This document shows positions 1-60,539 of a stretch of DNA of 60,539 nucleotides, in pieces. Each line of letters starts with the position of its first letter. Position 1 is the stretch's first letter. This stretch comes from Perkinsus chesapeaki (Eukaryota; Perkinsozoa; Perkinsida; Perkinsidae). The DNA lies in assembly GCA_013115145.1 (NCBI GenBank), contig JAAPAO010000154.1:1-60539 (forward strand). The letters run 5' to 3'. Under the pieces are notes generated by a model, which was given only the letters and a program-made list of their open reading frames with translations, was not told the DNA's origin and made no database searches. Position numbers and translations under genes: made by a program.

Positions 1-115
1 TCCACTTCCTCATTACATTTATATATTATTTTTATGCCTCCACTTCCTCATTACATTTATATATTATTTTTATACCACTTTCTCATTAAATTTATATACT
101 ATTTTCACGCCGCTT
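1..115. repeat. Minisatellite, about 3 units of 36-38 bp
   Basis: Two nearly identical AT-rich units (starting at 1 and 39, each beginning CCACTTCCTCATTAC) are followed by a diverged third. They lie in the intron that follows the last visible SMC4 exon. Confidence 0.8.
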
Positions 116-3100
116 CCTCCCCACTCTCCCTCCCCCTTACTTGCTCTTTGTACTGCATTTAGCCTCTTTCCCATAGATCTCTTCCAACTTCTTCCGTTCA
201 ATTTCATTCTTCTCCTCCAACTTCTTTATCTCGCTCTCAAGCTAATGCCACCCCACTCCAATCGATACTCTCCCATCCCCCACCCTCGGTAGCTCAACTT
301 CCTCCATTTCTTTAGCGTCGTCCTGCAGCTTCTCTGCTTTATTTTCATTAGTAGTAATTTCCTTATTAGTCTTCTTGATCTTATTCTCGCGAGTCCTGTC
401 AATCCATCACCGTCACTAATGGCAACAGACTCACTTCAGATCCTCCTTGGCTTTAGTATACTGCCTATCGAGCTCGTCGTATTTCCTCCTCAGTTTATCA
501 GCCTTCCCCGTGATCTTAGCGCAGGCTTTCTCCTCTTTCTTGCACTCTCCTTCGGCTTCCTTGACCTTCTGATTAGCCCTGAGCAGATACAAGTGCAAAT
601 AGAACACTCGAGTCACGAGGTTTAGGACTCCAAATTTAAACCGTAGAGCCCCAACATATCCACAAATATGAGCTATATTATACGGCCCACAATGGTTTCA
701 CCTACTCTAATGAACGCCTCCTCATGTGATGGATTCTACTGGAAATCAACAATTCCCCCGAGCTGAGCCGCGGACGACTCGAATGCCTTTGACGAGCCAG
801 ATAGTTTTGAGACCAACAGCTTAGTAAGTCTGGCACTATACTAGATGGATTGCTCTGACCAGTTTTCTTCATAAGCGTCAACCCTGTGGCCCACTGTTCT
901 ATTTCTTCCATCATCTCCTTTAACGCTTCTGCTGCCTCCTTCCTCTCTACCTCAGCTTCTTGACGTCTCTTATCTGCCTTACCTCTGTTATATTGGACCA
1001 ACTTAGCCTTAGCCCCAATTAATTTACATTGAACCCTGACAACGCAGGGAAAATACAGCCCGACGCAATGAAATAGAATATTTCGTATTTTATCGATTTC
1101 TCACTCAATATCAAGCGTCGTGATATGAAATTTTAAACATGCCAAGTGTCAAATTAAGCCCGGCTTTATCCGTTTCCCAGCTTCGGAAAACGAGGTAACC
1201 GTGCTGAAATCGAACGGAAGTCAAACAAAGATGGCGGAGCGACTCAACAGGGCCGAGAGTCCACTAATTCTTATGTGGAAGGGCGTCTTCTTCACGTTAC
1301 CATTGGAATTTATCGAGCGAGACAAATATTCTGCCGAGGTTCGTCGTAGCGGAGCGACGCCAATTCATTCCTTCTTACTTAACGTATTTCATCGCCTCCC
1401 TCTTTGGCCCCTCCAAAGCCACCACGTCCTTGTGGGCAGCGTTCACCCTATTCAAATGAAGGTTTCTTTCTTCAACGAGCCTGTTCATTTCTTCAGTTGA
1501 CTTCTCAATATCAGAGATAAACCTGTACAAGAGGACCTATGTATAGCCATTTCAGTATGCTGTCAAGATACACCAATTACGGAAAGTCCATCCTCCTACA
1601 AGTCCAGATTCCTCATATGCACTATAAAAGAGTTCTAGTCTGCACACTGATTTCTGGGAAGCAACGAGCAAAGCTCCAGCGGTTACACTTCTGATCCGAT
1701 AATTTCCTCCAGGAATTCCAGGAACCCCGGCTGGCTAGATTCCCCTTTCGGTTTCATCATGGCAATCGACTCGACTTCACCTTGCAAAATCAGAAACCTG
1801 CACCACAGCGCTCAACAAGAAGTTCCGCAACATCAACTGACCTGTTATGATCTAAATCAATCCCGTATCCCCGCAAACGATCTCCGACCTCTGTCCAGGA
1901 CGACGTACGGTCATCTATCGCATATCTATGGATGAGATAAAAGATAGAACGGTAAAGCAGAGTGGCTCCCGGCCATCTCGAAGTTGAACCCGTTCCCCTA
2001 TGCGATCTAAACAATATGACTGCCACCACAAGCTCAGACTGAGCTCGAGTCGCGAGAGGCTGAGCTCCTTAGGTCAGGAAATATCCTCAGCGCAACACTT
2101 CCAATTCCAGTGGCATGTATCATACATCATGTACGTGAATATGTATGTGTATTGGACGAATGAAGCGTCATACTGTTGTTAGGGCCTAACTGCTGCCAGC
2201 AGCCTGCTGGTGATCCGGGGGAGGGATGTCATCCTAGAGATGGTAAATGCCTGATTTTTGTGCCAATTGTACTGAGTTCGAATGAGTTCATTTTCCGATC
2301 GAACAGACCTTTCACGGACTGTGGACCACATTACATCTCTTAAACAACCCGACGGTTTACTGAATGCTTTCGCAACCCGGAGTCCATAACGGCTAGTAAC
2401 TTCGGTATGGACTGATTCGCATCTCACTGGACTACCTTTCAATACAGTTCCCTGCAATTGATTGCTCGCTCTAGCAGAACAAAAATTTCAAAAATACGCA
2501 GTTCTGCTGAATGCGAAATGCCAGTTTATCAACCGTCTTCCCGATGATATATGCGGGCAGTTTGGTGATGATCTGTCGGACCAATACTCTCAAGTCTGAG
2601 TCGTCGTTCTGGTAGACGCTGGTGTATAGATTTTGAACACATATCACAGCTTACAGGAAGACCTCGACACACCGGATGCCACTGAACTTCAAGTGTGGCA
2701 GACGATTGCTTTAGTCCGCCTTGAGAACAGATCCACGACAAAACTTCTGTCACAGATTCTTGAGATTAGTGTGTGAAAGACCGTGCTCTTAGAGTACCAC
2801 TCTAGTTGTGCTCGTGAATCCGAGCTGCCCGTGTCGCCTCGACTTGTACAGCGCGAATGCAGGTGAGGGTAGATAGGAATACCAGAGACTCATAATCAGA
2901 TGGACCATCAGTCGATCGTCACATATAGTTCGCGACTGTTGCATCCGCTAAAGTGGACTTGATAGTATCATTGTGCGACACTATTATTATCATGATAAGC
3001 TCGGCTCGAACCGTTCGATACTTTGTCGACGACACTGCAAGCCAGCGTGCAGGTCCCGCATGGCGTACATTGCATGCTCTCATCCTGCAGCTGTTATCGG

Positions 3101-4870
3101 TTGATGAGGGAGTCGTGTCGTTGAATGTCAACTATAGTGTGTAGCACCGAGATGCGATATGCACCCTCAGTGCGGGAAATGGAGCTAACAGATCTGTCAA
3201 CCACTGCGGCAGCGGCACTGCTTCAGGTTCGGCAATTCGTGTGTCGAGGAAGCCAACTTGGATGAGGATCTCAGTTCTCTCGTCAGTCGAATGATGACCG
3301 GCGATGGTTCTGGTATGTCTCTCGGCCGGGAGAGAAGATACAACGGAGGGATTCGCCGGTTCCCCGCCTAACGGCTACGAGTCATAACTCAAGTTGACCT
3401 CGAGAGTTCGGTGCGAGCATCAAGCGTTACCACATTAACAAGTGCTGTTGGACGATGAAAGACGAGGATACAATTGTGAAAATGAAATTCCAGGCTTTAA
3501 TGGCTGCAAATTTGGTGGAACGTCAACTGCTCCGACGGCACGTATACAAAAACATCACATGCATCAAGGTAGCAGATATCAGCTGCTACAGCTGAAAAAC
3601 GCCGAGCCAACGTGTATAGTTCACACTACAAAGTATGCAAACGAAACCGGTCTCAGATTACAAACCCCATTTCCCGCAATATGTTCAAGTTCGTTACGAT
3701 CCTATGATGAAAATCCACACGCTAAGACCATTAAAAAAATCGGCTTACTTGCTAGAACTATTAGCGAAGCATTCCCGAGATATCGTGAAAGCCGATCCTG
3801 CTATCTCTTGACCATCCTCATTATTAACCTCGGCAAAGCTTATCTTAACCTGAGGATACCTCATTGCTCCCCCGCCATGTCTTCGGCCTCACCCTCGCTC
3901 GATCCGGCCTCTCCCCGCCAGCATTGTGGATGAGCTCCGACAACTTGTTCTGACGGATTTGTTTTGCTTTTTTGCCAAATACGAAAAGCATCGCATCGAT
4001 GATATTGGATTTGCCCGAGCCATTCGGGCCGACGATCACGGAGAAGTTGTTCGAGAAATTCCCGATGTGTTTCCGACCTCCGTAGGACTTGAAGTTCTCC
4101 AAAACCTGCAGCAATCAATCCACCCGGGTTCGATTCTCGGACTTTACATGAAATATACATAAGAATGATTCTATAGATATGGTACACTGAAATTTAAGGT
4201 TGATGCTTGTGTAATATGCTAAACTGTTCTGTATCCCGGCTCGTGAGAGCTAGAGGCGATGAGGCGATGTCACACGCTATGTCTTTAATACTTGCATTGT
4301 GGAGGCATTCTAGATGAACTGTCATCCCAGTAGTAAGGTTGTCATACTAAGATACCAAACTGCGTTTAGTATAAGCAGTATGAATCTCGAAAAAATATCA
4401 AATAATTTCCCCTATCTCTTATGATAGATATGACCGATACGGGCCACCTTGCCTTGAAGTAGATTGGCATCTCCACCTACGAGATATTTCCTATAAAATT
4501 TGAACCTCCAGAAAAAAGTTTTCTCGACGAGCCCCCTTTAATGATCCGGAAATATTCAATTTTCTCCAGTAGACTCACTATGTCTCTAATAACCAACCGC
4601 TTGAAGTCCCCTTTTCCCATCTTCTTCTTCTTCGCCATCGGCTCATACACTGCAGCAGTGCTCGGCGCGGATCTCTTGGGTGGGGTCTCGGGAGCAACCT
4701 TAACCAAGAAAACTTACAAACTCGGAAGACCTCTCGGCGCAGTCCCCTTAAAAAGTGATCTGAGGCCTTACTTGCTGAACAACATTATTAATATCCTTTC
4801 CAGCCTGATTGAGATTCAAATCTCCTTCCTTTCTGCTCTGGCTGTCGTCTGGATCTCCAGTAGGTCGCAT
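1..4870 (-). CDS. SMC4: Condensin subunit SMC4, N-terminal head and start of coiled coil (partial)
   Basis: SMC4 is the ATPase core subunit of condensin and compacts chromosomes. Exons that join in phase are 4772-4870 (uncertain N-terminus), 4579-4698, 3893-4105, 3749-3849, 1842-1925, 1689-1797 and 1379-1522, then one near 850-1010 with uncertain edges, then 435-578, 299-395 and 141-241. Exon 3893-4105 carries LENFKSYGG and the Walker A motif VGPNGSGKSN. Exons 1842-1925 and 1689-1797 read YGIDLDHNR then FLILQGEVE and MMKPKG, the SMC4 hallmark. Exon 1379-1522 has LNRV..DVVALEGPK. Later exons are Glu/Lys-rich heptad coiled coil. Hinge and C-terminal head are beyond the left edge. Most introns are about 43-60 nt, but the one between 3748 and 1926 is about 1.8 kb. 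Start is uncertain: an ATG at 4870 via an extra exon, or an internal ATG at 4638. Confidence 0.9.
4122..4148 (+). other. tRNA T-arm-like sequence in SMC4 intron 1 (antisense to the gene)
   Basis: The plus strand shows a B-box-like GGGTTCGATTC flanked by pairing arms CCGGG and CTCGG (one wobble). It ends 17 nt before the intron-exon edge at 4105. No D-arm or anticodon arm is seen, so this is a tRNA-like relic and not a gene. Confidence 0.45.
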
Positions 4871-4946
4871 TTGTTTCTGGAAGTTGAGATTGAAGAAAAT
4901 AAGATATCCCACCTTTCGCTGCGAGACCCTCGTAATGCAGCCTGCC

Positions 4947-5011
4947 TTTTCCACATTCCCGATAGTATCTTTTCGTGGGCCACGTAAAGATACTACCGGG
5001 AATGCGGAAAA
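4947..5011. repeat. Near-perfect 65-nt inverted repeat upstream of SMC4
   Basis: The left arm 4947-4972 and right arm 4986-5011 are complementary over 26 nt apart from two C/T differences, which would be G-U pairs in RNA. The centre CGTGGGCCACG extends the pairing, so only about one base stays unpaired. It lies about 80 bp upstream of the earliest SMC4 start considered. Confidence 0.85.
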
Positions 5012-5204
5012 GCTCCTAGTTATGTGACCACGGTTATCCCGCCATTAGAGGTTTTATAAGTTTCTTATAGGTTTCATTCCATGGTATCCCAAATATCACA
5101 GTGGCTCAGAATACAACCAACCACCGCACTTTAAAGAATTTCTCCCATTAAATTCCTAGGTCACTGTTTGGAAGTTTTGCTCGACTGTCGCGGTAGACGA
5201 GCTC

Positions 5205-5935
5205 TCAAATTTCCGAAGCACTACACCAATCACTCCTGTCAGTGGTCGGATGCCCCGAGACTGCCACTCCACGAGAATTTCTCACAATTTTGTCATCTGA
5301 TATATTCTGGCCGTTGATGTCAGGTTGCCCATTTTCTTTATCACCCATTTCATCATAGACTCGAGGATGTTCCTCCATCACCTAAATAGAGAAACTTTTA
5401 CTAGGCCACTTTAGCTTAGTGGTAGAGCGTCTGCTTCGTAAGCAGAAGGTCGTCAGTTCAATCCTGGCAAGTGGCTTTATAGAAATACTCACTTTGTCGG
5501 CTGCTTTCTTCAACCGCGTTGGCATGGATGGTACAAACAACTGAACGGTTGCCCCTTGGGAAGTTCTCCTCAGCCTTCCCCAAAAACACCACACTGTTCT
5601 CTACGACCATGCTGTTCACTCGTTGGTAATGTCACCATGTCCGACTGATACTTCAACAGAAGGCCTCGAAGGAAGAGAGACCGAATCAAGACTAACACTA
5701 TCAGAACTGTCGGCATCCACCACTGCTGATGCGTTCGATTTACGAGCGATTCCTGAAGATAATGCGGTCCGCGAGGTCGACCATCCCTCACCAGCCGCAC
5801 TAGCTGCTGTCCCACATGCCAGAGCAGCTACTCCTATCACTAGGTGGTGGTACTTGACTATCCAATCCCACCACGAGGGATGATGGTGATACTCGTACGG
5901 CGGTTGACGGACAAACGGTACACGGCATGGCCAAT
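5205..5935 (-). CDS. Unresolved multi-exon protein with one membrane segment
   Basis: Coding character is clear in three pieces. 5618-5935 encodes a His/Pro/Trp stretch (PPYEYHHHPSWWDW), then a hydrophobic segment (LVIGVAALACGTAAS), then a Ser-rich region. A second piece ends at 5493. The last exon, 5205-5381, begins VMEEHPRVYDEMGDKENG and ends at a TGA. The last two join in phase 0 across an intron (5382-5492) that contains a tRNA-Thr on the opposite strand. The join between the first two pieces is not settled, and no N-terminus was found. A Pro/Trp patch before a single membrane segment loosely recalls PEX14, but the diagnostic PEX14 N-domain was not seen, so no name is given. Confidence 0.45.
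5405..5476 (+). tRNA. tRNA-Thr (anticodon CGT), inside an intron of the opposite-strand gene
   Basis: A full cloverleaf is visible. The acceptor arms GCCACTT and AAGTGGC pair perfectly over 7 bp. There is an A-box-like TTAGCTTAGTGGTAGAGC D-arm. The anticodon stem is TCTGC/GCAGA around loop TTCGTAA (CGT, reading ACG). The T-arm is GTCAG-TTCAATC-CTGGC with one wobble. It occupies 72 of the 111 nt of a minus-strand intron whose donor GTGAGT and acceptor TTTAG flank it. No internal tRNA intron is seen. Confidence 0.93.
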
Positions 5936-6547
5936 CCCATTGACAGCGGTCACTTAGAAACTAATAGAGCAGCGATTGCGTCATGTCACTTGATATTTGG
6001 ACTTGGCGAATATAAATTATATCTCTTCTATTCATTTCATTGCAAGTAATTCATGAATTTTATTACGAACCAGCCAGAGGCGAACTGCAGTAATGAAGCA
6101 GTATATGGTGCGAAATAATTAAAGTAAAATAGGGATATAGGAATAATAATATGGAGGAGTAGCAGTATGATAGATATGGCCAGTAATATCGGAGATGACA
6201 TATTCGGCAACGTGGGATATCTACTGTGCCACAAGGGATACCTGCTACCTCTTTTTCCTTATAACCTCTACAGCTGAGATCCTGTATCGGAAAACACGGT
6301 CCTCCTCCCTCGTAGGGGTCATCAGCCTCGCACTTGAACCCACACTTCCCCATATATACGGACCTAACTGTCAAATCCCCTCAGACACCAACAGGGGCTT
6401 CACCTGTGCCACCCTATAGGGCACATATCATAGTTTGGAATGCATTTCCGTGGAGCAGGCATCGGCTCTTTGAACCACGCGGATGGATCCTGAGCAACGC
6501 CTGAAACAATTCCCGGAGACATAGATACCCTAATGAAGGTTCAATTT

Positions 6548-6703
6548 GAAATAGTGGAGTACTATGTAGTTCTTAGTATCGAGTAATATAATGGTCTTAA
6601 TTACGGACATCATATGGAAGGCATTAAAGATGAAGTATTCCTGCTGACTCAGCAGAAATGGTGAAGTAATACTCCGCAGTGCTGAGTATCACTCCACTAT
6701 TTC
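6548..6703. repeat. Short element with terminal inverted repeats (MITE-like)
   Basis: GAAATAGTGGAGT at 6548-6560 is perfectly inverted at 6691-6703 and enclosed sequence shows weaker self-complementarity. It is non-coding, about 156 bp, and sits just downstream of the small gene at 6734-7092. No clear target-site duplication was found. Confidence 0.5.
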
Positions 6704-6733
6704 TATGATGAGGGTTAGCTGCCCCTAAGATGT

Positions 6734-7092
6734 CTATTTGGCTTGAGTTAACAGCATCCTAAACTCGAGGGAGAGGCCACACGATAGGAGATTCGACACA
6801 GCAATAGTGCTCTCCGGTTCCCTGTTGTAAAGTGACTTTCCGAAAGCCTCACTGAACCTGCCGCGTGGGGAGGCATGCCCATCTCCTATATCACCTTCCC
6901 TTGACTGGCCATCTCATTGGCCCATCTCTCATAGTCATGATTCTTGCCAAACACCTCCGACGATGCCCTCTGCATTATCTCGCCATTCCTATACCCTATC
7001 TCTTGCACTTTATGGATCATCTTCAGAAATAGTGCATTAGGGTCCACAGGAAGAGCTTCATGTGCGATATGAAGGACAGAGAACAATCCCAT
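6734..7092 (-). CDS. Small protein of unknown function, two exons
   Basis: The first exon (about 6898-7092) begins MGLFSVLHIAHEALPVDPN and continues with a charged helical stretch (KMIHKVQEIGYRNGEIMQ). It ends at a GTGATA donor. The second exon uses an acceptor near 6850, reads AFGKSLYNREPEST and stops at a TAG (6734-6736). The model gives roughly 105 aa and joins in phase 0. There is no signal peptide or membrane segment. Upstream sequence in another frame may hold a further exon, so the start is provisional. I do not recognise the family. Confidence 0.45.
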
Positions 7093-7433
7093 GCCACGAG
7101 ACCGACCGCACTGCTACCCACCTCGGTGACAACACCACTCTCGACATCATTCTGAGAATCGCAATTTGAATAGGACCTCATACACATTCGTTTCGGACTC
7201 GCACAAGTCACCGAGAAAGCCTTTCATCAGCAAGGTGTTCTAGAGGCTTCAAATGAAGCTTTACTCGGTGTATGCCTAGGTTTACCATCTCCAATGAAAA
7301 TACCTCCTGACGCTGCGCATAGCCCTCACATTGCGCTTACAAATTAATATAACAAAAATCACATGATATCACTGAAACACTTGTAAAAGTACATGTAAGC
7401 AGAAACACCAACCCCGCTCTTCCACTTTCCGAA

Positions 7434-8069
7434 TCACTCCTCGCCTCCAATCAAAAGACCCTCAGCGTCTCCGTCATGGGACATCATCTCCTGAGCCTCC
7501 AACTCAGCCAGTCGCCTTGCCTCTCGCTTCTTCAGTCGAATTCTCTCCCGTTCATCGTCGACCACCTTCCACGCCTCCTGGAGCTCGGCCCATTCATATT
7601 CGAGACGCCTCCGGTAGCCAATAGCCATCTCCTTGGCCCTGAAATTAATTCATTTACACTAAAAACCCATACCGCTCTTTTCTAAAGTTCTATCCAATGC
7701 GTTAATGCCCTACCTGTCAAATCCCCACTGGCCGACTCTGAAATAACAGCTGCAGTTAACAAAGTAATTGTGCTCATAACAACGTCGTTTGAACTGGACC
7801 CTCCACGAGCCACTCGGATGCCACCGAACACCTACGACCAAAAAGTGCGACTCTGATAGAACAGCTAACCCGCCCGGCTCGGATTGCGCGATGAGCCCAC
7901 CTCTGACTCCACAGAGGTATTTCGTCCATTCAACCTGTTTTATTAATTCCCGTGATTCATTAGTGCCTGAAACGTTCGAAAAGTTGGCAGCAACCACCTC
8001 ACCCTTCCAACCTGCTCGGAACATCCTTCTAATATAACCGCTGGCCATTACACTCTTCGGGATAGCCAT
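7434..8069 (-). CDS. AP2/ERF-type DNA-binding domain protein, 186 aa
   Basis: Two exons, 7714-8069 and 7434-7638, join in phase across a 75-nt intron to give 186 aa. Residues about 80-140 read GVRWHPSGSWRVQF, then a Cys/Tyr-rich strand, then WGFDRAKEMAIGYRRRLEYEW. This has the layout of an AP2 domain: a three-stranded sheet with conserved G-V and W-R-V, then a helix with an ALA/AKEMA-type core. AP2 domains bind DNA and are the main transcription-factor family in alveolates. The C-terminus is a charged helix (about 146-175) and a short acidic tail. The N-terminal 75 residues are not recognised. The intron splits the domain just before its helix. The ATG at 8069 is the only one in frame near the start. 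Confidence 0.72.
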
Positions 8070-8099
8070 ATACGATATTGGCCTGAACGATAATTCACA

Positions 8100-8620
8100 A
8101 TCGACCTTGAAAGCCGAAAGAGGCTCCGTGTCTCACAGGCGACCGAGAGCCAATGAAATTTTCAGTCGTCGAACTTCGAGTCATTCGGATGTCAGGAAAT
8201 CTGGAGCCTCCACACTGGAGCCGCACAAACAAAAGCCCCCGTGAATGAAACGACTAAGAATGGAATAGTAGTGCAGTATCGCTTCGCTGAGAGCAATAGC
8301 TGAACACGCAGTTCACTTCGATAGAGCATTTCGAGCAGTACGATGTCTCTCGAGTCTCTCGATGAAGACACTATGATAGTGTATGGGTGATGCTAATATG
8401 ACTAAAATGTGTGTTATGTATCTCCATCTTCATGACTGCACATATGGTTAGTGCTTATGCAGCGCATGAAGACCATCGTATCGTACGGCAGCGTGTGGTC
8501 TACCAAAGTCCGTTTCTGTTGTTTAACTATCGTCATGGGTAGACGGAAAAGTTGAACGATTCAACTTGAACTAGCAAAGCAGATTCGCCTAAACTCGATC
8601 ACCTCGCCACCTGGCGGGTT
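8100..8620. other. Intergenic, no gene seen
   Basis: No long frame, RNA gene or clear repeat was found between the AP2 gene and the retroelement fragment. Confidence 0.6.
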
Positions 8621-8622
8621 AT

Positions 8623-9133
8623 TTAGGCGTTATGACGGAAGCGTTCCGGAATCTCAACCGTAGTGTTTAACATCCGTAGGTCCACTAGTAACCATACCAC
8701 ATCATCGTTGTCTTCGTCGATCCTTCCTTTTGACTTGCCGAAGCACGGGGAGATCCTCATGTTAGGCGTAACGTCTGCTTCCTTCCAGTTCCCAGCAGGC
8801 AAATCCTCGCGAAGTTTGCCCAGCACACCAGGCACCAGCCCAGCCGGGATACTGTATGGAGTTTGACATCGGTAGGGGGTCTTGCGGTAGAACTCCGGGA
8901 AATCGGAGCCTAGACACGGGAGTTCCTTGATGAGCTCCCGTATCCACCGTGAGTAAAGCTGAGGCCAGACACCCCTCCTTTATGTTTGCTGGAAAACGCT
9001 TCACTGACGAGGTATCCGGAAGCTCTTTTATTATGCCACATACCGTTACATGACAGACTGATTGTGGCCTGCGATCCGACTTTACAAGGAGAATAGCGAC
9101 ACAGAGGTCCTCAGCCTGGAGCGTGTAGTCCAC
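8623..9133 (-). pseudogene. LTR-retroelement reverse transcriptase fragment, frameshifted
   Basis: One minus-strand frame (about 9133-8990) is followed by a second (about 8980-8623) that reads FYRKTPYRCQTPYSIPAGLV, then a P-NMRISPCFGKSKGR stretch, then WLLVDLRMLN. This is the order expected at the N-terminal end of a Ty3/gypsy-type reverse transcriptase (P-Y-I-P...L, P...P..F..K, W-L-VD-R-LN). The frame changes near 8985, a stop follows shortly after the VDLR motif, and the YxDD catalytic part is missing. It is a dead 5' fragment. Confidence 0.6.
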
Positions 9134-9537
9134 AAGAGTCTTGTGAGACCTTTTATGTATTGTCGCAAGTAACAGTTACTTGTAGTACACGTCTTAGTAA
9201 CTTGTGACAATACATCTGAGGTCTAATTTAAACCTTCTAAACACGCGTGACCGCGGCTTGGACCGTAGGTCGACGACAACTCGTCGTCGTAGTCGAAGAC
9301 GCGCAGAAAACACTGCCAAGTTTGCAGTGCCAACCGCCATGTAAAAGTGTTTTTAAGCTGTGAGAAACTAGCGAGTGGCAAGTTATTGGTGACCAATAAC
9401 CTTCTGACTGTCAGAAGGTAAGGACGAGACTCGCAGCAAAACTCATGCTGGACTGCAGACGCTTAGAGTCTGATCGTCTAAGCCTTAGACCAAGCTCAGC
9501 ACGGTAGATATCCTATCGTACTACGATAATCGTAGTA
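9131..9537. repeat. Chain of short perfect palindromes with one-base centres (cluster 1)
   Basis: Consecutive odd palindromes are CACAAGA-G-TCTTGTG at 9131-9145; GTTATTGGT-G-ACCAATAAC at 9382-9400; a 10+1+10 palindrome at 9399-9419; and TACTACGAT-A-ATCGTAGTA at 9519-9537. Between them, a 19-bp stem pairs 9155-9173 with 9197-9215 with two mismatches, and CACTGC/GCAGTG forms a hairpin near 9320. No coding frame is present. Confidence 0.85.
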
Positions 9538-9540
9538 TCC

Positions 9541-11260
9541 TCCTGAGTACGGCATTTCATACCTGGAGAATACGGGCTCGGGGCTTCTGGAAACCATTTT
9601 TGTTTTCACGGAAAAAACATACGGGCTAAACATCACCCCAGATCTACAACTCTCAGTTTTGGAATTCACGATAAATTATTTACCTCTACTGATCTGATCA
9701 GTCTGATCATTTAAAATGATGCTTACCGTTAGGCAACAAAGCGTTCTATGCAAAATATAATATATGTTCACCACTGTATATACGCGCTCGTTTATATCAA
9801 ATGTAAAAGAATAGGAATACAATAAAGCGCATAAGAATAGGAAACGTCATCTAATTTAAAATTAGTAATCTTCGCATACCGTATTCGAGCCGTTATTACT
9901 TTGGGACATAATGCGTCTGATGATGCTGTAACAGTCGTCCTTTATGTGACCGTCTCTGTTTGACTCTTACTTTCATCCCCCTAGAATGCAACATGCCAAA
10001 ACAGCAACAACAGCTAACACTACTACCTGCTCTGCCCAACCGCTGCACTGAGAAGACCACCCACGGCTGGCAACTGCCACAGACTCGGGCGAAGTATACC
10101 CAAGACGGCTAGAGCCATTATATACAATTGGATTCCAGAAATTCTGCTCAATGACTCATCAACACAACACCAATGTTTTTCATTGCGAACATATAACCGA
10201 AGCCAATAAACGCGGCAGTAAGTGGGACCAACTATTTCTGACCAATATGTCATGCCTCGGAACTTGTAGAAATGAATAGATCCTGAGAGCGAGAAGCAGG
10301 TGCCCTACTGCAGGGCATCCGAAACAGCGAAAAAAACTAGTGCTATCCTTGATTTAATGTATGCCGAGTGACTTGACTCAAGTGTTACACTCGAATACTA
10401 TTCGTCATTTAGTATACTATTACTCCCTTGTCCACCTATCCTGAACACCTTTCTGGGCACCTTCCTCCTAAATATGGCTACCGCTGCATATAGCACCCTT
10501 CGCAATAGGCGTGTATGCCTTTGATCTGAGGAGAAGACAGTACTTACTCCAATTTCATACTATGGAACCAACGTCCAGTAACAATCACAAAGCTATGATT
10601 CATAACTGTTACTCCACGTACGCGGTCCCCATGGGACCGTCCAAGCCCCTCGATTTTTCATACCCCGATTTTCACAGTTGTCATTGATTGCTAATCGGTA
10701 ATGCCAATTAATCAGCGCTAGCTTGCGCACCAGCCTGCTGCCACCAGGTGCACTGCACCTGTTATCACGAGGAACAAACATTGTTTTTTCATCGAGTTTA
10801 TAAAAGAATACAATCACAAAGTATGGACAACTAAATCACAATTTGCACTACTCTGTCATTACTGCAATGTCGTTGACACTATGTCGAGGATGGCGGGAGC
10901 AACGGCCTCATATCTTGCGTCCCAGGCTGGGACTATCAGTGACCACGAAGTTGGTGACAACGTCGTCATAATAAATTCTACAACTATACGACTTACGAGG
11001 ATTGACGAACCTCGTGTCAGTGATTCAAATCCCGGAGCATGATATCGAGCGAGTGCATGTGCTTAATAGCGTGTACGCACTGACGGTTGAATTTCTTCAC
11101 TCTGATAAGCTTCAGTCTACAAACAGATATAAAATTCATGCTCATTGCACAGATGATTTCATCATCCAACTATCTAGATATTCATACCACGGTGTATGAG
11201 GGATTAGCGTGTCCGGCGTTGAGAGTACTCTCGTGCCGTCCCTTGTGAACTTGCCTTCGC
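9541..11260. other. Non-genic stretch with scattered hairpins
   Basis: No convincing gene was found. A 76-codon minus frame at 10023-10253 is hydrophobic but has no supporting context. CAGGTGCA-C-TGCACCTG at 10745-10761 is another odd palindrome, and ACTTGA-C-TCAAGT near 10375 is a smaller one. Confidence 0.5.
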
Positions 11261-11269
11261 CTCAGGGTT

Positions 11270-11460
11270 GGATGAGTAACACTTTGTCGCCAACACTGAT
11301 GTCTCGGAAAATCAAAATGTACTCTGACTCCTCTTGAGTCTTTGTGATTATAGCGAAGACTTTACCGGTCGCCTCGTCCACGAAAAGCAAGAACTTGTCG
11401 TATGTAATGTCTGCTAGCGTTCGCTCGCTGGGCCTCTACGACCTGAACTTACACAGACAT
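11270..11460 (-). pseudogene. Retroelement integrase-like fragment
   Basis: A minus frame reads LADITYDKFLLFVDEATGK and continues VFAIITKTQEESEY, then GDKVLLIQP before a stop. D-I-x-Y-D-K-F-L-L-F-V-D-E-A-T-G is the start of an rve integrase core, with its first catalytic Asp and the following beta-strand Asp. The rest of the core is absent. It lies upstream of the reverse transcriptase fragment on the same strand, so the two are probably not one Ty3-type element, in which integrase follows reverse transcriptase. Confidence 0.5.
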
Positions 11461-11640
11461 TTCGCGGAACGGGCCTGAAATTCAGGCCGCCTGATATATC
11501 CGTCGCTTCTTTCCAGATATGGAAATACAATGACGCTTATCGCCAGATGATAACCAGCTAGATGCATTGCTCAATAAACGGAAAAAAGTTACGGACATCA
11601 GTCCTGCCAAAAGCCGTATCACACACGCCTCTCCAGGGTG

Positions 11641-11852
11641 TCAATGCTAGACGACAGTCTTCTACTGTAGTAGTCTACTACTACTAGTTGATGCACGAGT
11701 TTAGAAGCTCTATAGCCAACCGTTGTCGACGGTCACTCAGTGACCGATTGAGATATGTTTGCAGATAGCCTCATGTGACCGTCACTTGGGGCTATCCGGA
11801 AACCCCGAGAGGGCACAGCACTGCCCAAAGCTCTGCTCAGAGCAGACTGCTC
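11641..11852. repeat. Chain of short perfect palindromes (cluster 2)
   Basis: GTAGTAG-T-CTACTAC lies at 11667-11681, CGGTCACT-C-AGTGACCG at 11730-11746, TCTGCTC-A-GAGCAGA at 11832-11846 and the overlapping GAGCAG-A-CTGCTC at 11840-11852. These have the same single-base-centre format as cluster 1, which flanks the other side of the retroelement debris. Confidence 0.8.
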
Positions 11853-12394
11853 TGGTCGTAGTTCTTTATGCAAGACTAACGGGTGTAGTTGACATGAAAA
11901 GACGTAATTGTAATAAATTTGAACTAATCAAATAGGTTCGATGATTTAACTTCAAGTTCGACTCAAGCTTCCTGAGGGCATTTCAATGCCCAGTCTTACT
12001 TTTCCCTTACTAATTTTCAGTGTTATTTTCATTTTCAATGATCATACACTTGCAAAAACAACCGCATCAATCACCCTTACTCTCTACCTTGCTCCTTCAA
12101 CCAACGAACCGAATCCATTAACTATGGAGCCTTATACCACACTCGCACCAACTGTTATCCATATCTACTCTACACAGCTGCTGTAGCAAAATGACCATCC
12201 ATGACCGCCGCTGATAGATGCCACAGACTCGAGCGGGACGCTCTCAAGGAGGCTGATGCCATTGTGTAATCAGTTCCCAGGGACCCTCCCTATTTAACAA
12301 ACCCAAGTCCAATTCTTCTGGGTGCGTACGTATCTTTTCAGTTAGTAAACCAGTAGAACCGTTACATCATTTGCTTCCAGCTCTCTTCAAGGAA
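11853..12394. other. Intergenic, low coding content
   Basis: A 66-codon plus frame at 11986 is hydrophobic and Thr-rich, with no splice or family support. About 60 nt near 12219 resemble, with divergence, the stretch near 10073 (both start TGCCACAGACTCG). This hints at an old dispersed repeat. Confidence 0.4.
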
Positions 12395-14185
12395 TTAGTA
12401 ACGATCGCGAGAGCGTGAAGCAGAACGTCTGAGACGTGAACAAACACTCAAACACATCTATTCTGGCACAGCACAGCGTTCAACGGTTCCTACCTGCCAT
12501 ATGACGGGGATCTTCGACGGCTCCTTCCCTCATAGTAATCACGGCCACCCCTGAGACCAAGTACCAAACCCGACACAAAGCCTAGTTCCCTACCCGTATC
12601 GACCGCCGTATCGATCGCCGCCATAACCACCACGGCTGGGCCTCCCGCCTAATAAATGTTACCCTCGAATAAAGGCCAAAAAGCACAGCATTACCTCTGT
12701 ACTCATCATCTAACCTTCTCATGGTCCTAGGGGACTTCCGACGCTGCTTGGCAATCTCAACCTCTGAAAGTAGGGAACTTAATCAACAATGCTAACAAAT
12801 GAATATCTGATATAAGAATGGTATCATACAACTTGTATGAAATATAGTATATTGTTTGATACATGTATCATGACATGTATGATACAATTCTATCGGGAAT
12901 ATCGAATTGGGGAAGGCAAATCGAGTACTAAGCAAATTCGTATACTGTGTGGGGATCGTGTGTTAGAGTCTGCCCTTGGAACGAAGCCCACTTTGGCATT
13001 TATAGAGCCTAATTTTGCTCACAATGTCATCCTCACACTACCGGAAGAGTACTCCTAGCCATTACTACCAACGTAGTTGCTGCCCAACCTCTGACCATCC
13101 ATAGCGTCTCGAGCCTCATCAGCGTCTCTGGGATCCTCAAACTCGACGAATCCAAAGCCACGAGGCCTCTTGCTGTAATAATCGAGAGGGATATAAACAT
13201 CTCGAACATAACCAAAACGCTCGAAGGCATCACGGAGCCTCATTGGGTTGATATCGTCAGGCTGAAATAAACAAATGAAGACTCGGACGAAACCAACGGG
13301 AACAAATGGGTATGAATGGTTACATTTCACGTGTCGTTGGTAAATTGAATCCCAAGTTATTGATCGTTACTACAATAGATGCTTATAAAAGACATTCATC
13401 CCTCCTTGCAAGCCTCTGAGGCTGAAACACAATAGCGAATGATGATATGCGATATGCTAATTCTGATCACTTTACCGTGAAATATTCACTTTCAATCGAC
13501 CTGCCCATTGGGCAATGCCCAACAAACTCGAACGCACTGTACATTGTTAACCAACGTTTGCATCTCAACCAAGGTCCATACGGCGACTCGGTGAGGCGAC
13601 TATTTATAACGAATATATAATGATATAGAAATATCATAAACCCTCGTGATACTTACAATATTCCTAACCAACAGACTGCATGATCCCTCTCGAGCTCCGC
13701 CCCGTCCGCCGGGTGTGCGCGATCGACTGCGTTCCCTTCTGCCACCTTCTTGACGACGCGAATCCGATTGCGAGCGACCTGTAAACTAATTTCGTGGCGC
13801 AGCGGTCATATATCCTCCTACCTCTACCCCTTTCACTACGAGATCTCGATCTAGCACTTCGGCTTTCACCGCGTCGACGACTGTATGGGCTTCTACTGCG
13901 GCTGCGATCAGAGCCGTCACGACTTCTACTGTCACCCCTCCTCGGAGATCTTTCCGATGCCTCGCTGGCGCTTTTATGCCCCTCCGACACACTGCGCTCC
14001 CTCACTGGACTCTCCCTCTTATCAACAACCTCCTCCTTCTCCACTTTTTCGGGACTCTCCTCTGGTTTGTCCTCCCTCGTGGGAGTCTGGGATCGACTAC
14101 CGCTTCTCCTTCGCTCCGCCCCATGAGAGCGTGAGCTACTTTTGGAATATGATCTAGAACGACTACGACTGGCGGAACTTGCCAT
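12395..14185 (-). CDS. SR-type splicing factor: RS domain, RRM, Gly/RS tail
   Basis: SR proteins bind exonic enhancers and recruit the spliceosome in the nucleus. The first exon starts at the ATG at 14185 (MASSASRSRSRSYSKS) and is a long Arg/Ser domain with an acidic Glu-Lys patch. After a short intron the second exon ends with RNP2 (CSLLVRNI). After a roughly 390-nt intron comes NPMRLRDAFERFGYVRDVYI and RNP1 (RGFGFVEF). The next exons give VEIAKQRRKSPR, a Gly-rich run (GGYGGDRYGG), then RSRRRSPSYGR and RSASRSRDRY before TAA at 12395-12397. All junctions join in phase. The RRM with DVYIPLDYY resembles the SRSF10/SC35-like group. An RS domain before the RRM is the less common order. Confidence 0.85.
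13502..13522. repeat. Overlapping odd palindromes in an SR-gene intron
   Basis: TGCCCA-T-TGGGCA at 13502-13514 overlaps TTGGGCA-A-TGCCCAA at 13508-13522. Both have single-base centres, as in the intergenic clusters. Confidence 0.75.
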
Positions 14186-14430
14186 AATATGAACAACAAC
14201 AATGTAACGGTATCTGCAACTCGATACTTTCCCCGATAACACAGCACAAATCCTTCCAAGAAGTAACACTGAATTTAACACCGTCATGCGACATGTCCCT
14301 CATCCCTGCTGAGCAATCCTCTGGTCGTTCTCCCCGTCAACTATCGGTTCCGGCGGATGTGCCGTCGCTCCGACCAGCTCCAACTAACCACACAAAATAC
14401 CTCTACGAACTCTAGAGTAGCCGCACCGCG

Positions 14431-17160
14431 CTAGTCTCGCTCTCCTGGTCGGCGCATTGTTGCAAAAGCGTTTCGTGGTCGTCTATAATCTACACGATCA
14501 AAGGAAAATACGGTATGCACGCATGCACAAGCTCCACCCTCCACTACACTTCTGACTATCTCCTTCGCCTCATAAAACATATCCATCTCTCCATTAGCCT
14601 CAATGAACTGCCACACATACGCCTTATGATAAAACAACTGAGACATCAGCCATCTCCGTCACTCGCCACGAAATTCCCAGACTACCTCTAAGAACTTCTT
14701 GTACTGCCTCAAGAACATGGTTCTAACAGCAGTGGTGTTGGCCAGAAGACACCCTTGTCGGTCGCTGGGGGCCATACAAGGCTTGCCATCCCCTCCAGTG
14801 GGGATAGTCGGAGGGACACCCACCACACCAACTTTGAAGCCAGATTCTTATAAGACAGATTTATCAACTATAGCCTTTCCGATTCCTACGTATCCAAGGT
14901 AGAAATCTGAGCGCTGCTCGATAGCTCGCCTTGGGGTTACAAAGACCATTGATAGCTTGCATGGCATCAACCTAGGACAACGGAGCCGATCGAACGAGGG
15001 CGATAGGAACGCTTACGGCCTGCATTGGCGGACCAACACCATTGGATCCTTTAGTATAGCGGGGATCAGTACCTCTTGAAATGCGCTATCCAGGAATCGA
15101 ACCAGGGACCTCCTACCTCAACAACACGCAAACACTGAGGTAGCGATTGAGCCGCAGCGTCGGCCCAACATCGCACAGAAAGCTCTTTGGCTCGAAGAGG
15201 TCAACAACAATATCTTTCGTGGAGAAAGATTCATGCCTGAACCTAAGATTCTAATACCAGCTCACCTTCCCGTTACCTATGCCGAGAAGCATGTCGCACC
15301 GGCGAAAGAGAAATAATAGGATATCGATACACCGGCGTTGGAACCTATATTAGTTCACAGGCTTACTCGACCCAGCAGCCCTACTATATTATTCACAATC
15401 TCCACCAGACTCGCGTTAATCATCGACTCGAATCGCAACGAAGTCGTGCAAGCCGATACGACTTGCGAAATTAATCTGTTGAGGTGGTAGAATGTCTGCA
15501 AGGAAGTAAATTGTGCGATTATTCGAGAGTTGGGACTGACAGGATTCTTCACAGTGAGTTGATCTCGACATATCTTATAGGCTGCTTGATTGTCCAGCAT
15601 CAGTGATAGGTCACAAACAGACTTGCTATACGCGGTAGCGAACAAGCAATTGTAACTGATAGAGACAGTTCAACCTTGTGACCCTCCACAGATCCCCTAC
15701 GGTTCGACGGCCGAGCTGCTATAATCCGCGCTGGGATACAATACAGGCTCAAAGATAACCTGAGATTAGCTAAGAGCCGCTTTTGATCCGCTGGGTCAAC
15801 GCGAGTGGGCCACGAAAAAAGGTGAATTCTTCGATATGTCAGGTTATAGAGGTACAATGGTTCCCATTGAGGTAAAAGCACGGGCTCTCCGAAAACCTCC
15901 AAGGCCCCCCTACACCAACTTCATAGAAGTGAAATTTATCCTATCAAAAGGTATAGCTTGCTGTTAATTTCATTCGCCACGAGCCTTGCGTATTACCTTC
16001 TTTTCGAACTGCTCCCTCAATGCCTCCAGAAACTCGCAGCCGATTCCAGAACCAGTACCACCACCAAACGAACGGAAAGTCTAAACGATACAGTAATACC
16101 GACAAGTCCCGAGGAAGATTCCTACAAAGAATCCAGCAAGATTGGAGCATTTATCAGCTTCCTTCCTCAACCTGTCTATCATCTCATCTACTATATGAAA
16201 CCTACGCAGGGAAAGAGCAACGGACAGCTAAAGGCTTCTTATCGAACTTCAGCTAACTTTCAGAAAACGGAACCCGACAAACCCAACATGTGTTGAAGAA
16301 ACACACACAACCGACAAAAACACCTGTCAATTCTACAGTGAAGAGAGAAGCACCAAATTAACAAATGTTGTATTTTCTCCAGTCCTGGTGTGAAGCTATC
16401 TCCCATTTTTCTCAAGTTTCAGTACTTATTTCCATATCTTTCGGCTATTGCTATTAACTTTGCACAATTCGTTGATCTTACTCAATCGCTTGCGTTCGTC
16501 CCTCAAAAAAGTTGCTACGGCAGTCCTGCTTATATGCCATAACCTGCTCCGGACTATACAGGTAACGCCACTTGGACCGAGGGCCCATTATTTCATGTTT
16601 CGAACCTGATCCCTGGTTCGATCCCTGGCAAGGGCATTATTATATCACTCGGATCTGTGTCCATAAACAGGGTGCGAGGAACATGCTGGCCTGCTGGTGT
16701 CTCGTGGAAGAATGTATTAAAGGGGTCTTCCATCGAGCCGATGGATTCATCGCCTGGCATTGTACCTGAAAAGCTGGCTACACTAAGACAATATTTTATA
16801 TAATAATCCAGTTACAATAACTCAATGTCTATCTGCTATTTAAATAGTATGTACGGGCAAAGGGAATCTTATAACGTATACGAGCAGTCTGTACAGCAGA
16901 TATTGCTTGTAAAGATCAAGTACATGGTATTAGTCTAATAAAGCTAAATACCATATGAGCCACAAGTTGGTTTCACAGCTCACAGTAAGTCCTTAAGGAA
17001 CATTCCACACTCTGAATGACCCTCTAGGAGGCACAGCCCAAGAATACTCCATGCTCCTACCGTCAGGCAGAATACCATGCTCCATACAGAACAGCTCCCA
17101 CACCTTCTGTCCGACTGCGCACCCTGCCTGACCAAGATGGCAGGTTATCACTTCACGCAT
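14431..17160 (-). CDS. Highly divergent alpha-tubulin paralogue with a basic C-terminal tail
   Basis: It starts at the ATG at 17160: [27 protein letters not shown]. Later exons give [26 protein letters not shown], the nucleotide-binding signature [10 protein letters not shown] (near 16060), VEPYN (near 15700), [15 protein letters not shown], a VEIVNN segment (the alpha-type catalytic Glu region), [17 protein letters not shown] and [16 protein letters not shown]. These follow the alpha-tubulin order throughout. The residue matching acetylated Lys40 is Glu (MPGDESIG). The usual acidic EEY-type tail is replaced by [20 protein letters not shown]. At least ten short introns are used, two of them tRNA-like. 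Polymer-forming function is uncertain given the divergence; a specialised isoform is inferred. Confidence 0.85.
15075..15116 (-). other. 42-nt tubulin intron made of a tRNA-like 3' half (sense)
   Basis: The intron sits between codons for CVLLR and GTD, which are continuous in other alpha-tubulins. It begins GTAGGAGGTC, continues CCTGGTTCGATTCCTGG (T-arm with B-box), then ATAGCGCA (acceptor-like) and ends TTTCAAG. Nothing else is in it. The T-stem has one central T-T mismatch. Confidence 0.75.
16606..16648 (-). other. 43-nt tubulin intron made of a tRNA-like 3' half (antisense)
   Basis: The intron separates DTDPS from [12 protein letters not shown] and joins in phase 1. On the plus strand it reads CTGATCCCTGGTTCG, then ATCCCTGGCAAGGGCA, then an AT-rich tail. 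It shares the CCCTGGTTCGAT core, including the mismatched T-stem, with the sense intron at 15075-15116. Confidence 0.7.
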
Positions 17161-17323
17161 CAGATATACTTCTGATAGAAAAACCATTCTTTTGCCCCGC
17201 ACTTCAACGCAACACTGAATGAGCAACACCATGAGACTAATTATTAACAGGCATTATCATGCCGTCGCAATCCCTTACTTCGTCGCTTCTTCATCTCCGG
17301 TCATCTCACCTGCACTATCCAGC

Positions 17324-18030
17324 TCAAGAGCCAGACTCAGCCGCCTCACCAGGAGCATCACGTCGATCTACCAAATGAACCACATTATTATCTCGCAAAG
17401 CCGGACAGTCCCGAAGCACGTACCTGAATGAAAAACAGAAACAGGGAGCTCACCAAGGAGCTTACTCATTCTTCAGCTCCTCTCCCGAGTGCAGTAATAT
17501 CTGCTCTTCAAGAGGTACACCTGATCAGTAAAAACGTACGATGTTTTACACCACCTTATCCTCGAAGGGAAAACAGATGGGGGACAGGCTTGTCACAGTC
17601 GAATTTTCGGGGCCCTTCTTTTCCATATTGCTTAGCCAGGTCCCAGGAGAGTCGAATTTTCGGAGCCGTTCTCTTAGGTCTCAGGTTCTCTCAGGTCCCA
17701 GGAGAGGAGTTACTATTCCGGAGCAAAATCCGGCGGAAATGTAAGATTCCCGCCTCGGTTTCTTGAAGCTCACTTGCCTGTCTTTTTCATAGTATACTTC
17801 TTCAGCATCGACACTTTGTCATTTTGGCTTATTTCAACCCACACTGTAGCAGCTGTCTTCACATTTACCACAAACAGAGTCAATGGGGGAAGCGGCGGCG
17901 GTATTACTTCCACTGGCATTTGAAATACAACTTCCGAGCTATCATCCCCCACGGGAGCACACAACACTCTGTAAAGAAACATACGAACCGGATAACGGAA
18001 TTTGTTACAGGTTAAACTCTCAGTGGACAT
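17324..18030 (-). CDS. Ubiquitin-like domain protein
   Basis: Three exons. Exon 1 (18030 to about 17780) begins MSTESLTCNKFRYP and reaches VVNVKTAATVWVEISQNDKV then MKKTG. Exon 2 gives VPLEEQILLHSGEELKNE. Exon 3 gives YVLRDCPALRDNNVVHLV and ends AESGS at the TGA at 17324-17326. The order beta-beta-helix, then G-V-P-x-x-x-Q-x-L-L-H-S-G-E-E-L and a final H-L-V strand matches ubiquitin (GIPPDQQRLIFAGKQL ... LHLV). There is no C-terminal Gly-Gly, so conjugation is unlikely; the fold probably acts as an adaptor. Exon 1 to 2 joins correctly only with a GC-AG intron (donor GCAAGT). Confidence 0.7.
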
Positions 18031-19745
18031 AAGGAACCTTAGTTGGCATTTAGTAAATACTCAACCGACCGAGAAAGGCAGCGCAAACAACAGTTGGAAC
18101 GATGACAGTCCTAACGGGTTGCGCAATAATTATTGAGAGGAGAAATTAATGAGGTGTCATAGTATAGAGGATGCAGCGCCGCATGGAGCGCTGTCGACAG
18201 GAACAACAATAAATACAAGGAGCCGGTAGTAATAGTCAGATGGGAAAAAGCGACAACAGTAGTGGCCAATAGGATAACTAAAGACGACTGTCAAAGTCCC
18301 CCAGACAAAGGACTTTGGACCTATTGGTGCCGCTAGTGGCATCGAGGCTGCTGCTGCCTAGAATATATAAAACAAACAACGTCGTCGTCCGGTAAATCAA
18401 GATTGGATACACAAGTTAGTACCAACAATGACTGTCGACGACGAGGTGGGAAAAGATAACCATTTCAGTGAAAGTTGAAAAGCTCGGTAGTTGGGCTTGA
18501 AGTCCGCATCATCGCATTTGCACCTCCTCGAAGCATGCGCTTACTTTGAGCCCATAAGCATGTGAGGGCAACGGTGGTTAGTAGAATACAAGAGCACCAC
18601 GTCTCTCAGGGAAAAACTATTGATCAGAGATCGCAAGCTCCCCCTGAACGTGACGATTGCCGCATTGTAATTGAAGAAAGCAGGAACACAATACAATGGC
18701 AAAACGAATACGATTCTGCTCCAGTAGGAGCTAGTACTGCGATAGAGAGGATCAGAAACCACGAAACGCATTCGCACGCACAGACAATCTCGATGATGCT
18801 GATGATGCGTAAAGAGACGAAAAGATCAGCAACACCAGCAATGACGGTGGTCTTGATGTGACCTACAAGAACTTATTGTCAACAGTCCGCGCTTGTGGCA
18901 GGATTGGGTAGTGTGTAAGGATAGGGAAACGAAATAGTTATGGAACAAGTAACCAACCTTGGACGACAACAATAATAACCAGAACAACAGAGAAGCAGCA
19001 GCAGCAGCAACAACTAGGGCAGTAACGAGAATGATTATTTTAATGCCTATGATGGTGATTGAGTAGATTGATAGGAGGATATCCACTTATACCAGAGATT
19101 TATCATAATGGTCCATGTGATAGGCCCAAATAATGCCACTGGTAATCAGTTTGCTGAATTGTCCTCCTTTCTTGACTCTCATCTAGACGAGATAAACTTA
19201 GTAGACAGTATTGGTAATAGTATTAGTAGTTCAGTATGAAGGCGAATCGTAACTTCAACAATAGCAAAAAGGAACGACAATATCAACAGCAAGTAACCGG
19301 ATAGTGGGATTTACTATAACAGTATCGAATATGCCACTGATGCCGCTACGATCATCGACTTCGGAGGCTCCTTTTGTGAAGCGAAAAATGCGGAGTCGAT
19401 CAAGATTGAAAGAAGCGACATCAGAGGAAATACGACTACAACGATGACTAGGACGAGCACAGATCCTCATAATGATGAGTGATGGCTGTTGTTGTTGCTG
19501 CGGTGATGGTGATGATGATGCTGTTTGAGCTTGGTACAGTAGCAGCACCCTGGCGGTTGAAACAACACCATAAAAAACAGAAACTATGGCTGCCGCGGCC
19601 AATCTACCACAAGCTTATACAGAATTTCCGGCACCAATATTGTCGCTGGTAAGACTACTTCTCACGTGATGACAGCGATGAGAAGATAAACAATGAAGAA
19701 CGGCGAAATAGAGAAGACCGTGAAGAAGAGGAATGAGACGACACT
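18031..19745. other. Intergenic region with triplet-rich low complexity
   Basis: It contains many CAA/CAG/GAT-type triplet runs, for example GCAGCAGCAGCAGCAAC near 18992. Frames here are compositional. No family, splice pattern or RNA gene was identified. Confidence 0.5.
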
Positions 19746-20891
19746 TTACATGCCATCAAAAGTCTCCACCTTTATGGAAGCCTCCGGTTCAACGATTTGT
19801 TCGCTACCAAGTGCACGAGCAAGCATTGCATCAGTTGGCTGACGGAATACGACGAATCCAGTCTTAGGTGGGACTCCACGACGAGCGGTGCATCTTGCTT
19901 TGAGAGGCAGCATAAGAACGTGCTCAACTGCTCCGTCGTGACCAAGTACAGTATCAAAGTAAGCCTTAAGCTTAAGACTACAACGAGCCCCTAGCTTATG
20001 GCAACGCTTAACCATCAACACTCGAGCCTGACATTCAGCTTCATCTTGAGGAAGCAACATCTTAACATCACCCAAAGCCATAACACCACAAATGCTTGGA
20101 GTCCCATCAGGCATCTCACAAATCTCATCGATCTGCATAAGGTCCTTTGATCCAGGAATAGATACCAGATCATTAGTTCCAGGCAGAACAGGGTTGAAGA
20201 AGCTGGTTACAGTAACACGAGAACCCAGGCGGCCCGGAGTGCACAAGTAGTCGGCCTCCTCTTCAGTTCGCATAACAGCCACACACACGGCACAACGAAT
20301 GTCATTTAGACTGGTTGAAGTTGGACTTATAACCAATAGAATACGACTGGCATTACTGAGCTGATCAATAATCCAATTTGCAGACGGTGGCATAGACATC
20401 AATCTTGCATGTACGGCAAGCATAACCCTCTTGTTCGTAGACGATTCCAAAAGGGGACGAACCGCGTCCGTTAAGGACTCTTCATCAGCAAAGAAAGACA
20501 GGTCAGGAGTAGCGAGATCACCAAGCGGCAGAGTAAGTCCAGTAGAGGGCTTCGTAGCGTTATCGGCTGTGGTGCTGATGCTGCTGACACTATCTTCCAA
20601 GTCCTGCAAAGAGGTCTTGAGGTACTCAGACGCCGCTAGTAGGTCACTTTCTTTAGGACTCTGGCAACGGTCGAAGTCGAAAAGAGAAGAGTCCAGGTTG
20701 AAGCTGCCAGAGCTGACGGCACTCTTAGATCCATCGGCAGCAGTACTGTTGCTGACAGGGGACGATCCTTTACATGATGGCGACAGAGGCGACGACGGCA
20801 ACCTCAGCTTGAGCTGAGAATCGCCGAGGGACTGCGTAGTCGAAATGACCGAGTCTGCCGCAATCGTTGGAGAATTAGAGAGAAATTCCAT
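19746..20891 (-). CDS. Intronless 381-aa protein of unknown function
   Basis: One uninterrupted frame runs from the ATG at 20891 (MEFLSNSPTIAAD). The first 140 residues are Ser/Thr/Pro-rich and probably disordered, with an acidic segment (FDFDRCQSPKESDLL). The rest (about 145-381) is compact and mixed, with hydrophobic strands (RVMLAVHARLM, RILLVISPTS, KTGFVVFRQP) suggesting a folded alpha/beta domain. No catalytic motif, signal peptide or membrane segment is obvious. A single exon of this size is unusual here, where most genes are cut every 100-200 nt. Translation could also start upstream at 20933 only with a non-ATG codon. Confidence 0.7.
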   Translation of the reverse strand: MEFLSNSPTIAADSVISTTQSLGDSQLKLRLPSSPLSPSCKGSSPVSNSTAADGSKSAVSSGSFNLDSSLFDFDRCQSPKESDLLAASEYLKTSLQDLEDSVSSISTTADNATKPSTGLTLPLGDLATPDLSFFADEESLTDAVRPLLESSTNKRVMLAVHARLMSMPPSANWIIDQLSNASRILLVISPTSTSLNDIRCAVCVAVMRTEEEADYLCTPGRLGSRVTVTSFFNPVLPGTNDLVSIPGSKDLMQIDEICEMPDGTPSICGVMALGDVKMLLPQDEAECQARVLMVKRCHKLGARCSLKLKAYFDTVLGHDGAVEHVLMLPLKARCTARRGVPPKTGFVVFRQPTDAMLARALGSEQIVEPEASIKVETFDGM

Positions 20892-20933
20892 TACGGAGAA
20901 TAAGAAATAACAACTACTATCACTACAATACAT

Positions 20934-21473
20934 CTACCACCTCTAACAACCTAAATCACCCACTACACCTATAATAAGCAGAACCCTCAAATCCCTGTTA
21001 AGACGCTACTAGAGACAACATAACACCTTCTTAACAACCATCACACAATACAAGCTAAAGGCACTACCTTCGACAAACAGCAAAAAAGCTATCGTCCCTT
21101 CACACAGTCTATCCAGCCTCCTCCATACTACTAAAACACAAGACAGTAAATATACATAATAACACCGTCATGCTATAAGGCTGCTAATCGACCTTAATAG
21201 TATCAACCAACACAACTGTTAACAACACAGGGACAGCCAAGCTGCACGCGTGCACAAACCACAAACGCAAAAGTGGCAAGGAGCTCCCCTTCCGCCGAAA
21301 ACGCCATAATTAGGCTTTTTAGGCAGATTTCCTATTGGTGTGGCCTCACCTTTGCCAAGTAAGAGAAATGGCTCAACTAAAAGGGGTATTTCACGTATAG
21401 ATACCATAGCGAAAACCTTAGTGAGGCCAACAGCGGTCAAGCAGCCGCGTAACACAAAACCTGTCTCCCTGAA
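20934..21473. other. Intergenic, A/C-rich
   Basis: Mostly A/C-rich on the plus strand. A minus frame at 21219-21455 could be read as an extra pecanex exon, but the recognised pecanex C-terminus ends before it. Confidence 0.45.
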
Positions 21474-24400
21474 TCAAACACCATATGTTACATGTAAAGG
21501 ACTTGAGACATACACTGGATATTCATTCAACTGCACTATTAGATTCCTCAACATCTCTTCATGCTGCTGTATACCGTACCTTTCATCATCGCTATTAGCA
21601 AAGTAGGTCAAATCCAACGCTGTGGCGCTCTGTATGGCATCAAATGCTGTCTTGTTCATACGAGCAACACCAACACTTGAGGCTTCCTTCCACACAAGTC
21701 GTATGAAACCATCCACTCTATTATTAGCTGAAACCAATAGAGAACACAGTGTGGGTATTCCCTTTGACATCGCCTCTGCCCAGCTTGCACCGCCAGCATC
21801 ACCGACGAACCTGATCATACCAGAGGAGGACTCGAGTCCAACCAACGACCTACTTGACAGAACGCTCGCAGTCTTCCACAAAGTCGATAGAATCACCGAG
21901 AGGCACGTGCTCGGAGCCCGTGGTGATGAAGGTCTCCAGTCCTACATAAACGAGATAGCATTAACAACGGAGCAAGTTTCTCACCAAGAACGCATCCCCT
22001 CTCAAAAGCTTCATCTAAAACCGAAGCGTACGAGCTCTCGATGTTCTCTGTCCAGGCCTTGCCCACTAAGGCAGATCCCCCAGCCACCGGGTCTGCACCA
22101 AAGCGATCGGGTAGTCTGGCCTTTGACGAAAACAGCATAAGCCATAGTCGACCTTGAAACCAGCAACAATGGGCGAAGAATTCGCCGAATACCCACTAAG
22201 CTTGTCACTGGGCATGACAGACAGCGAGTCGGCAGTGATAGGATTGGACTCTTCCATAGCAGACCTGACCAACTATCTACCAAGCAGCCACAGTTAGCCT
22301 TACCCATTGCTATCTACTCCACCCGGCAACGGCAGAACATCTTCCAGTAAAGCGTCCAAGTCGTCCTGAATAGAGATCTCAGCCCGCTGGGGAGGGACCG
22401 CAGGGTCTTCTTGCCGACAGTGAAGAGCAGGATCACTTTCAACTATCTCAATACCGATGTTATTCGCTAACTCATTCGGGAAGTATCTCAGAGCCCTTTC
22501 GAAAAATGACATATCCTCGATGTTAACCTCGAAAGTATCTTCCAACCGTTTCAGCATCACCAACAGCACCATACCAAACCCCCGCCAAATTGCACGTAGA
22601 CAACCCTCCGAGTTCACAACACCAGCCAAGCTCATACGCGTGTACTGGTACTGCCCCACCGTCAGAGCTTCACTCAACGGTCTCAGCGCCCATACACTTC
22701 GGTTTCCAGCGAACGCCGCATCGACCGCTCTAGCCTCGGCTTGATGACAGCTGGTCTGGTCCGCAAGCTCCGAGAATCTAAGCTCGACCGTGCACCCACC
22801 ATACCATCTTTTGGTCACCTTTCCGATGAAGAGCATCCCCTCCTCAGGCTCACGGAACAACAACAGATCCTCACGTAGAAATAATCTTCCCAACGACTTC
22901 ACCAAACCACCGTTGGTGACCAATGATCGACAGAGCAATCCCTGCAAACCGACTACAGTCTCATTGCCAGTTGCTAACGGGACATGTGCTGGTAGCCACG
23001 GTCGAAAGGCAAATAGCGGTGCAGTGAAGAGCGGCAGAGGTGTGTTGTCGTTAGAGACCAAGCAGGCCACCGGTAGCATTACAGGGGCCAGACAAGCGGA
23101 CACTTCTTGTCCTCGGTGGGCCTGCTTTGGCGAACGAAAAGAATGATAAACCAGAGCAGCGCCAAACCAGACACCGCGAGAAATGGTTAGAAGCTTCTCC
23201 AGAGCAAAGTCCGCAACCATTAGCAATACAGGTACCTCAGGAAGGCCATCAGGGTCCTCAGTATCATACCGAATCACTAGGAAGATGCCAACAACAGCAA
23301 CCGACAGGCCGAAGGGGACACCACGACAACCCGACGTCGCCGAGATGAAGTGACGGAGGGATAGCCAAGAGATGTACCAACTGTCAGTGGCCTCATCGAC
23401 CGCCAATACAAGCACTAGACTGACAAACATAAAGAATGTTGCTAAGTAGCGGAGCCCTATATGAGCAGAGCCAAGCAGTACAACCTGGGCAAGTCCAAGG
23501 CCGGCAGCTGCCCACCAAACCAAAGGTACAGGGTCCACCACGAAATGTAGAGTAAAGCCTATACCTATACCAGCACTACAGAGTAGCAAATGGCGAGCAA
23601 TAGCTTCAAGAGGGCACCTGGAGCGTAGAGGAGGGAGCAGGCCAATGCACACACCGGTGAAGGATAATAGAACCAGATGAACATCAACCAGTAAGAAGGC
23701 TAATGGAGCCACTAAGGCTAATGGAACGATCGGCAGCGGATTCACTGCGCCACAAAAATAATAAGCTGCGAATTCGATCAACCACAAGAGAGCATCTTCA
23801 AATGGTGGAAGCAGGCCGACTGCCCACAGAACCGGGCAAGCCGCTAGACCAGCATAAACGATCAACCCTAGCACATCATTGCCGACCTCAACGGCAACAA
23901 AACCACAAACCAACAACGGCAAAATTGTCAGAGACCTGGACAACGCGGAGTCCGTCATACCAGGGCACACTCGAGGTGCTAGCTCTCGAACCGGCCACCC
24001 ATACAGTAGAGAACAACCAGCAATAGTAGCCACAGAAATAGCGGACAGGATAAAGTACAGCAACCCTTTCACGGAAACCCAGGCCAGCAGACCAAAGTTG
24101 ATAAACACTAGGGGGAGCCGGAGCCACATTGAGCTGCCATTGAATCTCAGACCCCACGCTAGGGCGGCTAAACAAGTGCTAGTTACTTCACCAGCGTCAT
24201 AATCGTTCCAGAATAAACCTGTCGCCATGGTCGAACCAGGGACCTTTCGCTTACCAACCGCTGCATTCAACATCGCAACTAATAGTACACACACAACTCC
24301 CCACGTCGCGAATACAGCAGCGAGCTGCCAACAGTCAAGGCCGCTGGCCATCTGCCTGGCAACTACCAGGCCAACTAATGGCCCAAAGTAAACCACGAAC

Positions 24401-24537
24401 TGCACTACAAAGGCCAGCAACCAACAATGCCCCGATGACGGAGGCCTGAGACCGCCGAGGAGGGTATTAAAGAAATACTGCCGAAGTGCGAATGAGGCAT
24501 GAGCATCCTCGAGAAGACTACCGGCACGCGGACTCAT
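21474..24537 (-). CDS. Pecanex-family multi-pass membrane protein
   Basis: The first exon (22314-24537) starts MSPRAGSLLEDAHASFALRQ and has about 12-14 hydrophobic segments up to residue 490. Then comes a soluble part with LLFIGKVTKRWYGG and LADQTSCHQAEARAVDAAF, the TSCHxxEA motif of the pecanex C-terminal domain. It splices through 22264, 21985 and 21854-21941 to the last exon 21474-21810, which ends RYGIQQHEEMLRNL and YPVYVSSPLHVTYGV, matching the conserved pecanex end (PIYVSPLTTSY). Junctions checked join in phase; the second intron (near 22165-22210) is the least certain. Pecanex proteins sit in the ER or endomembranes. They are linked to Notch signalling in animals, while their role in protists is unknown. 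Confidence 0.78.
24219..24254 (-). other. In-frame 36-nt tRNA-like segment in pecanex exon 1, possible intron
   Basis: On the coding strand it begins GTAAGC and ends GACAG, perfect splice sites. It contains AGGTCCCTGGTTCGACC, the same T-arm core as the tubulin introns. It has no stop and is a multiple of three, so it reads as 12 residues (KRKVPGSTMA within). Confidence 0.5.
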
Positions 24538-25682
24538 AGAAGTACATGCAAAAATCTTACACTAAAAATTATCAAGTTGGATAAAATGCTGAAAGTAAGT
24601 GTAAGGAAAGGCAAAGCCGCCCACGAGTAAAAGAGGAGACCGATGACCGAAACAAACAATGGGGAAAACGGCCTCTGATCTATATGAGATCAAACACTCC
24701 ATGCTCTACCGTGATTCAAGCTATTATCCATCACTAAGGTGTATAGGCTTTTAAGTTCTATATGCGTGGCAATAATAATAATATAATACAGTAAACCGGT
24801 AACGTATATATTATGCTGTATAATAACAGTAAATGAACAACCTCATTAAAATAACACACACAATAGAAAATAAATGTTTATTCGATACACTTGGAAGCTT
24901 CAGTCATCATCTCCAATAGCAGAGTGGTTGCCCTGGAATCAATGCACCTCAAATTGGAGCCAATGAGCATTTCGTGAAGCTGTGTGAGTAGTCAACAAGT
25001 CCATAGCGGACATCCTATGTACCTCCCGTGCTGTTGGACTATCAGTCAGTTTCATATTGTAGTCATGCCTTACTTACTCATCCCAGAGTGATGATGAGGA
25101 TGCAGGTCAGACCTTTTACTAATACGTCATCATAAGTCCATTTATAACACTCAACTCAATAAAACCAATAATAAGCACGAAAAATAGATTCAAACAGTTT
25201 CAGATGATTCCTGCACTAGTTCCTACTCCGATAACCTGAAATGAAGAAACCTTAGACCACCCGCCGAGATTTTGCATCACACAAGACCGATCAACTTTAT
25301 ACCAAACTGCCGACGAAGTGTAAGAGAGCCAAAGTCTAAAGTCTGAGAAATTAACGGGTTACGTCCCCAAATTGCGCTAGAGTCCTTCACCTGACCGATC
25401 GATAGACCCTCAAAACCAGCGCTCGTGAACTTGATGCTTGGTTTAGATCACTCACCCGGCAAGTAGAATAGCAAGTAATCCGGGGTTTCGGGTTTTCGGT
25501 TTTCGGGTTTTCATATGTATTTAATCTAGGATTATCAAAGGTCAGTCTCTACTTACATAATATATTTCAGTCTGATCGTCTCGGACGTCTGCGAGTTGCT
25601 GCCGCCTTATCAGCACTAGGCTTTGTCTCCGTCATTTCTGAGCACACAAAAACTGTCTCCTCCAAGTTGGAGACTCCAACTA
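24538..25682. other. Intergenic, AT-rich
   Basis: No gene is clear. A minus frame near 25595 reads MTETKPSADKAAATRRRPRRSD then stops; it may be a short exon or chance. At 25481-25515 there is a short TTTCGGG-type tandem stretch. Confidence 0.4.
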
Positions 25683-26330
25683 CTAAGCTACACAATCCCT
25701 ACCTATCCCACTTCCCTTCTTCTTTCCCTTCAGTGTTGGCAAGTCTGTTGTATCATGCAAAGCAGATGGCTGGATAACATCAATAACCTGACAAAGTCCA
25801 CAAGAGAGCAGACGATCTAAAAATGCTAAGATATTACGCTGAGCTACTCGTAGATGATAACACATACAAATTGAAGCGTATAAATTCATCAGAGCCCTGC
25901 TACCACTTCCCCCACTATCGCTACCTTCTACTAGCAATGTGCTCGCCCACAAAGAGAATACGAAAAGTTCTTCCCTCTCAACCTTCCCAGAATCCTTGCA
26001 ACACCGACGCCCCTGGGGCTGTTAGGTGCAAAAATCTACCACATTTCCCCCCTCAAATTCTCCACGTCTTAGTCACAAATTCTTATAATTTCAGCAATAC
26101 CTATTCACGCGATCTTTCACTCCTCCCAGTCTCCTAGTTGCCTGTCCCGTCATCTCGCTTACCTTATTATACACAGGTCTAAGTCCAGCCGAGCAATCAC
26201 TGGCAAAGCTACGAGCAACTGCCACCAGGTGCTGCTTGTCTGGATGCTCCTTAACCTTTTCAGCATACTAAAAACAAATGGCATGCTGCCCGTTGGATCT
26301 ATGAACACCTCAGGAATGCCAAACCACAGC
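25683..26330 (-). CDS. C-terminal exons of an unrecognised protein
   Basis: Three exon-like blocks have good splice sites. One near 26310 reads DDCVLWFGIPE. The next (about 26173-26270) reads YAEKVKEHPDKQHLVAVARS and ends NK at a GTAAGC donor. The last (about 26020-25683) is helical and hydrophobic (SLWASTLLVEG, LRVAQRNILAFLDRLL, GLCQVIDVIQPSALHD) and ends with a Lys-rich tail. The 5' end is not found. It lies downstream of atlastin on the same strand. The helical repeats could belong to an armadillo-like fold, but I cannot name the family. Confidence 0.4.
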
Positions 26331-26903
26331 ACACAGTCATCAATTTAGGATAACAACGATCACAGTGGAAAGTAATGGGACATTAATTCAAGCTTGAGAT
26401 GGAAAGCCATTAACATCATCATCTACTGTGAACTAAACGATCGACTAGATTGGTTCTCAATAAACCAAGTTGAAGTTGCTATATAATAATTCATGATCAA
26501 TTCAAGGTAGAAGAATGCCATTAATAATAAACAAATTGAGTGAACGAAGTAAAGTCATCAACTATATAGGAAATATATAGAGGCACAGCAGAGCGTATCT
26601 TATCATAGCATCTAACCAACCACAGATGAAGCAAACTACAGCATTTCAGCCAAGTCAGATAAATTCAATTACTATTTATAATGATGATCCGCTCTGAATT
26701 CTCTACCCGGATTTCTAATAATACACCGGTTAACGTTCCATCACCTCCACCTGGAGACGATGCAGTAAATATAAAATGGTTAAAAACTAGATCAATGAAT
26801 CTACGGTAGGTCCCCTAACTGACCATGGTATTGCAATCACTATCACAATCACTAGTATTATCAATAACAAGTTAAATCTCTAAAGCCCCCGACTTCATCC
26901 CTG

Positions 26904-29900
26904 TTATACTACCCCCAATCCTAAATTGACCGACTCCTTGACCATTTCCATCAACGCAGATGCAGCCGCTACTTGGCCACGGTCACGATACCTAAAAGGA
27001 AGGCGTGACGCAGAGCTCCTCTGAAGATCTAATCAACAAGAGAATCTCAAGAGCTAGGGCTTGTAAACTGCCCCCAAAGCTGAGATCTTAGCTAAGATAC
27101 TACTCAATCAAGCAAGACAAGAGGCAAAAATACACTGAACTCTCACTATCCCATACATCGTAATATTTATCCATTCCTTCTCATTGCATTATTAACAGCA
27201 GCACGTTGAACTACACCAAACCTTTACTACCAATTTCATCACAATACCCAGTATACACCACAGCACGTCCAAGCAAGTTGCCTGGCAGCAGCAGTTCAAT
27301 CGACCTCATCTACATAACGTCCCGATAAAGCACACCACACACAATGCTTTAGTGATGAACTTTGACACGAAAAAGCAGCTATTTGGCGCCGACTCGCTGA
27401 GCAATTAAATATTCCGAAATCTTCCATCGCAAAAAATATTTCTCTCCTCCGCATTCTATAAATATTTTTTGCGACTCTAAATTCTGGAAAATATCCCAGA
27501 ACACGGTAATTCTGCCAAAAAAATTTCCCAAATTTTCCGGGAAATTTTCCCGATACAAAGATTTCATACCGCTCCTTCCTCCACTTACAACAAGAACACA
27601 TTAACAGCAATTACCACTATAATAGTGAAGTAGATGGAGAATAGGATGTTGGAAAATTTAACACAGGTATCCGAGTACCTAAATACATTTCCTGGCGCGC
27701 GGGAAACAAGCAGTGCCTTACCAATCACAGGCAAAGTCAGTGAATTTGTCTATAAGATAGAGCACAATTACCAGTACAGTAACTCCAGCGAATGCTGCCA
27801 ATGACTTGTCCATACGCCGCTTGTTCTCATCCTTATAGTAGTCCAATAGACCCTAATAACAACAATCATACCAACTTTCCTTCAAATATGCTTTATATCA
27901 ATACCACCCCAAAAAAGCCAAACGACTCTCTTAACTTTTTCTCGCCACTCAGTAGCCGCAAATTCAGTCACTTTAGACCAGCGCCAATACGCCCTCATTA
28001 ACCATATAGATGTATAACCACTACAGACACATCAAGCTGTAATTTTTCTAGCATATTTTCTGTTGATTCCTCTCCCTTATAGACTTCCAACACTCAAGAG
28101 CTACTTGATAATAAATATATATGAGTACCATATCAAACAGAAATCGATGCCGTCCATAAGCCTAACATTCCCCCTCCCCTCTATTACATCTATTTCCTTA
28201 ACAAGCTCCTCCTTGGTCTTCTCTCTTTCATCCTATCACATCCAAGTGACCAACCTAAACCAATAGCCAACCCTACATCCGGTCCAAACAGCGTCTGTTT
28301 AGAGAAGCTCTGCAATGCCATAGTCTTTGCTTTACGCGCAGCTTGCTCCAGTTGATCTGGCTTGATACCACTGCCATTCTTAGGCCTGATCAATCATCAC
28401 TTTACACTATACCATTGAGCTAGATGTTTTCACACATATTAATAGCAATATAAGGATTTTCAAACGACCCTCAAGGAATCTATACTCTAAGCCAGCCTGG
28501 AGGATCCTACGCGCCTTGCTACGAAATGGACTTACGAAATATTTACATTAGGGAAGACAAGCGCATTCGCGGAGCGGATAAAGGGGTGAGGCATAAGTCT
28601 CATCATCGCTCCTCAAACTCCTGTAATATACCTTGTACAACTTTACACTCGATAAAGATGCCTGAAACAGTCTGGTCTCGAGTCCGGACACTTCATTGCT
28701 ATGTAATGGGAAGCCTACTCTCAAGGCCCTTCCATATCAGATGCATATTCATTCAAAATATAAAAAAATGCTGATATAGCATAAATTAAATAATATATAG
28801 AAATAAAAGTAGTACTAATAAAACTAATCAACACCCTAAATCCTCAGTTAGCTCATCCATCCAAGCACTTGCCAATTAACCCCTCCCCGTCCCTCATTTA
28901 TTACCCCATCGCGGCCTCCATATCAGATTTATATTCATTTATAGCTTGCTCCTTCCCCAATAAATTACTACTGCGCGCCATTGCCTGTGTAAACGTCGCT
29001 GCTGCCGGCACTGCATTAGCAAACGCCTAATAACCCATTACCGCGCGCCACGAAATTCCCACCAATACCTCTACGAAGGCGTTAACAACCGGACCAAACG
29101 TCTGAGGCGATAAGTCCTTTCCGAGAATGCTCTTCGCGTGTAGGTGGGGGTCCGTGAAGACAGAACGCACATAGAAATCCAAGAATCTACACAACTCGGT
29201 ATCCAAAGGTCCCCGGTTCGAACCCCAGCACCGCCCACCTTATGAAATCCGGATCAATATCTGCTAGCTTGCCCGACCATCCCTTCTTCTGAATCATAAG
29301 ACCAGGATGAGGCAAGCAGAAGCACGATACACTTTCAAACATTTTATTAAGTGCAACGGCCGTGGAGTCTTCTCTAACTCGATGCTCATCTAAAGTAAAT
29401 ATCACTATTGCATCATCATCATCATCAACTACAAAGCGCCAGCAGCTGGATAACAGATATCCAAAAGCAATATCCCACCAACGGTGCGCTGGAATTAAGA
29501 TATATGATATTCCAGCCGTTACGAGAATGCTATATGAACAATACTGATAAAATATAAAATGGCACACTAAGATGATAATGAATTTAATGATAGTAGTAAG
29601 TTGAACATCGATAAGAATCCCACAAAACAAGTTACCATGACAATCACAGTAGTAAAGAGCAGCAAATATCATGTTCTACTATAAATACAAATGACGGCCC
29701 ACCGCAAAAATTTAAAGAATGAAAAGGAAAATCGCAGAAACCACGCGCGAGGTGTAAGCCCCTTTTCTGCCGCCATTTATTATCACCCATATGCTGCGCC
29801 AAATGCTCATTCATCTGAGCCACACACTCCCTCACTGTCATATCATCATCGAAGTTAGCCCAATCACGCACTAAGAACCTAACCAACAATCAAAGGCATT

Positions 29901-32900
29901 ACCACTACCTAAGCAGCTTACTCGAGACATTGGAAAGGCTTGCCTTGTTCACCATTCTTATCGCCAGAGACGCGTAGAGCTGCTGAGGCTACCTCCATGA
30001 AAAAATGAAGATTTTCCACCTAAATGCCAAGGATAACGGCTGCCTATGTGAATGATATAATAATACTGTGGGAATGCAAAACTAACTATATAATGAAGAA
30101 GAAGAAGAACTATCTAAGAAATTATCAAATAGTTAACAAAATATAACAAGCGCACCATATGAATGTTAGTAATAATAGTATAGTTTAGTGTTACTCATTA
30201 CGATGTCATAGTTCAGTATTGACCATTATTACGATGTCAATAGTCGCTATTATCGGACTACACTACTATGTAATACTGTATATAAATATGGATAATAGCC
30301 AAATACATTCAACATACTATACAGTATAATAAAAAACAATATAATCGTACAAGGAGCCTATAAGGTTATAATTTTTATCGAACATGCTACTCTTCTTCAT
30401 ATATTAACAACAGCCTATATATTTAATTATAGCTACACAGCTCCAATGACAGTGCTCCTTAGCTTATATGAAGCTAACACTTTCCTTATTACTCACAATG
30501 GAATAGCAATAGCCCCGCATAAAGTACCTTATCCTCCTGTATCTGTTTAGATATATTATATATCTGTTTACTAGACAGCACTGCAGTCAACCCAAATACG
30601 GTAGCCGACTGTTCTTTAGTCATCTTAGAATCCCACGCTCCCTGAAAATCACACCAACCCATAACATCAACCATTAGGATGGCAAATAGAGAAGATCTCC
30701 ACAGCCTCCTCATTCAGAAGCCGTCACGGCAATTTTCTGAGATTTTTCCAAAATTTTCCCTGGACTCATATCCCAGCATGTTGATAGTTTCAATACATCC
30801 AGCGCGAAAATGTTCACCAGGAATCTTCAATTGCGCCCAGCTCAATGAATGAATTTAAACCACGGTATACCACTCCGATCATCTCATAGTCGTAGATTTA
30901 CCCCCCCCCCCTCATGAAAGGAATCCCTAGAGGGTCAAATACTGCTATTTACAATTTTGATAGAAAATATGTTCCTAGGGCGAATGCTGCATTCGGAATG
31001 CAAGCACCAGCTGCATTGCTTCTAGGGACATTTACTGTTTCTTCACGACCCCCTTGTCAAACTAAGACTATCTCAAGGAACATAACCAACACAACTGAGA
31101 GATACATTCCCTATTAAATGATATATTAACCTATTCCCCTATCAAATGATATATTAACCTATTCCCCTATTAAATGATATATNNNNNNNNNNNNNNNNNN
31201 NNNNNNNNNNNNNNNNNNNNNNNNNNNNNNNNNNNNNNNNNNNNNNNNNNNNNNNNNNNNNNNNNNNNNNNNNNNNNNNAAATGATATATTAACCTATTC
31301 CCCTATCAAATGATATATTAACCTATTCCCCTATTAAATGATATATTAACCTATCCCCTATTAAATGATATATTAACCTATTCCCTTACTTGAGTATCCA
31401 TCAACACTAAGGCCACCTTATCCCCAGAATTAAGCTTCCTTACAAACGGCATAGACCATACCCATATACCCTCGGTGCACCTAATTAATACCGTATTTCC
31501 GTTAAATCATCATCTCTATCATCCCCTCACTTATCCATTCCCGGTCGCCAATGAAATCCATGAGAATCGGTTGCCTTTTGACCCTCTTGGAGCGAATCTC
31601 CCTGAAAATGACAGTTAATCAAATAATATCGAACAGACTAAGCCAACCTGCGCCAAGAGCCACTCTGGAGGGTTGAAGTCAGCGTCACCCGAACTCCCCC
31701 TCCTCCTGTTCAGCGCTACGGGATCATCTGAAGAATGAATTTCATGGAAAAGCGGCTTGGGTAATAAATGCAGAGAAAGTGATATATTGATCATAAAAGA
31801 TATAATAGAGGTAAGAAAAAGGCAATAGAAAGGTAATAACAAGGTAAGAAAGAGATAATAAAGAGGTAATAAGAAGGTAACGAAAAGGTAATGAAAAGGT
31901 AGGGAAGAGATAATACAAAGGTAATAAAAAGGTAATAAAGAAATATAACATTTGACAAATGATGACATATAATACACCAGAAATGTTATACACAAGTGCA
32001 ACACCTCAGCAATGAAGTGTAGTACGTGTAATAGGGAAGATTCATTGTTAAGAATAATAATGAAGGATAGATGGATAATAGAGATAATATAAGAAATGTA
32101 ATAAGCATATCACATATAATATTCGGTAATACGAGACCGTCTAACAAACTGATAACGACAAACTTGTTTTCTTCAACAAAATATAATAAACTAGTACCAA
32201 GTCTCACCTAAAGGGTAGTATGAATCCTCCTTACCATCTGTATAACGGAGGTATCTAAACCAACATCATCACTAGCATGCCTAATTATAAACCATTACAC
32301 TACCTTAGAAATAGGTCAAGCATAAAACTCTTGCCAGTGCGATAGGCTCCCATAATTGAGACAACTGATATCTTATCACAGCGCGTGGCCTCCAAATTCT
32401 TAGTTAGCTCTTCCATGGCCTCATCGTTAACGCGAACCTGAATAATAAAGCAAAGGTGTCAGCAGGATACCGTTGTATTTTTAATCAATTGTAATTTAAC
32501 AGTAAATTTACAATTTATCCGACTAACTAGTTATTATCAAGTGATTTAACAAGGACAAACTGATGCATTTATCGACAATATTATTCACTAAAAGTGATAC
32601 TATGTGTAAAAATGAGATGGAAATATTTACCTAGCACAAGCAATGGACGGAATAGCTTGCCATAACATTACTATCAGAAGTATCTACATCTTATTTTATA
32701 CCGACGTATCCAGATAAAACTACTACGACATAGTTGCAGTTCAGTTTCGATATTGTTTCAGTTCAGGTACACCGTAAGCATTGCTCTTGCTGGACAGATT
32801 ATCAAAAAATAATCATTTCTCAATCCAGTAGCGATTGTCTGCAGCAACACACTTGAAGGCTTTGGAAAAATAGAATTTACATACATCATCAGCGTGAGAA

Positions 32901-33068
32901 GCCGACTGGTAAATTTTGAAGTCTTGCAATTCAAAGAGATTCTACGAAAACTGTTGTCATCCCTTTCCATAATATAACCTCATTATCATCCATTTTAATG
33001 GTGACCAACTGTAAAGGCCTTCCATCAACCTTAGATACCGGAGCAGACCCAGAGGGATCTTGTGACAT
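26904..33068 (-). CDS. Atlastin/GBP-family dynamin-like GTPase
   Basis: Atlastins are ER membrane GTPases that fuse tubules. The first exon (32979-33068) starts MSQDPSGSAP. 32304-32437 has the P-loop MGAYRTGKS. 31390-31480 and 30538-30641 give VLMDTQ and GAWDSKMTKEQSATVFGL with QIYNISKQIQED. 29787-29878 has FLVRDW (the atlastin RD motif). 29239-29389 has SCFCLPHPGL and KLADIDPDF. Helical exons follow (RFLDFYVRSVF, MARSSNLLGKEQ, LEYRFLEG, ALQSFSKQTLFGP), then a hydrophobic segment (FAGVTVLVIVLYLID) and the last exon YRDRGQVAAASALMEMVK ending at TAA 26904-26906. Only one clear membrane segment is seen where two are usual. Introns are larger than elsewhere, and one contains an assembly gap. Confidence 0.85.
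28405..28422 (-). other. tRNA A-box-like motif in an atlastin intron
   Basis: The minus strand reads TAGCTCAATGGTATAGTG, the classic tRNA D-arm/A-box, 20 nt before the acceptor of the exon beginning near 28385. No B-box follows, so it is a 5' relic at most. Confidence 0.45.
29187..29238 (-). other. 52-nt atlastin intron carrying an antisense tRNA-like 3' end
   Basis: Donor GTGGGC and acceptor TGTGTAG bound the intron between SCFCLPHPGL- and RFLDFY-encoding exons. On the plus strand it holds AAGGTCCCCGGTTCGAACCC followed by an acceptor-like GCACCGCCCAC. Stem pairing is poorer than in the tubulin introns. Confidence 0.5.
31099..31386. repeat. Tandem repeat of about 27-28 bp in an atlastin intron, with an assembly gap
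   Basis: Units read ATTCCCCTATTAAATGATAT and continue with a TTAACCT tail. They run to 31182, are interrupted by Ns at 31183-31279, and resume to about 31386. The true copy number is unknown. Confidence 0.9.
31183..31279. other. Assembly gap (97 Ns)
   Basis: A run of N inside the tandem repeat; its length is probably nominal. Confidence 0.99.
31800..31950. repeat. Degenerate AGGTAATAA-type tandem repeat in an atlastin intron
   Basis: AAGGTAATAA-like words of about 10-12 bp recur more than ten times (GGTAATAAC, GGTAATAAG, GGTAATGAA). They create spurious Leu/Tyr/Phe-rich minus frames. Confidence 0.75.
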
Positions 33069-33440
33069 ATTAACACTTATTACCACTGAAAGTAGGACAA
33101 TCCAATGCTAATGCGAAGCGTTCGCAACAAAGGGCGTCAACAACAGTTTTATTAATTTTGTGGCGCGTGAGAAATCCCATGCAAGCTCCACACACCACGT
33201 GACACTGTGCGGTTGGTATGTCACAAGAAGAATTGCGACTGTTACATTTATATACTGGACTTGAAATCTCGTAATGGAGGACCTGAAGAGCGTTGCTAAA
33301 TAGTTTAATTGTTATGTTAATAGTTGGTGGTCACTCTATCAACCTGCAAAGAATCTTTGTGACGTTAATAGTCGTAATTTACTTCTTTCATTTGTATTGG
33401 TAGTTGATGGTCACTTTATCAACCTCTAAAGAATCTTTAA
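33069..33440. promoter_or_regulatory. Divergent intergenic region at the strand-polarity switch
   Basis: The 372 bp separate the atlastin start (minus) from the SPX-transporter start (plus). A pair of similar stretches near 33315 and 33400 (GGTCACT-TATCAACCT then AAAGAATCTTT) is a local duplication. No TATA box or known motif can be assigned. Confidence 0.4.
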
Positions 33441-36400
33441 ATGAAGTTCACCTATCAACTAGAATACAACGCCTTTGGCCCTTGGCATGATGGTTATATT
33501 CAATATAAGAAGCTTAAAAAGTTGATAAAACAGCAAAGACAGAACTTAGCATCATCTGAAGAAGGAGCTACTACTACACCGGAGGAGGCATGGAAGGTAG
33601 TAATAATGTACTTTATAGTAGGTTAATAATAATAGTGTAATAGTGATAATAAATTAATGATAAAATAATAATAAGAATAAATGATAATTAAATTATAATA
33701 TTAATACCATAGTAATAGTAAATGAATGTTGAGGTGATAATAAAATAATAAGTGATAATAATAAAGTTATGTCGACTATTGACATATACTTTCCCACGAT
33801 CTTCATTAGGGAGCGCTTGTCTGTTTTGAACTCATTTAATATCTTTTATAATACCTCTCCAGGATGCCTCAATCTTGTCGGCTTCCTTATTTTCCGTCAT
33901 TCCTTCAGGCCTTCGAGGAGGCAGTCGATGCGGAGATGGACCGGATATCAACATATTTCTATACAGTAATAAAATACGCCACCAAAATCACTGAGAGCTT
34001 TGGTGCTAAGATTGATAGTACTAGTAGCATTTATGCCGAAGTATCTTGTACATTTAAAGCAACACGAAGATATTGCGTAGAATTTCATATAGTAGATCTC
34101 ATGCTTGATCAACATTAGTTATATCAGACTGGGAGCATCTATTATATACTGAGGATCCTTTGGACTGGATACGCTAAGTCGGTGTGTCCTCCTCCTTAGA
34201 TATACGCCCGGCTCACAACATCGGTCCAGCAGCATTTAGCCCCGATGGAGGCGCATAAGCATGTTGAATCTAAACATAGGAAGGAGTGTATTGAGCTATT
34301 TGCCGAACTTAATGAACTTAAGAACTTTGTACAGCTCAACTCAGAGGTAATATAGGGCGTTGTTGGAGTACAATGGCTAAAAGCAATGGGATCCTGCGGC
34401 AAAAGGGCCCGCAAAGAATAACTTTTCGTACGTTCAACCTCGACAAAACGGATATGCTGGCGTTCGAGACGTCTTGGAAGTGACTTTCATGGGTGTAAGA
34501 TATTAGAAGGCACTAACAATGGCACTGTAAATGGTAACATTGTGAAAAACGGTGTAAGAGGTCTGGTTACAAAGGGGAAAGGTTTTTAACTGATCTTGCA
34601 TAATAAACTTAAAAGGGACATTCAATGACAATAACCATAGCGTCATAAGCTATGTAGCTGTTAGTTTGACAAAGCAAACACTTCAAGCTGGCACCTCCGA
34701 ACGGAATCCGGATACTACTTGGACGTTTCCCGTGAGGCAGTTTCTCTTATAGCAATTGGATCTGACATTTGTAGAGCTGATAAATATCGGCGAATTGGGC
34801 TCTTGGGAAATAATGATGAAGTTGGAATTGAAGCAGCAGCTCAGTTGAGTAACGTATGAAGTAGTGTAGTTGGACCATATTGATAGGATATGGACTCAAC
34901 GCGATGTTGCCAATAGAATTGAGGAAGCAATGTGGCTGGTGGAACTGCTCGCATTGCACCTGCATATTTGATTTTAGGGCGCGCGTAAAATCGTGAAGAA
35001 GTTTGATAAGTTCAACGGCACATCTCACTGTAGTGAGTTTATGGCCACGTGTCGACCATTGGTGGCAATGCAGCATGAGGCACAGACTAATATACCAGCT
35101 ATGATAGCAGATATACAAACAAGGTTATAGCAGGGAAGGGGGTAATGAGAAAATCATGTGGGGAACTGTCACGCAGTCACTATGCCACCGATACCGATGC
35201 GGGGTTAGGTTACCATACAGGTTGGGGCATCCGAAGAGGTTGTCAATAGCTCGTAGGAATATCTCCTATGAGAGGTATTTCATCCGATGACATGCGAGGA
35301 GCGCCGCGAGCCTCTCGTGGCGGCTCTTTCTTTAGTGTTGGAGAGGTTGGGAAATATCTGAACAACGATACAGTTGAACTTGTCAGGATTAGTTCTGGCT
35401 CATGCTCCAAAGTTAGCATTTTTATATTAGCTACTTTTTTTACCCTTTTTGTCTGTTGCTTGTGGAATCGTGGCAAATTGCTGAATGAGCTATAATGTAG
35501 TAACTCAGACCTCGGGCCTATGACTAAAATCACGACGTCCAACAACCTGTCTCTCTACTCGGTCCCTGAAGTTGGGAAAGTGTGTATTGAAATAGTAATG
35601 AGTCTAATTAAACTGGCGCTCAAGTAAACGCTTTTTATATGTTGAAATATGGGCATGAGTGATTCGAGCGATGGCGGGAAACAACTGATGTGGGACCCGC
35701 TTCCGTAGGGATTGAGGCATACGTGTCCACGGTTATATCGTTGTTGAGAGTCTTGACGGTTTCCATTCGTTGTCAGTTACGCTGAATACTACTGCAGCGG
35801 TGATGTGTCCTTGGCGCTTGAGGAGCTCTCAAGAAGCTTATCGGAGCTGTTAGTATGGGATAGAGGGACAATATGGCATGATCTTATCAAACTTGAGAGG
35901 TATTATTATGGCCATGATTTGAAGGAAATGTGGTATAATTAGGCAGCGTACGAGGCTCGGAACTGTGGCGACTGGAGGGAAACCGGTGAAGTCGGAAGAT
36001 ATGCCGATGGTGAGGCAAACGACTCAAACGCAGAGCGCTGCGCCGCCACCGGAGCTGCTAGAAATGGGACGATCGAAGAGCACTGAGAGCCCTCCGGCAA
36101 AATTATTACCGCTCAATGCAGCGGAGCTGGCGGGGTGTCTAAAGAGGAAATGGGGGAGTATCGTCACTTACACTGTTGTCTTTCTGGTCTTTATTCTTCT
36201 GCTGTCATTGGATATCCCTGGGATGCCTGGAGCGGCCCGAAGATGCTTGGCAGTGTTGTGGATCACTAGTGCCTTCTGGTGCCTTGGAACTTTACCACTA
36301 CATATAACAGCATTGGCAGTCCCTTTATTGGTGGTGGTGGCGAGGTGCTTGCCATCAGCGGAGGGGGATAGACAGAAGGCGGCTCTGATGGCTATTAAGT

Positions 36401-37650
36401 CTATGTGGTCTGGTTCACAGTTGATGGTGTTGGCTAGTTTTTCTTTGGCGGCGGCTTTGTCGAAACTAAGGCTCGACAAGGAGATCGCCTGTGTGTTGCT
36501 GAAGTCGGCTGGCGGCAAGAGTCGTGTTCGAACCCTCCGCATGATGATGCTTGTGGCCTATATTGTCTCCGCGGCGGTCGGCAATGTTGCGGCGAGCGTG
36601 CTCTGTATGAGTATAGTCTCCCCTATACTAGATGAGCTGCCGCAGAACCTGCCCTCCACTTACTCATATGGTCGGGCGATGCTCCTGTCAATTGCGTTTG
36701 CGTGCAACATTGGTGGCATGACGAGTCCGGTGGCGTCTCCTCAAAATGTGGTAGCCTTTGCGACTTTACACACCGATTATGGGCTGTCATTCTCACAGTG
36801 GTGTGGTATAGCTATACCGACTTCCTTCCTGTTGTTGGTTGGTGTTTACTTTGTCACTCGCCCACGGTATCATCGACGCCGGGCGAGTCGAGTGGCGACC
36901 CAACAGCAGCAGCCACTTCTTCAAGAGAGCGCCAATCCGGACTACTTGGCTCTACCTCCCAGGCTACTGGCATCTGCCAGCGGGGCGCTCTTCGGTAACT
37001 GGCAGCGTACGGTGGTGATTGTTATCGTTGTGGGATGTATCATAATGTGGCTTTGCTCGGGGCTTACTTGTGCGGTTTTCGGTGACACTTCTTTATCGGC
37101 TCTGGTCCCTCTGGTGCTGCTCTTTTCGATTCCTGGTTTGCTCACCAAGGCCGACTTCCTTGCCCTGCCGTGGGATGTCTGTTTCCTACTCGCGGGAGGC
37201 TCATGTCTCGCTCTGGCGGTTAAAGATTCCAAACTGCTTGAGATTGCGTCGACAGGAGCATCGCATATCCTTCACGGTGCGCCCCTGTGGGCATGCATAG
37301 TTGGCACTGTTACGTTTGTGACGCTTTGTTCGACTGCTGTCTCCCATACTGCTGCCGCTAATGTTTTGATGCCTTTCATTTGTGCGCTCGGAGATGAAGT
37401 TGTCCCCGAAGGCGTTAAAGGTGGTGTCACCCTAATTGCTATGCCGGCTGCGTTGGCCCTCTCCGCGGGCTCGGCCCTCCCAGTGAGCTCCACGCCGAAT
37501 GTTAATGCCACAGCGATAAAGAGGCAGGGGGACGATAACAGGCCGTGGTTGCAGCCGAAGGACTTCATCGAACCGGGATTGATCACGTCTCTGCTGGCTG
37601 TTGTTATTATATCTGGCATAGGGGCGTTGATGAGCGAGGCAGTCGCCTAG
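33441..37650 (+). CDS. SPX-domain SLC13-type phosphate/anion transporter (yeast Pho87/90/91 architecture)
   Basis: The first exon (ATG 33441) reads MKFTYQLEYNAFGPWHDGYI..YKKLKKLI, the N-terminal SPX motif. Further SPX exons are at 33891 (AFEEAVDAEMDRISTYFY), 34200 (IELFAELNELKNFVQLNSE) and about 34977 (RKIVKKFDKFNG, the Lys-rich inositol-pyrophosphate-binding helix). A linker exon begins near 35247. Another near 35850 gives LLVWDRGTIWHDLIKLER and joins in phase to the last exon (35943-37650). That exon has about 11-12 membrane segments, IGGMTSPVASPQNVV and LPVSSTPNVNATAI, the two SNT-type sodium/substrate motifs of SLC13/DASS carriers. The combination matches low-affinity phosphate transporters whose SPX domain senses inositol pyrophosphates. 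Substrate is inferred. The intron at about 34350-34975 is long and one linker exon edge is unsure. Confidence 0.8.
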
Positions 37651-37737
37651 TAGTATTGTCGAAACGTTGTTTCTTGGAAGAGTGTTAAGAGTGTTGTTGG
37701 TTGTGTGGGATGAAGGTGTCGGTAGGTTAAGTCGATA

Positions 37738-40700
37738 ATGTCGAGTGCTGGCAGTAGGGAGAGAGCTGATGGGTTGAAGGCCGAGGGCAATAAGATGTAT
37801 CATGAAAGGAAGTTCAAAAAGGTCAGCAAGATTCAGGGAAGTGGTCCCAGTGCGAAGATACATTAGAACTTAAACTGATGTTTTGTTGGGCTAGAAGGAG
37901 ATATGAACGTTGGTTCATATTTGGGCTTCCAATCATTGAAAACCTGAACTGCTTCCAACTACGCTCATTATGGGCCGAATGTCCGATGATACTTCATGGC
38001 TCATTCCGGTGACTATTTGGAACGACAAAAGGAACTTGGTAAAGATTCCCTTCTAGCGAGGGCAAGCCAATTTCGTATAGTGGGCAGCTTAGCAGAAATC
38101 TGACAAAAAGATTGCGAGTGCAATCTGGAAGTGGCTCAGCTGCGCGCGGAGAAATCCTCTTGCTTGGTGGAAATGATAGGTGGCCTGCATCTTTATTCAG
38201 ACATCGAAAAACGACAGTCAACATAAATGATATTAACGACATTAAGATTGCCTTTCCACGGCTTTGCGCTCCGCGGATTTGTTGAAAGGATCCTGATTCC
38301 CTGAAAGTCCTCTCTTCACTGTTTTCCTTTCAACATGGTTTCTAATGGTGTATTAATATATTGTACTCATCAGGCTATCGAGCTGTACACCGACGCTATC
38401 GATATTGATGATAGCGTCCCTGCTTACTACTCCAATAGGGCATTGGCTAATGCAGCACAGGAGAGATGGCAAGAGGTAGGGATGGTAGTCATGTTATTAG
38501 TTTACTGTTAACGTAATTGTTGTATAAGGCAAGTGTCGTTCCAATTCACTGCATACTATAAAGGATTGTCACGGCCGCTATGCTTTTATTAATGCCTATC
38601 AACTCCGCAGCTCAATGCTGTTATAAGCAATATTTGTATCTTGTCATTTTTTCATACCGTATTTCCCGTTTTCGCCCCAACTTTCTGGTATACCCCAGTC
38701 CATGTTAATTTAGGTTTATGACGATTCCTTCCACATATTGTCGAAGCTTGATAAGACTCATGAGAAGGCGATCTATTGGGTGGTCCAAGCGAGCAAGGAG
38801 CTCGGCAAGCCCAAGGAGGAGGTAGTAGGCCGCCACTCCATCATTTGAAAGGTTTAGAGCCCCTTTCTGGTCTCTGTCAGTTGCTTAAGTCCCTGCCGGA
38901 CAGCGCTGCTGCTATCAGTAATATGTGGGGGTCTGATGATGATGAACATCCTACCGATAAGCAACTGAAGTATGCTGAAGAGTAAGGGATGGCGGTATGA
39001 TTTATATTACTGTGAGAGTGACTTCAGCGCTGGAATGAATAGTTAAATAATTATACAATACGAAAGATATAGAGATGCCTGCTAGGGACGGGTTAAGTGT
39101 AGCGAGGTGAATCCTTTTATGGGTAATCGAGTATGGAGAATTCAATAGAAAAGGAATTAGCTCGAAATTCGACATACTTATCGATATTTTCACCCGTCCA
39201 GACCGCGCATCTCTAGATGTCGCGTACTGTACCTATTTTCATTTAAGCAAGTAAGCAATGTAAATAGTGAACGCCCGAACCATAAACTCACCACGAAGCA
39301 CGGCGGATTGGCTTAGTTGGCAGAGAGATATAGTGCGCTTCTATGATCTGTCGCATGCGGACTAGCTCCACTGGAGTCAGGACACATTCCATCCGTGCTA
39401 CTCATCAAAAAGAATTATAATAAATGCGCGAGTGACTTCCACGCTCCCTACGCTTCCAGGAACAACCACGGGGAGGTCTCTGGGCTATATTCCCGTACTT
39501 CTTCATTAATTGTATACGGCCCTGAACTCGCTCCATGACTGGACCTACACTCCAGTGAAATATTTAGTGCTCGTCGCCGTTAATATTTCCCCCTGATATG
39601 AGTAAAGTTTTGGTGGCCGCGACCGCCGCTGTTGCCATTAGAGATGAAGGTATATACAGAAATGCGAGATTAAGGTTCGATAATTTCCGTTGGCCGCCGG
39701 CAATCTTCTAAAATACGAAATTTCTCTGGGGTTAGAGTCGTGCGCTGAGGTGAATCGTATACCACTGGGAAGAGCTACAAATTTCTGATCCAGTGATAAT
39801 AATTTCATCCTGATATTCGATCGATATCTAATCCAGATCGGCGGTGGACATTTTTTTTGACCAGTGTGTATCATCAATTATTGGGATTATCTACTGAGGG
39901 AATGTATTATAATAAATTGACTAGTATTACTGTACAGTGAATTAAAGTATATACTCAATGTTATTGTACGTAATCATCAATAGTTATTATGACATATTAA
40001 TAAGACTATAAATTAATTCGTAGAAGCAGGAGCAGCGGTGGCGAAAGTAGAATGAAATAGGATATGAATGATGTTGTTTGGTCAGGTGGGGTGTGAGGGT
40101 GAGTGAAGCAATAGTCAAAGGAAGGATGGACAAGCTGCAGAAGATTCTAGAGAAGATACCAGTAGGGTCCTTTCCTTCTAATGTTAAAACCGGTTACACT
40201 GCACTGGCGAAGGTAGGTCGCAGGTTCGAACCCCGGTGAGGGCATTTTTAATGTTAGTATTATATGTCGCAAAGGGAGTGGAAGCAAGGGCTCGAGTGCT
40301 TCCGGAAGCTATTGGAGTATCAGGAGAAGCGATTGCCGGCAAATGAGCCGGCAACGCTGGACGAGTTAGCGACTACTTATAATAATATCGGTGTCTGTGA
40401 GAAGCATGCTGGAAAGTGAGGAGGAGCCTTGGGAGGGAGGGTGACGACGCTTGTTGTGACATATGTATGGTGAAGATCATCTTCGGATAAGCTTACCGAT
40501 ATTCTCACCGTGTGAAATCCTCAGTAGTATATAAATTAATGTGCATTTGATAAGTATGCACAGTAGCGGTTCACCTGCAATGATGACAAGGGAAACGACT
40601 TAACTTATATAGTAAGAGTGTATACTAATATACAGAGCTAAGAACTGACAGTGGTATTAACTTGACATTCGCCCGAGTACACTAAGTTGCTTGCCGCTCT

Positions 40701-42490
40701 TCTGCCTCTTTTCTCGCTTGTATGTGTAAGGTTGTGATACAGATCGTTTTGCCAGCAATGAAGTAGCCGCCTTGTGTGCTCAATAGTTTATATTTTCAGC
40801 TTGGAGGATGCTATTACCGACCTCCGCAAGTCACTGGATTGCAGTGTGCGAGCAGGGTCCGATGAGAAGGACCAGAATGTGAGCAGCCACTTTGTCGTGA
40901 TGTCGTATTTATCGTCTTCCTTCAGTTGGCGTCCATCTGGAGTAACATGGGCTCCTGTCAGCTGTCTCTTGGCAAGACCGATGAGGCTATTAAGTGCCAC
41001 AAGAAGGCCGTCGAAATTGCCAGTAAGTTTGTCTAATTCTCGTGGAGTCGTTCGGGCTTTAACCCAGAATTCTTTGTAGTGCGGTTACCCTAGGAAAATG
41101 AATGTACTCTATTAATAAATCCTTGCAGAGCACTCGCCATCGGAAGAGGGCTGCTGAGCTTCCGCCATATTGATGCATTCACTACCTTGAAGCGAATGTG
41201 CTTTGACATCCAGCCTGGACAGTAGGGGCCTTCTTGAGATGGCCGGCTCTGTTATATATGTTTTTCCCCTTTCCTCTACTCGGCCCGGCAGAAATATTTT
41301 AATAATATTTTTATCTTTGTCAGCCGTGAAGGGTGACACCCCCAAGTCAGCCCCATTGATGCTTGCATTGGCCAGAGTCCTGAGGGATAATGGTAAGAGC
41401 CACGAGGCTGATGGCCTGTTTGGTAGAGTTGTCGCTGTATGGTCTGGCTTTAAGAATGTGGAGGATCTGGTGAAGGAGAGCCCGGATGTAAGGGGGGTTT
41501 AGTACCAACAGAGATCTTATTCCTATTCTACTGATCTGATAATACTGGCCATCTAATGGCCTTCTTTTTATTGCGGCTGATATGTGGTCTCGGATACAGC
41601 AGTCATCGCTGATCATGTATCATATTACCTCCGCACTTGTGAGAATTGTTGGCCCTCGCTGTCGATAGCACATGTCCATGATAGAATCAAGAACGCCCAG
41701 CAAGGGGATACTCTTAGGGCTGCTTGAGAGGGAGGTATCCGGAGGAATGAATTATACTGTCCGACAGATATAATTCACATTGTTGCATAGTGGTGCATAA
41801 CTCTCTACGGTTACACAGTGCTAAGTGATACGTGATCATTTCTGATATACGATTCGCTCGAACAATACTTTTCATCCCAGCTGGCTGTGTGGCAGGTCCC
41901 CGATGAGCGTCGGCTTGTGGAGCTGTACATCACCACGGTGGCTGAATGGGCGATGTTGCAGTTATCATCAGACAGTAAATCAATCATCTGCTTCGCTCCG
42001 CTAAGAGATCTTGTATTTTAGGAGATGCTGCCACAAAGACCGCAGACTCCCTCCGCATTATGGAGTCTGGAGTGGCCACACTGAAGAAGTGGGGCCGTCA
42101 GGCTCAGGCTTGGAGGCTTCTGCTGCCGATGGCTCAGATCAGCGATAATAAGAAGTACTTGGATGAAGTAAGCGCGCGCCCAGATGATCGATTTGATATT
42201 GTTTGTGATGGTAGGCTTCGGAAGTTATCGGCGGTCTTCCCGAGGCTGAGCGGGATCTTGCTAAGCAAGCTGTTGCGCATGTAAGGGTTTTCGTCGGGGG
42301 GGTTTACGTTGTTGATGAATCCGCCTTTATCGTGTTGGCATATTCAGAGGTACCTTCCGTAGAAATTAGATATTTTTAGGTCAAATTTAAGCTGTGTATG
42401 GTATTAGTTTGTGGCATAATCTTGGTGCGACTTTGATAGTTCGCAGCAACCAAGACGAGTCTGGATGTGAAACTTCGAGGCTATATTAGA
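37738..42490 (+). CDS. Multi-exon tetratricopeptide-repeat protein
   Basis: ATG 37738 gives MSSAGSRERADGLKAEGNKM. Exons near 38372 (AIELYTDAIDIDDSVPAYYS), 38715 (VYDDSFHILSKLDKTHEKAI) and 38910 (a DDDE patch) follow. After a 1.1-kb intron come exons from 40088 (KGRMDKLQKILEKIP), 40258 (YYMSQREWKQGLECFRKLLE and LATTYNNIGVCEKHAG), 40800 (LEDAITDLRKSLDCS), 40926 (LASIWSNMGSCQLSLGKTDE), 41323, 41880, 42022 (KKWGRQAQAWRLLLP) and 42215. The 34-residue periodicity with N-N-x-G and A-Y/F positions is TPR, in the later part like kinesin-light-chain type TPRs. TPR proteins are scaffolds; no catalytic domain is present. It could be two adjacent genes split in the 1.1-kb intron; the phases allow one. Confidence 0.65.
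39308..39320 (+). other. tRNA A-box-like motif in the large TPR intron
   Basis: TTGGCTTAGTTGG, followed by CAGAGAGA, looks like a tRNA D-arm. There is no matching B-box within 100 nt, so this is only a possible 5' relic. Confidence 0.3.
40213..40257 (+). other. 45-nt TPR-gene intron made of a tRNA-like 3' half (sense)
   Basis: The intron starts GTAGGTCGCAGGTTCG, continues AACCCCGGTGAGGGCA, then a TTTTT run, and ends ATGTTAG. It joins ALAK to YYMSQREW in phase 0. It therefore runs from the tRNA variable region through the T-arm and acceptor strand to a Pol III-terminator-like T run. Confidence 0.72.
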
Positions 42491-42959
42491 CTTAGTATTA
42501 TCATGACCCTGTGTGGACGGGAGACTCAAACTCTTATATACGGCACAGACATGTGGGAAAAATCGATTGTGCTAAAATTATGTGGATGGATGTAAATGAT
42601 GAATACAATAAAAACTTGCATGCTTTTCGTATTACTTTGAAACAGAACTACTAGTACTGTACTAGGTCGAACTCGTCGAGTGTTTTTCGCCTTGAATGGC
42701 TGTGCCCATTGAAGCGTATTACCGATTGTCCGCAGGTCACCGAACAGATGTCGTCGAGCAAGCCTGCCCCAACAGTAGCCTAAGTAACAGCAGCAGCAGC
42801 GACATCGCTGCACAAAACACTGTCCCTTACAAGAAAGTTGCTTTCGTTGTTTCTTTCGTACGTTCTGGTGATGGTAAGGTTGTGTTATCAATGTTTAGAG
42901 GGAAAATCGGTATGAGCTCAGCGTTGTAGTTATACTCGTTTTCGTTTTTGATGATGCAG

Positions 42960-44376
42960 CCCGCAGAGGTTTTACAGCAGAATCCGCTTGCACGGAGCCC
43001 GCTAGCAGTAGACCAGGATTGTGCGGTAGGATTGTGGTGGGCTCGCCTAGGCCGGCTCTATTAGTGGCTCAGATCTTCGCGATGCGAATGGTGAAGTTCA
43101 TGCAGCAAGGGCCGGATGTGTTCACTGAACAGCAAGTGGGTAATTTGAAGACTAATGAAGATAAATATAAATACCAGTGAGCGCGGGGGTTGACACTTGT
43201 ACTATAGAAAGTATATGAAAATTGAATATATGTTCGATATCCGTATGTAATATAAAGTTATTATTAACTTTTCGGCCTGAAGTACTATTATTACTATTAC
43301 TGTCCCATTACTCCATGTTACCTCAGAATCTTATTGCTGTTGTACTACACCATTTAAAGAGCAAGTTAGTAAAAGACAAACAGCCCTAAATATAGAAAAA
43401 TATATAAAAAAATTGAAATAAAGCCTAGTCCTATTTAGTTTTACTGAGGTTTCACTAATTTGGCTAGGTCTCGAAATGGTCTGGTACTTGCTCTATTTTT
43501 CAGTATAATAACCGGAAGATGCCTTCATGATGATGGTAAAGGCCTCGACTTTACTTGCTACTGCAAAAATATAGTGCCGGATAAGTTTGAAAGGCTGCAA
43601 GTAGATTTACATGTTATTGAATCATCTGTATTCCTTATTATCATTCTAGCAATGTTGGAAGACCCAGCAGAGTCATGATGCATGCCAGCTAGAGGTCTTG
43701 GATCTCTGCGACTCGGTCAGAGCTAGTTGGAGCGATCTGGTAGGGTCGAGGGGCAAAGAGTCTTGCAGTTCTCCAAGTTGCAGCAGCCAGCCAAAGCAGC
43801 GAGACTGGAGTGTCGGCGACTCGGTGTACATGGCAAGGCAAATATGCGCGAAATTTTAGATGTCGATTCTCACTGGTGTTGAACCGCAATAAACGTGTTT
43901 GCGTGAATGTTGAATTTGCATTGGAAGTGTATTATCTGTAGGAGGTTTAACTAATATTACAGCACCGTCTTGGTATGCTGACGATAAGGGGCAGCTTTGA
44001 ATCGCTAATTACGTCAACTTGCCACTGTTTTTCCCGTCCACTAGCATTGACGAGATTCAGAAATTTCAAACCCCTAATAGAAAAGCTTCTCCGGGATCAT
44101 GTAGATTATAATATCAATTCGTCATCTAAGGATATGTCTGCAGTATCCTCTCCTCCTTGTGAAGAGCAAGCCCCGATGGTAGTTCGGTACACTCAGTAGA
44201 AGGTGGTCGCTTAGTTGATCTAATAAAATGTTATTGTATTCCTGGAGCAACCCAGATTGCGATGATGTTCAATCTTTCAGATGTTAAAGTTGGCCCCTGG
44301 CAGCGATGCTGTGGTGAAGGACATAGAGCATCGACAAGATAGAAAAGCTTGGAAAAATGTTTCTAGCGTCTTTTAA
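42960..44376 (+). CDS. Scattered exons of an unrecognised gene
   Basis: One strong exon is 42960-43137: acceptor GATGCAG, reading RRGFTAESACTEPASS and VGSPRPALLVAQIFAMRMVK, ending TEQQ at a GTGGGT donor. A second exon-like block after a TTTCAG acceptor at 44281 reads MLKLAPGSDAVVKDIEHRQD and stops at TAA near 44374. Between them, a frame at 43460-43678 has a hydrophobic start but no ATG. A frame at 42696-42929 upstream is Ser-rich and may hold the first exon. The parts cannot be joined with confidence, and no family is recognised. Confidence 0.3.
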
Positions 44377-44801
44377 CCTTTATTGCGTGTTGTTGAGTTG
44401 ATACTTTTCCTTCCTTCCGAACACGCGTTGGGTAGTAGGCCGGGTGGCTGTACTAGCGGTGAGCTAGGCAGCTGCCTGCCTGCCTTAATCAGCCCAATAA
44501 ATTGACCTCGATTGTATTGGGGACAATAGAACAGTAGGACGTCATTATCGACTGCGGTACAACATAGTCAACCTATTAATATCTGTGAATTGTCCGTTTC
44601 ATTATGTCTTGCTGGGGGTTGCTCTTCCACTGAAAGGCATCCGTACGCTTATCAGAGCCTCTTCGCCCAGTGAGCTCATTAGTGTTGGTATGATGTGAAG
44701 GCAATCCTCCTATTGTGAAAGAGAGCATTATCGTCCGAAGTAGTGTTCCTTCTTGTGTGTACAAATTACAACTTTGCAAAAGTTACCGTTTTGCCTGTTA
44801 T

Positions 44802-44877
44802 GCCACCAGGATCGAACCCGGTGCTCTCCTACGTGGATGCTTATATATCTCACGGTGTATCCCTGGTCAAAGGAGGC
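44802..44877 (-). other. Degenerate tRNA-like sequence before a GGTase-I beta exon (antisense)
   Basis: On the minus strand, 76 nt run from GCCTCC to GGTGGC, which pair at five of six positions. CACCGGGTTCGATCCTGGTG forms a good T-arm with B-box. The D and anticodon arms are degraded. It ends 8 nt before the apparent acceptor GAACCTAG at 44885. Confidence 0.5.
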
Positions 44878-44885
44878 GAACCTAG

Positions 44886-45898
44886 TGCGCAAATATCCCA
44901 GGACTTTATGGACAGTAAAGCAGCAGTTGAGTATTAGAGATCTCTGCATTCCCGTCAATGTTTTAGGTTACCGTGGCTTGGCGGTGGAGACGAGCCTGCT
45001 GACTGGCCTCTACTGGTTGATATCGACAAAACAGTTGGTCTCCTTGTACGTCCCTTGCCCGACCGATCCCCTACGGCCGATGGTTGATAAGCTCCTCAAG
45101 AGCTGCTATCGATCAGGGGGCTTCGCCGGCTCGCCTACCATCCAGTCACCAAGCGTTATTCCGACAACTTCAGCATTGCAGTTGGCCACGATGTTCGGCA
45201 TAGACTTGTCGGCATGGCGAGAGGAAATGGTTTCATGGTTGCTCGGTTTGATATCGATCGATGGTCTCGTGAGCAGTGGATCCGAATGGCTCGAGGTCGC
45301 CGGGGACATTCGCTTTGTGTACTGTGTTACGTTGAGCCTCACCTTGCTGGGCCACCAAGTTTCTGATGAGAAAAGTCGGTCGTTGGTTTCGTGGATTGTC
45401 AAGTGTCAAGGTCCAGACGGTGGCTTTGGTCAGCGGCCGGGCTGCGAGTCGCATGCCGGGCATACCTTCTGCGCAGTGGCATCGATGAAGCTTCTCCATC
45501 AGAAGGGATTCGACTCTGAAAGATGTATCCTATGGTTGAAGCGAAGAATAGTCTATCCCGGCTCTGAGGGGTGCACTGGTCGACCTGGCAAGAGAGCCGA
45601 CTCCTGTTACGTCTTCTGGGTCATGGCCGCCCTCAGCCTTCTCGGTCAGCTGCCCGCTCGTGGGGATTGGCTCGCTCCCGATGGCCTTCGGCATTTTATT
45701 GGTATCTGCTTTGATAAAGGAAAGGGTGGTATAGCCCCTAGCCCTGAGTGCCCTGCGGACCCTTTTCACACCTACTTTGCTCTCACAGGCCTGTCCATCG
45801 CAGCTCTCGGTGGTGGTACGGTGGAGCTCGGCGGTCATGAGATTGAGTTGCGAAGATACTGTGTTGAAAAGGCACTAGTGGAGCCTGCTGATTGTTGA
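44886..45898 (+). CDS. Geranylgeranyltransferase type I beta subunit (5' end unresolved)
   Basis: This enzyme attaches C20 isoprenoids to CAAX proteins in complex with an alpha subunit. From about 44970 the frame reads YRGLAVETSLLTGLYWL, then GDIRFVYC (matching DMRFVYC of GGTase-I beta), GPDGGFGQRPGCESHAGHTF, CTGRPGKRADSCYVFW (the G-RP-K-x-x-D-C-Y-x-F-W zinc and substrate site), and DPFHTYFALTGLSI with the zinc-ligand His. The Asp, Cys and His zinc ligands are all present. The Rab-type beta subunit is a close alternative, but DIRFVYC and CYVFW favour GGTase-I. The first codon of the long frame is not ATG. The frame 5' of 44886 covers a tRNA-like element, so the true N-terminal exon lies further upstream and was not identified. 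Confidence 0.72.
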
Positions 45899-46242
45899 GT
45901 AGATAATTTAACGTCTACAAGAATGTTTGTTTCTTCTACGGCGTCTGTGATGTGTTATCTGTATTTGAGAGAGGTTTCCTAATGTCGTCCATTTGACGGT
46001 GGTGGATCGACACCAAGTGTTCAAGCTTGCAGTGTTCGAAACTAAGCATGTTCAATTTAGGAAAACGAAATGTACTTCCTCCGACTGGTGTGGCGATTTT
46101 CTTGTCGAAGTGTACTGTAGTTCTGACAGCAAGTTGAAACTTCAGCACGAAACTGAGCCTGATAAAACTTTATTTCCTCGTCAACATACGTAGGGAGCAA
46201 TAGCAGTAGTGGGCGGCGGACCGACAACTTTAGCCAGTACGA

Positions 46243-46609
46243 CTAGTCGTCTGGGATCGCAGTAGTGCGGAGACGCGATGGAAATTTTGGTAGAAAATTA
46301 GGCCGAAATGACACATTGGATTCTGGATTCGTTTTGGGGTCTTCAATTGTGACTTTGTCACTCGTGTCTCGATAGGGTATTCCTCGCCTTTGCAACTGAA
46401 TGGCCGACTCTGCTGGCGACACTTTAACAATGTAAAGTGCAACTTATCGAAGTTGTGTTGAATACGGAAGTGTTAGGTGCGCTGACGATGAGCCTTGTAG
46501 ACGACGGCGACCTTTGATGCAGTTCAATAAAGATGTTATTAATAACAGTAGGCAAAGCTATTTCCTTCACAGCTGCTTTATTGACAAACTGCAGGCTATC
46601 GCGAGGCAA
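46243..46609 (-). CDS. Possible small minus-strand gene, low support
   Basis: Two overlapping frames have coding-like composition. 46609-46425 reads QFVNKAAVKEIALPTVINN..RLIVSAPNTSVF. 46441-46243 reads KVSPAESAIQLQRRGIPYRD and ends TTAIPDD at a TAG. They cannot be joined by a credible intron (22 nt), so a frameshift or assembly error would be needed, and no ATG starts the first. It would break the one-strand order of this block. Confidence 0.25.
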
Positions 46610-46611
46610 AG

Positions 46612-47455
46612 ATGGAGGTGGAAGACGTTTCTGAGGGGGAGAAGGAGGTAAGGATGTTATAAGCTTATCAGGTCTATTGTTATTAGGTTACCGATGGTCT
46701 ATGGTATCCAGGGAGCAGGTTGATGCTCGGCTTTACCTGGCTTAAAAGATACGCTGCTGTTCGGCAAGATACGACTTTGGCGTTTGACAGAGTGAGTTGT
46801 TATGAAGAGCCTCTTTTTGTCTTGATAAAAAGTGCTGGCGTCTTGTCGAATTGTAACGGTTGAACTAGGAAAGCCGGTCCTACAGATGGCTTTGAATTTG
46901 AATGCGAATTCCTCTCCGCCTTTATCGTGGATGGAGAGACACCGTAACGAATGTACCTTACCAGAACTTAAAATTAACATTCACGTCGTCGATGACATCC
47001 TTAAAACATAGCGGACTTCCGAATCGAGTCCAGCGTTGTTAGTTGTATGATAAAGAGTTCCAGCAAATACTAGCGCTTTCCCAGGTGAGGACAATGCGTG
47101 CGATGAGCCAAAGTCCCAGCAAGTTCCGAATACAAGAGTCATCTTTACGAGGCCCAGATTTAGTTAACATCCGGAAGATGACAGCACCGATCGGTAGCCC
47201 TGCTCGAATGCTGAGTATCATCTTATCTCAGTCCCCCCACTGAAGGTTCGAGAGGCACTTCGGGAGCAAGGAGTGAGTTCAGAGCTTGTTCGCCATGAGC
47301 AATATGAGCGGAATTTCCAGGTCTGCTTCTCGCCTATACCGCCGCGGCCTGGCAAACCTGTTCATGGCTCTCAACCTGATCAAGGTGTGTATATGCCACT
47401 TGAAGGCCACCTTAAAGTGCATCGTATCACAGGTCGCTTGCTGTGTAGGTCCTGA
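46612..47455 (+). CDS. Multi-exon protein of unknown function
   Basis: ATG 46612 gives MEVEDVSEGEKE before a GTAAGG donor. The second exon (46688-46790) reads VTDGLWYPGSRLMLGFTWLK and ends FDR at GTGAGT. A later exon (about 47046-47194) reads YDKEFQQILALSQVRTMRAM and SLRGPDLVNIRKMTAPI. It joins across a 41-nt intron in phase to PPLKVREALREQGVSSELVR, then NFQVCFSPIPPRP. The exon between 46790 and 47046 is unsettled. Composition is hydrophilic and basic, without signal or membrane segments. I do not recognise the family. It is 0.5 kb upstream of HRQ1, same strand. Confidence 0.5.
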
Positions 47456-47940
47456 TGAAGCCCACAGCCGCGGTGTACGGAGAAGAAGAAGGCGTTCATC
47501 TTTGCAAGCTCGCGCAGAGCATGAGGAGTTCAAGTGATCAGGAGCCCGCCGACGTCCACGTTAGCCCTGTTGTCTCAGGCGGCGCGCTAGTGATGTGCTG
47601 CGTCTTTATGGGACTGTGAGGTCCACGCCACTCAATGACCGAAGAAATATATTGTAGCTTAATATCTTCAACTTGACCTTACCATGTGATGTCACTGTTG
47701 CTCTTGTTGTTGCTACTTCTTGGTTGTTGTGTTATGCTGAGTATTCAGACGTTACGAAGCTGGCGAGGACACTTTTCACGAAACACCGAATCAGCTCGAT
47801 TGCGGGAGATTTTTCCGAGTGGTGCCGATAGACTGCGAACCCCTTTCAGAGAAGTTTTGAGAGTTCCGAATTGCGTCGTCGACTCGACTTGTACTTGAAC
47901 AATCATTAGTTGATCGCAGCATTTTCGCTGTGTGATAGCC

Positions 47941-50900
47941 ATGAGCCCTGCCAAACGTCCGAGACAACTCGTATCTGTAAAGTCCTGCAGCAGCGGGCCT
48001 ACCACATCGCCTCAAAAACGGCTGAAGTCTCTCGGAGACATGACGCCCCTCGCCGCCAATGATGGCAATATCGAGGAGCTCTCAGTCAGCAGCAGCAGTA
48101 GCAGTGAGAGCAGTGAGAGCGAGGCCGACGTCAGCCCGGAACCGCTGGAGGCTTTGAGGGGGCTTAAGATGCAGAGCTGGTACAAGGATCAGATCAGACC
48201 AGTCGAGGAGGATCCTGGCTGCGGAGCTCGCTACGAGGAGGTCACCCCGCAACTCGCGGAGGCTCTCTCCGACACGATTATGAGCAATTATAAAAGGGTA
48301 GCTGGCTGTAAGATACTTTTGAGGTTGACTGGTCATCAGGTGCTCCATCGACATCGTGAAGGAGATAACATATCCTCCGGCCAAAGTGGACATTTGAGAC
48401 TTTACGCGCATCAAATCAAAGCAATCGAAGCCATAGCGTTAGAAGACAAGAATGTATGCCTCTGCACTGCGACTAGTAGCGGGAAGTCCCTTGCCTTCAA
48501 CTTGCCTATACTCAGCCAAATAGACAAACGTAAAGCCACCATTTGCGACGTGTCACCTGAGCGTATCAGATCCGGAAACCACCGCGCTCTACCTATATCC
48601 TACTAAAGCTCTTGCGCAGGACCAACTGCGTGTCCTTAAAGAACTTGTTGAAGGTAATGCCAAGTACCCTTCCTACCAATCTTACCATGGGAAGTCAGGT
48701 ACGGACATAGTGGTTACGACCCTCGACGGGGATTGTGATGCCACTGCGAGGGAAGTGGCGAGATCTCGGGCACAGGTGGTTCTGACGAACCCCGATATGG
48801 TACACTGCTCACTGCTACCGCAACACAAACGGTATCAAAGACTACTTGGAAATCTGAAGTTCGTAGTGGTTGATGAGTGCCATACGTATCGAGGAAGCTT
48901 CGGGAGCCATGTTGCTAATGTTATTAGACGGTAGGTTACTTATAATGCAAAGCGACTGGGCTTCAATGGTTCTAAAATCTCATTAAGATTTTGCAGACTC
49001 AATTTGACATAGTAGGCACTTGAGCTCAGTAGTCGGCAATGTAAGGAGGTGATAGAACAATAGCTTCGTGAAGTTGGATGGACTTCTAGGAAGTCCCAAG
49101 TTACTACTTTTTAGGCTTCGGCGCGCATTCGACTGGCATCAGAACAGGAAAGAATGTTCCGTGGAGAGGAGCCTGCGTTTCATTTGCTGCTCGGCAACAA
49201 TAGGGAATCCCTCCGAATTGATGGCAAATCTTACAGGTGAATTATACCTCGGGCCCCGAGGCTCGGGGATCTCTCGTTTGCGATGTGTAGGTCTCCGAAC
49301 TGATGCTATCACCACTATTGGAGTAGATGAGGATGGTGCTCCACGTGGACCAAGATGGATCGTTATCTGGAGCCCCCACGATTACAGTCAAGATAACAAA
49401 CCCACCACTGAAGATGCTGTTAAAGTAGATATCACTTTTAGCAGGATATTATTCTTCTTCTTCCCATCCCTCGGGTGGTGTGGCACGATAGCCTATAGGA
49501 TCCTAAAGCCGACTTAAGACTCTCTTAAGGCTCTTAAACTCTAGCTCGGAAGCTGCACGTGGAATGGATAGTCTAAGCCAATTTCGGCGCTGGACTATTA
49601 ACTCACACACACACTCACGCCGCCTTGAGAGGATACTCATATTACCGTATCTTCATGAAAATGGATGCCGTGGTGGAGATAGGATGGTATCAGTATCCCT
49701 GTATATCGTGAATAGTAGATAATATATAATTGGCTTATACAATGGTATTATATATCATCTACTATTCGCCTATTCATGCTTCCGTGTCATTGAACTTAAT
49801 ATTTCGCCGCTTTGTCTTCAGGACAAGATCACGGCGCACATTCTCAACACCGCTGTAGGACTGGGCCAAGAGACGTCCGCCGGTTTTGTGGCCGACACCT
49901 CGAAGCTGATGGCAGCGCTTGTCGAGATGGGTGTCAGGTAAATGGTGGATCCCTGAGGGGTTTGATATTCAGGATTTGTTTCACAGAACGATATGTTTCG
50001 CACGCTTCCGGCAAATGGTTGAAATAATGCTCTCGCGAGTGAGAGGCCTCATGGCGAAGGGTTCAGAGAAACAGGTCGGTCCGGCGCAAGGAATTTTACA
50101 AGGATGTTCATAGCAGGGGTTTCCTATCAAACTCCTCTCTATTATATCTCCTCCTCCGTATCACTAGTAATATACTTCCTATCAAACTCCTTTCTATTAT
50201 ATCTCCTCCTTCGTATCACTAGTAACATATTTCCTATCAAACTCCTTTCTATCATATCTCCTCCGTATCACTTCTCTTTCAATATGATCTATCACTTATT
50301 CTCGTTCAAGCTACGTTCCTGTGACCGATACCACTGTTCTCAGGTCGTATCTTATCGTAGTGGGTACACACAAGACTCTCGGCGTGAGATCGAGCATCAG
50401 ATATTTTCCCATCAAGTTCTGGGGGTTATCTGTACCAGTGCACTCGAGCTTGGTGTGGATATAGGCAGCTTGGACTGCTGCATATCGATGGGGTATCCTG
50501 GATCTAGTCATAGCCTACAACAGCAATTCGGACGTGCTGGAAGGGTGACCAGGGGATTATCAGATGCCTGGCTTAAAATGCCTCATTGGCTTCGACCTGA
50601 ATTAATTTTCTATCAAAATCGTACATACACATTTCCTTCTTAGCGTGATAGTTGTATGTTCGTAACGTGATGCGATAATGGTATTTCTCCACGATAGAGA
50701 GTCCAGAAGTGCCGATTAATAGCTCGCAATTAGCGACTGCAGCAGCTATTATTACTCCACTGAATTGCAATGAGTCTAGATGCATATTCGAGTTGTGACG
50801 AGCATTCCCATGCTGTGTCGCGTGGACATTGCCCTTTCTCCACTATTACGATCCACTTCTCTTTTCCCTCAGTCTGGTAGAGCAAGCCTCTGCATACTTG

Positions 50901-53211
50901 TTACCAGGGAGACCGACCCTATCGATCAATGGCTATCAGCCAAGCCGGAGCGTCTTGTAGAAAGCCTGAGGCAAGCCGAGGACGCTCCTGTGCAATGGGA
51001 CAATGAGCAGGTCGGGAATTTGAGGTGAAGGCGAGTAGCATCTAAAGGCCTCAGATACTTCCGAAGCATCTCGTGTGCGCTGATAACGAAGTTGAGTTTC
51101 GCAACCGAGAAGACGTTGAAAAGTAACCCTCTCAGGGATCATTAATTACAAACCTTGATGTAGATACTGGCCACCACCACAAGATGAGGAGCTTAAAAAG
51201 GCCTACAATGCGATGGTCGATAAAGCTAGGAAGGAGTCGCCATTTGTCAAAAGACCACATTCTAAAGTAAACGTGGTCACGTGGAAGCGATATCATTACA
51301 TTGGTTTGCTACTCCTTTTCAACGCCTGGTAACGGTCATGTAAACAGCTGAACACCGAATCGGGTCTGATCGAGGCCTCCTGTGAGAATACTTGCTAATA
51401 TTAATACATTATTCGACATATGATATGATCAGATTAACCTGCGAAGCATCGACAATAGGAGTATCAAAGTTGTGACGCCATCTGCTGATGCTCGAGAAGG
51501 CGATAAACAGATTGATGACATAGACTACAACAACGCTTTCTTCTACCTGTACAATTGCACACCTCCTTTGTATCTTACTCGCTTGTACCTTAGATACCCC
51601 GGTGCTACTTATATGAATCAAGGCACTGAATATAGGATTGTCGACTTGGATTTGAGATTCGACAGAGCTATTGCCCGACCAATGAAGTAAGAGTTAAAAA
51701 CTTCCCTTCGCAATACTATGAGATATCTCATCGAGTTTTATATTGGACGCATTGCTCCAGAGGAACATCAGATTTTCCCAGGAGCAATGCGTCTAATGTT
51801 CCTTTTAGCAACAGCAGCAGTGCTTTTACAGCACACTTCCTATTGAAATCGTAATTGTACCTCCGAACCCGGAGCACATCCCTCCGAACCCCAGGTGACT
51901 TACCTAAGGGACACTCACGAGCTTATAGCGAGAAATAGGGTGCTTGCATCCAGGCAGTCCTAGGATTTATTTTCTGGACGCTCAAATGCTGCCAAACCAC
52001 TTTTCCTTGCATTTCAGGCACGAGTACTACACGAAAAGTCGAGATATTACTGACGTGAACTTTTTGAACATTGAGAAAGAAGCGGCGGGTGAAGTACCGT
52101 ATCATATATCTGGGTCGTCGGTAGAAGCTGATGTGAATCTCAGATTCGGTAAGTAAATCGAGAAGGCATGTTGGCAACCGAAGCTAAGCCGCACCGCTCG
52201 GCATGAAATCATCTTCTGGTGCTCGAGGCTCGACTAAACGAGCTGGATTACTAATTAAAATTCCGGCTAAAATGTATATCAAGCTTCGATAAAAGAAGTT
52301 GTCTGCCATTCGTGGCGATAGTATCACATATTGTGTTTGAAATGAGGAACGCAAAATCGGCCTCATAAAGCCAGTGGCTCCAAGCCACTGGACCAACTCA
52401 AACTTCAGCCTCTACAACTTGAAGCTTCGACCATCTGGTAAGACAGCGTTCCTGAAGTTAGCCAATGAATATTATTCATACGAATGTCGCTGTTACATTG
52501 CCCGGTGAGATATCTTTCATCTTAGGTCGCGTTGAGATCTGCACTGAAGTGTATGGCTATAAGAAGTTTAATAAACAGACAGGAAAGATAGTCGAAACCA
52601 TCGGAGGGCTGGGTTTGCCAAAGGTCAAATATTACACCAAGGCAACGTGGATCGAGTTTGACAAGAGCTTTGCCAAGCAGTGGGATTCAGGAGATTTCCG
52701 GTACGGCGTTTCGGTCGTGTGCGCGTTATAATTCTGCTCGATGCACAGGGCTGTTCTTCACACAGTGAGTCATTTATGGTTAAGAGCGGTCAGAATTCAC
52801 CTTTTATGCGACCAAAGTGATGTGAGCACTCAGTGTCCAAGTATTGATGACGTACGAGAGAGGCCCTACACAGCAGTTATTTTTGATACTAAGATCGGAG
52901 GTGAGCGCCACCTGGCAGTTTCCTTGGGACTTCTTTTAGGCATCGGTGTGGCCTTGGCAACGTTCGGCCGATTAAACCAGCTCTTTGAGACCGCGCTCGA
53001 CATCGTGACTTCATGCGACTGTCTGGATGGTAAAGTTGATTCCCTCAATTCGTCGCTGAAACTTTAGTTCCGGTTAGGTTGTCCCAAATGCGTTCACTTA
53101 CCCACATGTGGTTCCTATAACGACCTTATCGACAAGCGTGGTGCGACGATACTTCTCATTGGGTTTGTGGAACATCTCAAGTCGAACTACAGTTCTACAA
53201 AAATTCATTGA
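47941..53211 (+). CDS. HRQ1-family (RecQ4-like) superfamily 2 DNA helicase
   Basis: HRQ1 helicases act in interstrand-crosslink repair and telomere maintenance. ATG 47941 starts a Lys/Ser-rich, acidic N-terminus. Motif I is TATSSGKS (near 48470). After a 44-nt intron comes LYLYPTKALAQDQ, then ILTNPDM-type VLTNPDMVHCSLLP, motif II DECHTYRG (DEAH is usual) and motif III CCSATIGNP. Later: DEDGAPRGP, RTICFARFRQ, then YRSGYTQDSRREIEH, SALELGVDIGSLD and QQQFGRAGR (motifs V, VI). C-terminal exons carry the DUF1998-type region: YPGATYM, VYGYKKFNK, SHLWLRAV, and the metal-binding CDCLDGCPKCVHLPTCG. All parts appear in order over about 18 exons. The TGA is at 53209-53211. The set looks complete and functional. 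Confidence 0.85.
50122..50280. repeat. Three tandem units of about 55 bp in an HRQ1 intron
   Basis: Each unit begins TTCCTATCAAACTCC, with starts near 50122, 50177 and 50232; the third is diverged at its end. Non-coding. Confidence 0.85.
51746..51803. repeat. Interlocked inverted repeats (pseudoknot topology) in an HRQ1 intron
   Basis: GACGCATTGCTCC (51746-51758) pairs with GGAGCAATGCGTC (51781-51793). AGGAACAT (51761-51768) pairs with ATGTTCCT (51796-51803). The order is stem 1, stem 2, stem 1 prime, stem 2 prime. Confidence 0.75.
52371..52393. repeat. Perfect 9-bp hairpin in an HRQ1 intron
   Basis: CCAGTGGCT, a 3-base loop CCA, then AGCCACTGG. It lies in the intron between the exons ending near 52152 and starting near 52527. 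Confidence 0.7.
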
Positions 53212-53951
53212 TGTTTCAATTAAACCTTCTAGCTTTGGTTTATCTCAAATGTTTCCACTTAACCGCTGGATAGATTGAGCACGTTTAGTTGACATACACC
53301 ACTGGTGGTGGTCTACTACTGCACCCCCTTTGGCTTTGAAGGACGAATGGCTTGAGTACGTTGGTGAACCAAGCATCGCCGCATTCTACGGTTGTCGAAG
53401 TATCTATATAGCGGTTTTCCGTTGCATATTGTGCGTTACACTCCCACTGAACCCGGGCATGTGGTGCCACTAAGTGCACTACTAACTTGATATGTATCCA
53501 GGCTGTGTATCCCAGCATACCCAGATCATCTGGGCTAGATTTGTAGAGTAAGCTGGCCCACTGTCACGGAGGGTTAGAAGTGGTGAGACTTCGGAAGCGA
53601 CTTGCCAGAAGTCCCCGTAATTCCCTGTGGTCGCTTAATCAAGTGTACGCATGCGCGGGTCATCGTGTCCCGGTGTCGAAGCCGCGAAGATAGAATGAGT
53701 CGGCGAAATTACGTTACTGTCGTCATTTCCTGAGTTTGTTCCGCGTTTTATCAATCTCAATGTTTAAGAAAAAACTCTCACACTGGCTTAATGAATGTCG
53801 CACGAGGTAACTAAACGTTGGCCCGTAATAATACGGGACAGAGACAGAGCCTTCGGTCACGAAGGCGCAGCTTAATTTTATGAATAAAGCTCAATGAGCT
53901 TAACTCATTATTCCATTATATCAGGCATACATGTAGAGGCCGAACTTGTGG
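53212..53951. other. Intergenic, hairpin-containing
   Basis: No gene is supported. Hairpins include CCCGTA-ATAA-TACGGG and GCCTTCG-GTCA-CGAAGGC near 53825-53870, and the odd palindrome AAGCTCA-A-TGAGCTT at 53887-53901. Confidence 0.5.
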
Positions 53952-53970
53952 TCGGGATGCTATTCCGGCA

Positions 53971-53987
53971 CCTATTCCGGGAATAGG
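53971..53987. repeat. Odd palindrome CCTATTCC-G-GGAATAGG (copy A)
   Basis: 8+1+8 bp, followed by an AGTGCC-CATCA-GGCACT hairpin. Both are conserved in copy B. Confidence 0.85.
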
Positions 53988-54362
53988 CATGCTGCTCACC
54001 ATTTGCATGGGTAGTGCCCATCAGGCACTCCTCTCGGATAGAGTATAGTGCTACGTAAGGGAGGCTTGTTCGTTAGAGCGTCTGAACTAGTGGGAACAGA
54101 TAGGGAAGAACCGTTAGGTATCTCCAGGATAGTACTACTAAAGTAGGTTGACTGTTGTCGAATAGTTGTTCTATAATTGTCATTGTATCATTGCCTTTTA
54201 TGTATTGATATCATCTAGCGCACAAGGCGCAATAGGTCTTATCTGCACCACTCCGGCTTCACTATTCCGTATTATTGCGCAATAGTTGGAGCTCGCAAGT
54301 TGCCTATTAACATGTAGTTGCGCTTTTCACCTTCTTTTATGATGTCCCCGATGCCCATTCCT

Positions 54363-54560
54363 TCACCGAGTCTGCAATTTGAAATTGCAGTTCAACTGGA
54401 GGACTACTTGAGGCTTAGTGAGCATGCGTGCAACTGTTGCACGCATTGATTGAATATAGTCAACTGACTCAACGACCAGTGCTCGTTCTTGCGCCTCTTC
54501 GTCGCTGCCTTCTTCGCCAGACAGCTGAAGTCTAGTTTCTTCAAGGGAAGTCAGCCCCAT
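54363..54560 (-). CDS. Conserved 65-aa frame divergent from GILT copy A
   Basis: It starts MGLTSLEETRLQLSGEEGSD, has an acidic Glu-rich first half and ends with a stretch encoded by two palindromes (TVARMLTK and NCNFKLQ). The frame is kept in copy B despite a 6-nt indel, which is mild support for coding. It is head-to-head with GILT, about 108 bp from the GILT ATG at 54668. No family is recognised, and it may be a promoter-region artefact. Confidence 0.35.
   Translation of the reverse strand: MGLTSLEETRLQLSGEEGSDEEAQERALVVESVDYIQSMRATVARMLTKPQVVLQLNCNFKLQTR
54372..54390. repeat. Odd palindrome CTGCAATTT-G-AAATTGCAG (copy A)
   Basis: 9+1+9 bp, perfect; identical in copy B at 57451-57469. Confidence 0.9.
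54424..54446. repeat. Odd palindrome, 11+1+11 bp (copy A, shortened right arm)
   Basis: ATGCGTGCAAC, centre T, GTTGCACGCAT. The left flank continues as in copy B (AGTGAGC) but its complement is missing on the right, so copy A is 6 nt shorter here. Confidence 0.9.
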
Positions 54561-54667
54561 TACAATCTGAAGACTTATGTGACACTGGCCGCTGCCATAT
54601 TGTTAATGAATTCAACCAGCTTGGCCTGATTGAAACTTGAGGACCGAACGTTTCAAACGTTTTTTGA

Positions 54668-55645
54668 ATGAATAGGGTTTATATCCTCAACGGCGGATTA
54701 TTTCCTCAGCTGCAAAATTTTCCAGATATGATGGCCCACATCATCCCCGCCATTTTCAGTATCACGCATCTCGCTGTCGCATTGGTTAACGTCGACCTTT
54801 ACTATGAGAGCCTCTGTCCGTATTGTCGAGACTTTATCACTGAGGACCTCAGCCATGTTATGAACCAGCCTGATTTGGAGAAGCATATCAATCTAACTTT
54901 TGTTCCCTATGGGAATGCGAAGTAAGCTGGTCCTCTCCACCTGATGTGAGCTCTACTCGTTCTTAGGATCAATGAAGCAACTAAGACCATCACTTGCCAA
55001 CATGGGAGAGACGAATGCCGTTTTAACTTTTATGAGGGTTGCATGATTGCCAAGGGAGGACAGGATCAGCTCAACACTTTTAGAGCTGTTTCTGCACTCG
55101 AGGGCAATAAAAAACTAACAGACGGTGCTGCTGAAGATGGTAAGAGTGGCATGACCCGTGGGTTTCACCGTGGAAGCCAGCGAACATCATGCATCATAAG
55201 CATGGATCTATTTCAGCATCCAGGACGTTTGGTCTTAACTTCAACGCTATTACGACTTGCAGGAATTCTGAAGAAGCCTACGAATTGCAGAGGGGATTCG
55301 CCAAAAGTAAGTGCGGCGCATATTCAGCACTTGTGTTATGCAGTTTGTATAACTCTTGCTTTAGCCGGAGTGTCCGGCTTACTCATTCTTTGCCTTCCGT
55401 TAGTGACTGAAGAAGCTAGACGAGACTTCGCGGAAAAGTATGTCCCATGGATCGTCGTAAACGGCAAACATATTGAAAGAGAAAAGTTCGCGGAGACCCT
55501 ATGCAAGGCTTTAAATGAGTGAGTTGTGGCAGTTTCATGGTTAGCTTATATGATCATATCCCCGCTCAGGGATCCCGCCAAGTGCGAAATGGCTGGTGGT
55601 CGTGGGTTTTTGAACCGTCCAATGCAAGAGGTATCTGAGGCTTAG
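54668..55645 (+). CDS. GILT-like thiol reductase, copy A
   Basis: GILT (gamma-interferon-inducible lysosomal thiol reductase) family enzymes reduce disulfides in acidic compartments. Exon 1 has a hydrophobic signal-type stretch (MAHIIPAIFSITHLAVALV) and VDLYYESLCPYCRDF with the CxxC active site. Exon 2 (from about 54967) has the GILT signature CQHGRDECRFNFYEGC. Exon 3 (about 55210-55309) reads FGLNFNAITTCRNSEEAYEL. Exon 4 (about 55402-55519) reads KYVPWIVVNGKHIE. Exon 5 (from about 55569) reads DPAKCEMAGGRGFLN and ends at TAG 55643-55645. Start may be the ATG at 54668 or the pair at 54728/54731. All GILT landmarks are present, so it is probably active; the edges of exons 2-3 are less certain. 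Confidence 0.85.
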
Positions 55646-55766
55646 TCCTCCGATGCCTAGTGCGTGCTCATTAGTTATGTTCGGTATAAATGTTAAGCTA
55701 TCAGCAATTCTACCACTAAACTCGTCACTTCGCTTGTATTAGAAAGAAGGCTTCTATGATGAGTTC

Positions 55767-55781
55767 GCAACTTGAAGTTGC
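55767..55781. repeat. Hairpin GCAACTT-G-AAGTTGC (copy A)
   Basis: 7+1+7 bp, perfect. In copy B (58851-58865) the second base pair changed from C-G to T-A by substitutions on both sides. Confidence 0.85.
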
Positions 55782-55866
55782 ATTTTGCTTGGATTGCGTT
55801 GTCTTAAGTGGTTTAATATTACCAGTAGGCAGGCGCTTAATCTTGAACTATAAGGACACATTGAAG

Positions 55867-55885
55867 TTCCATCCGTGTGATGGAA
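55867..55885. repeat. Hairpin TTCCATC-CGTGT-GATGGAA (copy A)
   Basis: 7-bp stem with a 5-base loop. In copy B (58960-58978) one pair changed from T-A to C-G on both arms; the loop is unchanged. Confidence 0.85.
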
Positions 55886-56009
55886 AGTTTTCACGTGTGG
55901 TCTTATGTATAGTTGACGGTGCAACCCTAAATTGACGGCCTTGTGGAGTCAAGGGCCTCGACCAACCATAGGCTGACAAATCGTTGAGTAAGGTCTATCG
56001 GCTGTTACA

Positions 56010-56086
56010 CCGCGGGGGTAACCTCCGCGGATGTTATTCCGCAACGGCCGCGTAAGGCCCGCGATTCCACCACTCAATGATTGAGT
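56010..56086. repeat. Palindrome chain downstream of copy A (cluster 3)
   Basis: CCGCGGGGGT-A-ACCTCCGCGG at 56010-56030 (one G-T pair) and ACTCAAT-G-ATTGAGT at 56072-56086, the latter overlapping a TGATTGA/TCAATCA hairpin. This stretch has no counterpart at the equivalent place after copy B. Confidence 0.8.
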
Positions 56087-56200
56087 CTCAATCAGCTCGT
56101 AGATTCACTTGTATTTTATTCAGTGAAATTTCATTTAATGGTTGATTATTTATGACAATTATGAAAACCTCGTTCGTTAATTCGTCTATTAATTGGCCGC

Positions 56201-56987
56201 GATACTATCTGTGATACATCACTCGACTAATATACTAAGTATATTATACTTTCAAAACTAGCCTTTAAAATCTGTTACTCATCTCATTCATGCCTAAAAG
56301 CTGGCATATGCCTCAATTCTACATTTTTTCCTACAGATTTCTGTACTATTGCGTTTTATATTGAACAAGGAAGCATTCCAGGTTTCCCAATCGCCAGGTG
56401 AGTCATGAAACTAGCTGATATACCCGCGGGTAGTTACCATCGGAAAGTCACATAAACAGTTAAACTTATTGTCCATATACGCTATTAATCCCATAACTGA
56501 GAGCCCAAGAACCATTGAGCAAAGAAAATATGAACATTTTCGTGACAGTTGCTTAAGAAAATCTGTGCGGTCACAGGAGTCCATGGAATTAAGATCAGGA
56601 TCTAAGCTACCTATCACACGTAAGACTAGCTCTAGAATGGGATCTAGATTGAGCCGCGTTGCTTTTTCCTCTCTCCCCATCTTCCAGAATTCCTGCACAT
56701 TCTACCGGGATCGATGACCCACTGAGGGTCCCTCTTCAAGTCTACCCTGGTCAATAATGACAACCGATGACAACAAGGTCAATAATGATACTCTAGATGG
56801 TACTCAATTAATTGCTTGTGAACCCCCTCATCTAGGAACCCAAGACGGTCAACCTGAACACCCTCCTGGAGTGCACCCACGAGACAGTTCTAAGGAGAAG
56901 GCCCCCGCATCTAGTCAAGGCCCTAAACGGCTGGTCAAAGGCCCCTGTGCTATTGTCAAATCTCGCTGCAAGACCCCCGCTGCGTCA
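56201..56987. other. Spacer between GILT copies, possible mobile-element debris
   Basis: Two plus frames (56586-56717, beginning MELRSGSKLPITRK, and 56757-56985, Pro/Lys-rich, beginning MTTDDNKVNND) resemble retroelement gag N-termini only in style. A minus frame, 56411-56698, has a hydrophobic segment. None can be assigned. Confidence 0.3.
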
Positions 56988-57027
56988 CCTTCCGTTAGTG
57001 ACTGAAGAAGCTAGACGAGACTTCGCG
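56988..57027 (+). pseudogene. 40-bp fossil of a third GILT copy
   Basis: It is identical to 55393-55432 of copy A (the end of intron 3 and start of exon 4, CTTCCGTTAGTGACTGAAG onward). It is directly followed, 3 nt later, by the first base of copy B. Confidence 0.9.
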
Positions 57028-57441
57028 AAATCGGGATGCTATTCCGGCACCTATTCCGGGAATAGGCATGCTGCTCACCATTTGCATGAGTAGTGCCCAT
57101 CAGGCACTCCTCTCGGATAGAGTATAGTGCTACGTAAGGGAGGCTTGTTCGTTAGAGCGTCTGAGCTAGTGGGAACAGATAGGGAAGAACCGTTAGGTAT
57201 CTCCAGGATAGTACTGCTATAGTAGGTTGACTGTTGTCGAATAGTTGTTCTATAATTGTCATTGTATCATTGCCTTTTATGTATTGATATCATCTAGCGC
57301 ACAAGGCGCAATGGGTCTTATCTACACCACTCCGGCTTCACTATTCCGTATTATTGCGCAATAGTTGGGGCTCGCAAGTTGCCTATTAACATGTAGTTGC
57401 GCTTTTCACCTTCTTTTATGATGTCCATGATGCCTATTCCT

Positions 57442-57645
57442 TCACCGAGTCTGCAATTTGAAATTGCAGTTCAACTGAAGGACTACTTGAGGCTTAGTGA
57501 GCATGCGTGCAACTGTTGCACGCATGCTCACTGATTGAATATAGTCAACTGACTCAACGACCAGTGCTCGTTCTTGCGCCTCTTCGTCGCTGCCTTCTTC
57601 GCCAGACAGCTGAAGTCTAGTTTCTTCAAGGGAAGTCAGCCCCAT
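57442..57645 (-). CDS. Conserved 67-aa frame divergent from GILT copy B
   Basis: Same as the frame at 54363-54560 except for two extra residues (Val-Ser) caused by the longer palindrome arm at 57526-57531. The frame is maintained. Confidence 0.35.
   Translation of the reverse strand: MGLTSLEETRLQLSGEEGSDEEAQERALVVESVDYIQSVSMRATVARMLTKPQVVLQLNCNFKLQTR
57451..57469. repeat. Odd palindrome CTGCAATTT-G-AAATTGCAG (copy B)
   Basis: Identical to 54372-54390. Confidence 0.9.
57496..57532. repeat. Perfect 37-nt palindrome, 18+1+18 bp (copy B)
   Basis: The left arm is 57496-57513 (begins AGTGAGCATGCG), the centre is T at 57514, and the right arm is 57515-57532 (ends CGCATGCTCACT). This is the longest perfect palindrome noticed in the window. 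Confidence 0.95.
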
Positions 57646-57752
57646 TACAATCTGAAGACTTATGTGACACTGGCCGCTGCCATATTGTTAATGAATTCAA
57701 CCAGCTTGGCCTGATTGAAACCTGAGGACCGAACGTTTCAAACGTTTTTTGA

Positions 57753-58730
57753 ATGAATAGGGTTTATATCCTCAACGGCGGATTATTTCCTCAGCTGCAA
57801 AATATTTCAGATATGATGGCCCACATCATCCCCGCCATTTTCAGTATCACTCATCTCAGTGTCGCATTGGTTAACGTCGACCTTTACTATGAGAGCCTCT
57901 GTCCGTATTGTCGAGACTTTATCACTGAGGACCTCAGCCATGTTATGAACCAGCCTGATTTGGAGAAGCATATCAATCTAACTTTTGTTCCCTATGGGAA
58001 TGCAAAGTAAGCCGGCCCTCCCAATCTGATCTGAGCTCTACTCGTTCTTAGGATCAATGAAACAACTAAGACCATCACTTGCCAACATGGAGAAGACGAA
58101 TGCCATTTCAATTTTTATGAGGGTTGCATGATTGCCGAGGGAGGACAGGATCAGCTCAACACTTTTAGATCTGTTTTTGCGATCGAGGGCAGTGAAAAAC
58201 TAACAGACGATGCTGCTGAAGACGGTAAGAGTGGCATGACCCGTGGGTTTCACCGTGGAAGCCAGCGAACATCATGCATCATAAGCATGGATCGATTTCA
58301 GCATGCAAGAAGTTTGGCCTCAACTTCAACGCTATTACGACTTGCAGGAACTCTGAAGAAGCCTACGAATTGCAGAGGGGATTCGCCAAAAGTAAGTGCG
58401 GCGCATATTCAGCACTTGTGTTATGCAGTTTGTATAACTCTTGCTTTAGCCGGAGTGTCCGGCTTACTCATTCTTTGCCTTCCGTTAGTGACTGAAGAAG
58501 CTAGACGAGACTTCGCGGAAAAGTATGTCCCATGGATCGTCGTAAACGGCAAACATATTGAAAGAGAAAAGTTCGCGGAGACCCTATGCAAGGCTTTAAA
58601 TGAGTAAGTTGCGGCAGTTTCATGGTTAGCTTATATGATCATATCCCCGCTCAGGGATCCCGCCAAGTGCGAAATGGCTGGTGGTCGTGGGTTTTTGAAC
58701 CGTCCAATGCAAGAGGTATCTGAGGCTTAG
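57753..58730 (+). CDS. GILT-like thiol reductase, copy B
   Basis: Same five-exon layout as copy A: signal-type stretch, CPYC, CQHGEDECHFNFYEGC, the YVPWIVVNGKH exon and the DPAKCEMAGGRGFLN exon, ending at TAG 58728-58730. Differences from copy A are mostly in exon 2 (for example MIAEGGQDQ for MIAKGGQDQ) and in the intron before exon 3. All catalytic cysteines are intact, so both copies look usable. The ATG choice (57753 or 57813/57816) is open, as in copy A. Confidence 0.85.
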
Positions 58731-58850
58731 TCCTCCGATGCCTAGTGCGTGGCTCATTTGTTATGTTCGGTTTAAGTGTGGTTAGCTATCAACAGCTCTG
58801 CCTTTTAATTTGTCACTTTGTATTTAAAAGGAAGCTTCTATTATGAGTTA

Positions 58851-58865
58851 GTAACTTGAGGTTAC
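58851..58865. repeat. Hairpin GTAACTT-G-AGGTTAC (copy B)
   Basis: Counterpart of 55767-55781, with one compensatory pair change and one T-G pair. Confidence 0.8.
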
Positions 58866-58959
58866 ATTCTGCTTGGATTGTGTTGTTCAAAGTGGTTCAA
58901 TATTACCAGTGGGCAGGCGACTTATTAACTGAACTTCAATCTATTTAGACACATTGCAA

Positions 58960-58978
58960 TTCCACCCGTGTGGTGGAA
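58960..58978. repeat. Hairpin TTCCACC-CGTGT-GGTGGAA (copy B)
   Basis: Counterpart of 55867-55885 with one compensatory pair change. Confidence 0.85.
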
Positions 58979-59330
58979 AGTTTTCACGCCGGTCTATTGT
59001 GTTATTAGATGTACAACCCCAAATTGATGATGCATCCTTTTCTCATGAAACTGATGTCCCTATGCGCGAAAGTGATTTTCTCAACTGCTACTTTGGTGGC
59101 CTTAAGCGCGCAAAAGATTTGTGAAATGTATAGTACTATAATAGTACCTGATCGAGAAGGCGAGATGTCACAGTTTAGCAACGGTCAATCAAGAACGAAT
59201 CTGATAGTGAAACGAAACATTAAGGAGATTTTTTCAATTATATTTTATTTATTGGACTTTTATTAAATGATGAAATTATCTATGACAATTACGAAAACTT
59301 TTAATTGTCCATTAAGTGGCAAGCGCGAAG

Positions 59331-59985
59331 AATATTCAGTAATCCCGAGCCCGTTGACAGAATCCGGCTCTTTGCTCTCAACCTTTTGTTTCATACGGGT
59401 CGTTCACTTAGAACGAGCCGATGATAATGGTTTTCGGGGGAATCCACTTTTGGACCAATCCACTATTGGACCAAAAACGGTTATTGCGATAAATACTCAC
59501 ACACACGGAGTCTTCTACACACCAAACGATTTGCACGATTGACGAACGATGTTTACAACTTCCGGGATATTTCACTCATTTCGACCTCCCCGCACTTTCG
59601 CACGTGCACTATCATATTGGCAAAATGTGTAACACAAAGCTTGTCTCCTTTCCAAGTTGTTCCCCACTAGCTATGTTTTCTATTCTCTATCTTCCTTAGA
59701 GTTTTACTCTACTTGTGTTAATAGTGCACACGTTCTCAAGATAGCGTTCTTGTCACTGTCACGCTTAGCTATGCTTCTGTAGTACAGTACGGTGCCATAC
59801 ATAAGCCATTCATCTCCTGCACTGCACCGGGTATTTACATTTCTTGCCTGAACTTTTTCTTTAGTCATGCTCGCAATTGCGGTGTCTAGTAGACACTGTC
59901 TACTGTAGCTCAACAAGTAATCATTACAGAAACTCAAAGTAACGAAACTTCACTTAGTAGCGGCTATCGCTTCATCATGAAGCCT
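59331..59985. other. Intergenic, no gene seen
   Basis: Frames here are short and unsupported. A CACACACACAC-like start lies near 59500. Confidence 0.5.
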
Positions 59986-60539
59986 TTATGTATAAAAAAT
60001 CGATCTCACGGCAAACCGCATAGATGGCGGTGCCGGAAAAATACGTGGGAACCGAAGTACGAATCCAAGCTCCAGATGTAGCTCCGCGTGTCGACGCATG
60101 GCGTCTTCATCGAAGACAGATAACTCTGGATTTTCTACTCCACATGCGAATTCTGTTAAGCGCGCTACACAGTGTAACCCACAAAGGTTACTCCCGGGCG
60201 ATTGCTGTTGTACTGGGAGATTTACAATCATTCGGCCGGGACCAACAAGCTGTCGTAAAGCTCTCATCACGCCACCATTCGGGCTCGGCTGGCCAATGCT
60301 AAGGCTGTCCATGAAGTAAATGTTACAACCACGAATAGCCAGTGCAACAAAGTGATTAGCACCGGCGTCAAATATAGGCTGAATCACGCAGGAACCATCC
60401 GCAAACGCGTCAGCTGCCAACCTATCGAACCCACCAGGACTGCAGCCAACAGTGACACTTGAACTGGGACTGATAGAGCATTGCGAACAAATCTCCTCTA
60501 CCCACAAATCGACCGTTGTGTCGGAAACGAACTCGCCCG
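59986..60539 (-). CDS. Ulp1/SENP-type (C48) cysteine protease, N-terminus outside the window
   Basis: The minus frame is open to the right edge. It reads EFVSDTTVDLWVEEIC (like the WLSD-VI start of Ulp1 domains), then DGSCVIQPIFDAGANHFVAL with the catalytic His, IYFMDSL with the Asp, an oxyanion-hole Gln (VQQQSPGS) and NLCGLHCVARL with the catalytic Cys. The order His, Asp, Gln, Cys is complete. It ends at a stop at 59986. Such proteases cleave SUMO-like modifiers, but in protist genomes many Ulp1-like domains belong to transposons. A single long exon in this intron-rich genome fits either a mobile element or a recent gene. Confidence 0.65.
   Translation of the reverse strand, partial: GEFVSDTTVDLWVEEICSQCSISPSSSVTVGCSPGGFDRLAADAFADGSCVIQPIFDAGANHFVALAIRGCNIYFMDSLSIGQPSPNGGVMRALRQLVGPGRMIVNLPVQQQSPGSNLCGLHCVARLTEFACGVENPELSVFDEDAMRRHAELHLELGFVLRFPRIFPAPPSMRFAVRSIFYT

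Follow-up and report, generated by a model that had tools for sequence, protein, structure and literature searches.

tRNA-derived SINEs and tRNA pseudogenes carry a tRNA-like B box and a terminator-like T-run. A B box can also be carried within a tiny mRNA-type intron: in the S. pombe U6 snRNA gene it reportedly lies within a spliceosomal intron of ~50 nt (Frendewey et al., 1990). Moreover, extra-TFIIIC (ETC) sites are known from yeast, human and C. elegans (PMC6950938, PMC11724288, PMC5356446). The C. elegans sites are over-represented in introns and are partly tRNA pseudogenes (PMC6950938), whilst in yeast, conservation among eight ETC loci includes the tau91 contacts on the downstream side of the B box (PMC11724288). 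Lastly, introner elements, in which one repeated sequence type makes up many introns, occur in Amoebophrya, in an account that also describes those of Micromonas and Aureococcus (PMC7789003).

Here we describe B-box elements in a window of 60,539 nt from Perkinsus chesapeaki (contig JAAPAO010000154.1, analysed over its full length) and in the genome around it. As in the U6 gene, a B box is carried in a tiny mRNA-type intron; however, there a single Pol III gene is transcribed via its B box, whereas in Perkinsus many protein genes are concerned.

Four short introns and their B-box elements

The features of the window that bear on this analysis are as follows.

5404..5477, + strand: true tRNA-Thr(CGT) gene, for comparison; gathering-score match
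15075..15116, gene on - strand: 42-nt GT-AG intron of a divergent tubulin gene; element sense, 33-mer at 15078-15110, PSSM 31.2
16606..16648, gene on - strand: 43-nt GT-AG intron of the same divergent tubulin gene; element antisense, 33-mer on + strand at 16608-16640, PSSM 31.7
24212..24244, - strand: CCCTGGTTCGA in the coding exon of the pecanex open frame 22300-24537 (745 codons); PSSM 14.1
29187..29238, gene on - strand: 52-nt GT-AG intron of an atlastin-like GTPase gene; element antisense, 33-mer on + strand at 29208-29240, PSSM 23.9
40213..40257, + strand: 45-nt GT-AG intron of a TPR-like gene model; element sense, 33-mer at 40216-40248, PSSM 40.5

The preliminary description placed the four introns correctly, in three unrelated genes, with two elements in sense (15075, 40213) and two in antisense (16606, 29187). 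Their support differs. The junction peptide across 16606-16648 aligns with alpha-tubulins (E 7.2e-6), where the gene finder over-extended the intron to 16606-16765, and that across 29187-29238 aligns with atlastin-1 (E 9.4e-6). At 15075-15116 the tubulin homology is weak (E 0.27, the alignment reaching only two residues beyond the junction) and the gene finder modelled the region as outside genes. The exact boundaries of 29187-29238 and 40213-40257 were recovered by a gene finder that had not been given the motif in training. The latter intron, whose support consists of splice and coding scores only, holds the top-scoring element of the 260.5-kb sample described below; a homologue search with its TPR-like model returned none at E 0.001. 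In the element at 29187-29238 the oligo-T tail is unmatched and the last two bases of the 33-mer are exonic. The tRNA-Thr gene is the only feature of the window to reach a tRNA or Rfam gathering score, none of the introns giving a match, and a DNA search with one intron and its flanks as query returned solely the query itself.

CCCTGGTTCGA had also been counted as sharing the core of these introns. It deviates at core positions 61-62, and given this mismatch, its coding open frame and its PSSM score we reject it as an element and take it as a chance match.

A dispersed element family

The pattern GGTTCGANNCC occurs four times in the window against 0.28 expected, a count reached by 0/100 shuffles. 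Genome-wide it has 1877 occurrences, and the reversed pattern 287. A profile of 46 non-tRNA sites (58 sites less 12 aragorn tRNAs) gives a conserved unit of ~33 bp, GGTC.C.GGTTCGA..CC.gg....GGCATTTT. The unit resembles tRNA positions 45-73 followed by oligo-T, with tRNA-like letters at C48, the B box, A73 and the oligo-T, which bears out the tRNA 3'-half likeness proposed earlier. The A box is absent from most copies, and these 46 sites have no conserved column upstream of position 45. The shared AGGGCATT is likewise real, being part of a tail, GGCATT, found genome-wide at fixed spacing (134 against 0 reversed). On the window count against shuffles, the genome count against the reversed pattern, this fixed-spacing tail and the PSSM against its reversed form, chance is rejected as the source of the elements. 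The related family suggested in the preliminary description looks real and, by extrapolation, comprises roughly 2,000 short B-box elements dispersed through the genome. Among the 88 GGTTCGANNCC-pattern sites listed, true tRNAs included, 25 of 71 gaps are at most 2.5 kb, against 8.3 expected.

Location of the copies

We scored 260.5 kb with a PSSM trained on stretches other than those scored; 9 of 32 fetched non-tRNA sites were left out of training for missing tail or GGTC features. At a score of at least 20 there were 17 matches, two of them true tRNAs, and none with the reversed PSSM. No such match fell in an exon, although exons make up 49% of the sample. At a score of at least 12, 8 of 31 matches were labelled exon (reversed PSSM, 0), and avoidance of exons therefore holds for strong copies only; some of the weaker exon-labelled matches may be real elements or mis-modelled exons.

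Most of the strong copies examined make up the bulk of a short intron, some in sense and some in antisense. Eight of the 15 strong non-tRNA copies lie in or over 42-52-nt GT-AG introns called by the motif-blind gene finder, one more lies in a 64-nt modelled intron, and two more are the tubulin introns, assigned by homology or inspection. A further element, C1:44966, falls in a modelled intron of 179 nt. The 11 local element introns measure 42-64 nt, most of which is element, and a search for weak splice sites in element introns found none. Among the 23 fetched non-tRNA sites with a PSSM of at least 20, six are sense and five antisense to the gene at a splice score of at least 7.

Short introns account for 31 kb of the sample, and intergenic and longer-intron DNA for 102 kb. 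The modelled genes have a mean of 18 introns; reports for P. marinus genes give a lower figure, one to ten, and some modelled introns may therefore be wrong. Pairs of the 676 short introns shared an 11-mer in 238 cases (118-133 in mononucleotide shuffles) and a 12-mer in 87 (24-42); among the pairs listed, many are simple repeats.

A favoured reading: B-box sites kept in introns

We favour, with a probability of about 0.48, the reading that these are B-box (TFIIIC-type) sites kept in introns, over an introner origin. The dispersed ~33-bp DNA motif would consist of C48, the B box, seven variable letters, GGC-A73 and oligo-T. Constraint at the DNA level would keep the B box, most likely as a putative TFIIIC site without a Pol III gene. 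Within genes, introns would be the main place where the motif is tolerated, and at an intron length of ~45 nt it would take up nearly the whole intron. Perhaps it descends remotely from an old tRNA; like this origin, TFIIIC binding and a function of the elements are inferences.

The pattern of substitution points to constraint on the core. Adding transitions at six core positions to the exact tail gave 56 sites beyond the 89 exact ones, and allowing one substitution anywhere across 17 positions gave 354. Eight of the nine one-mismatch non-tRNA matches listed differ in the tail and one in the core, such that per-site variation is several-fold greater in the tail. In nine kept local elements, a two-mismatch exonic match (T54>A, C62>A) being excluded as chance, all 11 core substitutions fall at G52, G57, C61 or C62 and none at G53, T54, T55, C56 or A58. 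The numbers behind these figures are small and several of the local one-mismatch matches may be chance. The TFIIIC B-block family PF04182 reaches no more than 21.2 bits over 36 positions in the genome, below the cut-off of 22, so that the binding subunit is at most a candidate. Also counted against the TFIIIC reading, GGTC and A73 are conserved though they have no role in the B box, and splicing may partly shape the T content of the oligo-T run in sense introns. A plain regulatory site would have no evident reason to favour short introns (31 kb) over other noncoding DNA (102 kb).

Alternative explanations

The preliminary description proposed an introner-like process that uses tRNA sequence. 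tRNA 3'-half elements would have inserted in exons and become introns by means of a terminal or near-terminal GT and AG, with intergenic copies being insertions outside genes; stems would then have drifted, the B box maybe being kept later. We regard this as possible, albeit doubtful. The family, its tRNA 3'-half likeness and the finding that most strong copies examined, sense or antisense, are the main part of short introns all stood, and many introns do have one sequence type in common. In the 11 local cases the element is the bulk of the intron, and not an insert in an old one. After two tubulin introns were reassigned by hand, the 15 strong non-tRNA elements divide into 12 within genes (0.064 per kb labelled gene) and three in intergenic DNA (0.042 per kb), similar densities on small numbers. 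Conserved tRNA 3'-end letters extend beyond the B box, and three paralogous tubulin matches read straight through the 16606-16648 site without an intron. This fits either gain or loss; two of the three paralogs sit in 465-470-codon open frames, so that an intron may just as well have been lost from them as gained in this gene. No CCT paralog match spans the CCT4 junction.

The introner hallmarks that were tested found no support. Direct repeats at the ends of the 11 element introns average 4.36 against 4.27 in other short introns (P 0.41), and inverted repeats 3.27 against 3.44 (P 0.79). The distance from element to splice site varies on both sides. Among 38 elements (sites with a PSSM of at least 20 plus five relaxed local ones) there is no association between upstream and tail letters, 390 of 500 shuffles reaching the observed value, and no clear subfamilies were found. 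Nearest-neighbour similarity in this set is 12.74 against 12.27 in column shuffles (sd 0.18), a slight excess that hints at some copying. Identical 24-mers form three sets whose flanks are unrelated; another pair comes from a locus that has been duplicated. Nor did we see any sign that an anticodon loop supplied the 5' splice site, as had been suggested. Nothing in this analysis shows copies jumping in. We found no literature on Perkinsus introners or tRNA-derived introners among open-licence papers; subscription introner papers may be missing from this search.

It is improbable that the elements are neutral remains of tRNA pseudogenes or of a tRNA-derived SINE that landed in introns by chance. 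Such remains would account for a tRNA-like 3' half with terminator-like oligo-T, and true tRNA genes do lie within modelled introns in the sample. An A-box-like score of at least 8 is reached by 15% of 33 elements and 5% of shuffles, but by 75% of 12 tRNA rows, and we reject an A box at variable upstream distance as a general feature. Most copies thus lack an A box, and core and non-core decay unequally. Moreover, an insert in a 45-nt intron predicts ~80 nt, whereas the longest of the 11 is 64 nt, though the intron of C1:44966 is 179 nt.

A structured tRNA-like RNA (T-arm) encoded in introns is very improbable. The T-loop consensus and C48 are present, yet about half of the scored copies are antisense to the gene and the outer T-stem is not paired above shuffles in 40 elements (sites with a PSSM of at least 20 plus seven relaxed local ones; the inner two pairs are part of the search core). 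Pair 49-65 forms in 21/40 (17.2 in shuffles, fraction reaching 0.12), 50-64 in 21/40 (21.6, 0.75) and 51-63 in 14/40 (16.0, 0.88). This also argues against the elements being recent copies of a range of intact tRNAs. Lastly, chance or mis-annotated introns are the least credible explanation: splicing is read from sequence and the 18-intron average exceeds reports for P. marinus, but the counts exceed their controls, protein homology crosses the spliced tubulin, atlastin-like GTPase and CCT4 junctions, and the lengths of short introns are spread evenly over the three classes modulo 3 (230, 229, 213).

Comparison with described systems and significance

The Perkinsus elements can be compared with ETC sites. 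With tRNA genes removed from the profile sample, and by hand from the PSSM sample, the B-box sequence is found outside functional Pol III genes, and in both systems a B box stands without a Pol III gene; TFIIIC binding to the Perkinsus elements is putative. The intron over-representation and part tRNA-pseudogene nature reported for C. elegans resemble the Perkinsus elements. However, an A box accompanies the B box in the C. elegans sites whereas the Perkinsus elements mostly lack one, and the latter have a fixed GGC-A-oligoT tail and nearly fill a 45-nt intron. With the introners described for Amoebophrya, a related parasitic alveolate, they have in common that one repeated sequence type forms many introns; the direct and inverted repeats and sequence families of that account were not found in Perkinsus. 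The B box and T-run are those of tRNA-derived SINEs and pseudogenes, but most Perkinsus elements have neither a 5' half nor an A box, long copies in common were not seen, and core and remainder differ in decay.

We also consider a bolder statement, which is unlikely as it stands: that in one perkinsid 1-2% of all introns are tRNA 3' halves turned intron and now docking sites for a Pol III factor in Pol II genes, in either orientation, a class defined by a DNA-binding site and not by an RNA signal.

If the favoured reading is right, perhaps two thousand B-box sites lie largely inside introns barely longer than the site itself, and a DNA-binding role independent of splicing would shape intron content. 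It would also suggest a way for an introner-like pattern to appear when there has been no recent copying, a point judged from negative tests on modest samples. The system lets one ask whether introns can originate from tRNA-derived sequence, and whether, in an alveolate with a compact genome, TFIIIC sites affect transcription or the folding of the genome.

Element family and gene models

The preliminary description of this stretch of Perkinsus chesapeaki, a protist parasite of bivalves, placed four short introns with a tRNA-like 3' half at 15075-15116, 16606-16648, 29187-29238 and 40213-40257, and all four were found in the window with correct boundaries. The first two are in a divergent tubulin gene, the third is in an atlastin-like GTPase gene and the fourth in a TPR-like gene model. 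The pattern GGTTCGANNCC has 4 matches in the window against 0.28 expected, and none of 100 shuffles had 4. Across the assembly (35.39 Mb, 884 contigs, the window being contig C62) there are 1877 matches against 287 for the reversed pattern, with palindromic sites scored once per strand and hence on both; adding the tail GGCATT at fixed spacing gives 134 against 0. RF00005 has at least 62 tRNA matches in the genome. The element family is real and genome-wide, with some 2,000 copies by rough extrapolation from 260.5 kb (the window plus C1:1-200000, from another contig).

Genes in these 260.5 kb were modelled with a small, purpose-written finder, trained on long open frames and blind to the motif, which returned 49 genes and 898 introns, 676 of them 33-62 nt. 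Modelled introns are dense, with a sharp length peak at 45 nt, AG/GTAAG donors and TNYAG/G acceptors, and lengths of 36-62-nt introns are even modulo 3 (230 / 229 / 213). A rough extrapolation gives ~92,000 short introns genome-wide. Passages of PMC3101222 give one to ten introns per P. marinus gene, mostly <100 bp; our models average 18, and therefore fusion or over-splitting has probably affected some of them. Two modelled introns of protein genes (C1:79953-80080 and C1:34799-34996) also contain true tRNA genes, for Arg and Thr. Elsewhere in the window, near-identical open-frame sets stand in tandem and in the same order at 54668-55522 and 57753-58607, apparently by recent duplication.

Protein matches at element-bearing introns and in the window
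16606-16648: tubulin junction peptide, aligned across the junction with a solved relative, E 7.2e-6
29187-29238: atlastin-1 junction peptide, aligned across the junction with a solved relative, E 9.4e-6
C1:11904-11950: CCT delta junction peptide, aligned across the junction with a solved relative, E 1.7e-11, single-residue gaps adjoining the junction
15075-15116: tubulin junction peptide, weak alignment, E 0.27
44996-45895: hypothetical protein FOL47_002093, 100% identity of the encoded protein

In all three strong homology cases (16606-16648, 29187-29238 and C1:11904-11950) the element is antisense.

Anatomy of the element

Forty of 100 listed genome sites (135-base pieces) and 18 from the window and C1:1-200000 were aligned, and 12 aragorn-called tRNAs were taken out (n=46). 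Nine letters are set by the search itself and hence fixed in the profile. Beyond these, in tRNA numbering, G45, G46, T47, C48 (36/46), C50, C63, G64, G65, G70-G71, C72, A73 and four T positions 3' of A73 are enriched; columns farther upstream showed no clear enrichment in this sample. The element is thus a tRNA 3' half with a terminator-like T-run, lacking anticodon arm and A box, although a few copies may carry an A box, since 15% of 33 elements score at least 8 in an A-box scan (5% of shuffles, 75% of 12 tRNA rows). Among 61 aragorn calls (loci L001-L030), 21 share one tRNA-Arg(TCT) 3' end; some loci overlap and the gene number may be lower.

Location in short introns

The 260.5 kb, where short introns make up 12% and exons 49%, were scanned with a PSSM whose training set was 23 elements taken from other stretches. 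At a score of at least 20 there are 17 matches, of which short introns hold 8, longer introns 4 and DNA outside genes 5, with none in exons. The reversed PSSM gave no match there at either 20 or 12, while at 12 the forward PSSM gave 31, 8 with an exon label. Two of the 17 are true tRNAs (34826, 32532), and those at 15078 and 16608, labelled otherwise by the gene finder, are the tubulin introns. After this hand correction, 11 of 15 lie in introns of 42-64 nt (the match at 35923 in one of 64 nt), 3 are intergenic and the remaining one (44966) lies within a modelled intron of 179 nt. Splice-site strength is ordinary in the 11 introns; in one (C1:128956-129001) the modelled 5' splice site falls within the B box, and at 29187-29238 two bases of the 33-mer profile span are exonic. 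A local cluster on C1:128956-142655 has five element-bearing introns in 14 kb, with unlike spacer letters.

For 23 fetched elements with PSSM scores of at least 20, the best enclosing intron scores at least 7 in 11 (6 sense, 5 antisense), against 436/4000 random stretches, 129/1150 flank-shuffled controls and 362/647 modelled short introns. This corresponds to a short-intron share of roughly 80% among fetched strong elements, and the error on that estimate is wide. The contrast is smaller at a score of 4 (17/23, against 43% of random and 49% of flank-shuffled stretches).

DNA motif or RNA fold

Of 40 elements, 21, 21 and 14 can make the respective three outer pairs of the T-stem, against 17.2, 21.6 and 16.0 in shuffles, and letters at several stem and spacer positions are close to random. 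A 17-letter pattern matches 89 sites exactly and 354 with one mismatch, while its reversed control has 1; 11 one-mismatch rows among the matches listed comprise 8 tail changes, 1 core change and 2 tRNAs. Holding the tail exact and allowing transitions at six core positions adds 56 sites. Variation per site is roughly 0.1 in the core, counting transitions only, against 0.35-0.45 in the tail. The 9 elements kept from a local sample, where some matches may be chance, carry 11 substitutions, every one a transition at G52, G57, C61 or C62. Constraint is thus apparent on the B box but not on the stem, and relative to the gene about half of the scored copies run antisense; both points would be accounted for better by a putative DNA-binding site than by an RNA fold. 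A B box is reportedly present in the U6 intron of S. pombe.

Origin of the element-bearing introns

Insertion of an element would explain why it almost fills its intron, and density is similar in genic (12 in 188.8 kb) and intergenic DNA (3 in 71.7 kb, hand-corrected). Moreover, tubulin paralogs on C717 (two) and C109 continue uninterrupted through the 16606-16648 site. However, the two matches on C717:13840-15687 occupy open frames 465-470 codons long and are presumably intronless, the window's divergent tubulin carrying introns, so intron loss in those two is possible. Against insertion, the ends of 11 such introns carry no direct or inverted repeats in excess of those in other short introns, upstream and tail letters are not associated in 38 elements, and flanks are unrelated around three sets of identical 24-mers. 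The sole pair of copies with near-identical flanks (C34:49200-49324 and C267:36938-37062) looks like a duplicated locus, either haplotypes or segmental duplication. Nearest neighbours are slightly more alike than in column shuffles (similarity 12.74 against 12.27, sd 0.18), and some copying among elements may therefore have occurred.

Amoebophrya introners, as described in passages of PMC7789003, carry direct and inverted repeats, neither of which was found for the P. chesapeaki element introns. The proposal of an introner-like process drawing on tRNA sequence survives in part: the tests run here give no support to active tRNA-derived introners, while a tRNA origin is plausible and would be old.

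According to parts of PMC6950938, extra-TFIIIC sites are TFIIIC-bound B-box loci without Pol III, and those of C. elegans are over-represented in introns, many being tRNA-pseudogene repeats. The TFIIIC of this genome is putative, its B-block family PF04182 scoring 21.2 bits, below the cut-off of 22. Judged by sequence, the known elements that those of P. chesapeaki most resemble would be extra-TFIIIC B-box sites, from which they differ in their placement in tiny introns.
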